Below, one piece after another: positions 1 to 64,000 of a stretch of DNA of 64,000 nt. The DNA is from Rufibacter roseus. Its GTDB lineage: Bacteria > Bacteroidota > Bacteroidia > Cytophagales > Hymenobacteraceae. The notes beneath the pieces are model-generated. The model was given only the letters and a program-made list of their open reading frames with translations. It was not told the origin of the DNA and did not search any database. The position numbers were made by a program, and so were the translations under genes. Every line of letters begins with the position of its first letter. The stretch's first letter is position 1. The stretch lies in assembly GCF_001647285.1 (NCBI RefSeq), contig NZ_LRML01000001.1, forward strand, positions 124,001 to 188,000. The letters are read 5' to 3'.

Positions 1-1267
1 CTTCGTCAAAACGAGCTTTCAACTCTACCACCACCGTTACCAATTTCCCGTGTTCCGCGGCTCTGATCAAGGCCTTGGCAACTTTAGATTTACTGGCTAC
101 TCGGTACAGCGTCACACTAATGCTGGTAACAGCTGGGTCATCGGCGGCTTCTTCAAAGAAGCGCAGCACATGATCGAATTTCTGGTAGGGGTAATGCACC
201 AAAAACTCCTTCTCCTTCATGGCAGCCAAAATACTGGTCGCATTTTCCAGTTCTGGGTGAGGTAGCTGTGGGTGCGGCTCATAATAAAGCTCCGGCATGT
301 CAAACTTCGGGAAGCTGAAAAAGTCGCGGAAGTTGTGGTACCGGCTGCCCACTACCAGCTCGTCTTTTGAAAGCCCAATGCGATCTAAAAGGGCCTGTAG
401 TAGGTTTCCAGGAGTTTCAGGGTCGTATAACAAGCGGCTAGGGCGGCCTTTCTCCCTCTTCTTCAGGCTCTTTCTGATTTTAGCCATCAAGTTGCCCGAA
501 ACCTCCTCTTCTATATCTAATTCGGCGTCTCTGGAAAGTTTTACCGCATAGGCTTCTACGTGGGCAAAACCTGGGAAAAGCTCCGCAAGCCCCACTCTTA
601 TCACGTCGTCTAGCATGATGACGTAGTGCTCACCCTGCTCAACGGGCAGTTCCACAAACCGCGAGCCGTGCTTCTGGGTTGGCACCTCTAAGATAGCATG
701 CTGCTCTTGTTTGTCTTCGTGCGGCACCAACTTAACCATGAGGTACACAGTCTGGTCTTTCAGAAACAAAGGGCTGGGGTTAGAGCTGAAAATAATAGGC
801 ACCAAAAGAGGCTTTACCTGGCGACGGAAGTAATCAAGTGCCATCAGGCGTTGCCCGTCATGGCACTCCTGCTCGTTAATTAAGTGAATGTGCTCTTTGC
901 GTAGTTCAGGCAACAGCTCATTTCTGAACACTTGCCCAAACTCTTTCTGCTGACGAGTAACTTCTTCTAAAATTTCATCAAGCTCCTGAGCCGGATCTCT
1001 TCTCAGTTTCTCGCGGGTCTTCTTTTTTAGCTTTACTAATCGGCGCATGGTAGCTACCCGCACCTTAAAGTATTCATCTAAGTTAGAAGAGAAAATGGCC
1101 AAAAAGTTGAGGCGCTCCAGTAGAGGAACCCTTGGGTCTTTGGCTTCTTGCAGCACCCGGTAATTAAAGGCAAGCCAGCTTAGCTCACGGCTTAGCAGGG
1201 GCATGTTCTGTTCCTGAGAATCTGAGTCTGTGAGGTTATCTTGGTCAGGTATGTTTTTTGCAGTCAT
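1..1267 (-). CDS. ppk1: Polyphosphate kinase 1, N-terminal part (runs off window start)
   Basis: The reverse strand encodes about 422 residues that continue past the window edge. Polyphosphate kinase transfers the terminal phosphate of ATP to a growing polyphosphate chain. Visible family landmarks are the N-terminal LSRELSWLAFNYRVLQEA segment, SNLDEYFKVRVATMRRL, and near the window edge VELKARFDE, which lies in the region before the catalytic histidines. The catalytic histidines themselves are outside the window. The start ATG is at 1267-1265, about 40 bases after the stop of sixA, so the two genes probably share a transcript. Identification is firm; the completeness of the 3' part cannot be judged. 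Confidence 0.95.
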   Translation of the reverse strand, partial: MTAKNIPDQDNLTDSDSQEQNMPLLSRELSWLAFNYRVLQEAKDPRVPLLERLNFLAIFSSNLDEYFKVRVATMRRLVKLKKKTREKLRRDPAQELDEILEEVTRQQKEFGQVFRNELLPELRKEHIHLINEQECHDGQRLMALDYFRRQVKPLLVPIIFSSNPSPLFLKDQTVYLMVKLVPHEDKQEQHAILEVPTQKHGSRFVELPVEQGEHYVIMLDDVIRVGLAELFPGFAHVEAYAVKLSRDAELDIEEEVSGNLMAKIRKSLKKREKGRPSRLLYDPETPGNLLQALLDRIGLSKDELVVGSRYHNFRDFFSFPKFDMPELYYEPHPQLPHPELENATSILAAMKEKEFLVHYPYQKFDHVLRFFEEAADDPAVTSISVTLYRVASKSKVAKALIRAAEHGKLVTVVVELKARFDE

Positions 1268-1308
1268 GGTGGTCTTGAAAATGTGTTTCGCCTACAGATA
1301 GGCCATGG

Positions 1309-1806
1309 CTAGCGGTACTTCTTTGGGTAATCCAAAAAGTGGAGATTGCCATTTTCTGCCGAGACTTGTCCCCAATAAGTTACGTCAAATTGAATGGCCG
1401 CCAAACCGCTGGTGGGCAGGTTCGCAATGCTCTTGTCTGGAGAATACATATTGGCCACCTCCGTAAAAGTGGGGTTGTGGCCTACCAGCATTACGTGTGA
1501 ATATTCATCGGGCAGCAACTGTACAAACTGAAGCAAGGCAGTAGGGGTGATGTGGTACAGCTCTTCCTGCACCCCAATTTTTTCAGGATCAAACCCTAGT
1601 TCTTTGGCCATTAAGGTAGCAGTGGAAAGGGCTCTCACCGCTGAGCTGGAGATAATTAAATCAACATTTACCTTGCGTTCAATCAATTCCTGGGCAATCA
1701 AAGGAACGTCTTTCCGTCCTCTTTTCTTAAGAGGGCGGTCATGGTCGCTGAGTTCCTCAAATTTCCAGCTCGACTTGGCGTGTCTTAATAAATATAGCGT
1801 CTTCAT
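1309..1806 (-). CDS. sixA: SixA-type histidine phosphatase
   Basis: This 165-residue protein belongs to the histidine phosphatase (phosphoglycerate mutase-like) superfamily, in the short SixA subfamily that removes phosphate from phosphohistidine. The N-terminal LYLLRHAKSSW holds the catalytic RH pair. SSSAVRALSTATLM supplies the second arginine region and LVGHNPT the second histidine. The length is normal for SixA. It sits about 40 bases upstream of ppk1 on the same strand, and a link to phosphate or polyphosphate signalling is an inference from that position. The substrate in this organism is unknown. Confidence 0.88.
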   Translation of the reverse strand: MKTLYLLRHAKSSWKFEELSDHDRPLKKRGRKDVPLIAQELIERKVNVDLIISSSAVRALSTATLMAKELGFDPEKIGVQEELYHITPTALLQFVQLLPDEYSHVMLVGHNPTFTEVANMYSPDKSIANLPTSGLAAIQFDVTYWGQVSAENGNLHFLDYPKKYR

Positions 1807-1823
1807 GTAAATTTTCTAACAGG

Positions 1824-1859
1824 AAAAGCCACAAAGACGATCAGGTCAGAGTGGCTTTT
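1824..1859. terminator. Inverted repeat with T-rich flank upstream of sixA
   Basis: AAAAGCCAC at 1824-1832 pairs perfectly with GTGGCTTTT at 1851-1859 around an 18-base loop. It lies immediately upstream of the sixA start. The loop is long for an intrinsic terminator, so it could instead be an operator-like or attenuator hairpin in the sixA leader. Confidence 0.35.
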
Positions 1860-2081
1860 GTCTTTACTGAAAGCGCCCCTAAATGGTTGTGCTTCGCTTG
1901 GTTTTGTTCAAATATACCTTTCGCTCAAAGGGTGTTCCGCTAAACAAAGCATTGCTGACTGCTTGTAGTTTTTGCTGTGATAAAGCCGCAGCCACCAAAC
2001 GGAGATCAGCAGGAATACTTTGATGAAATCTGCGGTGTTAGAAGGACTGTTCTTGTTATGGTTATGCCTTAAAAAAAAGGA

Positions 2082-2115
2082 AAGAGGTGCTGTCAAATAG
2101 ACTGGCACCTCTTCT
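2082..2115. terminator. Bidirectional terminator-like hairpin
   Basis: AAGAGGTGC (2082-2090) pairs with GCACCTCTT (2105-2113) as a 9-bp stem. There is an A-rich run on the left and a T-rich run on the right, so it could end transcription either way. It is positioned to stop leftward hflX transcripts. The 1807-2184 stretch otherwise holds the 1824 hairpin and an IPR copy, and I see no credible gene in it. Confidence 0.6.
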
Positions 2116-2130
2116 TTGTTTTTCATGGAA

Positions 2131-2168
2131 TGTTTTTGGGCTAATTTTCAAAAATTAGCTTAAAAACG
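2131..2168. repeat. IPR copy 1, 17 bases past the hflX stop
   Basis: Left arm TGTTTTTGGGCTAATTTT faces right arm AAAATTAGCTTAAAAACG. The inner arms CTAATTTT and AAAATTAG are perfect. It belongs to the ~40-bp palindrome family described in the findings. Confidence 0.75.
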
Positions 2169-2184
2169 GCTGTATAACCTGCTG

Positions 2185-3384
2185 CTATTCCTGCGGCGGC
2201 GCATTGTTAGGATAGCGCTCAAAATGAATTCTGGAAACATGTTCCAGCAAAACGCGCCTCAGTTCATCTATGTTGGTTTTGTTGGCCGCCGAGATAAACA
2301 CAGCCGGAGTATGCTCACGGGCCATGTACGAAGAGCCTAATTCGGCAATGTCTGGGCGGGCATCGGGGTGTTCTTCACGCAGCTCCTGCTCTCGCTGCTC
2401 CATGTACAAATCAGTTTTGTTGAATACCAGAATCACCGGTTTTTCAGCCGACTGTATGTCTTTCAGCGTCTCGTTCACCACGGCAATATGTTCTTCAAAC
2501 GAAGGGTGAGATACATCTACCACGTGCAGCAGCAGGTCCGACTCTCTGATTTCATCTAGCGTAGACTTAAAGCTTTCTATCAGTTTGGTGGGGAGTTTCC
2601 GGATGAACCCTACCGTGTCAGAAAGCAGGAACGGAATGTTATCTATTACCACCTTGCGCACCGTGGCATCTACCGTTGCAAACAACTTGTTCTCGGCAAA
2701 CACATCTGATTTAGAGAGCAGGTTCATGAGCGTTGATTTACCTACGTTGGTATAGCCCACTAAAGATACACGCACTATACCCGAGCGTGACTTGCGCTGC
2801 TCATAGTTCTGTTTGTCAAACTTCTCCAGCTTCTCTTTCAGCAACGTGATTTTATCACGGACAATCCGGCGGTCAGTCTCGATTTCGGTTTCACCGGGAC
2901 CACGCATGGCCACGCCCCCACCTTTCTGCCGGCTTAAGTGAGTCCACATGTTGGTCAGGCGAGGAAGTAAGTAGCGGTACTGGGCTAGTTCTACCTGCGC
3001 CCGGGCAGTGGCCGTCTGGGCACGAAGCGCGAAAATATCCAGAATCAGTAAGCTGCGGTCAATGATTTTCACCTCCAGCTCACGCTCAAGGTTTCGTACC
3101 TGAGAAGGGGAGAGATCATCATCGAAAATGACCATGTCTACTTTATGCTCTTTCACATAAGCGGTAATTTCCTCCAGTTTGCCTTTGCCTACATAGGTGC
3201 GCATGTCTGGCTTATCCAGCTTCTGGATAAAGCGCTTTAAGGTTTTAGCGCCTACGGTTTCGGTTAGAAACGCCAGCTCATCCAGATACTCTTTCGTTTT
3301 CTCGTCGGTTTGGCGCCAGGCAGGTACGGCCACTAATACAGCGGTTTCCTGTTCTTTGGCCGTTACGTGCAGTTGGTTTCTCAT
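2185..3384 (-). CDS. hflX: GTPase HflX
   Basis: A 399-residue ribosome-associated GTPase of the HflX family, which can split or rescue stalled ribosomes under stress. The HflX N-terminal domain (about residues 25-190) contains MRTYVGKGKLEEI and the glycine-rich GGGVAMRGPGETEIETDRR. The G domain follows: G1 GYTNVGKSTLMN, G3 DTVGFIRKLP and G4 NKTD. The length is slightly under that of E. coli HflX. The start lies next to a block of heptamer repeats, so its promoter region is repeat-rich. It is a single gene followed by IPR copy 1 and a hairpin. Confidence 0.96.
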   Translation of the reverse strand: MRNQLHVTAKEQETAVLVAVPAWRQTDEKTKEYLDELAFLTETVGAKTLKRFIQKLDKPDMRTYVGKGKLEEITAYVKEHKVDMVIFDDDLSPSQVRNLERELEVKIIDRSLLILDIFALRAQTATARAQVELAQYRYLLPRLTNMWTHLSRQKGGGVAMRGPGETEIETDRRIVRDKITLLKEKLEKFDKQNYEQRKSRSGIVRVSLVGYTNVGKSTLMNLLSKSDVFAENKLFATVDATVRKVVIDNIPFLLSDTVGFIRKLPTKLIESFKSTLDEIRESDLLLHVVDVSHPSFEEHIAVVNETLKDIQSAEKPVILVFNKTDLYMEQREQELREEHPDARPDIAELGSSYMAREHTPAVFISAANKTNIDELRRVLLEHVSRIHFERYPNNAPPQE

Positions 3385-3392
3385 CTATTATA

Positions 3393-3434
3393 ATTAATGA
3401 ACAATGATTAATGAATAATGAACAATGGGCAATG
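3393..3434. repeat. Heptanucleotide tandem repeat, NNNAATG x6
   Basis: Six consecutive 7-base units end in AATG: ATTAATG, AACAATG, ATTAATG, AATAATG, AACAATG and GGCAATG. It lies directly upstream of the hflX start. Its reverse complement resembles the repeat at 3536-3563, so the two blocks are an inverted pair around IPR copy 2. Confidence 0.75.
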
Positions 3435-3463
3435 AACTATAATTATTGATTAAATGGAAATTA

Positions 3464-3503
3464 CTGTTTTTAGCCTCCTTTTCAGAAAACAGGCTGAAAA
3501 CAG
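3464..3503. repeat. IPR copy 2 between the cytochrome gene and hflX
   Basis: A 40-base copy. The outer arms CTGTTTTTAGCCT and AGGCTGAAAACAG pair with one T-G wobble. The inner part is TTTTC and GAAAA. Opposed heptamer repeats bracket it. Confidence 0.85.
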
Positions 3504-3535
3504 CTCCCCATAAAAACTAGGAGACTCAGAATAAT

Positions 3536-3563
3536 CATTAGTCATTAATCATTGCTCATTAAC
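3536..3563. repeat. Heptanucleotide tandem repeat, CATTNNN x4, overlapping a gene end
   Basis: Units CATTAGT, CATTAAT, CATTGCT and CATTAAC run on the + strand. The last units overlap the 3' end of the cytochrome gene, so its final residues and stop codon are written in the repeat. Confidence 0.7.
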
Positions 3564-4246
3564 AACGTGTATTGTGCCAGGGCTTCTATTTCCTGCTCCG
3601 TTAACTGTGATCGGTAGCCGGGCATTAAACCGCTGCCATTGGCAATGACTTCTTTCCTTTCTTGGGCAGAGAGTTCACTTTGCTGTAAGTTGGAAGCGCC
3701 GCCTGTACCTTTCTGTCCGTCTTCTCCATGGCAGGTAGCACAAACTTGGCTGTAAATAGCTTTGGTGTTGGCTAGCTGGGTGTCTTCCATTTCTGACAGT
3801 ATAGGGTTGCCTGCCGCCTTTGAGGTAGGTGCTTCTGCAGAAAGCGAAGTTTCTTGTAGCCTTGCCGCAGCCTCTCTTTTATCAGGACGCATTTTTAAAC
3901 TTTTAGTTTCGGCCACCCCGTACACGTACAGAAAAATCAGCAGACTTACTCCAGCCAGTATCTTGCTGTGTTTCTTGATGCCTACAATAGCCAATGGAAT
4001 GGCTGCCAGCACCAGCAGAATCTTTACCCCTAGCCATGTTGGCCAAGAGCCGTTGTAGCTGAAGGCCAACCAGGCGCCAGTCACCAAAATCAGAAGGCCA
4101 AAAACTATGTCCAGCATTTTTGTATAAGAACGAGCCTTATCTAGCGCTGTAGACTTATTCATAAACAACAATGCCACTTTGTACAAGAAAAGCAGCAGAA
4201 ACAGTATAACCACTAACAGGTGTGAATGTAAGAGAGGGGTGGTCAT
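3545..4246 (-). CDS. Membrane-anchored c-type cytochrome (SirB-like membrane domain plus cytochrome c)
   Basis: The N-terminal half has about four hydrophobic segments separated by short basic loops, resembling a SirB-type membrane domain. An Ala/Glu-rich linker follows, then a class I cytochrome c domain with the heme motif CATCH and a likely Met ligand in GSGLMPGYRSQ. The fold places the heme on the periplasmic face as an electron carrier. I chose the methionine beginning MTTPLLHSHLL. An in-frame TTG about 48 bases upstream (near 4294) would add 16 residues with no clear role. The C-terminal residues LMSND and the stop are encoded by heptamer repeats. The redox partner is unknown. Confidence 0.75.
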   Translation of the reverse strand: MTTPLLHSHLLVVILFLLLFLYKVALLFMNKSTALDKARSYTKMLDIVFGLLILVTGAWLAFSYNGSWPTWLGVKILLVLAAIPLAIVGIKKHSKILAGVSLLIFLYVYGVAETKSLKMRPDKREAAARLQETSLSAEAPTSKAAGNPILSEMEDTQLANTKAIYSQVCATCHGEDGQKGTGGASNLQQSELSAQERKEVIANGSGLMPGYRSQLTEQEIEALAQYTLLMSND

Positions 4247-4361
4247 TGATAAATAAAGTTTGTTGTAAGCTGTGGCAACGCAAAGAAAGTACAAAGGTGC
4301 CGAAATTTGCAGTAAGACCTACAGTTTCTGCGTATTGCTAGAGGTTTAGAGTAAACGCTGT

Positions 4362-4369
4362 TATCTTTG
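4362..4369 (+). promoter_or_regulatory. Candidate -7 element TATCTTTG for the glycosyltransferase operon
   Basis: TATCTTTG matches the Bacteroidota -7 consensus TAnnTTTG exactly and ends 22 bases before the ATG at 4392. I do not see a clean TTTG at the right spacing upstream, so this is only partial support. Confidence 0.4.
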
Positions 4370-4391
4370 TACTATACTTTCCCCTTCGCTC

Positions 4392-5501
4392 ATGCGCATT
4401 GCCATTGTAATCAATAAATCCTGGAACATTTTCAATTTTAGGCTCAGTCTGGTGAAAGCTTTACTTCATGCCGGCCATGAAGTAGTAGCCATTGCTCCTG
4501 AAGATGCCTACTCGGCTAAGCTTGTTGCCGAAGGTTGTGGATTTGTACCGCTCACCATGGAAAGCAAAGGCACCAACCCAGTAAAGGACATGCTGCTGAT
4601 CCGGGATTTCTACAAGGCCTACAAAAAGGTAAAGCCCGATGTGATTTTGCAATACACTATAAAGCCCAACATTTATGGAAGCATAGCCGCCAAAATGGCC
4701 GGCATTCCTACCATCAATAATGTGTCGGGTTTAGGGACAGTGTTTATTGTGCAAAACCTGGTGTCAAAAATTGCGATGGCCTTATACAAATTCTCATTCC
4801 AGTTTCCTGCCAAAGTTTTTTTCCAGAACAATGATGATAAGCAGCTTTTCTTAGAGCGTAAGCTGGTGCGGGAAGAAATAACAGAAGTGATTCCAGGGTC
4901 CGGTATAGACACCAAGAGTTTTCAGCCTGCGGCAGCATTCAAACGGCAAGAACCCTTTGTTTTTCTGATGGTGTCAAGGGCGCTTTATGAGAAAGGACTG
5001 GTGGAGTACGTAGAGGCCAGCAAAATACTGAAGGCAAAGTACCCAAATGTGCGCGTGCAGCTATTAGGTGCCATTGATGAGGAAGGCAATATCGGGATTA
5101 AGCGATCATTGGTAGAACAGTGGGCGCAGGAGGGGTGGTTAGAGTACCTTGGTACTTCTGATGACGTAGCCAGTGTAGTGCATGGCGCAGACTGCGTAGT
5201 GCTGCCCTCTTACCGCGAAGGCACGCCCCGTACCCTGCTAGAAGCAGCTGCCCTAGGGAAACCTATTGTAACGACCAATGTGCCCGGTTGTAAAGAAACT
5301 GTGGTAGATGGCTATAATGGTTATCTTTGTGAGGTGCGTAACGGTGCCGATTTAGCTGCTAAAATGGAGCAGGTATACTTGTTGCCGGAGCTGCAACTGC
5401 AGACCATGGGCCAGAACAGCCGCCAATTGGCCGAAGATAAGTTTGACGAGAAGTACGTAATTGACCGCTATTTTGCGGCTATAGAAGAGGCAACAAAATA
5501 A
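4392..5501 (+). CDS. GT4-type glycosyltransferase
   Basis: A 369-residue cytosolic glycosyltransferase with a GT-B fold. The N-terminal domain starts RIAIVINKSWNIFNFR, with GHEVVAIAP and a GLGTVF loop. The C-terminal nucleotide-sugar domain has LMVSRALYEKGL and the donor-binding E-x7-E in YREGTPRTLLEAA. It probably adds one sugar to a lipid-linked glycan or capsule precursor. The next gene (62 bases downstream, same strand) makes a dTDP-rhamnose precursor, so O-antigen or exopolysaccharide synthesis is a reasonable inference. Donor and acceptor cannot be read from sequence. Confidence 0.88.
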   Translation: MRIAIVINKSWNIFNFRLSLVKALLHAGHEVVAIAPEDAYSAKLVAEGCGFVPLTMESKGTNPVKDMLLIRDFYKAYKKVKPDVILQYTIKPNIYGSIAAKMAGIPTINNVSGLGTVFIVQNLVSKIAMALYKFSFQFPAKVFFQNNDDKQLFLERKLVREEITEVIPGSGIDTKSFQPAAAFKRQEPFVFLMVSRALYEKGLVEYVEASKILKAKYPNVRVQLLGAIDEEGNIGIKRSLVEQWAQEGWLEYLGTSDDVASVVHGADCVVLPSYREGTPRTLLEAAALGKPIVTTNVPGCKETVVDGYNGYLCEVRNGADLAAKMEQVYLLPELQLQTMGQNSRQLAEDKFDEKYVIDRYFAAIEEATK

Positions 5502-5563
5502 TAATTGAATTAGTGATTGAGTGAATAAGATTCCTCAAGCACTCATTCGCTCATTAAAAAGAT

Positions 5564-6106
5564 ATGCAAATAAAGAACTATCCATTAGCAGATGTGGTGG
5601 AAATTACCCCTCGGGTTTTCGCCGATGAACGCGGGGCCTTTTTAGAAACCTTTAGCGCAAAAGAATATGCTGGGATAGGGATAACACACAATTTCATGCA
5701 GGACAATCTTTCAGTTTCTAAAAAAGACGTCTTGCGTGGGCTTCATTTTCAGAAGCCTCCTTTTGCACAGGCTAAAATCGTGAGCGTCGTGGTAGGTAAA
5801 GCACAAGATGTTGTTGTGGATATTAGAAGAGGCTCTCCAACCTATGGACAGTATGCTACTTGCATACTAGAGGCTGAGAAACGGAACCAACTTTTTGTGC
5901 CAGTAGGGTTTGCCCATGGGTTTGTGGCTCTGGAAGAAGGTACCATCTTTACCTACAAATGCAGCAACTATTACAACAAAGAGTCTGAAGGAGGCTTGCT
6001 TTGGAATGATCCGGCTTTGGGAATTGACTGGGGCATTGAAAACCCGCTGGTTTCTGAGAAAGATGAAGTTCTGCCCACCTTGGCTGAATTTGAATCTCCT
6101 TTTTAA
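5564..6106 (+). CDS. rfbC: dTDP-4-dehydrorhamnose 3,5-epimerase
   Basis: A 180-residue cupin epimerase that converts dTDP-4-keto-6-deoxyglucose to the L-rhamnose precursor. Family landmarks are PRVFADERGAFLETF, MQDNLSVSKKDVLRGLHFQ with the catalytic histidine, VVVDIRRGSPTYGQ, and FVPVGFAHGFVAL. The length is standard. No rfbA, rfbB or rfbD lies next to it, so the rest of the pathway must be encoded elsewhere. It follows the glycosyltransferase closely and ends in a strong terminator facing murF. Confidence 0.95.
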   Translation: MQIKNYPLADVVEITPRVFADERGAFLETFSAKEYAGIGITHNFMQDNLSVSKKDVLRGLHFQKPPFAQAKIVSVVVGKAQDVVVDIRRGSPTYGQYATCILEAEKRNQLFVPVGFAHGFVALEEGTIFTYKCSNYYNKESEGGLLWNDPALGIDWGIENPLVSEKDEVLPTLAEFESPF

Positions 6107-6120
6107 AAGGAATAAAAAAC

Positions 6121-6164
6121 AAGAAAGCCTCCCAAGTTTAACTTCAGACTTAGGAGGCTTTCTT
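6121..6164. terminator. Bidirectional terminator between rfbC and murF
   Basis: AAGAAAGCCTCC at 6121-6132 pairs with GGAGGCTTTCTT at 6153-6164, and the stem extends inward through AAGT/ACTT. T-rich sequence follows on the right and A-rich sequence precedes on the left, as suits two convergent genes. Confidence 0.85.
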
Positions 6165-6173
6165 GCTTTTCAC

Positions 6174-6202
6174 CTGTTTTTCTAAAAATAAGCCAAAAAC
6201 AG
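6174..6202. repeat. IPR copy 3, short 29-base form
   Basis: It has the outer arms CTGTTTTT and AAAAACAG but lacks the left inner arm (AGCCTGTTTT), leaving CTAAAAATAAGCC in the middle. It lies 7 bases from the murF stop. The copy at 22437 has the same shortened layout. Confidence 0.65.
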
Positions 6203-6208
6203 ATGGCT

Positions 6209-7495
6209 TTATAGTAGATCCACCACTGTCTCTAAACCAATGCCTCTAGAGCCCTTCACCAGTACATGGCTGTCGCGGATGGGGTGGTCTTTAATCCATT
6301 GCATGAGAGCGCTTTTCTCAGCAAAATAGCGGAATTCAGGATGCTCCTCCGCGGCGTAGCGCATCTCTTTCCCGCAGATAAAAACTTCTGAGAAGCCTAA
6401 GCCAGCTATCTGATTTCCCAATAGTTTATGTTCTGCCTCACTTTCCTGGCCCATTTCCAGCATATCACCTAGAATAACCACCTTACGGTCTCCGGCCATT
6501 TGAGCGAAGTTTGCAACGGCCGCAGCCATAGAGCTAGGGTTGGCATTGTAAGCATCAAGTAAGATAGTGTTAGTGTCTTTCTGGACTATCTGAGAGCGGT
6601 TGTTTACTGGAGCGTAACCTGCAATAGCGGCGTTAATTTCTTCATGCGGAACCCCAAAATACTGACCAATGCAAGCAGCAGCGGCCATGTTTTCGAAATT
6701 ATAAGAGCCCATGAGGTGCGTGTGTACTTCTTCGCCGTTGGCGGCACGGTAAATCACTTGTGGGGCGACTTGCAGTAATTCAGCAGAATAATCATCCTGA
6801 GGTTGATAATACGTGACTTTATTGGCTAGTCTGCGTACCATGCGCATGAGGTGATCGTTAGAAGTATTGACGAACACTATGCCATTGGTTTTATCTAAGT
6901 GCAGGTAAAGTTCACTTTTGGCGCGGGCCACACCCTCTAAGCTGCCGAAGCCTTCTAAGTGCGCCTTGCCAATGTTGGTGATGATGCCATGTGTAGGCAG
7001 TGAGTAAGAGCAGAGTTCGGCTATGTCACCGGGGTGGTTGGCACCCATTTCAATAATGGCCAACTCGTGTTCAGGGTGTATGCTTAACAAGGTAAGCGGC
7101 ACCCCAATGTGGTTGTTCAGGTTGCCTTTGGTGCAGAGCACATTGAACCTACGGCTTAACACAGCATTGATGAGTTCTTTGGTAGTGGTTTTGCCGTTAG
7201 AACCCGTGATACCGATAAACGGAATAGAGAGTTGCTGCCGGTGGTGCAGCGCTAAAGCCTGTAAAGATTTTAAAGTGTCTGTAACCTGAATAATATTGGG
7301 GCCTGTTACCTCTGGATCTTGTACCACAGCATAGCGGGCACCTTTGTCAAGAGCCTGCTGGGCAAATTGGCTGCCTTTGAAGTTAGGGCCGTCTAAGGCA
7401 AAAAAGAGGGTGTTATCTTGCTCCGCTCTGGAATCAGTGCTTACTTTCCGGCATTCCAGGTATTTCTGGTAAAGGTGCTGAAGGGGCTCCATCAT
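6209..7495 (-). CDS. murF: UDP-N-acetylmuramoyl-tripeptide--D-alanyl-D-alanine ligase
   Basis: A 428-residue cytosolic Mur ligase that adds D-Ala-D-Ala to the peptidoglycan precursor. The MurF N-terminal domain contains STDSRAEQDNTLFFAL. The ATP loop is GITGSNGKTTTKELI (about residue 95). The central domain has AIIEMGANHPGDI and the C-terminal domain LLDAYNANPSSMAAAV, typical of MurF. The gene stands alone rather than in a dcw cluster, which is common for murF in Cytophagales-type genomes. It is divergent from the FG-GAP-type gene, with about 40 bases between starts. Confidence 0.96.
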   Translation of the reverse strand: MMEPLQHLYQKYLECRKVSTDSRAEQDNTLFFALDGPNFKGSQFAQQALDKGARYAVVQDPEVTGPNIIQVTDTLKSLQALALHHRQQLSIPFIGITGSNGKTTTKELINAVLSRRFNVLCTKGNLNNHIGVPLTLLSIHPEHELAIIEMGANHPGDIAELCSYSLPTHGIITNIGKAHLEGFGSLEGVARAKSELYLHLDKTNGIVFVNTSNDHLMRMVRRLANKVTYYQPQDDYSAELLQVAPQVIYRAANGEEVHTHLMGSYNFENMAAAACIGQYFGVPHEEINAAIAGYAPVNNRSQIVQKDTNTILLDAYNANPSSMAAAVANFAQMAGDRKVVILGDMLEMGQESEAEHKLLGNQIAGLGFSEVFICGKEMRYAAEEHPEFRYFAEKSALMQWIKDHPIRDSHVLVKGSRGIGLETVVDLL

Positions 7496-7534
7496 ATTAA
7501 AAATGGTTTAAAGTCTTATCTGAATAAATAAAGA

Positions 7535-9760
7535 ATGAACCGTGCAATAAAGGTACTAGCCTTTTTTACAAGTTGTTTAGCCATAACGGCGCAATCTGTT
7601 CTTGGCCAAAAACTCATCCGGTTTCAGGAAGTACAAGGACCAGAAGTCTTGGTACAAGGGCAAACCTTGCCGCAGCCTTGGATTGGGGGCTTAAACAGCC
7701 CCCAGTTTTCAGCCATTGACTTAAACTTAGACGGGCAAGACGATCTGTTTGTTTTTGACCGAAGTTCCCAACGTATCATCACCTTTCTGGCAGTACAACG
7801 CAACGGGCAGTGGGGCTACCAACATGCGCCACAGTTTGAAGCTGCTTTTCCAACGGACCTTCGGATGTTTGCCTTATTGCGCGATTATAACAATGACGGA
7901 GACCCAGATATATTCACGGCTACCAATCAGGGTATAATGGTTTATAAAAACATTTCTGCCACAGTAGGTAAGCTCGCGTTTGATCTGGCTTACCCCATTT
8001 TATATTTTAATACGGATGCAAATTTATTAGTTGGGTCAGAAGATTTACCAGCCATTGCAGATATGGATGGTGACGGAGATTTAGATATTCTGACGTGGGA
8101 GTGGTCTGGCGGTATTAAACTTGAGTATTTTCAGAATCAAAGGGAAGAGCTGGGTTTGCCAAGTCATGAGTTGAAGTTCACCAAAACAAGCAATTGGTGG
8201 GGGCAGGTTACCCGTTGCGTGGGCTCCTGTAACAACTACAGATTCAATGACCACTGTCCCTCTTCGCATCACATAGGTGGCTCCAGCGTTTTGCCGTTAG
8301 ATGTTGACGGCAACGGAGTGTTAGATATAGTGGTAGGCCACGACGACTGCCCAGATTTGGTGAGCTTGATGAATACCGGAACTAATTTGTTGCCTAAGAT
8401 TACAAGTGCCCAATACAACCTTCCGCCCGACATTGCAGGCAAACATTTCAGCGTTTTTCCGGCGGCTTATTATTTAGATGTCACGTTTGACGGTGTTCCT
8501 GACTTAGTAGTGGCGCCTAATGCCACTGCCAATTCTCACCAAAACGTGGACTTAGGTACTTCTACATGGTTTTTTGCTAATACCGGAACTGCTGCTCAAC
8601 CTCGTTTTGAAAGTGCAAAACAGCCCTTCCTGCAAAACCAGATGATAGATGTGGGGGAGGGAGCGGCTCCAGCTTTAGGAAATCTCTTAGGCTCTGGTAA
8701 CCCAGACCTGCTGATAGGCAATACCGCAGTTCTGAAAAACAACAGGTACGCTGCTTCCCTGGCGTTGTATAAAAATGTTATCATCTCCGGAAAGCCCACC
8801 CTGCAGTTAGTAGAAAGCGATTATCTTGGTTTGTCAGAACAACTGCTACTGAACCTGAAGCCCCAACTGATAGACCTCAATGCTGATGGTGCCACTGATT
8901 TGGTGTACAGTGCCTACAATCAAAATACAACAAGAGTGGAGTTGAAATACCTGCTGAACCAAGCATCTGCAGGTCAGCCAGCGCAATTTACGCTTGCCTC
9001 TGCAGTGCCCATGACGGGGGTGCTGTTCTTCAGGGGTGACACTCCTTATCTGTTTGACATTGATCAGGACGGTACCTTTGATTTATTAGTAGGTCGTGCC
9101 TCCGGAGCGCTGCAATATTACCGGAACAGCGGCAGTTCAACCGCACCAACCTGGGAACTGGTATCTGAGGGCTTGGGAGGCATAGTGGCAAACGGGGAGC
9201 GCCGTAGGTTGCAGATAGCCGTCTCTGATTTGAACCAAGACAACCAGCCAAATTTACTCACCTCAGATGACAGTGGGCAGCTGCGGCTCTACCCTAATTT
9301 CATGGAAAACATCTCTGGTACTTTTCAGGCTGAAGAAGATGTGCTCTGGCAGCCTTTCTATCAGAAATACTCACCGCTTCGCTTAGGAGTGGGCATGGCC
9401 TTAGCCACTGGAGATTTCTATAACAGTGGCACACCGGCAGTACTTGTTGGTACCCATACCGGCGGAATCCGTTACTTCCAGGTCAACTCAGGCCCGTTGG
9501 GAGCTAAAGAACCAAGCCAATGGTCAGAAAATGTGCAGGTGTACCCTAATCCGGCGCAAGACTTTGTTCAATTGGTTACAGAGAAGCCTGCTGCCTTTAC
9601 CCTGCATAATTTAGCTGGAGTAAAAGTAGCCGAGGGGAACACCAAAGCTCAAAAAGTGCAGCAGCTAGACACTCAGCACTTGCCAGCAGGGCTCTACTTG
9701 CTTCGGTTCATTTCCAGCAACGGGCAAACTACTACCCACAAATTAGTGATTCAGCGGTAG
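7535..9760 (+). CDS. Secreted FG-GAP/VCBS-repeat protein with type IX sorting domain
   Basis: A 741-residue protein with an N-terminal signal peptide ending near SVLGQ. Repeated calcium-binding-like Asp motifs (DLNLDGQDDLF, DYNNDGDPDIF, DMDGDGDLDIL, DVDGNGVLDIV, DIDQDGTFDLL) are typical of FG-GAP/VCBS beta-propeller blades. The last ~75 residues, from VYPNPAQDFVQL to LVIQR, form a type A C-terminal sorting domain, so the protein is predicted to cross the outer membrane by the type IX system and be displayed or released. Its ligand is unknown. No partner gene is obvious. Confidence 0.85.
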   Translation: MNRAIKVLAFFTSCLAITAQSVLGQKLIRFQEVQGPEVLVQGQTLPQPWIGGLNSPQFSAIDLNLDGQDDLFVFDRSSQRIITFLAVQRNGQWGYQHAPQFEAAFPTDLRMFALLRDYNNDGDPDIFTATNQGIMVYKNISATVGKLAFDLAYPILYFNTDANLLVGSEDLPAIADMDGDGDLDILTWEWSGGIKLEYFQNQREELGLPSHELKFTKTSNWWGQVTRCVGSCNNYRFNDHCPSSHHIGGSSVLPLDVDGNGVLDIVVGHDDCPDLVSLMNTGTNLLPKITSAQYNLPPDIAGKHFSVFPAAYYLDVTFDGVPDLVVAPNATANSHQNVDLGTSTWFFANTGTAAQPRFESAKQPFLQNQMIDVGEGAAPALGNLLGSGNPDLLIGNTAVLKNNRYAASLALYKNVIISGKPTLQLVESDYLGLSEQLLLNLKPQLIDLNADGATDLVYSAYNQNTTRVELKYLLNQASAGQPAQFTLASAVPMTGVLFFRGDTPYLFDIDQDGTFDLLVGRASGALQYYRNSGSSTAPTWELVSEGLGGIVANGERRRLQIAVSDLNQDNQPNLLTSDDSGQLRLYPNFMENISGTFQAEEDVLWQPFYQKYSPLRLGVGMALATGDFYNSGTPAVLVGTHTGGIRYFQVNSGPLGAKEPSQWSENVQVYPNPAQDFVQLVTEKPAAFTLHNLAGVKVAEGNTKAQKVQQLDTQHLPAGLYLLRFISSNGQTTTHKLVIQR

Positions 9761-9779
9761 GCCAACCAAGAACTCTGGT

Positions 9780-10553
9780 TTAATCTGTAAGGGTGAAGTT
9801 GTCTGCGTCTATGTTCCAGGGGAGCTTTTCACGAGTTTCCTCCAGGTGTTCTTTTGATAAAACAACGGTGGTTACTGCTTCTTCGTGTTCGTGGTGCGTC
9901 AGTTCTTCGCCTAATAGGTTATAGCAAGAGGTGTCGCCGGCGTAGAGGTGGCCGTTCCCATCGGTGCCTACTCGGTTCACGCCAATGCTGTACGCTAAAT
10001 TCTCTATGGCACGGGCGCGGAGCAGTGTTTGCCACGCCAAGCGGCGTTTGTTGGGCCAGCTGGCAATGTAGATAACCACATCATAAGTAATGGGTGTGTT
10101 GCGGGAGAAAACCGGGAAGCGCAAATCATAGCATACCAACGGGCAGATGCGCCAGCCTTTCAACTCAACAATCAGCCGTTCTTTGCCGGGGCTATAGGTT
10201 TCACACTCGCCGGCCATTCTGAAGAGGTGGCGTTTGTCATACTTTTCAAAGGTGCCATCGGGGCGCATCCAGATGAGTCGGTTATAATAGTTGCCTTGGT
10301 CTTTGATGATGAGGCTGCCCATCACTACAGATTTTTGCGCCTGTGCCATTTTCCGCATCCAAGCTACGGTTTCGCCGTTCATTTCTTCAGCCAAGGCAGG
10401 GGCGTCCATACTAAAGCCAGTAGAAAACATTTCTGGTAGCACAATAAGATCTGTTTCGGGCAGCAGGAGCATCTTTTCTTCGAACATTGCTCTATTGGCG
10501 GCAACATTATGCCAGTGTAAATCAGACTGAATCAAAGAAACGCGTAGGTCCAT
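9780..10553 (-). CDS. Nitrilase-superfamily amidohydrolase (omega-amidase, YafV type)
   Basis: A 257-residue cytosolic C-N hydrolase. The catalytic triad is visible as Glu in VLPEMFSTGF, Lys in YDKRHLF and Cys in LVCYDLRFP. The sequence is closest in appearance to omega-amidases, which hydrolyse 2-oxoglutaramate or 2-oxosuccinamate. An aminotransferase of the matching type lies about 800 bases away on the same strand (11343-12494), with only a nucleotidase on the opposite strand between them. Together these would be a transaminase/omega-amidase route using glutamine as amino donor. The substrate assignment is by family. Confidence 0.85.
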   Translation of the reverse strand: MDLRVSLIQSDLHWHNVAANRAMFEEKMLLLPETDLIVLPEMFSTGFSMDAPALAEEMNGETVAWMRKMAQAQKSVVMGSLIIKDQGNYYNRLIWMRPDGTFEKYDKRHLFRMAGECETYSPGKERLIVELKGWRICPLVCYDLRFPVFSRNTPITYDVVIYIASWPNKRRLAWQTLLRARAIENLAYSIGVNRVGTDGNGHLYAGDTSCYNLLGEELTHHEHEEAVTTVVLSKEHLEETREKLPWNIDADNFTLTD

Positions 10554-10661
10554 TATGTGAAATCTATGTTAAGAATTTGCAATACCTGTAGGTGACAAGG
10601 TAACTTACACGCAGGAATTACTTATAAAGATACTTAATCTGTATACACCAATCATTTCTGA

Positions 10662-11201
10662 ATGGATTACCAAAAGAAAAAAATAGCCATTGACATGGAT
10701 GAAGTCATGGCTGACCCTATCGCTAAATTTATTGATTTGTATAATCGTGATTGCGGCTTGGAACTGACACTTGAGCATTTGCACGGCAAAGAAATATACG
10801 AAGCCGTACCCCAAGAGCACGCTGACAAAGTGTGGACATATATAAACGAAGAGGGCTTCTTCCGTGATTTAAAAGTAATGCCAGACAGTCAGGAAGTGAT
10901 TAAGGCGCTGCAGGAAAAATATGAAGTATTTATAGTAAGCGCGGGCATGGAATTCCGTAACTCACTCATAGACAAATTCGATTGGCTGCACGACCATTTC
11001 CCGTTCATAAGCTGGAAGAACTATGTTCTCTGTGGTGATAAAAGTATAATTGGCGCCGACATCATGATAGATGACCGCCCCAAAAACCTGCGTCCTTTCA
11101 GCGGAGAGCGCAAATTACTCTTCACTTCCCCGCATAACGTGCATCTGACGGAGTTCGAGCGGGTAAGCACTTGGAAAGAGGTGGCCGACAAATTGCTGTA
11201 G
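10662..11201 (+). CDS. 5'(3')-deoxyribonucleotidase, NT5C type
   Basis: A 179-residue HAD-superfamily phosphatase. The catalytic loop is IAIDMDEVMAD, with the nucleophile and acid aspartates. VFIVSAGMEFRNS carries motif II and ADIMIDDRPKNL the metal-binding aspartates. Members dephosphorylate pyrimidine deoxyribonucleoside monophosphates to balance dNTP pools. The start ATG at 10662 is followed by the typical lysine-rich first strand. It is a single gene followed 7 bases later by an IPR copy. Confidence 0.85.
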   Translation: MDYQKKKIAIDMDEVMADPIAKFIDLYNRDCGLELTLEHLHGKEIYEAVPQEHADKVWTYINEEGFFRDLKVMPDSQEVIKALQEKYEVFIVSAGMEFRNSLIDKFDWLHDHFPFISWKNYVLCGDKSIIGADIMIDDRPKNLRPFSGERKLLFTSPHNVHLTEFERVSTWKEVADKLL

Positions 11202-11207
11202 TCAAGA

Positions 11208-11248
11208 CTGGTTTTCGGCCTGTTTTCTTTAAAACAGGCCAAAAACAG
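11208..11248. repeat. IPR copy 4, near-perfect inner stem
   Basis: The inner stem GGCCTGTTTT and AAAACAGGCC is perfect. The outer ends CTGGTTTTC and AAAAACAG pair more loosely. It starts 7 bases after the nucleotidase stop, between convergent genes. Confidence 0.85.
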
Positions 11249-11309
11249 GGATGAATGGCAGTATTACGAGTAGATTTCTACTCTTGGAAACAAAGGTCAA
11301 GTTAAACCC

Positions 11310-11340
11310 ACTCAGAACTCAAGACTCAGAACTCAGAACT
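11310..11340. repeat. Heptanucleotide tandem repeat, ACTCAGA x4
   Basis: Units are ACTCAGA, ACTCAAG, ACTCAGA and ACTCAGA, then a partial ACT. It ends 3 bases before the aminotransferase stop. The unit is unrelated in sequence to the AATG-type heptamers but has the same period. Confidence 0.75.
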
Positions 11341-11342
11341 TT

Positions 11343-12494
11343 TTACAATTTGCACAATCGCTCCGCCGCCGCTTGTAAGGTTTCTTCTTTTTTGGCAAAG
11401 CAGAAGCGCACAAGGCGGTGGTCCGTTTGGTCATGGTAAAAAACCGACACCGGAATAACTGCCACGCCTGCCTCTTTGGTGAGCCACTGAGCAAATTCTA
11501 CCTCTGGTAAATCTGAGATTTGATTGTAGCGGGCCAGCTGGAAATAAGTACCGGCGCACGGAATCAACTCAAACTTGCTTGGCTTTAGCAGTTCGGCAAA
11601 CAGATCTCTCTTTTGCTGGTAAAACTGGGGCAAGGTGAGGTAAGGCTCTGGGTTCTCAAGATATTGACCAATGGCTTGCTGAAAAGGAGTGGCCGTGCAG
11701 AAAGTCAGGTACTGGTGTATTTTGCGAAACTCAGTCGTCAAGGCAGGTGGCGCTATGCAATAGCCCACTTTCCAGCCAGTAGTGTGGAAGGTTTTTCCGA
11801 AAGAGGAAATCACAAAGGCTCTTTCCGCCAGTTCCGGCTCAGTTAACAAGCTCAGATGCTTTTTCCCGTCAAAGACCATGTGCTCATACACCTCATCGCT
11901 GATGATGAGGAACGGGTGCTCCTGCGTCAGCTCTTTTAGAAATTGCAAATCTGATGGAGTCAATATTGCGCCAGAAGGGTTGTGCGGAGAGTTGAGAATG
12001 AGTAGCCGGGTTTTAGACGAAAGCTTATCTTTTACTTTCTGCCAATCTATGGCAAACTCCGGAAAAGTAAGTGGCACAAAAACAGGTACACCGCCGTTCA
12101 AATCAATAGCCGGCACATAAGAGTCGTAGCTGGGCTCCAGAATAATCACTTCATCACCAGGTCTGACTACGGCAGAAATGGCGGCAAAAAGAGCCTCGGT
12201 AGCGCCTGACGTAACAGTTATTTGTGTGTCTGCATTGGCTGTGTAACCATAGAGCTGCTCTGTCTTTTTACTGATTTGCTGCCGGAGCAGGGGCAAGCCG
12301 GAGCTGGGGGCATATTGGTTATAGCCGTTTTGCATAGCTTGGTTTGCCAGATCCAGTAGTTCTGGCGCGCAGCCAAAATCAGGAAAGCCCTGCGATAAGT
12401 TGATAGCCCCATGCTCCTGTGCCAGCTGGCTCATGGTAGTGAAAATGGTGGCGCCTATGTTTGGTAACTTACTTTGCAGCAAAGGTGGTGTCAT
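11343..12494 (-). CDS. PLP-dependent aminotransferase, methionine/glutamine type (YbdL-like)
   Basis: A 383-residue fold type I class I/II aminotransferase. NLSQGFPDFGCAPELL is the N-terminal signature of the kynurenine/glutamine/methionine transaminase group. LNSPHNPSGAI binds the cofactor ring, ISDEVYEHMVFDG contains the pyridine-nitrogen Asp, and SSFGKTFHTTGWKVGY carries the PLP-binding lysine. The final VRFCFAKKEETL has the substrate-carboxylate arginine. A role in methionine salvage or glutamine transamination is inferred from the family and from the nearby omega-amidase. Confidence 0.9.
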   Translation of the reverse strand: MTPPLLQSKLPNIGATIFTTMSQLAQEHGAINLSQGFPDFGCAPELLDLANQAMQNGYNQYAPSSGLPLLRQQISKKTEQLYGYTANADTQITVTSGATEALFAAISAVVRPGDEVIILEPSYDSYVPAIDLNGGVPVFVPLTFPEFAIDWQKVKDKLSSKTRLLILNSPHNPSGAILTPSDLQFLKELTQEHPFLIISDEVYEHMVFDGKKHLSLLTEPELAERAFVISSFGKTFHTTGWKVGYCIAPPALTTEFRKIHQYLTFCTATPFQQAIGQYLENPEPYLTLPQFYQQKRDLFAELLKPSKFELIPCAGTYFQLARYNQISDLPEVEFAQWLTKEAGVAVIPVSVFYHDQTDHRLVRFCFAKKEETLQAAAERLCKL

Positions 12495-12495
12495 G

Positions 12496-12532
12496 TGTTT
12501 TCAGCCTGTTTTCGTGAAAATAGCTAAAAAAC
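12496..12532. repeat. IPR copy 5, directly at the aminotransferase start
   Basis: TGTTTTCAGCCTGTTTTC faces GAAAATAGCTAAAAAACG. It begins 2 bases from the aminotransferase start codon, so it forms the whole leader region. It is more degenerate than most copies. Confidence 0.65.
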
Positions 12533-12559
12533 GCTTCTACAGTTTTCCCTTCTGCAAAA

Positions 12560-13147
12560 TCAGTGAGAATCTTTACCAAGGGTGATGGCCACCATCTCTT
12601 GTAAAGCAGGTACCACTTCCAGTTCAAACCACGGGTGCCGCTTAAACCAGGCAATGTTTCTGGGAGATGGGTGGGGTAGAGGCAGGTAGGTTGGAAGATA
12701 ATCTCGCCAAGCCTGCACTGTTTCAGTTAAGTTTCCTTTGGCTCGGTTTCCTAAGAAAGCCCGCTGCGCATAATTGCCTACCAGCAGGGTAAATTGAATA
12801 TTATGCAATAGCTGCAAAAGTTGCTGGTGCCAATGAATGGCGCATTCTGGGCGAGGTGGCAAATCACCGGAAGTTCCGGTGCCCGGATAGCAAAAGCCTA
12901 AAGGCATGTTGGCTACTTGACTCTCGTTGTAAAATTCATCTGGAGAGAGACCCAGCCACTGCCGTAGCCGTTTGCCGCTCTGGTCGTCCCATGGTATACC
13001 TGACGCATGTACTTTGGCACCCGGTGCCTGACCTATCACAAGCAAGCGGGCAGAGTCTGAAGCCCGCACAATGGGTCTGGGGCCGTGGGGAAGTGACGTG
13101 GCGCAGATTTGGCAGGCTCTGATTTGGGTTAGTAGCTCTTCAAGCAT
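12560..13147 (-). CDS. Uracil-DNA glycosylase superfamily protein
   Basis: A 195-residue member of the UDG superfamily (PF03167 type). Motif A is visible in VIGQAPGAKVHASGIPWDD, and the C-terminal motif B region in LPHPSPRNIAWFKRHPWFE. CQICATSLPHGPRP near the start has two cysteines only 3 apart, and I do not see the four-cysteine iron-sulfur pattern of families 4 and 5. The family is widespread in bacteria and is annotated as uracil-DNA glycosylase-like. Activity on uracil is by homology only. Confidence 0.82.
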   Translation of the reverse strand: MLEELLTQIRACQICATSLPHGPRPIVRASDSARLLVIGQAPGAKVHASGIPWDDQSGKRLRQWLGLSPDEFYNESQVANMPLGFCYPGTGTSGDLPPRPECAIHWHQQLLQLLHNIQFTLLVGNYAQRAFLGNRAKGNLTETVQAWRDYLPTYLPLPHPSPRNIAWFKRHPWFELEVVPALQEMVAITLGKDSH

Positions 13148-13169
13148 GTATGGTGGCAGATGTGTATGT

Positions 13170-13208
13170 TGTTTTAAGCCTGTTTTCTGAAAAAGAGCCC
13201 TAAAACAG
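13170..13208. repeat. IPR copy 6, upstream of the UDG-family gene
   Basis: TTGTTTTAAGCCTGTTTTC faces GAAAAAGAGCCCTAAAACAG. It sits between the UDG-family start and a strong terminator, so the repeat and a separate terminator coexist here. Confidence 0.7.
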
Positions 13209-13220
13209 ATTGGTGTTAAA

Positions 13221-13257
13221 ACGAAGAAGCCGGAACGTAAAGTTCCGGCTTCTTCGT
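13221..13257. terminator. Perfect terminator hairpin after the 39-residue peptide gene
   Basis: ACGAAGAAGCCGGAAC at 13221-13236 pairs perfectly with GTTCCGGCTTCTTCGT at 13242-13257 around a 5-base loop. On the minus strand it follows the small peptide stop, and TTTTAACACC follows the stem. Confidence 0.8.
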
Positions 13258-13273
13258 GTCTGCCCTTCCTCCC

Positions 13274-13393
13274 TTAAGGTTGTAAAGAAGGATTAATGGC
13301 ATCATGGTCTTGTCTCACAGGCGGAAGGGCTCGCTGTAACAACAGCGCTGTTGCCACACCTGTAAGAACAATGGCTATCAAAATGGCTTTCAT
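13274..13393 (-). CDS. 39-residue single-pass membrane peptide
   Basis: A short reading frame on the reverse strand, beginning at ATG 13393-13391 and ending in TAA at 13276-13274. It reads MKAILIAIVLTGVATALLLQ, then RALPPVRQDHDAINPSLQP. The first 20 residues form one hydrophobic helix and the tail is short and polar. There is no lipobox cysteine. It starts about 20 bases after the stop of the hydrophilic protein on the same strand and is followed by a strong terminator, so the two look co-transcribed. I do not recognise the family; function unknown. Confidence 0.55.
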   Translation of the reverse strand: MKAILIAIVLTGVATALLLQRALPPVRQDHDAINPSLQP

Positions 13394-13412
13394 AGCTTAG
13401 TAGTTTAAAGGA

Positions 13413-14453
13413 TTAGTAGTACCGTGGGTTCCGGCCATCGGAGTAAAAGAAGCTGTCGTCTCCGGAATCGGTCTCGTCTGACCATCTGGGGCCGCTCTCG
13501 TAGCCCCGGTCGCGGCGCGAACGGTACTCATAGTCATTTCTGTTGCCGCCGCGGTAGTTACTGTCGTGGCGGTTGCTACGGTCTCTGTCATTGTTGTCGC
13601 TGCTGTCGCGGTGCCACATGTTCTGTGCGCCATGCTTCAGATCATGCCATGCATCGCGTATACCGGCGCCCATGTCATCTAAAATGTCACCTTTGTCCCG
13701 GTCAGCCCGGCGTCCGGTGTCATCCGTATAGCGGCGTTCTTCATACCAGGTGTGGTTGCCAGAACCATAACGGTAATCATCATCTTTATAACGGCTGCGC
13801 GACCCAGGGTATTCATTATAAGGGTTCTGGCTTGGGTTAGGCAGGTCTTTCTTCACGCCACGGTCATCCATATAGGCTCCGCGGTAGTAGTTCTCGTTAG
13901 AGTCATCCATGCGGCGCTGCGGTGAAACTCTTTCAGAATGGATGTGGTCGTTGCCGTAACCGTTTCCATAAGAATCCTGGCGGGCATTGTAGTTGCCCCG
14001 TCCGTCGCCGTAAGGCGCAAAGTGAGAGTTGCTGCTGTGCTGGTTAGAGGAGTGATTCTGGCTACCAGAATTGTGCTGGCGGTTAGCAGAAGTGTTGTCC
14101 TCAAAACGGGTATGCGCTGAGCTGTGGCCACGGCCGTCGCCGTAGTTCAGGTTATTAGGGCTGCGGTATGTGCTGTATTCCCGCACGCCGTAATGCTTGT
14201 CATGGCTGCCGCCCCAGTCTGCGTTGCTGGTGCGCTGGTGCGTGTCCTCTGGGAAGTGACTGCGGCTTTGGTTGCTGTAGCCTGTATGGAAGTTGTTGCC
14301 CATGTTCCACTGAGGATTGTGCGAATGGTTGTCAGAATTTTGGTTTCTGTTATCTCGCTCTTGGTCGCGGTTATACAAGTCACGGCCAACGCGGTGGTTT
14401 TCTTCCTGACGGTCTTGGTCAGGTCCTGTCCAGTTTCTCTGATTATTCTGCAT
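13413..14453 (-). CDS. Highly hydrophilic, Asn/Asp/Arg/Gly-rich, predicted disordered protein
   Basis: 346 residues dominated by Asn, Asp, Arg, Ser, Gly, His and Tyr, with almost no Leu, Ile, Val or Cys. The motif YGDGRG recurs, along with many D-R/R-D and Y-R pairs. The only segment with helix character is near residues 255-285 (DKGDILDDMGAGIRDAWHDLKHGAQNMW). There is no signal peptide or membrane segment. Composition resembles hydrophilin or desiccation-type disordered proteins, but I do not recognise a named family. Coding on this strand is supported by an uninterrupted frame, a following small gene and a terminator. Antisense frames here are long only because of the repetitive composition. 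Confidence 0.7.
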   Translation of the reverse strand: MQNNQRNWTGPDQDRQEENHRVGRDLYNRDQERDNRNQNSDNHSHNPQWNMGNNFHTGYSNQSRSHFPEDTHQRTSNADWGGSHDKHYGVREYSTYRSPNNLNYGDGRGHSSAHTRFEDNTSANRQHNSGSQNHSSNQHSSNSHFAPYGDGRGNYNARQDSYGNGYGNDHIHSERVSPQRRMDDSNENYYRGAYMDDRGVKKDLPNPSQNPYNEYPGSRSRYKDDDYRYGSGNHTWYEERRYTDDTGRRADRDKGDILDDMGAGIRDAWHDLKHGAQNMWHRDSSDNNDRDRSNRHDSNYRGGNRNDYEYRSRRDRGYESGPRWSDETDSGDDSFFYSDGRNPRYY

Positions 14454-14664
14454 GTTAGTATAGGTTAAAATGTCAGTAATTAGCAGTCTATAAAAAGACT
14501 TTCTAATAGAATGTACGGTAGCCTAGGCAGAGGGTTAAGCAGGCAGATTTCTGAAGCCTTTCTGCAGAAGAATTTTTTGGGAAACTTGAGAAAATGAGAG
14601 AGGGTGGCAGCAACTTTTCAGGTACGAAACAGTAATAGGAGATACACCACTTACTGCTTACTTT

Positions 14665-14817
14665 ATGAAAAGATATCTACCTCTGTTAGGCATATTCCTG
14701 CTCTTCTTTCTGGTAGTGTCAGGATTTGCCCGGGCGGAAAAGACTCAGCAAAGTCTTACCGTTCATGAACTATTCGTTTCTGGTAGTCAATTCTCAGATG
14801 AGCCAGATAACACATGA
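14665..14817 (+). CDS. 50-residue exported or membrane-anchored peptide
   Basis: ATG at 14665 opens a 50-codon frame ending TGA at 14815-14817. Residues 1-24 (MKRYLPLLGIFLLFFLVVSG, then FARA) form a signal-peptide-like segment with a basic start, hydrophobic core and an A-R-A cleavage-like site. The remaining ~26 residues are polar. It stands alone between a divergent neighbour and a strong terminator facing the response regulator. I do not recognise it. Its reality rests on the clean signal-sequence pattern and spacing. Confidence 0.45.
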   Translation: MKRYLPLLGIFLLFFLVVSGFARAEKTQQSLTVHELFVSGSQFSDEPDNT

Positions 14818-14894
14818 GAAACTGTTTTATTAACTGAAATTTTATCCTATAAATGTTCTGCCACAGGTGTAGTGCAGAAATCAACAAGACCTAA

Positions 14895-14938
14895 AAGCAG
14901 AAAGGCCAGCCTGATACTTCAGGCTGGCCTTTCTGCTT
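14895..14938. terminator. 20-bp perfect bidirectional terminator
   Basis: The left arm 14895-14914 pairs base for base with 14919-14938 across a 4-base loop. The stem core is AGAAAGGCCAGCCTGA. It lies just downstream of the response regulator stop and of the 50-residue peptide gene, and serves both directions. Confidence 0.88.
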
Positions 14939-14947
14939 AAGTGCTGA

Positions 14948-15352
14948 TTAAGAAAAGTGCTCTTGCAGAATTTCACGCACGTGGGCTTCCTGCAAGGGCT
15001 TTGAAATATGGCGCTGTACGGTGCTGTACTGTTTAAGTCGCTCTAAATCATAAAAGCTGGCGGAGGAGGTGAGCATCATCACCACTATGCCTTGCTTTAG
15101 GTGATCTGGTAGCTGGTGGTAAGTTTCAAGAAACTCAAAGCCATCCATCACCGGCATTTTTATATCAAGAAACATAAGATCAGGCAGAGGCAACTCGCTG
15201 GCCGCGCGATCATCTAGAAACTGAAGCGCTTCTTCTCCGTTGGTGACTATTTCAATTTCCTCGGCAATCTGCATGCGTTCCAGCAGGCGCTTGTTCAGGT
15301 AATTGGTAGTATCATCGTCGTCAACAAGCAATATCAGGTTTAGTTTGTCCAT
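14948..15352 (-). CDS. Single-domain response regulator (CheY/Rcp1 type)
   Basis: A 134-residue receiver domain without an output domain. The acidic pocket is LVDDDDTT, the phospho-acceptor aspartate lies in MFLDIKMPVMDG, the conserved Thr/Ser in MMLTSSAS and the lysine in HISKPL. It starts 23 bases after the histidine kinase stop on the same strand, so it is almost certainly that kinase's partner. With no DNA-binding domain it must act through protein contact or phosphorelay. Confidence 0.93.
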   Translation of the reverse strand: MDKLNLILLVDDDDTTNYLNKRLLERMQIAEEIEIVTNGEEALQFLDDRAASELPLPDLMFLDIKMPVMDGFEFLETYHQLPDHLKQGIVVMMLTSSASFYDLERLKQYSTVQRHISKPLQEAHVREILQEHFS

Positions 15353-15375
15353 GGGTAAAGGTAATGCTATATCGC

Positions 15376-18300
15376 TTAATAACTTTCTTTAAAATAAACA
15401 GTGAAGGTGGTGCCATGACCTTCCTGGCTCTGTACGGTAATATGCCCCCCGTTTTTCTGCAATATACGGTTGATAATGTAAAGCCCTAAACCGGAGCCTG
15501 CCACATGGTTGTGAAAACGTTTGAACATCTGGAACATCTTAGGGCCATGCCTTTCCATGTTCATGCCCATGCCATTGTCTTGTACGGTTAATATTACGTA
15601 ATCACCCTCTTTATGGGTACTTATATTCACTACCGGAGTGCGGGCTTCTGATCGGTATTTTACCGAGTTGCTGATTAAGTTATAAAAAATACTTTTAAGG
15701 TTTACGCGGGAGAAGGTAAGGGTTGGCACCTGTGTGAAATCAACATTGATTTTAGCGTCAGAAGCCTGAATCATGTCTTGAATACTGAGTTTTACCTCCT
15801 CAACTAGTTCAGTAAGCTGTACTTTCTCACGGTTAGCGTTTATGTTCTTCTGTACTTTCACTATTTCAGACAAATCTGAAATAGTGGCGTTAATCTGCTG
15901 CAGTGACTTATCAAACATGCCAATAAGTAGTTCCGCATCTGAGTCATGAAACGTGACGTTTTTAATCAGCTCATGGAAAATGCCAGCCATATTGATAATG
16001 GGCAGCTTCAGGTCATGCGAGGCAGTGTACACAAAGCTGTCTAAATCCTCATTAATGGTGTGGAGTTCTTTGTTTGTCTCAGCCAAAAGCTCCTCATTAC
16101 GTTTTTGCTCTTCAATATCGGTACAGGTGCCAAACCAACGTACAATATTCCCCTCCTGGTCAAGAATGGGAAGGGCTCGAGCCAGGAACCAACGCCACTC
16201 ACCGTCAGAGGCGCGTTTAAAACGGTACTCTATCTGGTAGGGTTTGCCTGTCATCAATGACTCTTGCCAACGGTTGGCCGCCCTTGTCTGGTCATCGGGG
16301 TGTAGTAGGTTTTTCCACATCTGTGTTCCTTTGCTAGCCTCTAAATCATAACCAGTAAATTCAACCCATTTTTTGTTGAAGTAGTCATGAAAGCCATTAG
16401 GGTCTGATGTCCAGACAAGTTGTGGCATACTTTCCGCCAGGAACTGGAACTGTTCTGTACTTTCCTGTAGCGCCATCTGCGCCTCTTTCTGCTCTTGTAT
16501 ATCTGTTTGAGAACCTACCCACATGATAATTTCACCATTGGAGCCTCTGACAGGAACACACCGCATCAAAAACCAGCGGTAGTCTACATTTTCATTGGGT
16601 CGCCACCGGTTTTCAATGGTAAACTTCTCGCCAGTACGTAAGGACTTCTTCCAGCCGGAAAGCGTTTTCTCTATGTCATCAGGGTGAATGAAATCTTCCC
16701 AGCCCCAATAGGAGAGGGTGTCGCGGGTGCCGCCCAGAAATTCATACCATTGTTGGCTGTAATAAGTCACATAACCATCTGGCTGAGTGGTAAAGGTCAT
16801 GTGTGGCATGGCATCCATTACCTGGGTGAGGCGGTCATGTGAGGCTTTGAGTTCTGCCGTGAGACTCTCTGCCTGTTGTTTGGCAATAACCTGCTCGGTT
16901 ACTTCAACTATTAGAATCATTACACCTTCAACAGTGGTGTCGGCATTGAAGAGAGGCTGATAAATAAAGTCAAAATACCCCAGTTCCAGCTCTCCATTTC
17001 CTTTGCGGTCAAGGTAAGCGGGCTGCTCATACCCCCGGTGCAGTTTTCCGTTAGTATATACGTCTTCCAGTATTTCAAAAAAACCTTGGTCCTTTAGTTC
17101 TGGAAGGGCTTCTTTGAAAGGTTTGCCTACTATGTCGCGGCCCCCTACCAGCAACTTAAACTGCGGAGTGGCAAAATCACCTACCCAATCTTCCCCTTTG
17201 ATGACGGCAAACTGTACCGGCGCCTGTGCCAGCATGCGCTGCACATACTCGTCGCGGTCAAGCAGATGTTGCTGAATGTCTTTCTGCTCCTGAATATCGG
17301 TGTCTACCCCAATCCAGGCTTGTATATTCCCTTGCTCATCGTGCAGGGGGGTAGCCCGCATGGTAAACCACCGATACTGCCCGTCAGATGCCCGCTTCAG
17401 CCTGGCTTCATTTACATATTCTTTACCAGTGGCAAGCGCCCGTGACCATCTCTCAATAGTGAATGCAAGGTCTTCTGGATGTACTATTCCGTCCCAGCCA
17501 TCATCTGGGCCGGTGTTGCCGGTGTAGGCGTACCAAGCTTTGTTGTAGTAATAGATATAGCCATCGGCGTGGGCAACCCAGGCTATCTCGGGTATCCCTT
17601 CCAGCAGTGCCTTCACATGCTGCTCACTGGCTCTTATTTCAGCGGCGTACCTGTTTTTTTCTGTGATATCTACCATAGCCCCAATCATGCGGATTGGGGA
17701 GCCGTTATTGTCTCGGGCTATTATACCCCGGTCAAAGATGTCGGCATAAGTACCGTCTGCTTTCCTGAATCGGTAATCGTCTTGCCAATTAATGCCACCG
17801 TTGTCAATTACGTGGTGTATGCTGAGAACTACACGCTCTGCGTCATCTGGGTGAATACGGCCGTACCAGGAGTTGATGTCATGCTCAATGTCTTCTTGTT
17901 TGTAGCCAAAGGTGACCTTGAACCCTTCGTTCCACCAAATACTGTCGTCTTTCAAGTTCCAATCCCAGATGACATCATTGGTTGCTTTGGCTAACAGCTG
18001 AAACCGCTCCAGATTTTCTTTGGCCAGCCGTTCATGTTTCTGCTGCCGATCAATGTCTACCAAAGTGCCCAGCATGCGGTAGGGCTTGCCTTCGTCATCG
18101 TACAGAATGTAGCCATGGTCCATAACCTGGGTGTAGGTGCCGTCCGCTTTCTGAAACCGATACTTTCCAGTCCAAACTTTTTCCTGCTGATTAACAGCTT
18201 TGTTCAGGCTGTCGCGTAATTTTTTATACTCCTCCGGGTGAACTCGCTCGTCCCACAGCGAAGGCGACTCACCGGCATCTGATACGGAGTAGCCAAAGAT

Positions 18301-18861
18301 TTTTTCAAAGCTTTTGCCCCAGTAGAACTTCTGGCTCTTGATGTCATAGTCCCAGGAAACACCGCCTGAGGCCTCTACAAAAGACTGCAGGTTGCCCGTA
18401 GCTATTTCCTGTTCCTGCCTTTGCTTCTGCAGTTGCGTGATGTCTTCTACCTGATGAATAAGGTACAATACCTCGCCTGCTGAATCTAGTACCGGTGAGT
18501 TGAGGGGTTGCCAGTATTTTTCTTCAAACTCAGTTTCCTGCGCTGTTGCTTTGGTGACGTCATACCGTTGAGGAGCCATTTTATGCGGTACGCGGTTGTC
18601 TCTGGCATACTCAAGCGACTGCTTCAGGTTAAGCACTCCGTTTGCCTGCGGTAGGTCAGGATTATCTGGGAAGGCATCAAACAGGTACTTACCTATTATA
18701 GACCTGTCTTTTAAGGTAGATTGCAGGTAGGCTTCGCTGGCCTCAAGAATAATGAAATCTGGAGAAAGCACAAGGTACAGCCCTGGCAGCGCCCTGAAGA
18801 TCACTTGAAGATCAAGGGCAGTGGCAGGTTCTGTAGAGGCGTTCATGCTCGGAGAATTCAT
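15376..18861 (-). CDS. Multi-PAS sensor histidine kinase
   Basis: 1161 residues with no membrane segment, so a cytosolic sensor. About seven PAS/PAC modules lie in tandem, starting near residues 20, 155, 285, 412, 535, 675 and 803. Several carry the PAC-type ending of W-F or G-x-x-x-D-I-x-E-Q-K. The kinase core follows: the H-box with the phosphorylated His near residue 949 in TASHDLKLPI, the N-box NLISNSVKY near 1062 and the ATP-lid GSGLGLYI near 1122. It lies next to the single-domain regulator. The architecture fits light or redox phytochrome-like PAS kinases, but no cofactor site is evident. Confidence 0.92.
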   Translation of the reverse strand: MNSPSMNASTEPATALDLQVIFRALPGLYLVLSPDFIILEASEAYLQSTLKDRSIIGKYLFDAFPDNPDLPQANGVLNLKQSLEYARDNRVPHKMAPQRYDVTKATAQETEFEEKYWQPLNSPVLDSAGEVLYLIHQVEDITQLQKQRQEQEIATGNLQSFVEASGGVSWDYDIKSQKFYWGKSFEKIFGYSVSDAGESPSLWDERVHPEEYKKLRDSLNKAVNQQEKVWTGKYRFQKADGTYTQVMDHGYILYDDEGKPYRMLGTLVDIDRQQKHERLAKENLERFQLLAKATNDVIWDWNLKDDSIWWNEGFKVTFGYKQEDIEHDINSWYGRIHPDDAERVVLSIHHVIDNGGINWQDDYRFRKADGTYADIFDRGIIARDNNGSPIRMIGAMVDITEKNRYAAEIRASEQHVKALLEGIPEIAWVAHADGYIYYYNKAWYAYTGNTGPDDGWDGIVHPEDLAFTIERWSRALATGKEYVNEARLKRASDGQYRWFTMRATPLHDEQGNIQAWIGVDTDIQEQKDIQQHLLDRDEYVQRMLAQAPVQFAVIKGEDWVGDFATPQFKLLVGGRDIVGKPFKEALPELKDQGFFEILEDVYTNGKLHRGYEQPAYLDRKGNGELELGYFDFIYQPLFNADTTVEGVMILIVEVTEQVIAKQQAESLTAELKASHDRLTQVMDAMPHMTFTTQPDGYVTYYSQQWYEFLGGTRDTLSYWGWEDFIHPDDIEKTLSGWKKSLRTGEKFTIENRWRPNENVDYRWFLMRCVPVRGSNGEIIMWVGSQTDIQEQKEAQMALQESTEQFQFLAESMPQLVWTSDPNGFHDYFNKKWVEFTGYDLEASKGTQMWKNLLHPDDQTRAANRWQESLMTGKPYQIEYRFKRASDGEWRWFLARALPILDQEGNIVRWFGTCTDIEEQKRNEELLAETNKELHTINEDLDSFVYTASHDLKLPIINMAGIFHELIKNVTFHDSDAELLIGMFDKSLQQINATISDLSEIVKVQKNINANREKVQLTELVEEVKLSIQDMIQASDAKINVDFTQVPTLTFSRVNLKSIFYNLISNSVKYRSEARTPVVNISTHKEGDYVILTVQDNGMGMNMERHGPKMFQMFKRFHNHVAGSGLGLYIINRILQKNGGHITVQSQEGHGTTFTVYFKESY

Positions 18862-18912
18862 TCAGTTGGGCAAAGGGGCCTAAGCTCCCATGTTGCTATA
18901 TTAGGGTAATGA

Positions 18913-18970
18913 ACATAACTGCTGTTTTAGGGCTGTTTTCAATAAAACAACCCTAAAACAGCAGTTATGT
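18913..18970. repeat. IPR copy 7 with arms extended through the mfd stop codon
   Basis: The core arms CTGTTTTAGGG and CCCTAAAACAG pair perfectly. The pairing continues outward through ACATAA on the left and TTATGT on the right, giving 20 perfect base pairs, plus an inner CTGTTTT/AAAACA stem. The right extension contains the last Thr codon and stop of mfd. Confidence 0.9.
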
Positions 18971-21900
18971 CTGCATGTCTTCAAACACAGCTTTGGCCGC
19001 CTCCAAGGTAGATATATCCTCAACAATCACAATGAGTTTGTCTTTGGCCTCTTTCAACCTAGAACGGCGTGGGTGCTGCTGCACGTACTGCAAAATGCGG
19101 CTAAAGGTTTCAGATTGAAAGAAAGATTCATTGTTCTGGCTTGGTATATACCCTTTTAACGTCTCTTTCTTCAAAGTGAGTTTTTCAAAACCGAGGCGGC
19201 AGGCTTCCCAGCGCATTTTTACAATGGCCACCAGTTGCTCCACTTCCGGCGGCATAGGGCCGAAGCGGTCTACCATGCCCGCCACCAGTTTCTCCAGGCT
19301 CTCCAGGTCTTTCACGCTGTCTAGCTTGCTGTACATTTGCAGGCGTTCAGAAATGTTGCTGATGTAGGAGTCTGGAATCAGAATTTCAAGATCGGTCTCC
19401 ACTGAGCATTCCCGCAGAGGCTCCACCAGCTTTTCCAGTTCCAGTTCTTTGAAGAATAAATCGCGGAACTCTGTTTCTTTCAGCTCCTGAACGGCCTCGT
19501 CCAGAATCTGGTGGTAGGCTTCAAAACCGAGGTCATTGATAAAGCCGCTCTGCTCACCCCCCAGCATATTGCCCGCGCCCCGTATGTCCAGATCACGCAT
19601 GGCAATCTTGAAGCCTTCACCCAAGTCAGAGAATTCTTCCAGAGTGCTCAGGCGTTTACGAGCATCGGACGGTAGTCCGGAAACGGGTGGCGTTAATAAA
19701 TAGCAGTAGGCTTTCTTGTTAGAGCGGCCCACGCGCCCACGCATCTGGTGCAAGTCACTTAGCCCGAACATATGCGCCCGGTTAATGATAATAGTGTTGG
19801 CGTTGGGTATGTCTAACCCACTTTCAATGATGTTGGTACTGACCAGCACGTCGTATTCGCCCTCTACAAAGCGCATCATGCGTTTTTCCAGCTCCTCGGG
19901 GTCCATTTGGCCGTGGGCGTAGGTTACCTTGGCATCGGGCACCAGCTTCAGAATTAGGTTGGTCATTTCCTCAATGTCTGAAATGCGGTTGTGCACGAAG
20001 AAGACCTGCCCTTTGCGTTTGAGCTCATGCGCTACGGCATCTCTAATCAGGGCATCATCAAACACATGTAGTTCCGTTTGTACGGGTTGGCGGTTGGGTG
20101 GCGGCGTTGCAATGACAGAAAGGTCACGGGCACCCATCAGCGAAAAGTGCAGCGTACGCGGAATAGGGGTGGCGGTGAGGGTGAGGGTGTCTACGTTGAC
20201 TTTTATTTCCTTAAGCCGGTCTTTCGTCTTTACCCCAAATTTTTGCTCCTCGTCAATAATCAACAAGCCCAGGTTTTTAAACTTAACATCTTTGCTGGCG
20301 ATGCGGTGCGTGCCAATGAGAATGTCGGTTTTGCCTTCGGCCAGGCGGCCCAAAGTTTCTTTTATCTGTTTGGTTGTTTTAAAGCGGTTTATGTATTCTA
20401 CATTCACCGGAAACGCCTCTAAACGATCTCTGAACGTTTTGTAATGCTGCATGGCCAGAATTGTGGTAGGCACCAGCACTGCTACCTGCTTGCCGTCACA
20501 GGCGGCTTTAAAGGCGGCGCGTATGGCTACCTCTGTTTTCCCGAAACCCACATCGCCGCAAACCAGCCGGTCCATGGGGTGAGGCTGTTCCATGTCAGCT
20601 TTCACGTCTTCGGTGGCCTTGCCTTGGTCTGGGGTGTCTTCATAGATAAACGACGATTCCAGCTCGGCTTGCAGGAAGCCATCTTTGCTGAAGGCGTAAC
20701 CGGGGGCTTTCTTGCGTTTGGCGTACAGTTTGATAAGCTCGGCAGCAATGTCTTTTACCTTGCTTTTGACACGCTTTTTCTTGTTTTCCCACTCCGGCGA
20801 GCCCAGTTTGCTCATAGTAGGCGGCGTGCCTTCTTTGCCCGTGTACTTGCTGATCTTGTGCAGGGAGTGAATGCTCACGTACAGCAGATCATCATCACGG
20901 TAAATGAGACGGATAGCTTCCTGCATGCGACCGCCTACTTCCACTTTCTCCAGCCCCGCAAAACGGCCAATGCCGTAGTCCATGTGCGTGACGTAGTCGC
21001 CAGGCTTTAGGGTGCGGAGCTCCTTTAAAGTAAGAGCTTTTGACTTAGAATAGCCTTCTTTGGTTTTATGCTTGTAAAAGCGCTCAAACAGCTGGTGATC
21101 TGTATAGCACACCAGTTTTACTTGGTCGTCCACAAACCCTTCGCGCAGAGCCAGCATAAGGTGATGGAACCGCACGTCGTGGTCTAACTCATCAAAAATG
21201 GTTCTCAACCTGTCTGCCTGACGCGGAGATTCAGCAGCTATGACGTTGACAAAGCCGTTGTTCTGGTTCTCGTGCAGGTTAGTGACCAGCCGCTGAAAGT
21301 CTTTGTTGAACGATGGCTGTGGGTGCGACTGAAACGGCACCACCTCGGCATTTTTGAAGTTAAACCGCTTGCCGAACTCTACCAGTGTAAACGCCTCCAG
21401 CCTTTTTTTGAAGGCTTTGCCGCTCTCAAAAAGATCTTCGGGTTTAGAGACAATCTGAACGCCCGCGCTGCCTTCCAGCATCTCCAGAAAAGATTGCTCG
21501 GCTTTTTCGTAAGATTCACCTATTACCTCCACGGTCTGCCGGTAATCTTTCACCCAGATTTTGCTGTCTTCCGGAATAAAATCAAGGAAAGATTCACGGG
21601 TTTCCTGCAGCAGCTTGGTCTGCACGTTAGGGATGATGGAAATCTGTTTTTTCTGCTCTACACTCAGCTGCGTGTTAGGGTCAAATGTTCTTATGCTTTC
21701 AATCTCATCACCAAACAACTCTAGGCGGTACGGCAAATCATTGGCATAAGAATATACATCTATAATGCCGCCGCGAACAGCAAACTGGCCTGCCTCATAC
21801 ACAAAGTCTGTGCGTTCAAAATCATAGCTGTTGAGAACCTCGGTCAGGAAGTTTACATCCAGTTTCTCGCCTACTTTTGCGCCTAAGGTATTGGCCACCA

Positions 21901-22321
21901 AAGATCTTTTGTTGATGACTTTCTCGGTGAGCGCCTCAGGGTACGTCACTATCATAGCGCCGGCACCCGCACGGTTATTCAGTCTGTTGAGTACCTCGGC
22001 GCGGAGCAGAATGTTCGCATTTTCGGTATGGTCAAACTGATAGGCGCGCTTGTAGGAACTAGGAAATAACAGTACCTCCTGTTGGTCTTCCAGCAAGTTG
22101 GATAGGTCGCTGTAGAAATAGGCGGCCTCTTCACGGTCATGTAAGATGAATAAGTGCGTGCCGGCTTGCAAGGTCTGTAGGGCAGAGGCCACCACGGCAT
22201 CTTGGCTGCCTACCAAACCTTTCAGCTGTATATGTTTCGGTTCAGAAGCCTGCAGGTGCTGGCCTACCGTCTGCACAACGGGGTCTTGGCGGTACAGGTC
22301 TAAAAATTGAGTTGCTTTCAA
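18965..22321 (-). CDS. mfd: Transcription-repair coupling factor
   Basis: An 1118-residue ATP-dependent translocase that removes RNA polymerase stalled at DNA lesions and recruits UvrA. The UvrB-like N-terminal region covers roughly residues 1-300. The RNA-polymerase-binding CarD-like domain starts near 437 (KPGDYVTHMDYGIGRF). Walker A is CGDVGFGKTEVAIRAAF near 585, the Walker B box is IIDEEQKFG near 685, and LTATPIPRTL and the C-terminal helicase motifs follow. The TRCF C-terminal domain lies near 960-1060. The length is normal for Bacteroidota. Its stop codon lies inside the arm of a long palindrome. Confidence 0.97.
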   Translation of the reverse strand: MKATQFLDLYRQDPVVQTVGQHLQASEPKHIQLKGLVGSQDAVVASALQTLQAGTHLFILHDREEAAYFYSDLSNLLEDQQEVLLFPSSYKRAYQFDHTENANILLRAEVLNRLNNRAGAGAMIVTYPEALTEKVINKRSLVANTLGAKVGEKLDVNFLTEVLNSYDFERTDFVYEAGQFAVRGGIIDVYSYANDLPYRLELFGDEIESIRTFDPNTQLSVEQKKQISIIPNVQTKLLQETRESFLDFIPEDSKIWVKDYRQTVEVIGESYEKAEQSFLEMLEGSAGVQIVSKPEDLFESGKAFKKRLEAFTLVEFGKRFNFKNAEVVPFQSHPQPSFNKDFQRLVTNLHENQNNGFVNVIAAESPRQADRLRTIFDELDHDVRFHHLMLALREGFVDDQVKLVCYTDHQLFERFYKHKTKEGYSKSKALTLKELRTLKPGDYVTHMDYGIGRFAGLEKVEVGGRMQEAIRLIYRDDDLLYVSIHSLHKISKYTGKEGTPPTMSKLGSPEWENKKKRVKSKVKDIAAELIKLYAKRKKAPGYAFSKDGFLQAELESSFIYEDTPDQGKATEDVKADMEQPHPMDRLVCGDVGFGKTEVAIRAAFKAACDGKQVAVLVPTTILAMQHYKTFRDRLEAFPVNVEYINRFKTTKQIKETLGRLAEGKTDILIGTHRIASKDVKFKNLGLLIIDEEQKFGVKTKDRLKEIKVNVDTLTLTATPIPRTLHFSLMGARDLSVIATPPPNRQPVQTELHVFDDALIRDAVAHELKRKGQVFFVHNRISDIEEMTNLILKLVPDAKVTYAHGQMDPEELEKRMMRFVEGEYDVLVSTNIIESGLDIPNANTIIINRAHMFGLSDLHQMRGRVGRSNKKAYCYLLTPPVSGLPSDARKRLSTLEEFSDLGEGFKIAMRDLDIRGAGNMLGGEQSGFINDLGFEAYHQILDEAVQELKETEFRDLFFKELELEKLVEPLRECSVETDLEILIPDSYISNISERLQMYSKLDSVKDLESLEKLVAGMVDRFGPMPPEVEQLVAIVKMRWEACRLGFEKLTLKKETLKGYIPSQNNESFFQSETFSRILQYVQQHPRRSRLKEAKDKLIVIVEDISTLEAAKAVFEDMQT

Positions 22322-22383
22322 AGGTAAATCTTTTCAGGATTATCAGAGGCAAAGCTAGCCATTCTCTCTGGTTACTGAAACTT

Positions 22384-22411
22384 GTTATCCGTTGCTCGTT
22401 ATTCGTTATTC
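22384..22411. repeat. Heptanucleotide tandem repeat, GTTATTC type x4
   Basis: Units are GTTATCC, GTTGCTC, GTTATTC and GTTATTC. The block at 22654-22672 is its inverted counterpart (GAATAAC, GAACAAC), so the pair could fold across the intervening IPR copy. Confidence 0.7.
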
Positions 22412-22436
22412 GAGTGGGAAAGATTCCTTTTTGCTA

Positions 22437-22465
22437 CTGTTTTTTGGAAAACAAAGGAAAAACAG
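22437..22465. repeat. IPR copy 8, short 29-base form
   Basis: Outer arms CTGTTTTT and AAAAACAG with the shortened middle TGGAAAACAAAGG. The same missing left inner arm is seen at 6174-6202. Confidence 0.6.
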
Positions 22466-22491
22466 AAGAATACATGCACAGTAGCCTTCGC

Positions 22492-22528
22492 GGTGCTTTG
22501 CTGACATGCGAGTGTGTCAGCCATCACC
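22492..22528. repeat. Imperfect hairpin
   Basis: GCTGACA (22500-22506) pairs with TGTCAGC (22515-22521), and GGTG/CACC extends the stem outside after a few mismatches. It lacks a T-run, so a terminator role is doubtful. Confidence 0.4.
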
Positions 22529-22653
22529 ATTAGCCAACATAAAATCTATTGATTGGCAGCGGGCTGTTTATAGCTGGATAAGTCACGGAAGTAACTTTCG
22601 CGCCATAGAGGGAGAGTAGGTTCTAAAGCCTTGAACAACTAAACACTAATTTC

Positions 22654-22672
22654 GAATAACGAACAACGAAAC
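22654..22672. repeat. Heptamer block GAATAAC/GAACAAC at the msrA stop
   Basis: Two full units, GAATAAC and GAACAAC, and a partial third abut the msrA stop codon. They are the reverse-complement class of the 22384 block. Confidence 0.5.
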
Positions 22673-23335
22673 CTACTCCTTCAGCTTCCCTTCCATCTTT
22701 TCTTTAAACTTCTCCAGCTTGGGTTTAGACACGGCGCGCATGTAGGGGTTGTTAGGGTTGTGGCGGTAAAAATCCTGGTGCTCTTCCTCGGCGGGGTAAA
22801 ACTCTGTAAGCGGGGCTACCTGCGTTACAATTGGCGCCTGGAAAGCGCGGGTGGCATTTAGCTTTTTGAGGTACGCATCTATCTGCGCCTTTTGCTGAGG
22901 TGTGCTATAGAAGATAGCCGAACGGTATTGGGTTCCAACATCAGGACCTTGGCGGTTAAGCGTGGTGGGGTCGTGGGCGGCAAAAAAAGCCTCTAGTAGC
23001 GTGTTGTAAGAAACAACGGTGCTGTCATAGTAAATCTGCACCGCCTCTGCGTGGCCAGTGGTACCGGTGCTTACTTCCTCATATGTAGGGTTAGCGGTAT
23101 GGCCGCCGGTGTAGCCCGAAATTACCTCATGCACGCCTTTTAGCTTTTCGGCGGCCTCTTCGGTACACCAGAAACACCCGCCGGCAAAAGTGGCCACAGC
23201 TAAATTTTCTTTTTTTGCGGAGGCTGGTAATTGCGTGACCGCTTTCTCAGCTGGTGCCGTTTGCGTGCTGCTTTGGCTCTGGGCGCAGGAGGCAATGCCC
23301 AGCAACAGAAGTAGGCTATATGTTAGAAGTCTCAT
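22673..23335 (-). CDS. msrA: Peptide-methionine (S)-S-oxide reductase, lipoprotein
   Basis: 220 residues. A signal peptide with lipobox GIASC (Cys17) predicts an envelope lipoprotein. The catalytic site is AGGCFWCTEE, with the nucleophile Cys54 and a second cysteine three residues later. The MsrA signatures GYTGGHTANPTYEEVSTGTTGHAEAV and the Tyr/Asp-rich C-terminal part EEEHQDFYRHNPNNPY are also present. It reduces oxidised methionine in exported proteins. No MsrB domain is fused. The neighbours suggest no operon. Confidence 0.95.
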   Translation of the reverse strand: MRLLTYSLLLLLGIASCAQSQSSTQTAPAEKAVTQLPASAKKENLAVATFAGGCFWCTEEAAEKLKGVHEVISGYTGGHTANPTYEEVSTGTTGHAEAVQIYYDSTVVSYNTLLEAFFAAHDPTTLNRQGPDVGTQYRSAIFYSTPQQKAQIDAYLKKLNATRAFQAPIVTQVAPLTEFYPAEEEHQDFYRHNPNNPYMRAVSKPKLEKFKEKMEGKLKE

Positions 23336-23481
23336 AATGTCTTGTATGTAATAAACTGGTATAAGTAAAACTGATAAGGTAGGGCAATAGTTTCTGAAGA
23401 TTCAGGTAACATTTTCTGCTGCAGGCCGCTAAAACGGATAGTGCTTAATAATTGAAACCGCTAACCTAAAGAAATAAAACT

Positions 23482-23748
23482 ATGTCAGAATCAGCGAAAA
23501 CTACCACCAACCACGATGAAATCAAAAAATGGGCCGAAGCCCGCGACGGCAAGCCAGCCACAGTAAAAGGCACCGGAGACGGAGATGAGGCAGGGTTGCT
23601 CCGTATTAACTTCCCGGGCTACGCCGAAGACAACCTGGAGGACATTAGCTGGGATGAGTTTTTTGAGAGGTTTGAAGAAAAGAAGCTGGCGTTCCTGTAC
23701 CAGGACGAAAAAGACAGTCGCTTCAATAAATTGGTGAACAGGGACTAA
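23482..23748 (+). CDS. Small conserved acidic protein of unknown function (88 residues)
   Basis: The sequence begins MSESAKTTTNHDEIKKWAEA and contains RDGKPATVKGTGDGDEAGLL, then INFPGYAEDNLEDISWDEFF, and ends ESRF-like DSRFNKLVNRD. I recognise this as a widespread small family often mislabelled as a 1,4-alpha-glucan branching enzyme. At 88 residues it has none of that enzyme's catalytic barrel. It has no signal peptide or membrane segment. A good purine-rich stretch (aaagaaataaaact) precedes the start. Function unknown. Confidence 0.8.
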   Translation: MSESAKTTTNHDEIKKWAEARDGKPATVKGTGDGDEAGLLRINFPGYAEDNLEDISWDEFFERFEEKKLAFLYQDEKDSRFNKLVNRD

Positions 23749-23768
23749 GGGTTCTTTATGAAGGGTAG

Positions 23769-23811
23769 GAGCGTTTTGGGGCTGTTTTTCAGAAAGCAAA
23801 CCCAAAATGCT
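23769..23811. repeat. IPR copy 9 with extended arms and T-rich tail
   Basis: The outer arms GAGCGTTTTGGG and CCCAAAATGCTC pair with one wobble. The triplet GGG/CCC replaces the usual AGCC/GGCT, keeping the pairing. TTTGTTATTATT follows on the right, so it could terminate the 88-residue gene 20 bases upstream. Confidence 0.75.
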
Positions 23812-23854
23812 CTTTGTTATTATTAGCGAAGATGATAAAAATCAGCTTAAATTA

Positions 23855-23886
23855 TTTGGACTAATTCTAAACAGAGCCTACATTTG
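23855..23886 (+). promoter_or_regulatory. Bacteroidota consensus promoter TTTG-N20-TACATTTG
   Basis: TTTG at 23855-23858, a 20-base spacer, then TACATTTG at 23879-23886 match the -33 and -7 consensus (TTTG, TAnnTTTG) without error. It would start transcription near 23893, about 30 bases before the ATG at 23923. Confidence 0.75.
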
Positions 23887-23922
23887 TAGTGTTGATTTAG
23901 AAATACCAAGTAGAATACCCCA

Positions 23923-24276
23923 ATGCCTACGCCTACCAACCTGCACGAACTGTTCCGCACCGCCTTTGGTGCCGTTTACCAATGTAACCGCTACAACTGT
24001 TATTTCGTGGAATTTGCCGGCGGTATTTCTCCTTTCAAGGTAGCCGATTTTCTGGACCTGAAACAGCACGTTGATGCTATCAACGTTGCCGAAATGGCTA
24101 AGAACCCGGCCCGCGCTGCTGACGTGTACGTTTTGATGCCCAACCGCTCTGAGCGCTGCTTCGTGCTGACACTGACCGAGGTGCTTCGGTTTCAGGAGCT
24201 GTTGCAGGGTGCTAAGGCCATGATGGCGTTAAATAGTATTTTGCATGAGTGCCTGTACAGCCCCGCTTACTGCTAA
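23923..24276 (+). CDS. Conserved hypothetical protein, 117 residues
   Basis: A soluble protein with no signal peptide. Two cysteines near the start (VYQCNRYNCYFVEFAGG) and two at the end (HECLYSPAYC) could bind a metal or form disulfides, but no known motif is clear. The middle is helical and Lys/Arg-balanced (VYVLMPNRSERCFVLTLTEV). I believe similar proteins occur in other Bacteroidota, but I cannot name a function. It has its own consensus promoter and lies 135 bases upstream of the ferritin gene. Confidence 0.65.
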   Translation: MPTPTNLHELFRTAFGAVYQCNRYNCYFVEFAGGISPFKVADFLDLKQHVDAINVAEMAKNPARAADVYVLMPNRSERCFVLTLTEVLRFQELLQGAKAMMALNSILHECLYSPAYC

Positions 24277-24357
24277 TCTTCCCTTTTTCTGTATTTAGAC
24301 TGAATCTGTATTACCCTTTCCGTTGGGTGCAGATAAACAATTAATGTCTTTTACCGG

Positions 24358-24365
24358 TATATTTG
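24358..24365 (+). promoter_or_regulatory. Candidate -7 element TATATTTG for ferritin
   Basis: TATATTTG fits TAnnTTTG and lies 45 bases before the ferritin ATG. No TTTG is seen 19-21 bases upstream, so support is partial. Confidence 0.35.
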
Positions 24366-24410
24366 AATTGGAGGTGCCCCTGAAAGCACTTCTGAAAAAC
24401 CGATAAAAGC

Positions 24411-24947
24411 ATGAAAGATTTATTGAGAATGCGTACCTCTCTTTCTGAAGAAATAGAGACGCTCTTAAACGAACAGATAAAAGTAGAGGCCCACTCCTCA
24501 GCCACATATTTAGCCATGTCTAGCTGGTGCAACCGTCAGGGTTTTGACGTAAGCGCCGATTACTTCATGAAGCAGAGCCACGAGGAGCGCGAGCACATGC
24601 TCAAGCTTTTCAACTACGTGAGCGATTTAGGCGGCCACGCCATCTCACCGGAAGTGGTGAACATTCCGCAGGAGTATGACTCGTTCCGTGATGTATTTGA
24701 GAAAGCCTTGCAGCAGGAGATTTTCGTGACCCAGCAGTTTAACCGCCTGGCCGACCACTGCATGAAAGCCAAAGACTTTGTGACCTTTAACTTCCTGCAG
24801 TGGTTCTTGCAAGAGCAGGTAGAAGAAGAGTATGTTGCCCGTCGTGCCCTTGAGCTATTTGATGTGATTGGCGAAGAAGGCACCGGCCGCTACGAGATTG
24901 ACAAAGCCATTCGTAAGATCAGCTATGATAACGGTGGTGACGAATAA
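24411..24947 (+). CDS. Non-heme ferritin
   Basis: A 178-residue four-helix ferritin that oxidises and stores iron as a 24-subunit shell. Ferroxidase ligands are visible: Glu in NEQIKVEAHSSATYLAMSSW, Glu/His in QSHEEREHMLKLFNYV, and the third-helix Glu in WFLQEQVEEEY. The start MKDLLRMRTSLSEE fits other Bacteroidota ferritins; a Met seven codons in (24429) is the alternative. A strong bidirectional terminator follows immediately. Iron regulation is likely from family knowledge, but no operator is recognisable. Confidence 0.94.
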   Translation: MKDLLRMRTSLSEEIETLLNEQIKVEAHSSATYLAMSSWCNRQGFDVSADYFMKQSHEEREHMLKLFNYVSDLGGHAISPEVVNIPQEYDSFRDVFEKALQQEIFVTQQFNRLADHCMKAKDFVTFNFLQWFLQEQVEEEYVARRALELFDVIGEEGTGRYEIDKAIRKISYDNGGDE

Positions 24948-24967
24948 AACCAATCTAGAATAGAAAC

Positions 24968-25007
24968 AAAAATCCCGCAGTCTGGTAAAGGCTGCGGGAT
25001 TTTTTTA
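24968..25007. terminator. Bidirectional terminator between ferritin and the 2Fe-2S gene
   Basis: AAAAATCCCGCAG (24968-24980) pairs with CTGCGGGATTTTT (24992-25004), followed by more T. The right arm touches the stop codon of the convergent gene. Confidence 0.88.
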
Positions 25008-25286
25008 TGCGTTGCGTTGTAAGATCTGTTCTTGAAAAGCCTGTAGAATCTGGGAGTCGGTCATGTCATGCAGCCAGAGGTTCTGGGGCTGAAAGCAGAA
25101 GATGGGGCCATGCTTGCAGCGGTCAGTGCACTCAGTCTTAATAATCTCGACCTCGTCTTTCATGCCATTCATCTTCAGCTGCTCGCGCATCATCTTTCTT
25201 ATGTCTTTGCCGCCCCGCTTCTGGCACTTGCTGCCGGAGCAGGCATAGATAACCTGGAGGGGTGCTTTTATATTATCCTTGCTCAT
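25005..25286 (-). CDS. Thioredoxin-fold [2Fe-2S] ferredoxin-like protein
   Basis: 93 residues with the spacing of thioredoxin-like 2Fe-2S proteins: Cys16 and Cys21 (ACSGSKCQ), then Cys53 and Cys57 (TECTDRCKHG), with an extra Cys64. The fold resembles the NuoE C-terminal domain and stand-alone (2Fe-2S) ferredoxins. It is probably an electron carrier or a cluster-binding accessory. No partner gene is adjacent, as ferritin is convergent. The specific redox partner is unknown. Confidence 0.82.
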   Translation of the reverse strand: MSKDNIKAPLQVIYACSGSKCQKRGGKDIRKMMREQLKMNGMKDEVEIIKTECTDRCKHGPIFCFQPQNLWLHDMTDSQILQAFQEQILQRNA

Positions 25287-25361
25287 AGGTCTGTGGTTGG
25301 GTCCTTTCTTCTCTTGTACGGCAGAAGTAGCCTTTGGCTAACACACTTTAGGCTGTTCTCT

Positions 25362-25401
25362 CTGTTTTGGGTGTGATTTTCTGAAAACAGGTGAAAAACA
25401 G
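25362..25401. repeat. IPR copy 10, 2 bases from a stop codon
   Basis: CTGTTTTGGGTGTGATTTTC faces GAAAACAGGTGAAAAACAG. The outer ends CTGTTTT and AAAACAG pair, but the middle is degenerate. It sits 2 bases from the stop of the 25403 gene. Confidence 0.7.
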
Positions 25402-25402
25402 C

Positions 25403-25969
25403 TTAATCCGCGGGTGCCTCCTGCTCTTCTCTTTTCAGTTTTACGATCTGGTAAATGAACAAGGCAGTACCTAAACCAATGAGTGCATAAGATAGCCAGG
25501 CAAGCCAGTCGTACTTTTCTTGCTTTATGGTTTCTTCACCGGTGAAGAATATTTTGTCTTTGGCAGGCGAAGATAAACCGTACAGGGTGCGCGTGCCTCC
25601 GCTGTTCATTGGGTTCTCCCGTTTGTTGTACTGTACTTGCAGGCGGTCACCGGGCTTTATCTGGTTTTTGAAGGCAGCGGTGTCAAAGTTGGCCATTTGG
25701 TGTTGGGGTAACATCAGCAACTCAGTGAATTCACGCAGCCATATGCCGTAAGCTTTTTCTCCGGCTTCATTTTTTTTAAAAGAGTAATTGGTGAGGGTGC
25801 CTTCTTTGGTAACCAAGTCTTTCTCATAGCGGGCTCCGCCGCTTAAATCTTTCACAAAAATGAGGACTAACCCCACCACAATAAGAACGGTGGCAAATAC
25901 AAAGCGTCCCATTTTAGAAGAAGAGGGAAGCAGGTTTACCCCTGTTGAGTGTTTCCGGCGTTGGGCCAT
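25403..25969 (-). CDS. Membrane protein of unknown function, two transmembrane segments
   Basis: 188 residues. One hydrophobic segment near residues 20-40 (MGRFVFATVLIVVGLVLIFV) and another near 150-170 (WLAWLSYALIGLGTALFIYQ) bracket a ~110-residue soluble domain with GTLTNYSFKKNEAGEKAYGI and IKPGDRLQVQYNK. The layout resembles DUF3592-like proteins, where a small beta domain sits between two helices, but this is only a resemblance. Basic N-terminus and Glu-rich C-terminus face the cytoplasm if the positive-inside rule holds. Function unknown. Confidence 0.6.
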   Translation of the reverse strand: MAQRRKHSTGVNLLPSSSKMGRFVFATVLIVVGLVLIFVKDLSGGARYEKDLVTKEGTLTNYSFKKNEAGEKAYGIWLREFTELLMLPQHQMANFDTAAFKNQIKPGDRLQVQYNKRENPMNSGGTRTLYGLSSPAKDKIFFTGEETIKQEKYDWLAWLSYALIGLGTALFIYQIVKLKREEQEAPAD

Positions 25970-26067
25970 AGTATCTGTTATGTAAAAAATATTGGTCTAA
26001 AAGTATAAAAACTCTAACGAACCCAGAAGAGTTCGATGTGAATGTGTGATGTAGCAGTAAAAAGACT

Positions 26068-26115
26068 GCGGCTGTTTTGGGTCTGTTTTTCCAAAAACAG
26101 GCCCCAAACAGCCGC
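26068..26115. repeat. IPR copy 11 with GC-extended arms
   Basis: GCGGCTGTTTTGGG pairs with CCCCAAACAGCCGC, and the inner CTGTTTTT/AAAAACAG stem is perfect. On the minus strand the stem is followed by TCTTTTTACT, so it looks like a working terminator for the giant gene upstream. Confidence 0.85.
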
Positions 26116-26146
26116 TTTAATGATTAGTTGTGGTTACGTAAAACAG

Positions 26147-29100
26147 TTACCGTACAATTTCAACCCACCCTTTGGCTGAATTACCTTCAGTGTCTTTGAG
26201 CAGGTAGAAGTAAGTTCCTTCAGAGAGGGAGCCGCCATCCCAATTTTGCCTGTAATTAGCTTCCCGGTGTACCTCTTTCCCCCAGCGGTTGTAAAGAACA
26301 AACTCAGTTGGCAAGCAACTGAACCTCTGGAAAAATACATCGTTCAGCCCATCTCCGTTAGGTGTAATGATATTGGGGATTCCATTGGGAGCTACGTTTA
26401 TTTGGGTTACCTCCCGCTGATCTTGGCAGCCGGTGCTGTAGGTGGTGGTTAGCATTACTTTGTAGGTGCCTGGTTGAGTATACGTGTGCTTAGGCTCTAC
26501 TTCTGTTGATTGACTGCCGTCGCCGAAATCCCATACAAAACTAGTGGCACCGGTGGTGGCGTTAGAGAAGGTGGCGTTAAACGGAGCGTATCCTGTCACC
26601 TCAGGGTTGTTGAAGCAAAGCTCATTGGCCAGAGCCACATTAATGTTGGGAAGGGGAGCCACTGCCACATATTTGCTGGCCGAAGCTGTACATAAACCAT
26701 TGCTGGAGGTGGTAGTGTAGGTTACCATAGAAGGACCAACAAACCCGGTGGGTGGCGTAAAGATTCCCTCTGGTGTAATATGAAGTCCAGACCATTTTCC
26801 ACCCGCCGGTTCTCCCCTAAGCTGAAACGGAGTAGTGGTTCCTAAGCAAATAAGGGTATCAGGAGAGAGTCTTACAATGGGGGGAGGTATAACCTCAATT
26901 CTCTGCTGTACCAGTTTTGAGCAAGGCAGATTAGAGGCATAACTGATAAAGGCAAAGAAAGAAAACCCCACTCTGTTTGGGTAAAAAGTAGCAGTTCCAT
27001 TTCCGTGATCTTCTACTCCTTGGCCATAAAAATAGGAATTAGGTTCTGAGCCCTGCAAGGTAATAGGACTCGCATCCATACAAATCTGAGGGGGCAATGT
27101 GGTAAAAGTTAACTCTCGGTTAGGAATCACCTCTACTATTATTTCGTCTGATGAAGGACAGGGGCCGCTGGAGGTATAGGTAAGGGTCTTTTTGCCCGCC
27201 ATTCCAGGAGAGGCGGAGAAAAAGAACTGGTTATTTTCTTTGATGACTCCTTCCCCGCTCCAGTTGCCACCCCCCGGAAAACCAAACAATTGAATTCGGC
27301 CCTGGTCTGTACATATAGTACGGTCATCTCCGGCACGTACAGTGACAGTAGGAGACACCTGAACCTGCTTTGAAACAAAAGAACAATTACCTTCTCCTTC
27401 GCGGCTGTAGGTAATGGTGTGGGTGCCTGGTCCGGCAAGGGCGGGGTTGAATACGTTGCCTACTATACCGGGCCCCTTGAACGTGCCTTCTGAGGGAGTA
27501 CCCACCAAAGTAACTGGTTCAGCTCCCTGACATACAACCGGCTCTAACCCACTAAAAGAATATTCTACCTTGGGAACAACTGTAATGGTACGGGAACTGG
27601 AGCGGGTACAGGTACCAGTGGCATGAACGGTATAGGTGAGGGTGTGGTCGCCTAACATACTGAGGGTGGGGACAAAATAATAGCGGCCGTTTCTTATTTC
27701 CACGCCTGTGCCGGTCCAAACGCCCCCCGCAGGGCTACCTGTTAGTAAAAGCGGGCCAGCTTCTACGCAAAGAGGCATACTGGGGCCTGCTCCTGCATTA
27801 GAGACTTCAAAGTTGAACTTGAACGCTGCATTGTTGCAGCGAGTGTGGTTTTCACGTGAAAAGTAGTGTGCCCCGGGAGGTACCGGAAAGTCGTTAGGGC
27901 CGCTGCAGCCACCGCAAACCGCCTGATAGATTACACCTTTCTTATCAAATCGGCTGGTTCCGCCATCTACGTGTTCACCGGAAAGTGAAGTACTTTGGCG
28001 GCCACCATAGAAGGTGGCATATTGTAATTCAAGGGCTCCGGCACTTAACTGCATTAAATAGAAATCGCTTCCGTCGGTGGTGCTTTGCAGCGCATCTGGA
28101 GTGACGGGCAAATTAGTAGTGTACCCATTGCCGTAGCTGTCAACGTTGGCCCTTCCTCCCCAGCCGCTTATGTAAATGCGCTCACAGTCATCTACTAAAA
28201 AGGCCGTGGGTGATATGTCTATGTTAAAGGTGCCTGAACCGAATACCGTAGAAAAAACCGTTGAACTTAGGTCTGGAGTGAGTTTGTGAATGAACTGACG
28301 GCTGTTAGGTTTGCTGTACACGCCCGCAGAAACAGGGTAGTTGCCCATGGTTTGCCCATACAAGTAGACATTGGAACTGGGGTCTAGCTGTAAAAAGTAG
28401 GCTTGGTCATAGGCAGCGGTGCCTATAAACGTAGCAGCCAGAACTTTGTCTCCGGTACTGGATAATTTTATCACAAAGCCATCTACTGAGCCAGATGATG
28501 TTGGGTGCAACCCTCCGGCAGTACCAGGTAGAGTGGTGCTGGTGGTGCCACCAGCCACGTATACATTACGATCTTTATCTAATTGAATGGAATAGGCGGC
28601 ATCCGCTCCTGAACCACCATAATAGGTGCTCCAAATTAATTTATCTAAGGAGGGGGAAAGCTTGCAGATAACAGCGTTGTTTAAGCCACCGTTCGGTTGG
28701 TTGCTGAGACCGCCTATGGTTGGGAAATCACCGGAAGAACTGCTGGAGGCCAGGTAAATATTGCCATCTGTATCTGTAATAATATCTCCCCTAAACTGAT
28801 CTCCGTAATTTTTCACCAACGGATTGCTGGGTATTGACCGGAACCGATCAAGTAAACCGTCGTTGTCACCTCCGCCTAGGTACGTAGAAGCCAATAAGGT
28901 GCTGCCGTCTTGGCTTAAGATGGTAACGGCAATGTCTGAGCCTTGGGTATAATGAGGATTGCCGGATTGGAAGCCAAGAGGACTGATGTTGGGCCCGCCC
29001 CCAAAGCTTCGGTCAAAGGCGGTTGCGCTGGTAGGAAAGTCTCTTGAGCCCACGCTAGACAAAATTACCAGCTCGTCTTTGGCATTTACTACCATGCTAT

Positions 29101-30154
29101 GAGGCGCTTCTGTATTATCTCCCCCCAGGTAAGTGGCATACAGCCGAGCGGCCGGACCGGTTACATTGGTTTTATACTTGATGATAGCAATATCAATGGC
29201 GCCGTTGAAAGAAGTTTCATAGGCGCCTAGAGATACTGGGTAGCCTGTGCTAAAAGCTATGCCACCAGAATACATGTTGCCTTGGCTGTCATAGGTGGCA
29301 GTAAAGCCCCAGTTGATAGCAGTAGAGCCCGTGAACGAGGAAAATTCTACAACAGGGTCAATAATTAATTCTTTCTTTTTATCATACCCTTCCGGGAAAG
29401 AAAAGCGAAGGGTCTGGCCTTTTAACTGGTACGTGCAAGGCACATTTATCCGCTGCCCGTTCTCTATCTGGTAGGCAACCGGCCGGTGTTCGGTTACTTT
29501 GCCCACGGAAGTCTCAATGACGAGATGGCCATCTACTAATTTCAACTGGCTGGCACCTTCATATTTAATTTTTATCTGGCTAGGGGAGGAGCCTGCGGCG
29601 AGGTAGAGGTCATATTTAAGTTTGCCAGCTTGTTCATATAAAGCCATGTCTACCCCTTGGTACAGGTCTTTGTACAGAACTTTTCTAAACCCTTTCGCCC
29701 CTGCACCCCATTTTTTAGAGTCGTTGCCTATGAAATAATTTCTTATGCCAAAAGTACCTTCTGACCCTTGTGGTGTGGTGGACCTGTTGGCTCCCTCAAA
29801 AGAGACAGAATATGCATGCGTTAGCAGTTGCCCTGAAGCAGCTTTTGCATTGGCCTGGCCTATAGATGGCGCAGGGTTATGAGCAGAAGGCCGGGGTGTG
29901 GGGTCATGCAAAACTTGAACGAACCTGGTAGATTCAAGAAACATTTTACCGGCCGGGGTCTCGGCGGCGAAATGAACCTGGGCTGGCCATTGCCCTTTAT
30001 TCTCCACAAACTCTAACGACAAAAGCTCGTCAGGTGCGTTTACTACCGCAGTGGGTGCTTCTAAGGCGGTAATAGCTTCGGGGGCCGAGAGCAGGGTAGG
30101 CCTATCTTGAAAGAAAAGAAAAAGAGACCAGAAGGCCGAAACGAAAAGTAGCAT
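26147..30154 (-). CDS. Giant surface protein with SBBP repeats, Ig-like/PKD domains and CHU_C C-terminal domain
   Basis: 1335 residues. A hydrophobic N-terminus serves as signal. VENKGQWPAQVHFAAE opens the N-terminal beta domain found before SBBP repeats. Residues ~280-780 carry repeated YLGG, DAAYSIQLDKDRNVYVAGG-type beta-propeller repeats. Ig-like repeats with GTWSG/GVWTG-type motifs follow to ~1150. A PKD domain (FVWDFGDGSQSTEVEP, then HTYTQPGTYKV) precedes the C-terminal ~85 residues, NIITPNGDGLNDVF to KGWVEIVR, a gliding-motility-type (CHU_C, type B) sorting domain. It should be exported by the type IX system. It is a paralogue of the next gene, in tandem. Ligand unknown. Confidence 0.85.
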   Translation of the reverse strand: MLLFVSAFWSLFLFFQDRPTLLSAPEAITALEAPTAVVNAPDELLSLEFVENKGQWPAQVHFAAETPAGKMFLESTRFVQVLHDPTPRPSAHNPAPSIGQANAKAASGQLLTHAYSVSFEGANRSTTPQGSEGTFGIRNYFIGNDSKKWGAGAKGFRKVLYKDLYQGVDMALYEQAGKLKYDLYLAAGSSPSQIKIKYEGASQLKLVDGHLVIETSVGKVTEHRPVAYQIENGQRINVPCTYQLKGQTLRFSFPEGYDKKKELIIDPVVEFSSFTGSTAINWGFTATYDSQGNMYSGGIAFSTGYPVSLGAYETSFNGAIDIAIIKYKTNVTGPAARLYATYLGGDNTEAPHSMVVNAKDELVILSSVGSRDFPTSATAFDRSFGGGPNISPLGFQSGNPHYTQGSDIAVTILSQDGSTLLASTYLGGGDNDGLLDRFRSIPSNPLVKNYGDQFRGDIITDTDGNIYLASSSSSGDFPTIGGLSNQPNGGLNNAVICKLSPSLDKLIWSTYYGGSGADAAYSIQLDKDRNVYVAGGTTSTTLPGTAGGLHPTSSGSVDGFVIKLSSTGDKVLAATFIGTAAYDQAYFLQLDPSSNVYLYGQTMGNYPVSAGVYSKPNSRQFIHKLTPDLSSTVFSTVFGSGTFNIDISPTAFLVDDCERIYISGWGGRANVDSYGNGYTTNLPVTPDALQSTTDGSDFYLMQLSAGALELQYATFYGGRQSTSLSGEHVDGGTSRFDKKGVIYQAVCGGCSGPNDFPVPPGAHYFSRENHTRCNNAAFKFNFEVSNAGAGPSMPLCVEAGPLLLTGSPAGGVWTGTGVEIRNGRYYFVPTLSMLGDHTLTYTVHATGTCTRSSSRTITVVPKVEYSFSGLEPVVCQGAEPVTLVGTPSEGTFKGPGIVGNVFNPALAGPGTHTITYSREGEGNCSFVSKQVQVSPTVTVRAGDDRTICTDQGRIQLFGFPGGGNWSGEGVIKENNQFFFSASPGMAGKKTLTYTSSGPCPSSDEIIVEVIPNRELTFTTLPPQICMDASPITLQGSEPNSYFYGQGVEDHGNGTATFYPNRVGFSFFAFISYASNLPCSKLVQQRIEVIPPPIVRLSPDTLICLGTTTPFQLRGEPAGGKWSGLHITPEGIFTPPTGFVGPSMVTYTTTSSNGLCTASASKYVAVAPLPNINVALANELCFNNPEVTGYAPFNATFSNATTGATSFVWDFGDGSQSTEVEPKHTYTQPGTYKVMLTTTYSTGCQDQREVTQINVAPNGIPNIITPNGDGLNDVFFQRFSCLPTEFVLYNRWGKEVHREANYRQNWDGGSLSEGTYFYLLKDTEGNSAKGWVEIVR

Positions 30155-30290
30155 GGAGGTGGGGCACAGTATCAGTTAGCTGTTGACTAAAATAAACTAA
30201 TTTATAATAGAAATCAGCCAAAACTTACTTTTAATAAGGCTGCCACTCCTTTAAAGTGATTTAGAAAGGTTTGAATTACCGTATAAAGTC

Positions 30291-30342
30291 AGTACAGACG
30301 GAGTTATTCTAGGATAAGTACAGACGGAGTTATTCTAGGATA
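30291..30342. repeat. Perfect 26-bp tandem duplication
   Basis: A unit that begins AGTACAGACGGAG and ends TTATTCTAGGATA occurs twice without a gap (30291-30316 and 30317-30342). It lies between the two giant paralogues, just left of an IPR copy, and looks like a recent slippage or duplication event. Confidence 0.9.
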
Positions 30343-30350
30343 AAAAAGAA

Positions 30351-30410
30351 TAGGCTGGCGCTGTTTTTAGCTTGTTTTCCTGAAAATAAGCTAAAAACAG
30401 CGCCAGCCTA
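30351..30410. repeat. IPR copy 12, 29-bp arms with one mismatch
   Basis: Left arm 30351-30379 and right arm 30382-30410 pair over 29 bases with a single mismatch and a 2-base loop. The core is CTGTTTTTAGC/GCTAAAAACAG, and TAGGCTGGCG/CGCCAGCCTA extends it. On the minus strand TTCTTTTTTATCC follows, consistent with a terminator for the 30433 gene. Confidence 0.95.
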
Positions 30411-30432
30411 CATTGGGTTGAGGAAGAACGGC

Positions 30433-33400
30433 CTACCTGACAATTTCCACCCAGCCTTTTGCTGTTTTGCCTTCGGTGTCAGTGAGAATATAAAAATAAG
30501 TGCCCTCAGACAAGACTCCTCCGTCCCAGTTTTGGTTATATTCTTTTTCGCGGTATAGCTCTTTGCCCCAGCGATTGTAAACCACCAGTTCTGTAGGCAG
30601 GCAGCTAAAGTTTTGTACAAAGGTATCATTCTTGCCATCGCCGTTTGGGGTAATGATGTTGGGTACAAAACTTTCGGTTACCACCACCTGGGCAACTTCT
30701 TGCTGAATCTCACAGCCGTTGCCATACATAGCAGTAAGCAGCACCTTATAAGTGCCGGGTTTGGTGTACAGGTGACGTGGAGTTTGTTCCTCTGAGGTTT
30801 CGCCATCACCAAAGTCCCAGACATAGCCGGTGGCGTTGGTAGTGGTGTTGGTGAAAGACGCATTGAAAGGAGCAAAGCCGGAAATGGTGGAAATATTTGG
30901 GCAAGGATTGGCTAACGCGGCCTGAATAATAGGCACGGGTGCCACCTGCACCCGGCGGGTAGCAGTAGCTATACAAGGTGTCGCTATAGAATAGGTAAGT
31001 TCCACCGAGCCTGTAAAGTTGGCCGGAGGCGTAAATGTGCCATCTGCTGTTACGTGTTGCCCTGACCAGGTACCGCCGGTAAAATTGGCCTTAAGCTGGA
31101 AAGGAGTTGTGCTGCCAGGGCATAGCACGGTATCTGGGCCAAGGTTTAACAAAGGAATATACACAGTTACCTCTTTTGTGATTTCACCACAAATACCGTT
31201 CTGGCCAGTGTTTTTGTAAATAATAGTGTGCTTGCCTATTCCGGCTACAGAAGGAATGAAGGTGTTGCCCACTACTCCTTTGCCAGAGAATGTTCCGCCC
31301 GCAGGCTGAGCTTCCATTAAAACGGGTTCTGACGAATTAGAGCAAAATTCATTGGCGGCCATGGTGATAGTATGCTCCGTGGGAGGTTCTACCGTCAGAA
31401 CCATGGTGCTATTGCGGGAGCAGGCCCCTGTACCAGTTACGGTATAAGTCAGCACATGATTACCTACTAATTCCGGCATGGTATTAAACCAGTACACGCC
31501 ATTGCTCACCGATACGCCAGTGCCTGACCAGACTCCGCCAGCCGGAAACCCTTCCAGACGGAGTGGGTCACCGTTAAAGCAAACTTTTTTGTCTTCTCCG
31601 GCATCGGCAGAAAGCTCCTCCACAAAATCAAATTTAAAGGCGGCGTTATTACAGTTTGGACTAGGATTGGTTTTGGAAAAGTAATTAGCGCCAGGTGGCA
31701 TAGGAAAGTTAGACTTCCGTTGGCAACCTCCGCAAACTGCTTGATAAACGAAGCCTCGTTTGTCAAACCGGCTGGTGCCACCATCTACGTGTTCAGTACT
31801 ACCTCCAGTTACGCCTTGGTCGCCGCCATAAAAAGTAGCGTACAGCAACTCTGAGGCATTCGTGCCAAGCTGCATCAGATAAAAATCACCGCCGTCGGTA
31901 GTAGTTTGTAACGCGTTGCTGGTTGCTGGTAAGCCAAAGGTGTTACCGTTATTATAAGAAGTTGCGTTGGAGCCACCCCCCCAGCCAGAGACATAGATAC
32001 GCTGACAGTCATCTACCAAGAACGCACTGGGTGAAATGTCAACGGTATTTCTGCCTGCCCCGAACACGGTAGAGAAGACAGAGGTAGCTAAGTTGGCGCT
32101 TAATTTATGTATGAATTGGCGCCCATTGGCATTGCGGTAAGTACCGTTGGTAACTGGGTAATTCCCCAGAGTTTGGCCAAAAAGATACACGTCTCCAATG
32201 GCGTCGAGCTGTAAAAAGTAGACCTGATCATAGTTGGTGGTGCCCAAATATGAAGTAGCCAGTACTCCATTGCCCGCAGAGTTAATCTTAGCCACGAAAC
32301 CGTCAACGTTGCCGCTCAATGATTTTTGGTAGCCCAAGTTACTGCCGGGTAAAGTGGCACTGGTGGTGCCTCCAGCTACAAAAACGTTGTAATCTTTGTC
32401 TACCTGAATAGAGTAGGCGGCATCTAAGCCACTGCCTCCAAAATAGTTGCTCCAGACAATATTGCTAAGGTCAGGTGATAACTTGGTGATGATGGCATCA
32501 TAAGGTCCGCCGTTAGACTGAGACCGAAATCCATTTTTGGCCGGGAAATCAGTGGACATGGTGTTTGAGGCTATGTACACGTTTCCAGCAGGGTCAGTCA
32601 CAATATCGCCACGATATTGGTCTCCATAGTTCTTCACCAAAGAAAGACCTATGCCGCTCGGGAAAGCCATTATGCCATCATTTTCGGTGCCGCCCAAAAA
32701 GGTGGAGGCAATCATTTGCTCCCCATTTTTGCTAAGCCTGGTGACAATTAAGTCAGATCCGCCATTATAAGAGGGATTGCCCGAGCCACCCAAGGGAGTA
32801 ATAGGCGTTCCGCCCTTAAAGCTTCGGCTGAAAGCGTTGGCAGACGTGGGGTAGTCATTAGAACCGGTGGTGCCCAAAATCAGAAGTTCATCGTCTTGGT
32901 TTACAACCAAGCTATGCGGTGTATCGGTTTGGCTGCCGCCCAGGTAGGTGGCATATAACCGGGAAGCTGTACCGCTTACCTGGGTGTTATATTTGATGAT
33001 GCTAATGTCCCAGGCTCCATTATGGGTCATCATAAACGCTCCTAAAGAAACCGGAAAACCTACATTATCCACAATGCCCCCTGAGTACATGTTGCCTTCG
33101 CTGTCGTGGGTGGCGGTGAATCCCCAGTTGTCAGCAAATGAGCCGGAGAAAGTTGAAAATACAATTACCGGATCAATGACCAGTGGCAGCTCTGTGCTAT
33201 ACCCTTCGGGAAAAGCAAATGAAAGAGTTTCCCCTTTCAGCACATACTGGCAGGGCACAATCTGCCGCTGCCCGTTCACTACCTGAAAAGCCACCGGCCG
33301 TTGCTCTGTCACTGTTCCCACTGATGTTTCAATGAGAAGATTGCCCTCTTTCAAAGAAAGCCGGGTGGCGCCTTTGTACTTCAATTTTATTTGTGCCGGG

Positions 33401-33981
33401 GAGGTGCCGGGGGCAACGTGTAAATCATATTTAAGATTTCCGTTTTGCTCGTATAGAGCCATGTCTACGCCTTGGTAAAGGCTTTTATACTGCACCTGCC
33501 TATACCCCTTAGCGCCGCTGCCCCATTTTTTAGGGTCTTTGCCCAAGTAGTAATTTCTTACGCCCGGAGTGATTTCTTGCCCTTGAGTAAGCGAGTGAAC
33601 GTTTGCTCCCTCAAAAGAAACAGAATAAGCATGAGCTTTTGCTTTGCCAGTGTCGGCTGATTTTGCGGTGGGTTGGGTTGTGCCAGAGTCATGATTGTGA
33701 GCCTTGGCCTTTGCGGCGGGGTCTTGTAGCACATACAAAAAACCTGTGGGTTCCAGAAACATGCGTCCGGATGGTATTTCAGCAGAGAACTTTACCTGTG
33801 CCGGCCATTGCCCCTTGTTTTCCACAAACTCAAGGGAACGGTCATCATGTACACTGACAGGAGCAGGCATTGACACTGTAGAGGCAGGCAGGGGCTTGGT
33901 AGTTGGTACAGGGGCTCCGGTAAAAAGCTGGAGTATGGACCAGTAGGCTGAAATGAAAAAAAGTGTAACAGTAAGGCGCAT
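30433..33981 (-). CDS. Giant surface protein with SBBP repeats and CHU_C domain (paralogue of 26147)
   Basis: 1182 residues with the same order of parts as its neighbour: signal segment MRLTVTLFFISAYWSILQLF, the VENKGQWPAQVKFSAE domain, SBBP-type beta-propeller repeats (DAAYSIQVDKDYNVFVAGG), Ig-like repeats (GGVWSGTGV, GGTFSGKGV, GGTWSGQHV), a PKD domain (YVWDFGDGETSEEQTP) and the sorting domain NIITPNGDGKNDTF to KGWVEIVR. It is shorter by about 150 residues, mainly in the Ig-like part. Tandem duplication is clear from the near-identical stretches. It is predicted to be secreted by the type IX system. Confidence 0.85.
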   Translation of the reverse strand: MRLTVTLFFISAYWSILQLFTGAPVPTTKPLPASTVSMPAPVSVHDDRSLEFVENKGQWPAQVKFSAEIPSGRMFLEPTGFLYVLQDPAAKAKAHNHDSGTTQPTAKSADTGKAKAHAYSVSFEGANVHSLTQGQEITPGVRNYYLGKDPKKWGSGAKGYRQVQYKSLYQGVDMALYEQNGNLKYDLHVAPGTSPAQIKLKYKGATRLSLKEGNLLIETSVGTVTEQRPVAFQVVNGQRQIVPCQYVLKGETLSFAFPEGYSTELPLVIDPVIVFSTFSGSFADNWGFTATHDSEGNMYSGGIVDNVGFPVSLGAFMMTHNGAWDISIIKYNTQVSGTASRLYATYLGGSQTDTPHSLVVNQDDELLILGTTGSNDYPTSANAFSRSFKGGTPITPLGGSGNPSYNGGSDLIVTRLSKNGEQMIASTFLGGTENDGIMAFPSGIGLSLVKNYGDQYRGDIVTDPAGNVYIASNTMSTDFPAKNGFRSQSNGGPYDAIITKLSPDLSNIVWSNYFGGSGLDAAYSIQVDKDYNVFVAGGTTSATLPGSNLGYQKSLSGNVDGFVAKINSAGNGVLATSYLGTTNYDQVYFLQLDAIGDVYLFGQTLGNYPVTNGTYRNANGRQFIHKLSANLATSVFSTVFGAGRNTVDISPSAFLVDDCQRIYVSGWGGGSNATSYNNGNTFGLPATSNALQTTTDGGDFYLMQLGTNASELLYATFYGGDQGVTGGSTEHVDGGTSRFDKRGFVYQAVCGGCQRKSNFPMPPGANYFSKTNPSPNCNNAAFKFDFVEELSADAGEDKKVCFNGDPLRLEGFPAGGVWSGTGVSVSNGVYWFNTMPELVGNHVLTYTVTGTGACSRNSTMVLTVEPPTEHTITMAANEFCSNSSEPVLMEAQPAGGTFSGKGVVGNTFIPSVAGIGKHTIIYKNTGQNGICGEITKEVTVYIPLLNLGPDTVLCPGSTTPFQLKANFTGGTWSGQHVTADGTFTPPANFTGSVELTYSIATPCIATATRRVQVAPVPIIQAALANPCPNISTISGFAPFNASFTNTTTNATGYVWDFGDGETSEEQTPRHLYTKPGTYKVLLTAMYGNGCEIQQEVAQVVVTESFVPNIITPNGDGKNDTFVQNFSCLPTELVVYNRWGKELYREKEYNQNWDGGVLSEGTYFYILTDTEGKTAKGWVEIVR

Positions 33982-34109
33982 CGTCAGAAAAAAAACTTCC
34001 GACTAAATTAAATTAAATTTGATTATAAATCAGCTTTTTAACACGCCTCCTGTTCTTATTCAGCTTAAGATTTTGATGGAAAGGTTAATTTCTGTTGGAA
34101 TTGATAGTC

Positions 34110-34655
34110 TTACCAGCCCATGCGTTCTTTTAATGACATGATGTGGGCCAAATGATGCCTACCGTGCCAGGCATAGAGGCCAGCTGCCTGAAAAAGATAA
34201 ATTTCTCCGCCCTCAGGGTGCACAAAGGTGCGGTGCCACTGCTCAAACGTAAGCGATTGCAGTAACATGGTCCATCGTTCGTGCAAAGGAGCTAATAGCT
34301 GTAAAGAAACAGCGGGGTCAGCAGTACAGGCATCAGGTAATTGCGCCCAGCCAGTTTCATCATAGGGCTTTATGATAGGGCGCTCCTCGGTTAACGCCAA
34401 CCTAAACCTAATATAGCTGTTCATGTGGCTGTCTGGCAGGTGATGAACTACCTGGCGTAAGGTCCACCCGCTGGGGCGGTAGGGTGTGTCAAGTTGCTCT
34501 TCTGATAAACCAGAGACAGCATCTACTAATTGAGCAGGTAAGTCTTCAATAGCTGCCATGGCTTCTTTAACTATTTTAGATTGAAAAACAGTAGGTAGCT
34601 CATAACGGCCCACCGGAAAGCGGAGCTGTTCAATAGTGAGGGTAGGTGTTTCCAT
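34110..34655 (-). CDS. DinB/YfiT-family thiol transferase-like protein
   Basis: 181 residues from the chosen start METPTLTIEQLRFPVGRYELP at 34655; an upstream alternative start would add 15 residues without similarity. The DinB four-helix fold is recognisable by RPSGWTLRQVVHHLPDSHMNSYIRF and by LYAWHGRHHLAHI. Those histidines form the metal triad. The sequence matches the YfiT/BstA group, which in bacilli transfers bacillithiol. Bacillithiol is known in some Bacteroidota, so detoxification is plausible but not shown. Confidence 0.85.
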   Translation of the reverse strand: METPTLTIEQLRFPVGRYELPTVFQSKIVKEAMAAIEDLPAQLVDAVSGLSEEQLDTPYRPSGWTLRQVVHHLPDSHMNSYIRFRLALTEERPIIKPYDETGWAQLPDACTADPAVSLQLLAPLHERWTMLLQSLTFEQWHRTFVHPEGGEIYLFQAAGLYAWHGRHHLAHIMSLKERMGW

Positions 34656-34706
34656 GACTGCGGGAAATTTTCTTAATAGGATGTAAACTTGGCAACTCAA
34701 ATTTTG

Positions 34707-34743
34707 CTTTCTGGCTGATTTTTAAAAAATGGCCGGAAAACAG
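34707..34743. repeat. IPR copy 13, degenerate
   Basis: CTTTCTGGCTGATTTTT faces AAAAAATGGCCGGAAAACAG. TTTCTGGC and GCCGGAAA still pair through a T-G wobble. It lies upstream of the DinB-family gene. Confidence 0.45.
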
Positions 34744-34889
34744 GAGAAGGATTTACTAAAGAGGGGGTACACACCAAACGGTACTAGCCATCTAAAGTTG
34801 CGGATTAAATACGGTCTTTTTGATAGAGTTTTGACTTAAGAGCTGCAATGGCCTTTGTCAGATGAAATCTAAATTTTGAATAAGCTCTA

Positions 34890-34930
34890 CTGTTTTTGAT
34901 TTAGTTTTCGTAAAACAGGCAAAAAACAAG
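34890..34930. repeat. IPR copy 14, 6 bases before the Fpg/Nei start
   Basis: CTGTTTTTGATTTAGTTTTC faces GTAAAACAGGCAAAAAACAAG. It ends six bases before the ATG at 34936, so the hairpin would cover the ribosome-binding region. Confidence 0.6.
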
Positions 34931-34935
34931 ACAGA

Positions 34936-35751
34936 ATGCCTGAACTACCTGAAGTTGAAACTTTCCGTCGCTTTATAGAAGAAACCAGCCTGGGGCAGGC
35001 CATATCCGAGGTAGAGGTGCAAGACCCCAAACGTCAGCTTCTGTTAGATCTGGATGAGTTCAGGCGCGCTTTAATTGGGAATATGTTCACAGGAAGCCAG
35101 CGGCTGGGGAAGCAGTTGTTTTTGTTTACTGAGAAAGGGCAGGTGGTGACTATTCATTTCGGAATGACCGGCGATGTGGCGTATTTTAAAGATGAAGCTG
35201 ATACGCCAAGGTTTGCCCGTACTATGTTTCACTTTCAAAATGGTTTTAAGCTAGCCATTCTGGATTCCCGTAAGTTTGGCCGAATAGGTATAACAGAAAG
35301 TGTAGAAGTCTTCCGGAAGCAAAAAAAGCTGGGACCTGATGCTCTTACAATCACCTCCCAAGAGTTGGCTATAGGCTTGACGCGGAAAAAGGCACCCATT
35401 AAAGCTCTTTTGTTAGATCAGCGCATTGCCCCAGGGATAGGAAACTGGATTGCCGATGAGGTTTTATTTCAGGCTGGCTTGCATCCGGAACGCCCCGCTG
35501 GTTCTTTGGTAGGTAAAGAAGTGGAGCTGTTGGCAGAAAAAATAAGAGATGTGCTGAAAACAGCTATAGAAGCGGAAGCCGTTTACCGGAACTTCCCGGC
35601 CCATTACCTCATCCATGCCCGAGAGTGGGATACTGCTCCCGCCGCAGCTTCAGCCGATGCGCATTTACATTGCCCGCACTGCGCATCAAATATTCAGAAA
35701 GATTATGTGGGCGGAAGGGCTACCTATTTCTGCTCCAGTTGCCAGGTGTAA
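34936..35751 (+). CDS. Formamidopyrimidine-DNA glycosylase / endonuclease VIII family protein
   Basis: A 271-residue base-excision-repair glycosylase. The essential N-terminus PELPEVETFRR (catalytic Pro2, Glu3) is intact. The H2TH domain has the signature IAPGIGNWIADEVLFQAGLHPE. A C-terminal four-cysteine zinc finger is visible as CPHC and CSSC around residues 248-270. It removes oxidised bases. Fpg and Nei are not separable by eye, so no symbol is given. The IPR copy 6 bases upstream may affect expression. Confidence 0.93.
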   Translation: MPELPEVETFRRFIEETSLGQAISEVEVQDPKRQLLLDLDEFRRALIGNMFTGSQRLGKQLFLFTEKGQVVTIHFGMTGDVAYFKDEADTPRFARTMFHFQNGFKLAILDSRKFGRIGITESVEVFRKQKKLGPDALTITSQELAIGLTRKKAPIKALLLDQRIAPGIGNWIADEVLFQAGLHPERPAGSLVGKEVELLAEKIRDVLKTAIEAEAVYRNFPAHYLIHAREWDTAPAAASADAHLHCPHCASNIQKDYVGGRATYFCSSCQV

Positions 35752-35790
35752 TTAGCTGTATTGGCTTCTTGTATTCTTCTGGTTAATTCT

Positions 35791-35829
35791 CTGTTTTAGG
35801 GCTATTTTCTTAAAAACACGTCAAAAACG
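35791..35829. repeat. IPR copy 15, 40 bases after the Fpg/Nei stop
   Basis: CTGTTTTAGGGCTATTTTC faces TTAAAAACACGTCAAAAACG. The outer ends pair partly; the inner TTTTCTTAAAA is a short loop. Confidence 0.6.
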
Positions 35830-35875
35830 ACTAGTGGCGTAGAGGCTCGCAGATCCTCTAGACGCTACAAAGTCT
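35829..35875. repeat. Imperfect palindrome GTGGCGTAGAGG / CCTCTAGACGCTAC
   Basis: Left arm 35834-35848 and right arm 35852-35868 pair with a small bulge, and an outer GACT/AGTC extends it. It has no T-run. It lies between an IPR copy and a heptamer repeat, downstream of convergent genes. It may be a degraded mobile palindrome. Confidence 0.5.
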
Positions 35876-35895
35876 TTTGAACAGACGCTATTCAT

Positions 35896-35923
35896 GAGCA
35901 ACAATCAACCAGCAACAACCAAC
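35896..35923. repeat. Heptanucleotide tandem repeat, NNNCAAC x4
   Basis: Units GAGCAAC, AATCAAC, CAGCAAC and AACCAAC end 3 bases before the tamL stop codon. The period is again 7. Confidence 0.7.
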
Positions 35924-35925
35924 AA

Positions 35926-38268
35926 TTAAAAAGGATACCCAATTGCCAGGTTCAGCACCCCAGAGCCAAAGAGGCCACTGGTGGGGCGGTCGGCGTAATT
36001 AGGATCACGGAGAGGGTAAGCCAGGTCTAGACGGATAACAAAGAACTGCACGTCAATGCGTAAGCCGGCACCGGCACCTACAGCCAGTTCATTCAGGAAG
36101 TTGCCGCTGAATTGTCCGCCGGGGCGGTCTGGGTCTTCATTTACAAGCCAGATGTTACCGGCATCCACAAATACAGCTCCTTTCAGGTACGGGTCCATGA
36201 GCGGGAACCTGAACTCAGCGTTACCCTCCAGCCTGATGTCACCCACTTGGTCAAAGAAGGAGAAAGCGGGCGCCACTCCGCCTTCACGGGTGACGGAGGT
36301 GGGGTCATAGGTTCCCGGTCCAATGCTACGAGCCGCAAACGCCCTGATGCTGTTAGGGCCACCTGCCCCGTATTGCTTGATATACGGCAACACTCTGGAG
36401 TTACCGTAGGGTAAGCCATAACCGCCAATAAAGCGCGTGGCTAATACCAGCTTATCAGTAATGTTAAAGTAGTAGCGTGTTTCTAAATCGGTCTTTACGT
36501 ACTGCGAGATGGCCTGCCCATTCAAGGTGTTAGGAAAGTCAGGATCAGCGGGGCGGCCATTCTTTACTCTGAAAATAAGTCCCCACAATCCGCCCGACAT
36601 GTCAAGCCCTGGGCTGATGTAGAACTGGTGTTTTTTGCCTGCCACGCCTTGTGAGTTGTACACAAACCGGTAATTTCCCCCAATAATGAACTGCTGGTCA
36701 AAGCTTCGGGCCAGAAATGGTCTGTCTTCCAGAATCTTTTCAAACTCTGGGGTCACGCTGCCTAACCTGGAGAGCTGCACCTGCACGGGGTTGATGTAAA
36801 TTTGAGTAGTAGCCCTTTGCCGCCAGTTGTAGCCGTACTCAAACGTGAATGAGTTCTGCTGGAAAAACTCCCGCCGGTCAATAAACCGGAAACCAAGCAT
36901 AAACCTGGTACGGGGTTGGTACATACTATTAGATATTCTGATGTCGAATGGTGAAATAATGCGCGGAATGTGCATTTCGGCATCGGCTCCAAGTTCAAAA
37001 GAAGTTAGGTTACTTGAGCGCTCAGGGGCTCCGCCTCCAGATTGCGATTCAATAGAGCCTATCAGGTTGAGCATCAATAGTTCGGCACCCCTCAAAGCAT
37101 TTCGGTTTCTGAAGTTAATCCTGATGCCGGGCCCTGCGTAGCCATTCGACTTGGTAACCATGAGCACCTCGGCCTGCAGTGACTTTTTCTTGGCTTGGGT
37201 AAGCAGAATGTCTGCGTTCAGCAAGCCATTTCGGCCAACAGAATCAAGGGGCGTGAACCTTACTTCGGCAAACTTGAAAGTGCCCAAATCCATGAGGCGG
37301 TTGATGGTCTGCAAATGTTTCTTGCGGCTGTAATAGTCATCATTGGTAATAAATACCGCGTTTAGAATTGCCCTTGCCTTAAAGGTCTCCTCATCTGGGT
37401 AATACTTATAGTTTTCATACTGAACTGGCGGAGCCTGAGGGTCAAGGGTGTCACCAGAAGCGAAGTCAGAGTAAATAGTTACCTGGTTATAGCGGTACGG
37501 AATGAGAGCTTTGTTAGGTGCTTCGCGTTTAATGCGCACATACACATCTACCTTGTTGTTTTGGGTACTGTCTACGTGGAATACCAGGTAATTCTCGTCA
37601 AAGAAAAAGTAGCCTTCTTCTTTTAAGACTTCGTTTATTCTCAGCCGCTCGGCAATAAGGGTCTGTAGATTATAAGGGTCGCCCACTTTTAGCAGTGAGT
37701 TAGGCTCAGTGGCTCTTATTCGTTCAGAAATACTGTCCTGTTCCTGCGGGAATTGTATCTTCTGGATGGTATACTGCTTTTGTACAGTGGCCGTATAATG
37801 TACACTAGCCATTTTCTTTTTGCTGGTGCTGTCTACCTCATAGGCAATGGCAGGGTTAAAATAACCCAGGTTGTAGAGCCGGTTTGCCATTTGACCCTGT
37901 ACTTTCTCTGGATAAGCTTCGCTGAGTAAAACCGGCGGTTGACCCAGTCTGGTTTTAATCCATTTGGCAATGCCTTTGTTTTCTTTGTTTCCGCCAAAGG
38001 CATTGTAGATCCAGAGTTTAGGGCGCATGCCTAGAAAAGAGGAGTTAGGTTGCGGCCGAATGGCCTCCTGGAGTTCCCCTTCCAGGTCTTTGGTGGCCGT
38101 TTCAGGATATTCAGATTTCACCGTGATGTCGCCGCCAATGTAGAGGTAATCACCCTGGGGCACACTCTTGGTGCTGCTGCACCCTGCCAATGAGAAAAGA
38201 ACAAGCAGAATCAGCCCTAAGAGTGCAGGAGAGGAGGTGCGCAAAATATGGGTAAAGTGTATGGTCAT
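35926..38268 (-). CDS. tamL: TamL, lipoprotein member of the Omp85/TamA family
   Basis: 780 residues. The signal sequence ends in lipobox SLAGC (Cys30), so unlike proteobacterial TamA it is a lipoprotein, as known for TamL of Bacteroidota. The N-terminal half carries POTRA-like segments (VQGQMANRLYNLGYFNPAI, RLMDLGTFKFAEVRF). The C-terminal half is a 16-strand-type barrel with VFVDAGNIW and the final surface-antigen motif GAGLRIDVQFFVIRLDLAYP. The start codon shares one base with the tamB stop (TAATG), so translation is coupled. Predicted role: outer-membrane homeostasis and protein or lipid insertion, with TamB. Confidence 0.9.
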   Translation of the reverse strand: MTIHFTHILRTSSPALLGLILLVLFSLAGCSSTKSVPQGDYLYIGGDITVKSEYPETATKDLEGELQEAIRPQPNSSFLGMRPKLWIYNAFGGNKENKGIAKWIKTRLGQPPVLLSEAYPEKVQGQMANRLYNLGYFNPAIAYEVDSTSKKKMASVHYTATVQKQYTIQKIQFPQEQDSISERIRATEPNSLLKVGDPYNLQTLIAERLRINEVLKEEGYFFFDENYLVFHVDSTQNNKVDVYVRIKREAPNKALIPYRYNQVTIYSDFASGDTLDPQAPPVQYENYKYYPDEETFKARAILNAVFITNDDYYSRKKHLQTINRLMDLGTFKFAEVRFTPLDSVGRNGLLNADILLTQAKKKSLQAEVLMVTKSNGYAGPGIRINFRNRNALRGAELLMLNLIGSIESQSGGGAPERSSNLTSFELGADAEMHIPRIISPFDIRISNSMYQPRTRFMLGFRFIDRREFFQQNSFTFEYGYNWRQRATTQIYINPVQVQLSRLGSVTPEFEKILEDRPFLARSFDQQFIIGGNYRFVYNSQGVAGKKHQFYISPGLDMSGGLWGLIFRVKNGRPADPDFPNTLNGQAISQYVKTDLETRYYFNITDKLVLATRFIGGYGLPYGNSRVLPYIKQYGAGGPNSIRAFAARSIGPGTYDPTSVTREGGVAPAFSFFDQVGDIRLEGNAEFRFPLMDPYLKGAVFVDAGNIWLVNEDPDRPGGQFSGNFLNELAVGAGAGLRIDVQFFVIRLDLAYPLRDPNYADRPTSGLFGSGVLNLAIGYPF

Positions 38269-41200
38269 TATTTTACTTTTCCGGTGTTTTTGAAAAGCTC
38301 AGACAGGTTGTCGTACTCTTTCTGGTAAATAAGCGTCAGGCCTGTTCTCATGAGCTGCCCGTCTAAGAAGCCTTCGTAGCTGTTCTGGCGGAAAACCCGC
38401 ATCCGCAGGCGCCCGTCTGGCGTGATGGAATATTCCACAGAGACATCGCCGGCAAACCCACTGGCATTTGCCGTCGCACCTTGGTCACTGCCCTCCAAGT
38501 CAAAGTTTTTGCCGAAACGTATAGTTAACCTGTCATTCAGCAACTGTTGCTGTAGGGCCACGTTAAGTTGGGTGCGGTTCTCGGCTTCGCCGGTAGAATA
38601 GTCTTCATAAGAGTTAACCCCTAAATCAAGGCCAAGTCCGCCCAGGTATTTTCCGGTGAGGGCGTTAAGCTGGTCTGTGAGCACCCCGCTGGCACTGCCG
38701 CGCAGGGCGCCGCCAAGGCCGCCGCCGCCAGAGCTGGCCAATGGGTCAGGCGCCATAAACCTGCCCAGTACCAAAAGCGAGAATACTTGTTTGGTGCGTT
38801 CAGATTCCTGGGTAGGTTGGCTTAACTGCTCTAGTCGGGCCTCAATGTCGCCCTCACCACGGGCCTCGTCTTCTAACTCTATGTTGAAAGAGATGGCAGG
38901 GTTCATGAGCTCTCCTTTCATGTTCAGGTGTACCTCAAACGGTAACTTCTGCTTGTATTGGTCCGGCACTTCGGAGAGTTGCGAAGCCATGAGTTCATAC
39001 GGGGCCGCATCTACATTGTAAATAGCCGTAATGTTGGCGTCAGCGTCAAACATGTCTCCGTTCCAGACAATGTAGCTTTCCGGCGAAATCTCAAACCGGC
39101 GCTCTACCAGTTCATATAAACTCATCTCATAAGCTCCCTCTGTCACATCAAAGCGGCCAGTCAGGGTAATATCTTCGTTTACGTCATACCCCACATTAAG
39201 GGTGGAATTGCCTCGCACAGTTAGGTGATCACCGGCGTTGGCGTCTACAATTACCGTTATAGGTACATCGTCAGTAATGCTCAAGGTCATGGTCAGGTCA
39301 ATGCCCTGTACTACTGCGTCTACCGTATCTATTTCTTTCTGCCGACCCAGGAAGCGGTTGCGGGTACTGTCAACATCTACAAAAACAACTATGCCTTCCC
39401 TGCTCGGGGTAACAGGCTCATCGGGCATTACATACGTGAAGTTAGAGTTAGGCCCAACGGTAACGGTGGTATTGATGATGGGCACATTCAGGTCGCCGGT
39501 AATGCGGGTGTCGCTGTCTACATATACAGTGCCGTAATACAGCGAATTGTCAGCTGCTGTGCTGTTGATCGCCAAAAAGTCATCGGTAGTGGCGCGCAGG
39601 TCAAACCGGTAGTCAAGGAAGTTGGTAGTCAGAATTTGTCCGTTGATCACGGCTTGGTTGCCCAGAGAGTCCAGCAGCGCAAACTCATCGAACCGGATGC
39701 CCTGGTTATTGATGGTTAGGCGCTCATCTGGTACGCGGTATACAGAGTTGAGCATGGCTACGTTGAAGGCGGCGTCATTAAACCTTAGATCGCCTGCCAC
39801 GCTGGGGTTTTCCATAGTGCCCCTAATCGCAACCGAGCCTAATATGGCACCGCTCATATCTTTGAGCATGCCATAGGTGAAAGGCTGAACACTGGCCAGG
39901 TTGAACTGCTCAAAGTTCACGTCAAAAGACATAGGCTGATCTCCAGTGGCCAAATAATAACCGCCTAAAGTAACGTTGTTGCCGTTGCCGGTTAGGGCGG
40001 CGGTTACTTCGTAGCGGCTGCCACCAGCATTTCTGGCATCAAGGGTCAGGTCACCCACCGGCATGTTCTGGTATTTAAAGTTGGCCAGATTCATATCTGC
40101 CGTAAAGGTCAAATCGCCTGTGGGGTCAGTGATGGTGGCTTGTCCGTTCAAAGTACCGTCTATCAGGCTGTCTTGCTGCATAATGGCGCGGGCGAAGTAC
40201 CCTACATCAATGTTCTGCAGGTTCACGCTGAGCGGTGAGGTGCGGCTGTTGGGGTTCTGGCTCTGCAGGTTAATGGCCATGGGCCCATTGGAGAGATTCA
40301 GATTGTTTGCCACCATGGCACCTGACTCTGTAAAATAGCGGATAAAATTATCAGGCGTTACCTGCCAAGGGTCTCGGTTGAGTAGCAGGTCTGGAGCCAA
40401 GCTGATCTCAAAGCCTCCGGCTATCTGCTGGAGGCGCAGCCCAATATGCGATTCGTCTTCTCCGGCTTCACTTACATTGGCAGCCCGCAAGGCCACCACG
40501 TTGTCTTGCACGTTGCCGCTCAAGACAATGTTATTAGCCCTAAAGGAAGTGTCTTGCCTGATTTGGTTGGCCCTGATGTTGTAGTTCAGCTGGTCAGGGT
40601 TAGAGTCTACGGCCAGTGCAATAGAATCTAACCGGAAGCCGCTGTAGCGCATCCTCGGAATTTGCCCTACTATCTGCAGGTTAGCAGTTCTGCTGTCATA
40701 TGAGCCATATAATGTATCTAGCCGAAGCCGGTCGAGGCCTGGAACAAAGGCGGTGAGCACCCTTGGCTTGTGTAAGTCTAAACCAAAGGTAAACTGCTGG
40801 GGCCGGTCAGGCGTTTGGAAAGGGTCACCATCCAGGTCATAGTACCGGTCAATGTGCGCCATGAGCACGGGTGCCAATTCACCCAACGGGATGTTGCCGT
40901 CTAAGAAGCCCGTCAAAACATCTGAGTTGATGCGTAACTCTGTTTGGCCTGGCCGCTGGGCCAGCGTCACGTTTAACGTGTCAAATTCAATGAGCTGGTT
41001 GTTAGTGGTAATGGCTGCATCAGTAGCCGAGATGGTGGCATCCAAAGTGTTAATATTGGCCCCGTTGATGTCTACTTTTATATCGCCGCGCAACCGGAGG
41101 TCTTCAGGGTACAGGTTTAGTGCCTGAAAATCTATGGAGCGGATGTTAGTGTTCAGGTTTACTACCGGCTCTTCGCCTCTTAAGTTAATGGTGCCATTGA

Positions 41201-43274
41201 TGTCAAAATCCAGGTTTTCGTCTTGGGTGCTGGTGGCGTTAACGGCATAACTGTTACGGTTGGCGTCTACATCAAAGGCAATGCCTTGGTAGTTATAGCC
41301 GTTGTATTCCAGACTTTGCACCGTTCCCTCAATGTTGGCAACCATATTTTCTGGTGTAATGCCCGTGCCGTCAATATTGGCTACCAAGGTGGCCCGGCCC
41401 AAGGTAGTATCTTGCAGCAGCCTGCCTAAATCAAACCTGATCAGCCGAACGGTACCGTCTATCTGCTCCTGGCCCGGTGCTCTGCCTGGCTCCATGTCAA
41501 TTTTGGCTATGGCGTTGCCGAAGGTGGTACGAAGAGTGGCATCTACATCAAACGCGGTCATGGAGCCGCTGAAAGAACCTTCTAAGTCAATAGAGGGCGG
41601 TAAGGTAATATTGGCTGGCAGGGTACCCGCCGGAAGCAATGATTTTATATCAGCGGCGGTAGTGTGCAGGCGGTTCACCTGTACGTTGGCAAAAAGATTG
41701 TCTACGTTAGGCAAGCCTCTAATGCGGCCGCTAGCGGCCAGTTCGGTGTTGCGCCACCCGCTTACGCGCAGGTTACTGATGAGCAGGTTGTCCATGCGCC
41801 CGTTCACGGAGCCGTTCAGCCGGACGGTTTGGTTCAGGTTTCCTGCAATAGGAGGTTGGTTTGCCAAGGCCGGCTGCAAAAGTGCAATGTCCTCAAAACC
41901 GATGTACGTGTTTTCAAAGTCGGCGTTCAGCGTGAGTTTGCTAAGATCTTCGGCGGCTGTTTCTAAAGACGGATATCCTACTCTGATGTGGCGGGCAATG
42001 CGGCTGTTTCCGGTTTTCAGCACCAGGTCGTTCAGCTCGGTCTGCACTGAGTCAAACACAATGCCGGCGGTAAACCGCTCTATTTCAAAGCCGCTTTGCT
42101 CCTGAAAACTCAGTTGGTTTAATTGGGCTGTAGTGCTGTTGTTGCTGAAGTAGAGGTCTTGCAGCTGTATGTTAAGGTTCCGGGCCAGCAGGTAGTTAGG
42201 GTCTAAGCCTTTGGGCTGCTTAGGCGCGTCATAATTAGTAAAAGATGCATCTACCTCAGTTACGTTCAGTTTGTCTAGCCGCACCACCCAGTTCACGGTT
42301 TGTCCGGTAGACTTTTCTACAGACTTCTCCAGTGCCTCAATTACTTTTTTGGGGTTCACCACGCGGTACTCAGCGGGCAGGTCGGCGTTGTGGCCGTACG
42401 CGAGCACGCTGTTGTGCAGCTCCAGCGTGTTCAGGTCAATGCGGGTTTCCTCCAGATTAATATCCTGCGCATCTAAGCGCGCGGTACCAATGTTGGCGTC
42501 AATGTACTGGCGCGACACCCCGTTCCGGTACTTCAGCTTTACCCGGTCTAAGGCCACGTTCTTCAGCCCAAACTGCATGGTCAGGGGCGTTTCCTCTTCA
42601 GTGTCTGGCGGCACTTTGGTTTGCACCATGTCTACCCAGGTATCTTTCAGGGCAATGTCTCCAATGCGATAGATTTCTTTTTCCAGGTCCAGCTCATCCA
42701 TGCCCACATTCAGGTTGCCTACGCGGGTACGCACGTTCTGGCCGTTTACCTCGTCTTTATAGGTCAGGTAGATGTTCTGTAAATCAATGGAGCCAATGTC
42801 ATAGGTAAAGCCAGCACTGGTGGTGTCAACGGCGGCAGTGTCAGCGGGCGTGGCAAAGGCTTCTAAAATGTAGTTAAAGTTAAAGGCGCTGTCGGGCAGG
42901 GTGCGTTCAATGTGGGCAGTGGCGTTGCGCAACTCCAATGACGATAAACCTACTTTAGACTGAATAAGCCCAAAGATGTCAAGATTGGCCGCCAAATGCT
43001 CCGAGTACCAGAGCGTATCGCCTTGCCGGTCTTCCAGGTACACGTTTTCCAGCAGTAGGTCTTTACGTAGGTCGCTCCGGAACTTGCCAATTTCCACCTT
43101 AGTGCCAATCTTGTTCTCTAGCCAGTTTTCCGCTTTCTGGGTGGCAAAATCCTGTACAGCCGGAATCAGAAGTGCCACCCAAATCAGCACCACCAGAAAC
43201 AGAATAGAGCCAATTATCCAGAGGATGACTGACAGCGTTTTGAGCGTATATTTTTTAAGAGTATGCGTAGACAA
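38268..43274 (-). CDS. tamB: Translocation and assembly module protein TamB
   Basis: 1668 residues. One N-terminal membrane anchor (VILWIIGSILFLVVLIWVAL) is followed by NKIGTKVEIGKFRSDLRK, the typical AsmA/TamB opening. A very long, beta-rich, periplasm-spanning body follows, ending in a TamB (DUF490) C-terminal domain with PFEVHLNMKGELMNPAISF and TIRFGKNFDLEG. It should bridge the inner membrane to TamL. Known roles of the AsmA-like group include phospholipid transfer between membranes. It is the first gene of the pair; its start lies 200 bases from the divergent channel gene. Confidence 0.92.
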   Translation of the reverse strand: MSTHTLKKYTLKTLSVILWIIGSILFLVVLIWVALLIPAVQDFATQKAENWLENKIGTKVEIGKFRSDLRKDLLLENVYLEDRQGDTLWYSEHLAANLDIFGLIQSKVGLSSLELRNATAHIERTLPDSAFNFNYILEAFATPADTAAVDTTSAGFTYDIGSIDLQNIYLTYKDEVNGQNVRTRVGNLNVGMDELDLEKEIYRIGDIALKDTWVDMVQTKVPPDTEEETPLTMQFGLKNVALDRVKLKYRNGVSRQYIDANIGTARLDAQDINLEETRIDLNTLELHNSVLAYGHNADLPAEYRVVNPKKVIEALEKSVEKSTGQTVNWVVRLDKLNVTEVDASFTNYDAPKQPKGLDPNYLLARNLNIQLQDLYFSNNSTTAQLNQLSFQEQSGFEIERFTAGIVFDSVQTELNDLVLKTGNSRIARHIRVGYPSLETAAEDLSKLTLNADFENTYIGFEDIALLQPALANQPPIAGNLNQTVRLNGSVNGRMDNLLISNLRVSGWRNTELAASGRIRGLPNVDNLFANVQVNRLHTTAADIKSLLPAGTLPANITLPPSIDLEGSFSGSMTAFDVDATLRTTFGNAIAKIDMEPGRAPGQEQIDGTVRLIRFDLGRLLQDTTLGRATLVANIDGTGITPENMVANIEGTVQSLEYNGYNYQGIAFDVDANRNSYAVNATSTQDENLDFDINGTINLRGEEPVVNLNTNIRSIDFQALNLYPEDLRLRGDIKVDINGANINTLDATISATDAAITTNNQLIEFDTLNVTLAQRPGQTELRINSDVLTGFLDGNIPLGELAPVLMAHIDRYYDLDGDPFQTPDRPQQFTFGLDLHKPRVLTAFVPGLDRLRLDTLYGSYDSRTANLQIVGQIPRMRYSGFRLDSIALAVDSNPDQLNYNIRANQIRQDTSFRANNIVLSGNVQDNVVALRAANVSEAGEDESHIGLRLQQIAGGFEISLAPDLLLNRDPWQVTPDNFIRYFTESGAMVANNLNLSNGPMAINLQSQNPNSRTSPLSVNLQNIDVGYFARAIMQQDSLIDGTLNGQATITDPTGDLTFTADMNLANFKYQNMPVGDLTLDARNAGGSRYEVTAALTGNGNNVTLGGYYLATGDQPMSFDVNFEQFNLASVQPFTYGMLKDMSGAILGSVAIRGTMENPSVAGDLRFNDAAFNVAMLNSVYRVPDERLTINNQGIRFDEFALLDSLGNQAVINGQILTTNFLDYRFDLRATTDDFLAINSTAADNSLYYGTVYVDSDTRITGDLNVPIINTTVTVGPNSNFTYVMPDEPVTPSREGIVVFVDVDSTRNRFLGRQKEIDTVDAVVQGIDLTMTLSITDDVPITVIVDANAGDHLTVRGNSTLNVGYDVNEDITLTGRFDVTEGAYEMSLYELVERRFEISPESYIVWNGDMFDADANITAIYNVDAAPYELMASQLSEVPDQYKQKLPFEVHLNMKGELMNPAISFNIELEDEARGEGDIEARLEQLSQPTQESERTKQVFSLLVLGRFMAPDPLASSGGGGLGGALRGSASGVLTDQLNALTGKYLGGLGLDLGVNSYEDYSTGEAENRTQLNVALQQQLLNDRLTIRFGKNFDLEGSDQGATANASGFAGDVSVEYSITPDGRLRMRVFRQNSYEGFLDGQLMRTGLTLIYQKEYDNLSELFKNTGKVK

Positions 43275-43366
43275 AATCTCTATATAGTATTATGATAAGA
43301 TGATACTTGTACTCAAGAGAGAGAACAGTGGTTACATTAGAAACAGCCAGTTCAGAAGAAGGTTAA

Positions 43367-43406
43367 CTGTTTTTGACCTCCTTTTAGAAAAACAGGCCAA
43401 AAACAG
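43367..43406. repeat. IPR copy 16 between divergent tamB and channel genes
   Basis: CTGTTTTTGACCTCC faces ACAGGCCAAAAACAG over 40 bases; 11 of the outer 12 positions pair. It is one of few copies in a 5'-5' gap. Confidence 0.8.
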
Positions 43407-43473
43407 CCTTACAAGCGAAGTGTGTCTAAAATATACTTAGCTGCCTTGCTTGCGTATGGGGTAGAAAACAGCA

Positions 43474-44349
43474 GTGCCTCTCATGCGCCCATATTCCTCT
43501 ACCAAGCCCCAACCTTCTGATTCTGCCCTCACCCAAGAGCGTCGCCAACTGCTGCGCCGGATTCAGCATGCTTTAGAAGGACCCATGATTTTTCTGGGTT
43601 TTGTGTGGCTGGTGCTGTTGGTGGTAGAGTTTATCAGGGGCTTGGGGCCGGTGCTGGAGTTGGTGAACTATTGTATCTGGGGAATTTTCATACTGGACTT
43701 TCTGCTGAGGTTTTTTCTGGCTCCAGAGAAGGCACTGTTCCTGAAAGAAAATTGGCTCACGGCTATTTCACTCGTGGTGCCTGCCTTGCGGATATTTAGG
43801 TTAGCCCGGTTCTGGCGCGTGTTCCGTACGGTGCGGGCGGTGCGGGGTATTCGGCTGGTGCGGGTGCTAAGTTCCCTAAACCGGGGTATGAAAAGCTTGG
43901 GAGCCACCATGGGGCGGCGGGGCTTCGGCTATATGATGGCCTTGACGCTGGCGGTGCTGCTGGCGGGTTCAGCAGGTATGTACGCTTTTGAAAAAGAAGC
44001 CGATAACGGTTTAGCCACCTACGGGGAAGCCCTGTGGTGGACCGCCATGATTTTGATTTCATTGGGCAGCGAATATTGGCCACAAACGCCCGAGGGGAGG
44101 GCTCTTTGCTTCGTGCTGGCCCTGTACGGTTTTGCGGTGTTTGGGTACTTTACAGCTTTACTGGCTAGTTTCTTTTTAGACCGAGACGCCGCCAGCAAAG
44201 AAACCGAAATAGCCGGAGCCAGCCAATTGGCACAGTTGCACCAAGAGGTAAGAGAACTAAAAGAAACGCTGTTGACTACGCTGGCCCAGCAAAATCAGCC
44301 TAAAGGCTCTGATGGTAATACCTCTGCAAATGGGGGAAAGGAAGACTGA
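43474..44349 (+). CDS. Voltage-sensor-type ion channel with non-canonical pore
   Basis: 291 residues. Helices S1 (MIFLGFVWLVLLVVEF), S2 (YCIWGIFILDFLLRFF) and S3 precede an S4-like helix with a basic residue at regular steps: RIFRLARFWRVFRTVRAVRG. S5 is GYMMALTLAVLLAGSAGMYAF. The pore loop reads WWTAMILISLGSEYWPQTPE in place of the potassium signature TVGYG, and S6 is FVLALYGFAVFGYFTALLASF. A C-terminal coiled coil (LAQLHQEVRELKETLLTTL) may hold a tetramer. It belongs to the bacterial ion transporter family, but ion selectivity cannot be predicted. Confidence 0.85.
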   Translation: MPLMRPYSSTKPQPSDSALTQERRQLLRRIQHALEGPMIFLGFVWLVLLVVEFIRGLGPVLELVNYCIWGIFILDFLLRFFLAPEKALFLKENWLTAISLVVPALRIFRLARFWRVFRTVRAVRGIRLVRVLSSLNRGMKSLGATMGRRGFGYMMALTLAVLLAGSAGMYAFEKEADNGLATYGEALWWTAMILISLGSEYWPQTPEGRALCFVLALYGFAVFGYFTALLASFFLDRDAASKETEIAGASQLAQLHQEVRELKETLLTTLAQQNQPKGSDGNTSANGGKED

Positions 44350-44387
44350 GAGCAGTTGTTGTAGCTCTGCAAAAGATGGGGGGAGAG

Positions 44388-44427
44388 CTGTTTTTGGTCT
44401 GATTTTCTAAAAACAGGCCAAAAACAA
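44388..44427. repeat. IPR copy 17 between convergent channel and GNAT genes
   Basis: CTGTTTTTGGTCTG faces CAGGCCAAAAACAA; the inner TTTTC and AAAAA complete a 40-base copy. It lies 39 bases after one stop and 13 before the other. Confidence 0.8.
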
Positions 44428-44439
44428 CTTTAAACAAGG

Positions 44440-44877
44440 TTAATAAAGCGGCTTGCGCATCTGATAGTGCTGTACCTCTCCGAAGAGAAGGTGCGTGGGG
44501 TGTTCTTCGGTGAACCCGTTACGCTTGTAGAAGTTTTTGGCGTACTCACGGGCCTGCACAATTAACTCTTTGGCTCCCAATTTACGCGCTTCTTCTTCCA
44601 CGGCCTGCAATAATCTACGGCCTACCTGCTTGTTCTGGTATTTAGGGCCAACCGCCAGAAAGCGCAACTGAGCCTCGGTGTCAGATTCCATGTGTACGCG
44701 GCACCCCCCCATAATTTCACCAGAATCTTCATTGATGGCCATTAAATGTACGGCGGTGTCGTCGTCTTCCATGCGCTCACTGCCAAGAGGCTGGTGCCAG
44801 GGGCGCCGTAACATTTCGTAGCGTAAGCGGTAATATTGTTCAAACTCGTGAAAAGTCGATGGTTTTATAATCTGCAT
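44440..44877 (-). CDS. GNAT-family N-acetyltransferase
   Basis: 145 residues with the GNAT fold. The acetyl-CoA loop is LAVGPKYQNKQVGRRLLQAV (a variant of the usual R/Q-x-x-G-x-G/A). The last strand region is YAKNFYKRNGFTE. The N-terminal RYEMLRRPWHQPLGSE resembles GNATs acting on small molecules. The substrate is unknown. It is a single gene, divergent from the yajQ-like gene. Confidence 0.88.
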   Translation of the reverse strand: MQIIKPSTFHEFEQYYRLRYEMLRRPWHQPLGSERMEDDDTAVHLMAINEDSGEIMGGCRVHMESDTEAQLRFLAVGPKYQNKQVGRRLLQAVEEEARKLGAKELIVQAREYAKNFYKRNGFTEEHPTHLLFGEVQHYQMRKPLY

Positions 44878-44989
44878 GACTGCGTAATTAATCTCAATTC
44901 TTTAAAATCGCCTAAATCTACTAAGTTTGTTTCTCATAAAGCAACCAAAGTAGGTACTATATACTATCCTTTTACCTTAAATTTTTGTT

Positions 44990-45481
44990 ATGCCCTCATT
45001 TGACATTGTAAGCAAAGTAGATCCCCAGACCTTAGACAACGCCATAAATACGGTAAAGAAGGAGATTCAGACACGCTATGACTTCCGTGACACCAAAGGC
45101 TCTGTAGAGTTAGACAAAAAGTCTAATGTGGTGCACATCACCACAGAGAACGACATGCGCCTGCGTCAGATTGAAGACATTATCTTGAGCAAAATAGTAA
45201 AGCAGCAGATAGACGCCACCGCCCTTGACTTCAGCAACGAAGCCCAACCCAGCGGGCCTATGGTCAAGAAAGATGTGAAGGTTCGGGCCGGTATTGACAA
45301 AGAAGACGCCAAAAAAATTGTAAAGCTCATCAAAGATAGCAAGCTAAAAGTTACCCCGGCCATAATGGATGACCAGGTACGCGTTACCGGCAAAAAGATA
45401 GATGATTTACAAGATGTTATAGCCATGCTGCGCGGTGCCGAACTAGGTTTTCCGGTACAGTTCGTGAACATGAAATCTTAG
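44990..45481 (+). CDS. YajQ-family nucleotide-binding protein
   Basis: 163 residues matching the YajQ family almost end to end: MPSFDIVSKVDPQTLDNAI, NTVKKEIQTRYDFRDTKGSV, KVRAGIDKEDAKKIVKLIKD and the final LGFPVQFVNMK. In Xanthomonas a member binds cyclic di-GMP, and others bind nucleotides or RNA, but whether this one does is unknown. It is cytosolic with no membrane segment, and lies upstream of terC on the same strand with a 125-base gap. Confidence 0.95.
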   Translation: MPSFDIVSKVDPQTLDNAINTVKKEIQTRYDFRDTKGSVELDKKSNVVHITTENDMRLRQIEDIILSKIVKQQIDATALDFSNEAQPSGPMVKKDVKVRAGIDKEDAKKIVKLIKDSKLKVTPAIMDDQVRVTGKKIDDLQDVIAMLRGAELGFPVQFVNMKS

Positions 45482-45606
45482 GCTGCTTGGTTTGGCTTGC
45501 ATCAGTTCTTTTGTTCACCACCCATGGGCCTAACTAAGTAGTACAAGCTGCGTTTAATTGCTTTATCTTGCTGCGCTATAGCTACTACTTATTATAACCT
45601 AAAACT

Positions 45607-46398
45607 ATGTTTGAAGTCTTTTCTAGCCCTGATGTTTGGCTAAGCTTGCTCACTCTTACCTTTATGGAGGTGGTGTTGGGTATAGACAATATTGTCTTTA
45701 TCTCTATTGTGGTGTCGCGGCTGCCAAAAGAGCAGCAGGCGAAAGGACGCACCATAGGACTCATGCTGGCGCTGGTGTTCCGGATTATTCTGCTGTCTTT
45801 TATCAGCTACATAGTAAACGCCAACCAACCGCTCTTTACCTGGAACCTGTTCTGGCTAGATGAGCCGTTTGCCGTTTCATGGCGCGACATCATTCTGTTT
45901 GGCGGAGGCTTGTTCCTGCTGGCCAAAAGCACTACCGAAATCCATAACAAACTGGAAGGCGAAGAAGAGAGCCATGGCCCATCTGGCGGTACGGCTACCA
46001 TGGGTAAAATTCTGATTCAGATTATCATGGTAGACATTGTCTTCTCTTTTGACTCTATTTTAACCGCGGTAGGCTTGGTAGACCACATAAGTGTCATGAT
46101 TGTGGCCGTGGTCATCTCAATGGGTATCATGCTGGCGTTCGCCAAAGTGGTGAGTGATTTTGTGAACAACCACCCAACCGTGAAAATGCTGGCCCTTTCG
46201 TTCCTGATTCTGATTGGGGTGATGCTCATGGTAGAGGCTCTGCACGCGCATATTCCTAAGGGCTACATCTATTTCGCCATGTTCTTCTCATTGGTAGTAG
46301 AGATGCTGAACATGAAGCTCCGCAAGAAAACACAGCCAGTGCAACTGCGCCAAAGCGACATTGTGGAAACTGACAGCAGCCCGAATTCGACTATGTAA
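45607..46398 (+). CDS. TerC-family integral membrane protein
   Basis: 263 residues with about seven transmembrane helices. The family signature is TLTFMEVVLGIDNIVFISIV, and the internally repeated acidic membrane motif is MVDIVFSFDSILTAVG. TerC/Alx-type proteins export or chelate metal, notably manganese in some bacteria, and support metal loading of secreted proteins. The ligand is unknown here. A strong terminator follows. Confidence 0.92.
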   Translation: MFEVFSSPDVWLSLLTLTFMEVVLGIDNIVFISIVVSRLPKEQQAKGRTIGLMLALVFRIILLSFISYIVNANQPLFTWNLFWLDEPFAVSWRDIILFGGGLFLLAKSTTEIHNKLEGEEESHGPSGGTATMGKILIQIIMVDIVFSFDSILTAVGLVDHISVMIVAVVISMGIMLAFAKVVSDFVNNHPTVKMLALSFLILIGVMLMVEALHAHIPKGYIYFAMFFSLVVEMLNMKLRKKTQPVQLRQSDIVETDSSPNSTM

Positions 46399-46423
46399 TT
46401 TCTTACCAATATTTTGAGTTATG

Positions 46424-46463
46424 AAAAGAGCGGAAACCGTTTTAACGGTTTCCGCTCTTTTTT
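46424..46463 (+). terminator. Strong terminator after terC
   Basis: AAAAGAGCGGAAACCGTT pairs with AACGGTTTCCGCTCTTTT across a 2-4 base loop, followed by a further run of T. Confidence 0.9.
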
Positions 46464-46489
46464 TACCCCTCCTATAACTGCGAAAGAAG

Positions 46490-46531
46490 CTGGTTTTGCT
46501 CTATATTCAAAAAATAGAGCCTAAAGCTCAG
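46490..46531. repeat. IPR-like copy 18, divergent
   Basis: CTGGTTTTGCTCTATATTC faces AAAAAATAGAGCCTAAAGCT. Only the middle stem GCTCTAT/ATAGAGC is perfect. Membership in the family is uncertain. Confidence 0.35.
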
Positions 46532-46811
46532 TTTTAGGCAAAGTGAATGTCAAAGTCTGGAGGAAGTCTATAATGTTAGGTATCAATACTTAGTTGTGAA
46601 ATATTTTAATTAACCTATTTCAATATTGAAAATAAATTATTTTATTAGACATGAAAAATAGCTTTTAGAGCAGTTCTTGAAAGGGAGATAGGGCGCTACT
46701 TGTAGTGGCCAAGGGGGAGATTCTCTAATTGGGGCTTTATTTGAATATGAGTACTATTCTTAGCTTCTCACATATAACGAACTAACACTTTTTTACCCTT
46801 ATCTCCTTTTT

Positions 46812-47858
46812 ATGAAAAAACTTTACTCCCCAGATTCTTCACGGGTGGTGGTAGGATCTTTACTGCCTAACCTAAAAAAAATGGCCCTGCCGCTTATGGT
46901 GGCCTTACTCTCTGCTGGCTCTGCCCTTAGTCAGGATTTTGCCGATCATTTGGTGATTAGTGAGGTGTCAGGTGGCGGCGGGAATCCAGATGCTCCCTAC
47001 AACTCAGATTATATTGAACTTTATAACCCCACGTCCGCTGACATCAGTATCAACGATTGGTCGGTGCAATATTCCCCTGCAGACGGAACTTCTTGGTCTG
47101 CCACTCCACTTACCGGCACTGTAAAGTCTAAAGGGTACTTTCTTATTAAGTTATACACAGGTAACGGCTTGGCAGATTTGCCTCATTTTGATTTGCAAGG
47201 TGGTACTTCCATTGCTTCTTTGCGTGGGAAAGTAGTGTTGGTTAACACCACTACTCCTGTGGAAGGAGCTAATCCTGAGGGGGCGCATATTATTGATAAG
47301 GTTGGTTGGGGCCAAACAGGTACAGCGGCTACTGGGTTTGAGGGAATGCCTGCCCCAACGTCTAATACTACCTCGGTGCTGGAAAGAAAAGCCTTTGCCA
47401 CTTCCACCGCTGAATCTATGGGACCTAATGGGGAAGACGTTAACCAAGGCAACGGGTATGACTCTAATAACAATAATCAAGATTTCGTAATTACTGGAAC
47501 GCCAAGTCCTCAATACTCTGGCTCACCTACTGAATCACCTACAGTGGCGAGTGCAGGTGAAGAATTAGCAGGGGCCGGATTACCTAAAAGTTTTGTTCTT
47601 TCTGCCGTGTTTCCTAATCCTGTGCAGGCAGAGGGTACAATAAAATTTGGCTTGCCAAAGGCATCTGCCGTGCAATTCATGCTGTACTCTGCGGCTGGCG
47701 CAAAAGTTCAGGAGAAAAAACTAGGCACTTTTGCAGCAGGTTATCATGAGGTAAAGGCTTTCTCGGTGACTGAAAACAAATTGGCCCCTGGTGCCTACAT
47801 ACTGCGCCTGACTTCAAACAGCGGCACAGTATCAGAACGGGTAGTGATCACAAGATAA
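46812..47858 (+). CDS. Lamin-tail-domain protein with type IX sorting domain
   Basis: 348 residues. A long N-terminal region (MKKLYSPDSSRVVVGSLLPN) leads into a signal peptide ending ALSQ. One lamin-tail domain (HLVISEVSGGGGN through NNQDFVITGTPSPQYSG) follows. The last ~85 residues, VFPNPVQAEGTIKF to RVVITR, form a type A sorting domain. It is predicted to be a secreted or surface protein using the type IX system. It is a short version of the next gene, which has four such domains, and so probably shares its binding role. The ligand is unknown. Confidence 0.87.
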   Translation: MKKLYSPDSSRVVVGSLLPNLKKMALPLMVALLSAGSALSQDFADHLVISEVSGGGGNPDAPYNSDYIELYNPTSADISINDWSVQYSPADGTSWSATPLTGTVKSKGYFLIKLYTGNGLADLPHFDLQGGTSIASLRGKVVLVNTTTPVEGANPEGAHIIDKVGWGQTGTAATGFEGMPAPTSNTTSVLERKAFATSTAESMGPNGEDVNQGNGYDSNNNNQDFVITGTPSPQYSGSPTESPTVASAGEELAGAGLPKSFVLSAVFPNPVQAEGTIKFGLPKASAVQFMLYSAAGAKVQEKKLGTFAAGYHEVKAFSVTENKLAPGAYILRLTSNSGTVSERVVITR

Positions 47859-48221
47859 TGATGAAGGCTTGCCTGCTAATAATGAGATCAGGAAGGCACC
47901 ACCACCCGCTTTAAGATAACAAGGTGCCTCTAGAGTACATCGAGAGGCACCTTGTTGGAATAGGTCATGAATTTTTAGTTTTGCCTTTTGTCTGTTAGCT
48001 GGGTGTCAAAGTTTTAACTGCTCTTTCAAAAAAATAAGCTAAGTTTAGCAGTGGGAATGCTGCATACTTATAAATAGGCAAAGAAGTGAAACTTGCGCCA
48101 GCCATCAGGAACGGATAAGGCAGCAAAGTTCCGAATGCTTATGTCTTCTCTGATAATAAAAGCTCCAATTGCATATACCTTTTCAACAACCATAACTCTT
48201 ACTTTTTAACCTTAATTCTTT
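47859..48221. other. 363-base gap between the lamin-tail genes
   Basis: It starts with a hairpin (47918-47956). The remainder is AT-rich leader, including TTGCATATACC close to the second gene. I see no gene or clear IPR copy in it. Confidence 0.5.
47918..47956 (+). terminator. 14-bp perfect hairpin after the first lamin-tail gene
   Basis: AACAAGGTGCCTCT (47918-47931) pairs perfectly with AGAGGCACCTTGTT (47943-47956). There is no long T-run after it, so termination strength is uncertain. Confidence 0.65.
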
Positions 48222-51200
48222 ATGCTAAAACTTTACCAGCAGAGTTTTGACAGTGCTGCTCTAAGGGCTGTTCTGCCTAAACTGAAACAGATCCTTTTCC
48301 TGCTAATTTTTGCTCTTTGTTTCTCAGGAATGGCAAACGGGCAAATGGCCAATCATGTAGTAATAAGTGAGGTGTATGGCGGCGGCGGAAACAATGGAGC
48401 AACTTTTAAAAATGACTTCATTGAGTTGTATAATCCTACTGATGCTCCCGTAAGTCTGAATGGTTGGTCAGTGCAGTATGCGTCTGCAACAGGAACTACA
48501 TGGAACAATAAAGTAAACTTACCTGATGTTACTATTCCGGCTAAAGGCTTTTACCTGATAAAGGGTGCAGCAGGTACTGGAACTACAATGCCAGATTTGC
48601 CGGCTTTTGATCTTGAAACCAACATTAACTTAGCTGGTAGTAACGGTAAAGTAGCTTTGGTAAGTAGCACCACTGAATTGACAGGAGCCAATCCTACTAG
48701 TACTACCATTATAGATCTAGTAGGTTACGGTACTGTTAATGGCTATGAAGGAACGGGAGCTGCGCCAGCTGCTTCTAACTCCACGTCTGTTGAGAGAAAA
48801 GCAAACAGCACTTCTACAACCACTTCTATGGCAGCCGGTGGTGATGACGCTAAAAAAGGCAATGGCTTTGACAGCAATAACAACAACGCTGATTTTATTG
48901 TGTCAAGCACGCCTACGCCCCAGCATTTGGGTTCCGGTACTGAGCCAGCTATTATTCGCGTAGTAATTAGCGAGGTATACGGTGGTGGCGGAAACGTTGG
49001 TGCACCATATAAAAGTGACTTTGTTGAGCTGTATAACCCAACCAATCAAGCTATTGATTTAACGGGTTGGTCTATTCAGGAAGCAGATGCCACTGGTTCA
49101 AACTGGGCTAAGACAAATTTGCCAGCTAAATCTATTCCAGCAAAAGGTTATTTCCTGTTCAGGGGAGCCACCGGAGATGGTGAAGCAGATCTTCCAACTG
49201 CTGATGACAGCCATAACGGGCTTAGTATTTCTGCATTAGGCGGTAAAGTGGTATTGGTGAAAAACAATACTTTAGTTACTGGCAACAACCCTACCGGTGA
49301 TCATATAGTTGATAAAATAGGTTGGGGTACGGCCAACGATTTTGAAACAGCTGCTGGTCCAGCCACTTCTATCTCTACCTCTATAGAAAGAAAAGCTACC
49401 AACACCTCTACCCGAGCATCTATGGCTGCGGGCGGAACAGACTATGAAAGAGGCAACGGGTTTGACAGCAATGACAACAGCTTTGACTTTGTAATATCCA
49501 GTGTGCCCAATCCGCAGAATATGAGTTCTTCTATTGAAGAGCCTGCCGCTTTGGTGCCTGTTGTTGTGCCTACTTTGAATACTGCGGTTGTAGAGGATGT
49601 AAATGCCAAAACGGCTACTTTAGGTGGTGATGTAACCCTGAATGGTGGTGCAAAAGTTACTGAAAGAGGCGTTGTTTACGTAGCTAGTGCCACAGCCGTA
49701 GAACCTACCATAGGTACAGCCGGCCATATACAAGACGCCAATAGCTCTGCCGGGGAAGGTGCATTCACTGAAGTGATTTCTGGTCTGACACCAAATACAA
49801 AATATTATGTTCGGGCGTATGCTGTCAATTCAGCGGGTACTTCTTATGGGCAGGTAGAAGAATTTACCACTACCGTTGCCAGTGCTAACGCCAACCTGGC
49901 CGGACTGCAGATTAGCTCAGGTACATTCAACCCTGCTTTTGATCCGGCTACTACCAGCTATGCCGTTGCAGTGAATCACTACACCACATTGGTTAGTTTT
50001 ATTCCAGTTCTGGAAGATGACAATGCCACCATCACGATCAATGGCACAGCGGTCTCAAACGGAGCAACTTCTGCCCCTGTGAATTTAGCAGTTGGAGACA
50101 ACACCATTACTGTGGTAGTGACAGCAGAAGATGGCACCACTACACAATCTTATGCTATTAATGTTAACCGCCCGGCATCCGATGAAACCGGAGGAATAGC
50201 CAATCATGTGGTGATCAGTGAGGTGTCAGGAGGAGGCGCAAACACACCCTCTCCTTATAAAGAAGACTACATAGAGCTGTACAACCCTACTTCTGCAGAT
50301 GTGGTGCTTGATGATTGGTCTTTGCAATTCTCGACCCAAACCGGAACCACCTGGACCAAACTCCCGCTTAGCGGCACGATTAAGCCTAAAAGCTATTTCT
50401 TGTTAGTAGGTGCCACCGGTAACGGCGGAGCTTCTGTGCCTTACGCTGATATTATCAACACTTCCTTAAGTACCGCTGCTTTAAGAGGTAAAGTAGTGTT
50501 GGTCAGCAATAACGAAACAGTTACTGGCGCCAACCCAACCGGTGCACACATTGTAGACAAAGTTGGTTGGGGTAATGACGGAGCTAACAGGGCTACAGGG
50601 TATGAGGGTGCTCCCGCCCCAGTGGCTACTACTACAGGTGCCGTTGAGAGAAAAGCTACTGCCTCGTCAACTGTAGAAACTATGGCTGCAGGTGGAGCTG
50701 ATGCCCGCAAAGGCAACGGTTTTGACAGCGATGTAAACAGCTTTGACTTTATGATCGCTACCACTCAAAACCCACAATATTCCGGTTCTGCTACGGAAGG
50801 CCTGGAAATACCAACGGTAGTCAGCGCAACGGCAACTGCTGTAGCCAGTAACAGCGCCACCTTAGGTGGAAACGTTACTGAGGCGGGTGCTTCTGACGTA
50901 ACAGAAAGAGGAGTAGTGTACATGGCTAGTTCCTCGGCTGCTGTTCCATTTATAGGAACTACCGGCGCTGTGAAAGCAGCGCATGACCAAAATGGAGCCG
51001 GTGAATTCTCGGCGCAGATAGCAGGTCTGAACAGCATGACCACCTATTACGCCAGAGCATATGCCATCAATGCGGCTGGTACCGCCTACGGCGATGTCTT
51101 CTCCTTCACCACCCCGGCCTCTACAAATGCCAGCCTTTCTGGCTTGGCGTTAAGTTCCGGAAAACTTTCTCCTGCGTTTGATGCGGCAACCCTGAGCTAC

Positions 51201-53273
51201 AGCGCTTCTGTTTCTTCGGCTACCACTTCTATTATGATTACGCCTACCGTGGCCGATGCTGGCGCTTCTGTTACCATAAATGGCCAAAGTGTGGCCAGCG
51301 GCAGCGCTTCTAGTGAAATTGCCCTGAAGTCTGGTGCCAATGCAATTGATGTGGTAGTTACCGCTCAAGATGGTACTACTACCAGCACCTACACCATTAG
51401 GGTGAACAGAGCGCTGACAGATCACTTAGTGATAAGTGAAGTATACGGAGGAGCCGGTAACGCTGGCGCTCTTTACTCTTCAGACTATGTAGAGCTGTAC
51501 AACCCTACTGATCAGGATATAGTAATGGAAAACTGGTCTATTCAATATGCGGGCTCTACCAGCTCTTCATGGGCGGTGCATACTATTTCTGGTACTGTTA
51601 AAGCCAAGGGTTACTTCCTGGTGAAAGAATTAGGTAGCTCAGGTGCTTCAGCCATTCCAACGCCAGATGCCTCTGGTTCATTAAACATATCAGGTTTTAG
51701 AGGAAAAATATTGTTGGCGAACAACAACACTGCCGTTACCGGAGCCAATCCAACTGATGCTCAGATTGTTGATTTACTTGGCTGGGGTGAGGCGAACGCC
51801 GCGGGTACAGTCGGTGCCGCCAATGGTTATGAAACGTTCCGTGCGCCTAATACAAATGAGTTGACTGCCCTTGAAAGAAAAGCTAACAACTATTCAACAG
51901 CTGCTACCATGGCAGCAGGTGGTGCAGATGAGCTCAAAGGCAATGGCTTTGACAGCAACGACAATAGCTTTGACTTTGTACTGTCTACACCAAACCCTCA
52001 GAATTCTAGCTCGGCTACAGAAGAAATGTCCAGCGAGATGATGGCACCGGTGGCTCCAACTGTAACCACTGCCACTGCCAGCAACATAACGGGTGTGGGT
52101 GCTACCTTAGGTGGAGATGTGACCGCTAACGGCGGAGCGAAAGTTACGGAGCGTGGTGTGGTCTACGTGGCCAGTGAAACAGCTGTAGAACCAACCATAG
52201 GTACTGATGGTCATGTGAAAGATAGCTTTACCACCGGAGGTTCAGGTGTGTTCTCTGAAACCATTTCAGGGCTTGCCTTCAACACCAAATACTATGTAAG
52301 AGCGTATGCCATGAATGAAGTGGGTACATCTTACGGAGCGGTACAAGAGTTTACTACTGCTGCGGCCTCTACTAATGCTGATTTAGCCAACCTGACCATT
52401 AGCGCCGGTACTCTTACTCCTGATTTTGATGCGGCTACTTTGTCCTACACAGCTACGGTGCCATTTTCAACTACTTCTTTAACGGTAACGCCTACTTTAG
52501 CCGATGCCAATGCGCAGGTTACGGTAAATGGCTCACCTTTAACGGGAGCCACCGGTTCAGCTGACGTTCCGTTGGTCGTTGGAGACAATACCATTACCAT
52601 TGTGGTTACGGCACAAGACGGTGCTACAACTAAAACCTACACCGTGGCGGTAAATAGAGCTGCGGCCTCTACCAATGCAGCGCTTTCTGGGTTGGCTCTG
52701 AGTGCCGGAACTTTAACTCCAGCTTTTGATGCCGCTACCATGAACTACACCGCATCTGTAGCCAATAGTGTTACTTCAATGACAGTAACCCCAACCGTAG
52801 CCGACGAGACTGCAACCGTTACGGTTAACGGTACTGCCGTTGCCAGCGGAAGCGCCTCTGGCAACATAGACTTGGCTGTAGGCGAAAATACCATCACTAC
52901 TGTGGTAACAGCACAAGACGGTACAACCGTAAATACGTACACGGTAGTAGTGAACAGAGCGTCTTTAACTTCTATTAGTGGTAATTTTGGCACTCCAGCC
53001 GTGTTCGTGCTGACCTCGGTTTACCCTAACCCAATGGCAACTGAAGGTGCCGTTAAATTTGGTTTGGCCAAGCCTTCTGCTGTTCAGCTGGAAGTGTTCT
53101 CGTTGAACGGCGTAAAAGTGTTGTCAAAAGACCTAGGCACCTTTGCGGCCGGAAGCCATGACGTTACCTGGTTCTCCCCTGAAAACTCTTCAACGTTGGC
53201 TCCGGGTGTATACGTACTTCGCCTGGTGTCTAACAGCGGAACTGTTTCTAAGCGCTTTGTAGTAACTAGATAA
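48222..53273 (+). CDS. Mosaic lamin-tail / FN3-like / cadherin-like surface protein with type IX sorting domain
   Basis: 1683 residues. The signal peptide ends near GMANGQ (residue 41). Modules in order: lamin-tail 1 (~41), lamin-tail 2 (~243), FN3-like 1 (~448), cadherin-like 1 (~553), lamin-tail 3 (~660), FN3-like 2 (~863), cadherin-like 2 (~967), lamin-tail 4 (~1064), FN3-like 3 (~1275), cadherin-like 3 (~1383) and 4 (~1483), and type A sorting domain (~1593 to the end, VYPNPMATEGAVKF to RFVVTR). The repeats are conserved enough to show internal duplication. It is predicted to be secreted and cell-attached via the type IX system. Lamin-tail domains in bacteria often accompany nucleases or adhesins, but no enzyme domain is seen here. 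Confidence 0.88.
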   Translation: MLKLYQQSFDSAALRAVLPKLKQILFLLIFALCFSGMANGQMANHVVISEVYGGGGNNGATFKNDFIELYNPTDAPVSLNGWSVQYASATGTTWNNKVNLPDVTIPAKGFYLIKGAAGTGTTMPDLPAFDLETNINLAGSNGKVALVSSTTELTGANPTSTTIIDLVGYGTVNGYEGTGAAPAASNSTSVERKANSTSTTTSMAAGGDDAKKGNGFDSNNNNADFIVSSTPTPQHLGSGTEPAIIRVVISEVYGGGGNVGAPYKSDFVELYNPTNQAIDLTGWSIQEADATGSNWAKTNLPAKSIPAKGYFLFRGATGDGEADLPTADDSHNGLSISALGGKVVLVKNNTLVTGNNPTGDHIVDKIGWGTANDFETAAGPATSISTSIERKATNTSTRASMAAGGTDYERGNGFDSNDNSFDFVISSVPNPQNMSSSIEEPAALVPVVVPTLNTAVVEDVNAKTATLGGDVTLNGGAKVTERGVVYVASATAVEPTIGTAGHIQDANSSAGEGAFTEVISGLTPNTKYYVRAYAVNSAGTSYGQVEEFTTTVASANANLAGLQISSGTFNPAFDPATTSYAVAVNHYTTLVSFIPVLEDDNATITINGTAVSNGATSAPVNLAVGDNTITVVVTAEDGTTTQSYAINVNRPASDETGGIANHVVISEVSGGGANTPSPYKEDYIELYNPTSADVVLDDWSLQFSTQTGTTWTKLPLSGTIKPKSYFLLVGATGNGGASVPYADIINTSLSTAALRGKVVLVSNNETVTGANPTGAHIVDKVGWGNDGANRATGYEGAPAPVATTTGAVERKATASSTVETMAAGGADARKGNGFDSDVNSFDFMIATTQNPQYSGSATEGLEIPTVVSATATAVASNSATLGGNVTEAGASDVTERGVVYMASSSAAVPFIGTTGAVKAAHDQNGAGEFSAQIAGLNSMTTYYARAYAINAAGTAYGDVFSFTTPASTNASLSGLALSSGKLSPAFDAATLSYSASVSSATTSIMITPTVADAGASVTINGQSVASGSASSEIALKSGANAIDVVVTAQDGTTTSTYTIRVNRALTDHLVISEVYGGAGNAGALYSSDYVELYNPTDQDIVMENWSIQYAGSTSSSWAVHTISGTVKAKGYFLVKELGSSGASAIPTPDASGSLNISGFRGKILLANNNTAVTGANPTDAQIVDLLGWGEANAAGTVGAANGYETFRAPNTNELTALERKANNYSTAATMAAGGADELKGNGFDSNDNSFDFVLSTPNPQNSSSATEEMSSEMMAPVAPTVTTATASNITGVGATLGGDVTANGGAKVTERGVVYVASETAVEPTIGTDGHVKDSFTTGGSGVFSETISGLAFNTKYYVRAYAMNEVGTSYGAVQEFTTAAASTNADLANLTISAGTLTPDFDAATLSYTATVPFSTTSLTVTPTLADANAQVTVNGSPLTGATGSADVPLVVGDNTITIVVTAQDGATTKTYTVAVNRAAASTNAALSGLALSAGTLTPAFDAATMNYTASVANSVTSMTVTPTVADETATVTVNGTAVASGSASGNIDLAVGENTITTVVTAQDGTTVNTYTVVVNRASLTSISGNFGTPAVFVLTSVYPNPMATEGAVKFGLAKPSAVQLEVFSLNGVKVLSKDLGTFAAGSHDVTWFSPENSSTLAPGVYVLRLVSNSGTVSKRFVVTR

Positions 53274-53307
53274 TTGAACGTGCAAGATTTTTGCACTAAC
53301 CTGCTTC

Positions 53308-53340
53308 AAAAGCTCCTGGCATTGCCAGGAGCTTTTTTTT
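53308..53340 (+). terminator. Strong terminator after the mosaic gene
   Basis: AAAAGCTCCTGGC pairs with GCCAGGAGCTTTT around a 3-base loop and is followed by T8. Confidence 0.92.
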
Positions 53341-53427
53341 GTGTGTCTTGCCTAAACGGTCTGCTATTTTCATTCTGTTGCCATTTGGCAGGGAGGCCTC
53401 ATGAAAAGTATAAATAGATAAGAAAGA

Positions 53428-53465
53428 CGTTTTAGCCTAGTTTTTCTGAAAACAGGGCTAAAACG
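53428..53465. repeat. IPR copy 19, CG-ended arms
   Basis: CGTTTTAGCC pairs perfectly with GGCTAAAACG. The usual CTG/CAG end is changed to CG/CG on both sides, a compensated change. The inner stem is TTTTC/GAAAA. Confidence 0.85.
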
Positions 53466-53635
53466 AGTGCCTTGTACAGGTAAACTTCAGGAAAGAGTTG
53501 TAGCAATGGTTTGGCAGGAAGCATAGAATTAATAATTTTAGATTTTCCGGCTCAGGAGTGGCAGGCTGTATGGCTTTGAGCCTTCCTGTAGCGGGTTCAC
53601 TAACAATTGTAAAACTCTTTTCAACTAACACCGCC

Positions 53636-54769
53636 ATGAACAACCCCATCTGGATAATGACCTCAGCTTTTGACCAATTAACCTTAGACGAAGTAATTGT
53701 AAAAGCAAAGGAAGTAGGAGTGCAGGGGCTGGATGTGTGCGTGTTCAGAAAAGACGGCACCCGCGATGACTTTGTAGCCACCCACCTGAATTATGAGAGT
53801 TTTGAGCCGGAAGATGCAAAGGCGCTGTTGGAGAAATTCAACCAAAACCGTCTGAGACTATCATTGGGAGCGTTTGACAACCTGATTGGGGGAGACCCGG
53901 CAGAACGCGTGAAAAACCAGAACCACCTGCTCAGGCTCATTCGGATGGCGCACCTCTTGGGCGGCGATGCCAATGATGTAAAGGTAGGCACCTTTGTAGG
54001 CTACAACCATGACCTCGGAAACCAAGAAAACGGCTTCCAGAAAAATCTGGAAGAGTACGCCCGCATCTTTACCCCTATCATAAAATATGCGGAAGATTTA
54101 GGCGTGACCGTGCTGTATGAGAATTGCCCCATGGAAGGCTGGCGTTCCGCTGGCTATACCGGTACATTCAACAATCTTCCTGGCGTGCTGGCGGCGCGTA
54201 AACTTATGTACCAGCTTATTCCCAGCAAAGCCCACGGCGAAATCTACGACCCATCACATGACGTTTGGCAGCATGTAGACCCAAGTCAGGTAATTCAGCA
54301 CACAGACATGGGGCGCCTGCACCGCATACACGTAAAAGGCACCCGCAACGGAAACAATGTGTACTGGGGCAACATGTACCCCTTGCAAAAAGTAGATTCC
54401 CAGTTGGCGCAAAATGCCGGAGTACCCACCGCACAGCACGAGTGGGACCGTCATAACTATGAGGCAATGCTACCCGGTTTCGGAGGTTCTGACAGCATGG
54501 ATTGGAGGGCCTTTGTGAATACCTTAAAGCAAAAAGGCTTTACCGGCCCCTTTGAAATTGAAAATGAAGCCAGCCTGTCAAAAGGAACCGGTAACATGGG
54601 TGCTATCATGCAAGGCTACAAGGCTACCACCCTTAATCTGGCGCCCATGCTATGGGAGCTTACCCAAGACGGCTACCAGTATCCAGAAAACGGATTTCAG
54701 GAGTTAAAGCAGGAGGTGGTAAAAGATACTCCGTTGGTTACCATGCAAGACTTAGGTGTGAAAGAGTAA
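53636..54769 (+). CDS. Sugar phosphate isomerase/epimerase-like TIM-barrel protein
   Basis: 377 residues from the chosen start MNNPIWIMTSAFDQLTLDEV (53636). The upstream ATG at 53558 adds 26 poorly fitting residues. The fold is the xylose-isomerase-like TIM barrel (AP endonuclease 2 family), with metal-binding acidic and His residues in VTVLYENCPMEGW, EIYDPSHDVWQHVDP and GPFEIENEA. It lacks a signal peptide, so it is cytosolic. Such proteins act on keto or deoxy sugars, and relatives cleave 3-keto-glycosides. It is the first gene of the sugar island. Confidence 0.82.
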   Translation: MNNPIWIMTSAFDQLTLDEVIVKAKEVGVQGLDVCVFRKDGTRDDFVATHLNYESFEPEDAKALLEKFNQNRLRLSLGAFDNLIGGDPAERVKNQNHLLRLIRMAHLLGGDANDVKVGTFVGYNHDLGNQENGFQKNLEEYARIFTPIIKYAEDLGVTVLYENCPMEGWRSAGYTGTFNNLPGVLAARKLMYQLIPSKAHGEIYDPSHDVWQHVDPSQVIQHTDMGRLHRIHVKGTRNGNNVYWGNMYPLQKVDSQLAQNAGVPTAQHEWDRHNYEAMLPGFGGSDSMDWRAFVNTLKQKGFTGPFEIENEASLSKGTGNMGAIMQGYKATTLNLAPMLWELTQDGYQYPENGFQELKQEVVKDTPLVTMQDLGVKE

Positions 54770-55241
54770 CGGCTTCTCACTTTACTGAGTCTCATTTTCC
54801 CGAAGCCCCTGTTTCTGGCCTGTTTTCTTAAAAACAGCAGAAACAGGAGCTTCGGAAATTATAGCTTGCACTCAGGCCTCATTTCTTTTCTGCTTCTCCA
54901 CTTGCAGAACAGCTAATAGTCTGTCTGTAGTGAAGGGCATCCCTTAAGAAGAAGAAATGCAGGAAAGGTAGAGCTACACTCGCCTACGTTATCTCTAAGC
55001 CTAACGCCTATAAGAACCCTTTTAGAATAAAGCGGCAAAACTTTATTAATTCTCTCATAAAGCCTGCTGTTTAAGAAAGGTGGTTTGCTTTTCAGGATTT
55101 AAAAAATTATTATTAAAAGTCTTTTCTGTTGCTATCCTTTTAACAAAGGCAGAGAAGAAAGGTCTAATGTTGGCATTGCGGCATTTTACTTTCCTAAAAC
55201 CAAACCTGAAAACCCTTATACTACTAAGCTAACAAAAGCAT
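54770..55241. other. 472-base gap between TIM-barrel and GMC genes
   Basis: It contains an extended IPR copy (54796-54858) and then about 380 AT-rich bases that should carry the GMC promoter. TTTG with TATTATTA at 20-base spacing near 55090 is only a partial match. I see no gene in it. Confidence 0.5.
54796..54858. repeat. IPR copy 20, extended arms with compensatory C/G change
   Basis: The core CTGTTTCTG pairs with CAGAAACAG: the fourth T of the usual arm is C and its partner A is G, so pairing survives. Pairing continues outward through CCGAAGC/GCTTCGG with one mismatch and one bulge. It starts 27 bases after the stop of the 53636 gene. Confidence 0.85.
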
Positions 55242-56921
55242 ATGGCCGATAATCATTACGATGCAATTGTCATTGGTTCCGGAATTTCTGGTGGCTGGGC
55301 CGCCAAAGAATTAACCGAAAAAGGACTAAAGACAATAATGCTGGAACGCGGCAGAAACATAGAGCACATCAAAGACTATGTGAACGCGAGCAAGGCTCCA
55401 TGGGAATTTCCCCACCGTGGAGGCCGTACCCAGGAAATGATAGAGAACTACCCTGTTCTAAAGCGCGATTACCCGCTGAATGAAATGAACCTGGAATATT
55501 GGGTAAACGAAAAAGAAAGCCCTTACACAGAGTCCAAAAGGTTTGACTGGTACCGCGGCTACCACGTGGGGGGGCGCTCACTTATGTGGGGCCGGCAAAG
55601 CTACCGGCTCTCTGATCTAGATTTTGAAGCCAACGCCAAAGACGGTATAGCTGTTGATTGGCCCATCCGCTACAAAGACCTGGAGCCATGGTACAGCTAC
55701 GTTGAAAAGTTCTCGGGCATTAGCGGCTCTAAAGAAAACATTCCGCATTTGCCAGACGGTGACTTTCTGCCCCCAATGGAGATGAACTGCGTGGAGAAAG
55801 ATGTGGCTGCCCGTATTAAAGCCCACTACAAAGGCAACCGGCATATGATTATTGGTAGGGTAGCCAACCTCACGGCACCTCACCACGACCGCGTTAATTG
55901 CCAGTATAGAAGCAAGTGCTGGTTGGGTTGTCCGTTTGGCGCCTATTTCAGCACCCAGTCTGCTACGTTGCCGGCGGCTATGGCTACCGGAAACCTCACG
56001 CTGCGGCCTTTCTCTATTGTGACGAAGATCTTGTATGACAAAGACACCAAGAAAGCCACAGGTGTAGAGGTACTTGACGCTGAAACAAACCAGACGTACG
56101 AGTACTTCGCCAAAGTAGTCTTCCTGAACGCCTCTACCTTGAACTCCACCTGGGTACTCATGAACTCAGCCACCGATGTGTGGGAGGGAGGCTTGGGCAG
56201 CAGCAGCGGGCAACTAGGCCATAACCTCATGGACCACCACTTCAGAACCGGCGCCAGCGGTACCATGGAAGGCTACGAAGACAAATATTATTTCGGCCGC
56301 CGGCCTAACGGTATTTATATACCGCGTTTCCGGAACGTGAACGGTGACAAGCGTGACTACATCAGGGGCTTCGGTTACCAAGGCAGCGCCAGCCGCTCTA
56401 ACTGGGGCCGCGAAATTGCTGAAATGAACATTGGTGGCGAATTGAAAGATGCCCTCAGCGAGCCGGGCGAATGGCGAATGGGCATCAATGCGTTTGGTGA
56501 AACCCTTCCGTACCACGAGAACTTTGTGCGCCTTGACAAAAATAAGAAAGACAAATGGGGGCTGCCGGTGCTGGATATCAGCTGTGAGATAAAAGAAAAC
56601 GAGTTCAAGATGCGCAAAGACATGGCTGAAGACGCAAAAGAAATGTTGGAAATAGCCGGTTTTAAAGACGTGTCTACCTTTGACTCGGGCTACGCCATGG
56701 GGCAGGGTATCCATGAAATGGGCACCGCTCGTATGGGGCGTGATCCGAAAAGCTCAGTGCTGAACAAACATAATCAAGTGTGGGATGCGCCCAACTTGTA
56801 CGTGACAGACGGTTCGGCCATGACTTCGGCAGGCTGCCAGAATCCTTCACTTACATACATGGCCCTTACAGCGCGCGCCGTTGATCACGCGGTAGGTGAG
56901 CTGAAAAGAATGAACATCTGA
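55242..56921 (+). CDS. GMC-family oxidoreductase, large subunit
   Basis: 559 residues. The FAD-binding site is YDAIVIGSGISGGWAAKEL, the GMC signature HVGGRSLMWGRQSYR, and the C-terminal active-site segment HEMGTARMGRDP through NPSLTYMALTARA. It resembles the catalytic subunit of gluconate/glucose (glucoside 3-)dehydrogenases that act with a small subunit 3 and a cytochrome c. It has no signal peptide of its own, yet its partner (58507) carries a Tat lipoprotein signal. Co-export by piggy-back is therefore inferred. Substrate: a sugar or glycoside, not specified by sequence. Confidence 0.88.
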   Translation: MADNHYDAIVIGSGISGGWAAKELTEKGLKTIMLERGRNIEHIKDYVNASKAPWEFPHRGGRTQEMIENYPVLKRDYPLNEMNLEYWVNEKESPYTESKRFDWYRGYHVGGRSLMWGRQSYRLSDLDFEANAKDGIAVDWPIRYKDLEPWYSYVEKFSGISGSKENIPHLPDGDFLPPMEMNCVEKDVAARIKAHYKGNRHMIIGRVANLTAPHHDRVNCQYRSKCWLGCPFGAYFSTQSATLPAAMATGNLTLRPFSIVTKILYDKDTKKATGVEVLDAETNQTYEYFAKVVFLNASTLNSTWVLMNSATDVWEGGLGSSSGQLGHNLMDHHFRTGASGTMEGYEDKYYFGRRPNGIYIPRFRNVNGDKRDYIRGFGYQGSASRSNWGREIAEMNIGGELKDALSEPGEWRMGINAFGETLPYHENFVRLDKNKKDKWGLPVLDISCEIKENEFKMRKDMAEDAKEMLEIAGFKDVSTFDSGYAMGQGIHEMGTARMGRDPKSSVLNKHNQVWDAPNLYVTDGSAMTSAGCQNPSLTYMALTARAVDHAVGELKRMNI

Positions 56922-56961
56922 TATCTTACCTTTCAAGCATTATTTTTATTTCACAATTACA

Positions 56962-58428
56962 ATGGCCGAAGAAGATAAAAAGAGCCTTCCGGAAAACGGT
57001 GCCAGAAGAAAGTTTCTAAAAGCGGGCGCTTTAGCGGCGGCAGGGTTCATGATTGTGCCCCGCCACGTATTGGGTGGTCCGGGCTTTTTAGCTCCTAGTG
57101 ACCGATTAATCATTGCCGGCGTAGGCGTTGGTGGCAAGGGTGAAAGCGACATCAAGAGCTTTTATGACAGCGGCAAAGCCGACATAGCGTTTCTCTGTGA
57201 CGTAGACGATAGTCGTGCCGCCAATTCTAGAAAGCGGTTCCCGAAGGCCAAGTATTACAGAGACTGGCGCGAGATGTTTGACAAAGAGCACAAGAACTTT
57301 GATGCCGTGTCCGTCTCCACCCCAGACCATAACCACGCCATCACCACCCTGGCGGCCATGCAGCTGGGCAAGCACGTGTATGTGCAGAAACCGCTCACGC
57401 ATGATATTTATGAGGCCCGCCTGCTCACCGATGCGGCAAAACGCTACAAAGTAGTAACGCAAATGGGCAACCAGGGCGCCTCCGGCGATGGAGTGCGGCA
57501 ACTGCGGGAGTGGTATGACGCCGGCATTATCGGTGACGTACACACCATCTACTCCTGGACCAATCGGCCGGTGTGGCCTCAGGGCATTCCGTGGCCAACT
57601 GCCAAAGCCGAAGTGCCGAAAGACCTGGATTGGGACCTGTGGCTAGGTACCGCCCCTTATAAAGAATACGTGTCAAAACTGGTGCCTTTCAACTGGCGCG
57701 GCTGGTGGGACTACGGCACCGGCGCCCTAGGTGACATGGGCTGCCACTTAATTGAAGCGCCTTTCAGCGTGCTGAATCTCAAATACGCCACTGATGTACA
57801 AGCCAGCGTGGGCAGCGTGTACGTAGATGAATTCAAACGGGGTTATTTCCCTGAAAGTTGCCCGCCATCTAGCCACGTTACCCTTACCTTCCCGAAGACA
57901 AACAAAACCAAAGGCCCTGTTACCCTACACTGGATGGACGGGGGCATACAACCGGTTCGGCCAGAAGAATTAGGTCCGAATGAGCTGTTTGGCGATGGTG
58001 GCAACGGTACTCTGTTCGTGGGCACCAAAGGCAAGATGATGTGCAGTACCTACGGAGCCAACCCAAGACTATTGCCTACTTCGCGTACCGAGCAGGTAAA
58101 CGTGAAACAAAAATTTGCCCGCGTACCCGGCGGAGCTGGCGGGCACTACGCCCAGTGGGTAGAGGCCGGTATTGCCGGTCACGGTAAAAAAGAAGTCAGT
58201 GCCCCCTTTGAAATTGCCGGTCCGCTTACCGAGGCTTTGCTCATGGCCAACCTCGCCATTAGAGGCATTGATGTGCAGCGGCCCAAAGCAGATGGCAGTG
58301 GTTTTGACTACCCAGGCCGCAACATTAAATTGATGTGGGACAACCAAAACATGCGGGTCACCAATTTTGATGAAGTAAACCAATTTGTCAAGCGTGAGTA
58401 CCGCAAAGGCTGGACTCTTGGGGCTTAA
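56962..58428 (+). CDS. Exported Gfo/Idh/MocA-family oxidoreductase
   Basis: 488 residues. A Tat signal is visible as ARRKFLKAGALAAAGFM near residues 14-30. The Rossmann part has DRLIIAGVGVGGKGESD and AFLCDVDD. SVSTPDHNHAITTLAAMQLG and the catalytic Lys in YVQKPLTHD follow, with substrate-binding LGDMGCHLIEAPF. Export via Tat implies folded enzyme with bound NAD(P) in the periplasm, typical of large Bacteroidota members. It starts 41 bases after the GMC gene, so probably the same operon. The reaction is likely reduction or oxidation of a keto-sugar. Confidence 0.9.
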   Translation: MAEEDKKSLPENGARRKFLKAGALAAAGFMIVPRHVLGGPGFLAPSDRLIIAGVGVGGKGESDIKSFYDSGKADIAFLCDVDDSRAANSRKRFPKAKYYRDWREMFDKEHKNFDAVSVSTPDHNHAITTLAAMQLGKHVYVQKPLTHDIYEARLLTDAAKRYKVVTQMGNQGASGDGVRQLREWYDAGIIGDVHTIYSWTNRPVWPQGIPWPTAKAEVPKDLDWDLWLGTAPYKEYVSKLVPFNWRGWWDYGTGALGDMGCHLIEAPFSVLNLKYATDVQASVGSVYVDEFKRGYFPESCPPSSHVTLTFPKTNKTKGPVTLHWMDGGIQPVRPEELGPNELFGDGGNGTLFVGTKGKMMCSTYGANPRLLPTSRTEQVNVKQKFARVPGGAGGHYAQWVEAGIAGHGKKEVSAPFEIAGPLTEALLMANLAIRGIDVQRPKADGSGFDYPGRNIKLMWDNQNMRVTNFDEVNQFVKREYRKGWTLGA

Positions 58429-58506
58429 CGGAAAGAGCTTTGAAGAAGAATCTGAAGCAACTAACGGATAGAGAAATTATGGCAGAAATGCCTAAACCAA
58501 AATAAC

Positions 58507-59070
58507 ATGAACAGACGAGAAGCAATTGCCGCTGTAGGCTGGATATTGGGCGGTACCATGATCGGGGCCGAGCTCTTAGTATCCTGCACCTCCTCCTCCT
58601 CAGCTAAGGTAAATGACCTGTTTAATCAAGATCAGGTGACTTTTCTAGATGAGGTAGGCGAAACTATATTGCCCGCCACCAGCACCCCTGGGGCTAAAGC
58701 TGCTGAAATTGGCAGTTTTATGGCCGTTATGGTGCAAGACTGCTATACCAAAGAAGACCAGAAAATCTTCATGAAAGGCATAGACCAGCTGGACGAAGCG
58801 AGTAAGAAGAAATTCAATAAGGGTTTCTTAAAAGCTACGCCCCAAGAGCGCACCGCTCTGCTTACCCAGCTAGATAAAGAGCAGAAAGAGCACCAGTTAA
58901 ACAAGAAAGAAGGCGAACCGAACCATTATTTCCGGATGATGAAAGAGCTGACCATGCTGGGCTTTTTTACCTCAGAAGTAGGTCAGACGCAGGCGCTTCG
59001 TTACGTGGAGGTGCCAGGCAAGTATGAAGCCTGTATTCCATACAAAAAAGGAGACAGAGCCTGGGCGTAA
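58507..59070 (+). CDS. Gluconate 2-dehydrogenase subunit 3-family Tat lipoprotein
   Basis: 187 residues. NRREAIAAVGWILGG is a Tat signal, and Cys27 in LLVSC fits a lipobox, so the protein is a Tat-exported lipoprotein. The body matches the subunit 3 family: FLDEVGETILPATSTPGAKAAEIGSFMAVM and YFRMMKELTMLGFFTSEVG. In known enzymes this subunit is needed for export and activity of the GMC partner. It lies third in the operon. Confidence 0.9.
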   Translation: MNRREAIAAVGWILGGTMIGAELLVSCTSSSSAKVNDLFNQDQVTFLDEVGETILPATSTPGAKAAEIGSFMAVMVQDCYTKEDQKIFMKGIDQLDEASKKKFNKGFLKATPQERTALLTQLDKEQKEHQLNKKEGEPNHYFRMMKELTMLGFFTSEVGQTQALRYVEVPGKYEACIPYKKGDRAWA

Positions 59071-59110
59071 GTAAGGAAGAGTGTTTTTCCTCCAAACATT
59101 GAGATATTAT

Positions 59111-59150
59111 CTGTTTTAGGCCTATTTTTCAGAAATTAAATCCAAAACAG
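59111..59150. repeat. IPR copy 21, 41 bases after the subunit 3 stop
   Basis: Exactly 40 bases. CTGTTTTAGGCCTATTTTTC faces AGAAATTAAATCCAAAACAG. The outer 7 bp pair perfectly and the inner half is degenerate. Confidence 0.75.
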
Positions 59151-59174
59151 ACACTACCGGTTAGTCTGAACCAC

Positions 59175-59251
59175 TCTGTCGGGGAGTTGTAATCCCCGTT
59201 GCGGGCTAATTCAGAAAGCGACTGCATGGGGATTAATAAGTCCCCGACAGA
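59175..59251. repeat. Nested palindrome with CTGTCGGGGA arms (MITE-like)
   Basis: Left arm 59176-59197 starts CTGTCGGGGA and ends AATCCCC. Right arm 59228-59250 starts GGGGATT and ends TCCCCGACAG. Both halves pair strongly with a mismatch-rich middle. The 30-base loop is unrelated. No gene is inside it. Confidence 0.65.
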
Positions 59252-59371
59252 AAACTTCCAGACTGGTAAATCTGGAAGAGCGAAATGGGAATCACTCTGG
59301 CGCAGTGGCATAGATATTTGCAGGTCTGTAACACAATGCGAGGTGTACTAACTAGTGTCACAGCGATGGCA

Positions 59372-59412
59372 GTGTTTTGGAACTGTTTTTATAATTAATA
59401 AGCGCAAAACAG
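59372..59412. repeat. IPR-like copy 22, degenerate
   Basis: TGTTTTGGAACTGTTTTTAT faces TTAATAAGCGCAAAACAG. The TGTTTTG/CAAAACA ends pair, but the centre does not. Confidence 0.45.
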
Positions 59413-59506
59413 AAATAAGTTATTACTGAAAGAAAAGTCTGCTACACCAAACTTTCTTCTTAAGAGGGGCGGGTTCGGCTTTTTGACAATACTGCATACA
59501 TAAAAC

Positions 59507-60664
59507 ATGAAAAGAAAATTACGGATGGGCATGATTGGGGGCGGCAAAGGCGCCTTCATTGGGGCCATCCACAGAATAGCCGCCACCATGGACGGAGCCA
59601 TTGAGCTGGTTTGTGGTGCCCTTAGTACCAACCCCGAAAACGCGCAACAGAGCGGACGGGAATTGTTTCTGCCCGAGCACCGGGTTTACAACAGCTATGA
59701 GGAGATGCTGGAGAAAGAAAGCGCTCTGCCGGAAGGCGAGCGGATGGACTTCGTGAGCATTGTAACGCCCAACCACGTGCACTTAGACCCGGCCCTGAAG
59801 GCGCTTGACAAAGGCTTTCATGTGGTGATTGAAAAACCAATGGCCTTCACCTTAGAAGAGGCCAGGCAATTACAGCAGAAAGTACAGGAAACTGGTTTGT
59901 TGCTCTTGCTCACCCACACCTACGCAGGTTACCCCATGGTAAAGCAGGCGCGGCAAATGGTGCAGGCAGGGGAGCTGGGCAAAATCAGAAAAGTGCTGGT
60001 AGAATACACCCAAGGCTGGCTCAGCAGGCTGTCTGAACAAGAGGGCAACGCCCAAGCTGCCTGGCGCACCGACCCCAGCAAGTCCGGCAAAAGCGGCTGC
60101 ATGGGCGATATTGGAACACACGCCGCCCACTTGGCAGAATACATTTCTGGGCAAAAGATACAGCAGGTGTGCGCGCAACTGAATACCGTGGTAGAAGGCC
60201 GCGCGTTAGACGACGACGGTAACGTGCTGCTTCGGTTCAACGAGGGCGCCACCGGTGTGTTAACGGCAAGCCAGGTGATGGCCGGTGAGGAAAATGGCCT
60301 GAAAATACGCGTGTACGGCGAAGACGGAGGTTTGGAGTGGGCGCAGCAGGAGCCTAATACCCTGGTGGTGAAATGGCTGGACAAACCTACCCAACTTCTA
60401 CGGACCGGAACCGGCGGACTTACGTCTTACGCACAGCACAATACCCGCACGCCCGGTGGCCACCCCGAAGGGTATATTGAGGCCTTCGCCAATCTGTACC
60501 GCAATTTTGCCTTAACGCTTTCTGCTAGGTTAGAAGGAACCACACCGTCTGAAGAGGCACTTGATTTTCCTTCGGTTGAAGACGGTGTACGCGGCATGGC
60601 CTTTATAGACACCGTGGTAGCCAGCAGCGCCAGCGCTGAGAAATGGACAGATTTTGTGGTTTGA
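59507..60664 (+). CDS. Cytosolic Gfo/Idh/MocA-family oxidoreductase
   Basis: 385 residues without a signal peptide. The nucleotide-binding start MKRKLRMGMIGGGKGAFIGA is followed by FVSIVTPNHVHLDPALKALD, the catalytic Lys region HVVIEKPMAFT and substrate-binding KSGCMGDIGTHAAHLAEYISG. This second family member differs from the exported 56962 gene in lacking the Tat signal, so the two probably act in different compartments. The next gene encodes a cytochrome c. Confidence 0.9.
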   Translation: MKRKLRMGMIGGGKGAFIGAIHRIAATMDGAIELVCGALSTNPENAQQSGRELFLPEHRVYNSYEEMLEKESALPEGERMDFVSIVTPNHVHLDPALKALDKGFHVVIEKPMAFTLEEARQLQQKVQETGLLLLLTHTYAGYPMVKQARQMVQAGELGKIRKVLVEYTQGWLSRLSEQEGNAQAAWRTDPSKSGKSGCMGDIGTHAAHLAEYISGQKIQQVCAQLNTVVEGRALDDDGNVLLRFNEGATGVLTASQVMAGEENGLKIRVYGEDGGLEWAQQEPNTLVVKWLDKPTQLLRTGTGGLTSYAQHNTRTPGGHPEGYIEAFANLYRNFALTLSARLEGTTPSEEALDFPSVEDGVRGMAFIDTVVASSASAEKWTDFVV

Positions 60665-60681
60665 TTTTTAACTAACATCAT

Positions 60682-60720
60682 CTGTTTTTGGCCTGTTTTT
60701 CTGAAAACGGATCAAAAACA
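60682..60720. repeat. IPR copy 23, 17 bases after the Gfo/Idh stop
   Basis: CTGTTTTTGGCCTGTTTTTC faces TGAAAACGGATCAAAAACA. The outer end pairs through TGTTTTTG/CAAAAACA. Confidence 0.75.
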
Positions 60721-60781
60721 TCAACAGAAATAAGAAAGGCACTAAAAGAAAACCACTTACCAATTACCTCTTACACAAATC

Positions 60782-61258
60782 ATGAAAAAATTAGCACTCC
60801 TTTTTAGCTGCTGCGCCCTCATGGCAGCTTGCAACAGTAAGTCTTCTACAAACGAATATGACAAATACTACGAAAGCCAGGACAAAGACTCTACCAGTTC
60901 TGCCCAGCTAAGTGCGGCCACCCGTCAGCCCGCCGATGTAGACACCAATGTTATGAATATTGGCACTGACCGCACCGCCGGAACCACCGCCCTGCCTGAT
61001 GCCGACAAAGGCGCCAAGTTAGTGGCCCAGTCTGACTGTACCGCCTGCCACCGTAACGACCAGAAATTAGTAGGGCCGGCCTATGAGGCCGTAGCTCAAA
61101 AGTATGAGGTGAACGAAAAAACACTGGATTATCTGGCTGAGAAAATTATTAAAGGAGGCAAAGGTGTATGGGGCGAGATTCCTATGACCCCTCACCCAAA
61201 TATGAGCGAAGAAGACGCCAAAGCCATGGCTCAATATGTAATGTCTCTTAAAAAATAA
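60782..61258 (+). CDS. Class I cytochrome c lipoprotein
   Basis: 158 residues. The lipobox is LMAAC (Cys17). A 60-residue Ser/Thr/Asp-rich tether follows, then the heme domain GAKLVAQSDCTACHRNDQ with CTACH at residues 86-90. The Met axial ligand is in GEIPMTPHPNM. The size and form match the electron-accepting cytochromes beside GMC dehydrogenases. Its stop is immediately followed by the DUF1080 gene, so the two are co-transcribed. Confidence 0.9.
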   Translation: MKKLALLFSCCALMAACNSKSSTNEYDKYYESQDKDSTSSAQLSAATRQPADVDTNVMNIGTDRTAGTTALPDADKGAKLVAQSDCTACHRNDQKLVGPAYEAVAQKYEVNEKTLDYLAEKIIKGGKGVWGEIPMTPHPNMSEEDAKAMAQYVMSLKK

Positions 61259-61267
61259 TTGAAACTG

Positions 61268-62005
61268 ATGTTGATCCAAAGAATATTACCCGTGCTATCA
61301 TTGGCGGCACTTTTGTCCTGCCAGTCCTCACAAACTGGAAACACCATGTCAAACGCACAAACCAATGCCAAGAGCTCTGACTGGAAGCCCTTGTTCGATG
61401 GCAAAACCACCAACGGCTGGCACAGCTACGGAAAGGAAACCGCCGGCAAAGCCTGGAAAGCGGAAGACGGCATGCTGCGTCTGGACGCCTCGGCCAAGAA
61501 AGACTGGCAAACCAATGAAGGCGGTGACATTGTCACCGAAGAAAGCTATGAAGATTTCCACCTGAAGCTAGACTGGAAAATAGCCCAGAACGGCAACAGC
61601 GGCATTATCATCTATGTGCAGGATGAGCCAGCCAAATACCAGTACGTGTGGCAGACTGGCCCTGAAATTCAGGTGTTGGACAACGACGGCCACCCAGATG
61701 CCAAAATCCACAAGCACCGCGCCGGAGACCTGTACGATCTGGTAGCCAGCAGCCCTGAAACCGTAAAGCCTGCCGGGCAATGGAACCGGGTGGAAATCAT
61801 CAGCCAGAACGGAAAGTTGGAGGTTGTGCAGAACGGCCAAAAGGTGCTCACCACCACCATGTGGGACGATAACTGGCGGAACATGATTGCGGGCAGCAAA
61901 TTCTCTCAGATGCCTGGTTTCGGTACGTTTAAATCGGGTAAGATTGCCCTGCAAGACCACGGTGATGATGTGTGGTTCAAGAACATCATGATCAAACGAC
62001 TGTAG
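61268..62005 (+). CDS. DUF1080 (3-keto-disaccharide hydrolase family) lipoprotein
   Basis: 245 residues from ATG 61268; an in-frame TTG abuts the cytochrome stop at 61259. The lipobox is ALLSC (Cys18). The DUF1080 fold is recognised by WKPLFDGKTTNGWHSYG and GNSGIIIYVQDEPAKYQYVW, and by GPEIQVLDNDGHPDAKI. Pfam describes the family as 3-keto-disaccharide hydrolase from work on Bacteroides proteins. Its place beside a sugar dehydrogenase and cytochrome supports action on a 3-keto product in the periplasm. The exact substrate is unknown. Confidence 0.88.
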   Translation: MLIQRILPVLSLAALLSCQSSQTGNTMSNAQTNAKSSDWKPLFDGKTTNGWHSYGKETAGKAWKAEDGMLRLDASAKKDWQTNEGGDIVTEESYEDFHLKLDWKIAQNGNSGIIIYVQDEPAKYQYVWQTGPEIQVLDNDGHPDAKIHKHRAGDLYDLVASSPETVKPAGQWNRVEIISQNGKLEVVQNGQKVLTTTMWDDNWRNMIAGSKFSQMPGFGTFKSGKIALQDHGDDVWFKNIMIKRL

Positions 62006-62007
62006 TT

Positions 62008-62047
62008 TTGTTTTAGGCTTGGTTTTTAGAAATCCTGCCAAAATCAG
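62008..62047. repeat. IPR copy 24, degenerate, 3 bases after the DUF1080 stop
   Basis: TTGTTTTAGGCTTGGTTTTT faces AGAAATCCTGCCAAAATCAG. GGC/GCC and TTTT/AAAA remain paired. Confidence 0.5.
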
Positions 62048-62102
62048 AAAGCATCAGAAACGACTGCCGATAGGAGGCACTTGTATGTCAGCTTGCCTGC
62101 TT

Positions 62103-62232
62103 CAAGTTTAGCGACAGCGTAACTTGGAGCCAACATTGCGGCAAGTTTTCAACTTGCGTGACAAGGCAGGTGCATTACTAAAGTTGAAAACTTTCACCAT
62201 AGGAGCCACAAGTTACGCTGTTGCTAAACTTG
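62103..62232. repeat. Nested 130-base palindrome (MITE-like)
   Basis: The outer arms at 62103-62126 and 62209-62232 pair over 24 bases with one mismatch (ends CAAGTTTAGC and GCTAAACTTG). The inner arms AAGTTTTCAACTT at 62143-62155 and AAGTTGAAAACTT at 62181-62193 are perfect complements. No coding region lies inside. Confidence 0.8.
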
Positions 62233-62265
62233 CGGCAGAAGAAAAGAGGTGGATGGGCTGCTCTT

Positions 62266-62305
62266 CTGTTTTTAGCTTGTTTTCTTTAAAGTAGGCTGAA
62301 AACAG
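62266..62305. repeat. IPR copy 25, 40 bases
   Basis: CTGTTTTTAGCTTGTTTTC faces TTTAAAGTAGGCTGAAAACAG. The outer arms pair with wobbles. It lies in the leader region of the permease gene. Confidence 0.75.
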
Positions 62306-62374
62306 GATTTAGCGTTTTTGCAGAACTTTTGCTCCTAATAACGAACAACAAACCTTACAACTAACAAACAAACC

Positions 62375-63658
62375 ATGAATACCCTTACCCGCACCAAATT
62401 ATCAGCCATGATGTTCCTGGAGTTTTTCATCTGGGGAGCGTGGTTTGTCACCCTCGGCACGTTCCTGGGCAATAACCTGAAAGCCTCTGAGCTAGAGACC
62501 GCCAGTGTGTTCTCCACCCAGTCGTTCGGGGCCATCATCGCGCCTTTTATTATAGGGCTCATTGCTGACAAATACTTTAATGCGGAGCGGATTCTTGGGA
62601 TTCTGCATTTGGTGGGCGCCTTTTTGATGTACCAGATGTACAATTCTAATGATGTGAGTACTTTTTACCCGTATGTGCTCGCGTACATGATTGCCTACAT
62701 GCCTACCTTGGCCTTGGTAAACTCTGTTTCGTTCCGGCAAATGAAGAACCCCGAGAAAGAATTTTCGGTGATCAGAGTGTGGGGTACCATTGGCTGGATT
62801 GCGGCAGGTTTATCTATCAGCTATATTTTTCATTGGGATTCTGCCGAGGGCATTGGGCAGGGCATGCTCCGGAACACGTTCATGATGGCCGGTGTGGCCT
62901 CTCTCATACTGGGTATTTACAGTTTTATGTTGCCTAAAACGCCACCGGTTAAAAATGACGGCAAAAGCAATTCCATTTCTGAGATTCTAGGGCTAGACGC
63001 CATAAAGCTCTTAAAGAACAAAAATTTCCTGATTTTCTTTTTGGCTTCGGTACTGATCTGTATTCCGCTGGCTTTTTACTACCAGAACGCTAACCCCTTC
63101 CTGACCGACATCGGTTTGGACAACCCTACCGGTAAAATGACCATTGGGCAAATCTCAGAGGTGTTGTTCCTGTTGCTGCTTCCGGTGTTCTTCTCCAAAT
63201 ACGGCTTTAAGAAGACCATTCTGGTGGGCATGGTGGCCTGGGCGCTGCGGTACGTGCTGTTTGCCTATGGCAACGCGGGGGAACTGTCGTTCATGCTGAT
63301 TATCGGCATTGCCCTGCACGGCATTTGCTATGACTTCTTCTTTGTGTCTGGCCAGATTTACACCGATGCCCGGGCAGGGGAGAAGTACAAGAGTTCTGCG
63401 CAAGGTTTAGTGACACTGGCCACCTACGGCGTGGGTATGTTAATTGGGTTCTGGGTAGCCGGTTATATAGGCGAGTACTACAGAGGCTTGGGCGGAGAAA
63501 ATATTTGGCAGAGCATTTGGCTGGTGCCGGCTGGCATTGCGGCTGCGGTAGCGCTGCTGTTCTTGTTAACGTTCAAAGATGAGAAAGACCCCAACAAAGA
63601 AGTACCTGCTTTTGAGCCCGAAACTGATAAAGCCCCGGCAATTACCAGCTTACCCTAA
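62375..63658 (+). CDS. Nucleoside-permease-type MFS transporter (NupG/NHS family)
   Basis: 427 residues with about 12 transmembrane helices. It belongs to the nucleoside:proton symporter family: MMFLEFFIWGAWFVTLGTFL, GLIADKYFNAERILG, FSVIRVWGTIGWIAAGL and QGLVTLATYGVGMLIGFW. In Bacteroidota these carriers often sit in sugar-catabolism islands rather than nucleoside operons. Import of a sugar or sugar-derived product is inferred from its neighbours. It lies 12 bases before the next gene, a TIM-barrel protein, so the two are co-transcribed. Confidence 0.9.
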   Translation: MNTLTRTKLSAMMFLEFFIWGAWFVTLGTFLGNNLKASELETASVFSTQSFGAIIAPFIIGLIADKYFNAERILGILHLVGAFLMYQMYNSNDVSTFYPYVLAYMIAYMPTLALVNSVSFRQMKNPEKEFSVIRVWGTIGWIAAGLSISYIFHWDSAEGIGQGMLRNTFMMAGVASLILGIYSFMLPKTPPVKNDGKSNSISEILGLDAIKLLKNKNFLIFFLASVLICIPLAFYYQNANPFLTDIGLDNPTGKMTIGQISEVLFLLLLPVFFSKYGFKKTILVGMVAWALRYVLFAYGNAGELSFMLIIGIALHGICYDFFFVSGQIYTDARAGEKYKSSAQGLVTLATYGVGMLIGFWVAGYIGEYYRGLGGENIWQSIWLVPAGIAAAVALLFLLTFKDEKDPNKEVPAFEPETDKAPAITSLP

Positions 63659-63670
63659 ACTAGAATTCTC

Positions 63671-64000
63671 ATGAAAAACGTAAGCCAAAGAAGAACTGCC
63701 CTGAAAGGTTTATTGGCCGGTGCCGCGGCAGTGGCTACTACCGGCGGCATCTCTAGTTTTGCCTCTGAGAAAAAAGAACCTGCCTACATGCTCAAAGGAA
63801 ATATAAACCACTCTGTTTGTCGCTGGTGCCTCAATGATATGCCAATGGAGGAACTGTGCAAAGCGGCTAAAGAATTAGGCTTAAAAGGAATTGATCTGGT
63901 AGGCCCTAAAGACTGGCCTATGTTGCAGAAGTACGGTCTGGTTTCTACTATGTGCAATGGCGCCGAGATCAGCCTGACCGAAGGGTTTAACCATCCGCAG
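63671..64000 (+). CDS. Exported hydroxypyruvate-isomerase-like TIM-barrel protein, 5' part (runs off window end)
   Basis: ATG at 63671 opens a frame that continues past the window edge (110 codons visible). SQRRTALKGLLAGAAAVATT is a Tat signal. The mature part begins LKGNINHSVCRWCLNDMPME, then LCKAAKELGLKGIDLVGPKD, typical of Tat-exported hydroxypyruvate-isomerase-like TIM-barrel proteins in Bacteroidota. It follows the permease by 12 bases. It is the second TIM-barrel protein in the island, and the exported one. The active site lies beyond the window. Confidence 0.85.
   Translation, partial: MKNVSQRRTALKGLLAGAAAVATTGGISSFASEKKEPAYMLKGNINHSVCRWCLNDMPMEELCKAAKELGLKGIDLVGPKDWPMLQKYGLVSTMCNGAEISLTEGFNHPQ

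What the first reader, a model, noticed from the sequence alone, without database searches (positions are those of the whole stretch)
2131..62305. A dispersed family of ~25 intergenic 40-bp palindromes
Copies occur at 2131, 3464, 6174, 11208, 12496, 13170, 18921, 22437, 23771, 25362, 26071, 30361, 34707, 34890, 35791, 43367, 44388, 46490, 53428, 54809, 59111, 59372, 60682, 62008 and 62266. The outer arms resemble CTGTTTTTAGCC and GGCTAAAAACAG and the inner arms TGTTTTC and GAAAACA. All lie between genes, about one per 2.5 kb, and most are within 45 bases of a stop codon. No transposase is present. This looks like a REP-like element family I do not know by name. A role in mRNA 3' ends, termination or nucleoid structure is inference.
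Basis: partly seen in the sequence, partly recalled or inferred. Interest (0 to 1): 0.78.

Follow-up and report, generated by a model that had tools for sequence, protein, structure and literature searches.

The report
Genus-wide 40-bp symmetric DNA boundary sites
Nearly two thousand copies of a fixed-length, 40-letter mirror-symmetric DNA motif sit mostly between the genes of this bacterium and of its genus, apparently kept by selection rather than by copying, and they look like docking sites for an unknown protein that may mark the borders between genes.

Summary
In detail: 25 of 25 listed copies are real, none inside a called gene, 16 of 25 within 45 bp of a facing stop codon. The unit is exactly 40 bp, CTGTTTTNRGCCTGTTTTY-NN-RAAAACAGGCYNAAAACAG. 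1.6 of 5.1 Mb hold 585 copies, extrapolating to about 1,870. All 16 genus genomes held carry 31-1,675 strict matches; 184 genomes of five other family genera carry 0-2.

It fails REP tests: 585 of 585 sequences differ, no terminal tag, unrelated flanks, half-sites at chance. Spacing is rigid: 576 sites against at most 7 of any altered spacing. Spacers with 0/1/2/3 copies number 411/400/42/5. Orthologous spacers tend to keep a copy although its free bases have turned over. This points to a selected double-stranded site for an unidentified oligomeric protein.

Copies favour 3' ends (convergent > tandem > divergent), lie upstream of the next promoter motif, and are scarce beside low-GC genes. My reading: a bidirectional boundary between transcription units. 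The protein-site part is well supported; the boundary role is inferred. The protein was sought and not found.

The parts
2130..2169 (.). 40-bp element; 15 bp from the stop of the HflX-type GTPase gene
   Evidence: 42.4 bits; element in this spacer in 16 of 16 genus genomes
3464..3503 (.). 40-bp element, tandem spacer
   Evidence: 47.3 bits
6163..6202 (.). 40-bp element, convergent spacer, directly after a canonical terminator hairpin (6115-6170 inverted repeat)
   Evidence: 42.2 bits; element in this spacer in all 16 genus genomes
11209..11248 (.). 40-bp element, convergent spacer
   Evidence: 46.2 bits; 15 of 16 genus genomes
12495..12534 (.). 40-bp element abutting the ATG of the aminotransferase gene, 25 bp from the stop of the UDG-family gene
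   Evidence: 40.5 bits; 15 of 15 genus genomes covered
13169..13208 (.). 40-bp element upstream of the UDG-family gene, beside a terminator (13221-13257)
   Evidence: 50.2 bits; 14 of 15 genus genomes covered
18922..18961 (.). 40-bp element with palindrome extended into the flanks (18913-18970)
   Evidence: 50.4 bits
22426..22465 (.). 40-bp element, tandem spacer
   Evidence: 28.1 bits
23771..23810 (.). 40-bp element, tandem spacer
   Evidence: 40.7 bits
25362..25401 (.). 40-bp element, tandem spacer
   Evidence: 42.1 bits
26072..26111 (.). 40-bp element, tandem spacer
   Evidence: 45.3 bits
30361..30400 (.). 40-bp element with palindrome extended into the flanks (30351-30410)
   Evidence: 46.0 bits
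34704..34743 (.). 40-bp element, divergent spacer
   Evidence: 33.2 bits
34890..34929 (.). 40-bp element, same divergent spacer, 6 bp from the Fapy-glycosylase start codon
   Evidence: 38.0 bits
35791..35830 (.). 40-bp element, convergent spacer
   Evidence: 45.7 bits
43367..43406 (.). 40-bp element, divergent spacer
   Evidence: 51.0 bits
44388..44427 (.). 40-bp element, convergent spacer
   Evidence: 50.9 bits
46490..46529 (.). weak 40-bp element after a canonical terminator (46424-46461)
   Evidence: 18.4 bits
53427..53466 (.). 40-bp element, tandem spacer
   Evidence: 39.1 bits
54809..54848 (.). 40-bp element, tandem spacer
   Evidence: 31.3 bits
59111..59150 (.). 40-bp element, tandem spacer
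   Evidence: 44.6 bits
59372..59412 (.). degenerate copy with a 3-nt centre
   Evidence: 21.6 bits with model R2; below the matrix cut
60682..60721 (.). 40-bp element, tandem spacer
   Evidence: 46.7 bits
62008..62047 (.). 40-bp element, 2 bp after a stop codon
   Evidence: 32.0 bits
62266..62305 (.). 40-bp element, same tandem spacer
   Evidence: 42.8 bits

Best explanation
The element is a two-fold symmetric, double-stranded DNA recognition site for an abundant oligomeric DNA-binding protein not yet identified. Each half carries two TGTTTT words 11 bp apart and the two halves face each other at a fixed distance, so a dimer or a dimer of dimers is expected. Selection keeps about one site in most spacers between transcription units of native DNA. 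The bound complex most likely acts as a bidirectional boundary: it stops or slows RNA polymerase that reads through from either side and shields the next promoter, probably also holding local supercoils. Shown: rigid geometry, dyad symmetry without polarity, no half-sites, no trace of recent copying, conserved position with turnover of the free bases, 3'-end bias. Inferred: the protein, its oligomeric state and the boundary function.
For: Rigid spacing, 576 standard sites against at most 4 (centre) or 7 (within a half) of any altered spacing. Half-sites outside full elements at chance, 302 against 295. 585 of 585 copies distinct, close to an independent-site model. No difference between arms in 20 of 20 columns for 155 tandem copies read along transcription. 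Inner-arm partners vary independently. Orthologous spacers: 15 both, 4 and 3 single, 9 neither, p 0.0075, while 12 orthologous pairs are no more alike (0.656) than shuffled pairs (0.653); five spacers keep an element in 14 of 15 to 16 of 16 genus genomes. Under-dispersed per spacer, variance/mean 0.65. Occupancy at spacers of at least 45 bp: convergent 119 of 157, tandem 307 of 655, divergent 49 of 172. Promoter -7 motif after the element in 0.81 of cases against 0.68 for random placement.
Against: No binding protein found (about 39% of the genome screened). Divergent spacers, which need no terminator, are occupied in 28% here and 46% (16 of 35) in G012. Some conserved sites sit at or near start codons: the aminotransferase site abuts the ATG and its orthologues are more alike (0.81) than other copies. 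Terminators do not lie before the element more often than random placement gives (0.76 against 0.87), and terminator presence is not lower in occupied convergent spacers in a way that would show replacement (31 of 54 against 11 of 16). A 3' bias is also known for REPs (PMC3733652, passage), so it does not prove a 3' function. 48 of 585 copies lie in called genes. Nearest-neighbour identity is slightly above the model (33.4 against 32.9).
Confidence: 0.52

Rival explanations
1. Architectural or topological site: a lineage-specific nucleoid protein or a topoisomerase binds the dyad to bend DNA or absorb supercoils, with no direct effect on transcription ends.
For: Same evidence for a rigid protein site; phased T/A tracts within each half; occupancy of divergent spacers too.
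Against: No even spacing along the chromosome (CV 0.91 against 0.84 with sd 0.05 for random spacers); strong order convergent > tandem > divergent at matched length. HU is not duplicated in the genus: one strong PF00216 gene in each of 16 genomes, as in the nine other family genomes searched.
Confidence: 0.25
2. RNA-level element: a bidirectional intrinsic terminator or 3'-UTR hairpin that ends or protects mRNA.
For: 3' bias; 35 of 257 copies have 17-19 complementary pairs against about 5 expected, and 20 of about 257 extend at least 6 pairs into the flanks against 0.26 expected; some terminators use the first T-tract of the element as tail.
Against: Partner positions 12-19 do not covary in 257 copies; the T-tracts lie in the 5' arm, not after the stem; only 13 calls of a terminator spanning the whole element were made; base insertions and deletions, which a hairpin tolerates, are almost absent; half the divergent occupancy has no 3' end to serve.
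Confidence: 0.12
3. Relic of an ancient mobile family (REP/REPIN or MITE) that spread in the genus ancestor and now decays.
For: High copy number, palindromic, intergenic, genus-limited; RAYT-type genes in 15 of 16 genus genomes.
Against: 585 of 585 distinct, no shared flanks; 564 of 602 hits of 10 bits or more still score 20 or more, so few decayed copies; the genome without a Y1 transposase match has 475 strict sites; per-spacer counts under-dispersed; copies scarce beside low-GC genes. An ancient mobile origin followed by exaptation is not excluded.
Confidence: 0.08
4. Self-recognition or DNA-uptake signal, like DUS/USS.
For: Genus-specific, abundant, scarce beside low-GC genes.
Against: Only whole 40-bp dyads occur, half-sites are at chance, and copies are mostly intergenic; known uptake signals are short and often single (recalled).
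Confidence: 0.03

Closest known systems
REP / REPIN / BIME elements (GTAG and CGTC families)
   Same: Short intergenic palindromes in hundreds to thousands of copies, mostly between convergent and co-directional genes (PMC3733652, passages).
   Different: No GTAG or CGTC tag, no identical copies, no RAYT link, fixed spacing without indels, one per spacer, no head/tail.
Genome-wide protein motifs such as matS, parS, Noc sites (recalled)
   Same: A lineage-specific DNA motif spread over the chromosome and apparently read by a protein.
   Different: Far more copies, 40 bp long, set at gene borders; protein unknown.
PhoB/OmpR-type boxes (recalled)
   Same: CTGTTTT-N4-CTGTTTT resembles the 7-bp direct repeats with 11-bp period bound head-to-tail.
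   Different: Two such boxes face each other in one rigid dyad, in nearly two thousand copies; no such protein was tied to it.
DNA uptake sequences (DUS/USS, recalled)
   Same: Genus-specific, abundant, held as a motif without shared flanks.
   Different: No isolated half-sites, mostly intergenic, 40 bp.
Roadblock terminators of eukaryotes (Reb1, TTF-I; recalled)
   Same: A protein-bound DNA site at gene borders could stop polymerase.
   Different: No transcription data here; analogy only.

Membership tests
REP (repetitive extragenic palindrome) | GTAG or CGTC tag at one end (PMC3733652, passages) | tested here: not met
   GTAG near an end in 46 of 585 (displaced-window control 72); CGTC in 21 of 585 (control 31.5)
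REP (repetitive extragenic palindrome) | Perfect or near-perfect copies sharing a master sequence | tested here: not met
   585 of 585 distinct; best pair 38 of 40
REP (repetitive extragenic palindrome) | RAYT transposase flanked by the repeats | tested here: inconclusive
   Y1_Tnp in 15 of 16 genus genomes; G017 has none but 475 strict sites. Of 8 RAYT loci of about 3.3 kb examined, 7 hold 1-5 elements and 1 none; local density is not below average, flanking in inverted pairs was not tested
REP (repetitive extragenic palindrome) | Intergenic, mainly convergent and co-directional spacers | tested here: met
   119 of 157 convergent, 307 of 655 tandem, 49 of 172 divergent
Intrinsic terminator | GC-rich RNA stem followed by a U-tract | tested here: not met
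   For most copies: T-tracts lie in the 5' arm and inner-arm pairing is not selected; 13 of the terminator calls span the whole element
MITE | Copies descended from one sequence, shared ends, target duplications | tested here: not met
   No identical copies, flanks unrelated; target duplications not tested
DNA uptake sequence | Short motif over-represented also as single units | tested here: not met
   Half-sites 302 against 295 in shuffles
Protein-binding dyad site | Rigid spacing, dyad symmetry, motif kept while free bases turn over | tested here: met
Protein-binding dyad site | A protein that binds it | not testable with these tools
   Candidate screens found none
Known RNA family | Match at Rfam gathering score | tested here: not met
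   0 matches in the window

The most novel reading that the evidence does not exclude
A bacterial insulator system: in one genus a lineage-specific protein occupies a 40-bp dyad in most spacers between convergent genes and about half of those between tandem genes, partitioning the native chromosome into nearly two thousand transcriptional or topological domains, a bacterial counterpart of insulator or roadblock-terminator proteins.
Probability: 0.3. Interest if true: 0.93.

Novelty: new variant of a known kind. Interest (0 to 1): 0.77.

Why it matters
If the sites mark borders between transcription units, this genus has a dedicated protein-based boundary system that arose in its ancestor and was kept over the native chromosome. 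One could then ask directly, by pulling down one protein and deleting single sites, how bacteria stop read-through and supercoil spill-over between genes. It is also an unusual case in which palindromes in such number show the marks of selection and not of copying.

Tried and rejected
REP/RAYT mobility was set aside on copy diversity, missing tags and the Y1-free genome. RNA hairpin as the general function was set aside on lack of inner-arm covariation, though a minority of copies are near-perfect hairpins. Uptake signal was set aside on half-sites.

A first impression that terminators precede the element (16 against 3 in tandem spacers; 67 against 21) did not survive a random-placement null (0.76 observed, 0.87 null) and is withdrawn. 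Even, nucleosome-like spacing was tested and not found. My early idea that all four T/A tracts lie on one face was dropped: within a half the period is 11 bp, but across the dyad tract centres are about 8 bp apart (read).

The search for the protein failed: one strong HU gene in each of the 16 genus genomes, as in the nine other family genomes (G051 has an extra HU-HIG-type gene); the basic protein with the highest codon bias also occurs in two other family genera; ten further small proteins gave no known DNA-binding domain except one Hc1-like protein, whose distribution was not tested. The lists (50 proteins; 44 proteins) were judged by eye as largely ribosomal or housekeeping. Only about 2.0 of 5.1 Mb was screened. 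Nine outgroup loci were looked at for an analogous palindrome family; none was seen by eye. One copy used as query found nothing in plasmid or phage records at E 0.01.

Papers: PMC3733652, PMC2817692 and PMC8049555 were seen as passages, PMC1525189 as abstract and outline, all others in search listings only. Nine literature searches listed no description of this element; they cover open-licence papers only, and some used broad terms that returned mostly unrelated papers. Items marked recalled come from no call.
Full report
WHAT IS THERE. The window is contig C1:124001-188000 of a 5.12-Mb draft genome. All 25 reported palindromes exist. Put in register they are 40 bp: two 19-nt arms and a 2-nt centre, consensus CTGTTTTNRGCCTGTTTTY-NN-RAAAACAGGCYNAAAACAG; one copy (59372) has a 3-nt centre. 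Each arm holds two TGTTTT words 11 bp apart. The most constrained positions are the T/A tracts (5-7, 16-18 and their partners, 92-98% one base); positions 1, 8, 20 and 21 are nearly free, and 14, 15 and 19 are weak.

HOW MANY. A weight matrix was trained on 800 kb (C1 and C12). In 1.6 Mb of the genome it finds 585 copies at 16 bits or more, 0 in one shuffle of each contig at that cut (an earlier shuffle of 800 kb gave 1). 328 of the 585 lie on contigs not used for training (C23 and C33). That extrapolates to about 1,870 per genome. Scores are bimodal: of 602 hits at 10 bits or more, 564 score 20 or more.

WHO HAS IT. With the pattern TGTTTTN5TGTTTTN4AAAACAN5AAAACA and up to 3 mismatches, the own genome has 1,062 sites, the 15 other genomes held for its genus 31-1,675, and the 184 genomes of five other family genera 0-2 each; the backwards control gives 0-1. 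Of 296 genomes drawn across the phylum, at up to 2 mismatches, only the own genome and one other (1 site) match. Strict counts understate some species: the genome with 31 strict matches (G051) has 10 matrix hits of 20 bits or more in a 20-kb locus, like its sisters. The nearest named relatives by HflX are Pontibacter (77-79% identity), then Adhaeribacter and Hymenobacter; very near records are left out there. The genus may be Rufibacter, which is inference.

NOT COPIED. 585 of 585 copies are distinct. The best pair shares 38 of 40 bases; mean nearest-neighbour identity is 33.4 against 32.9 for an independent-site model, a small excess. In the first 257 copies 1 of 65,792 flank comparisons reached 20 of 30 identities. 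Half-sites outside full elements are at chance, 302 against 295. Changing the centre spacing leaves at most 4 sites against 576, changing the spacing inside a half at most 7 against 576. The REP tags GTAG and CGTC are not enriched (46 and 21 of 585; controls 72 and 31.5). Y1-type transposases occur in 15 of 16 genus genomes, and the one without them has 475 strict sites. REPs by contrast occur in tens to hundreds of perfect copies, carry terminal tags and are tied to RAYTs, though CGTC families lack a transposase (PMC2817692, PMC3733652, PMC8049555; passages).

HELD IN PLACE. An 11-kb region is found in all 16 genus genomes, in some split by insertions. At five spacers in it an element is present (10 bits or more) in 16 of 16 genomes after HflX, 16 of 16 beside the Mur-ligase stop (15 in register; in G054 it lies 158 bp away), 15 of 16 between nucleotidase and aminotransferase (missing in G057), 15 of 15 before the aminotransferase, and 14 of 15 before the UDG-family gene (missing in G048); G063 is not covered for the last two. 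Five Pontibacter, one Adhaeribacter and one Hymenobacter locus have none at 20 bits or more; one Pontibacter hit reaches 11 bits. Flank identity of these orthologous elements is 0.26-0.34, except 0.57 on the coding side of the aminotransferase site. Between the own genome and 400 kb of G012, 31 orthologous spacers gave 15 with both, 4 and 3 with one, 9 with neither (p 0.0075), and 12 orthologous single-copy pairs were no more alike (0.656) than shuffled pairs (0.653). The free bases have turned over while the motif stays. The aminotransferase site is an exception: its orthologues are 0.81 alike and keep one orientation. Spacers of at least 80 bp hold 0, 1, 2 or 3 elements in 411, 400, 42 and 5 cases, variance/mean 0.65, the opposite of random accumulation.

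DNA RATHER THAN RNA. In 155 tandem-spacer copies read along transcription the two arms do not differ in any of 20 columns (lowest p 0.063). A palindrome reads alike on both strands, so this alone does not exclude RNA. Pairing speaks more clearly: partner positions 12-19 show no covariation in 257 copies, while positions 1, 2, 7-11 and the pairs just outside do, most strongly 7 and 8. That signal comes from a minority: 35 of 257 copies have 17-19 complementary pairs against about 5 expected, and 20 of about 257 extend at least 6 pairs into the flanks against 0.26. Template-switch correction of quasi-palindromes (recalled) or use as a terminator stem could make these. The rest behave as independent halves of one dyad.

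WHERE IT SITS. In 1.6 Mb, spacers of at least 45 bp are occupied in 119 of 157 convergent, 307 of 655 tandem and 49 of 172 divergent cases. Matched for length the order stays: convergent 0.77-0.96, tandem rising from 0.31 to about 0.65, divergent from 0.08 to about 0.35. In 400 kb of G012, however, divergent spacers (16 of 35) are as often occupied as tandem ones (71 of 156), convergent 22 of 33. Promoter -7 motifs (TAnnTTTG, recalled for this phylum) lie after the element in 0.81 of cases against 0.68 for random placement (G012: 0.90 against 0.81); terminators lie before it in 0.76 against 0.87, so I do not claim that it follows terminators. Terminators by my finder coexist with it in 31 of 54 occupied convergent spacers, against 11 of 16 unoccupied ones, and in some cases the terminator's T-tail is the first T-tract of the element. 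Spacers beside the lowest-GC genes (below 0.42, possibly foreign) are occupied in 17% (n 86) against 69% beside the highest (n 86). 48 of 585 copies lie in called genes and were not checked one by one. Gene calls other than those of the ORF tool come from my own simple caller.

HOW IT MOST LIKELY WORKS. A rigid 40-bp dyad with all-or-none use of both halves is best explained by an oligomeric protein on double-stranded DNA. The 11-bp direct repeats in each half recall PhoB/OmpR boxes (recalled), so four recognition domains are plausible. About one complex per occupied spacer, towards the 3' side and clear of the next promoter, in native DNA, fits a boundary that blocks polymerase or supercoils from either side. 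The protein was not found: the 16 genus genomes each have one strong HU gene, as do the nine other family genomes, and screens of about 2.0 Mb for small basic or codon-biased genes gave no genus-specific candidate.

VERDICT. Real, abundant, genus-restricted in the genomes searched, bearing the marks of selection, and not a REP, MITE, intrinsic terminator or uptake signal by the tests made. Protein site: strong. Boundary function: plausible, untested. None of nine literature searches listed it (open-licence papers only).

Noticed in passing
window 6115-6170, 13221-13257, 14895-14938, 46424-46461, 53308-53336: Canonical GC-hairpin inverted repeats that look like intrinsic terminators, separate from the 40-bp elements.
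   Followed up: partly
window 12495-12534 and orthologues: The element abuts the aminotransferase ATG in most genus members and is far more conserved (0.81) and orientation-specific than other copies, suggesting a second role in initiation.
   Followed up: partly
L160-L161, L162-L163, L165-L166, L169-L170, L171-L172: In five species about 12 kb without any element lies between the rfbC-like and Mur-ligase genes, with elements on both sides, a likely insertion hot spot.
   Followed up: no
own genome, e.g. C1:47025-72524 and C33:137593-169294: Element-free tracts of 25-32 kb with lower GC than the rest, possible genomic islands.
   Followed up: no
L251:15102-15290: A 62-aa Hc1-type histone H1-like protein gene with high codon bias.
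   Followed up: no
own genome, 23 of 257 copies listed: Copies whose palindrome runs 5-17 bp (counting the outermost arm base) into otherwise unrelated flanks, some set inside the stem of a terminator-like hairpin.
   Followed up: partly
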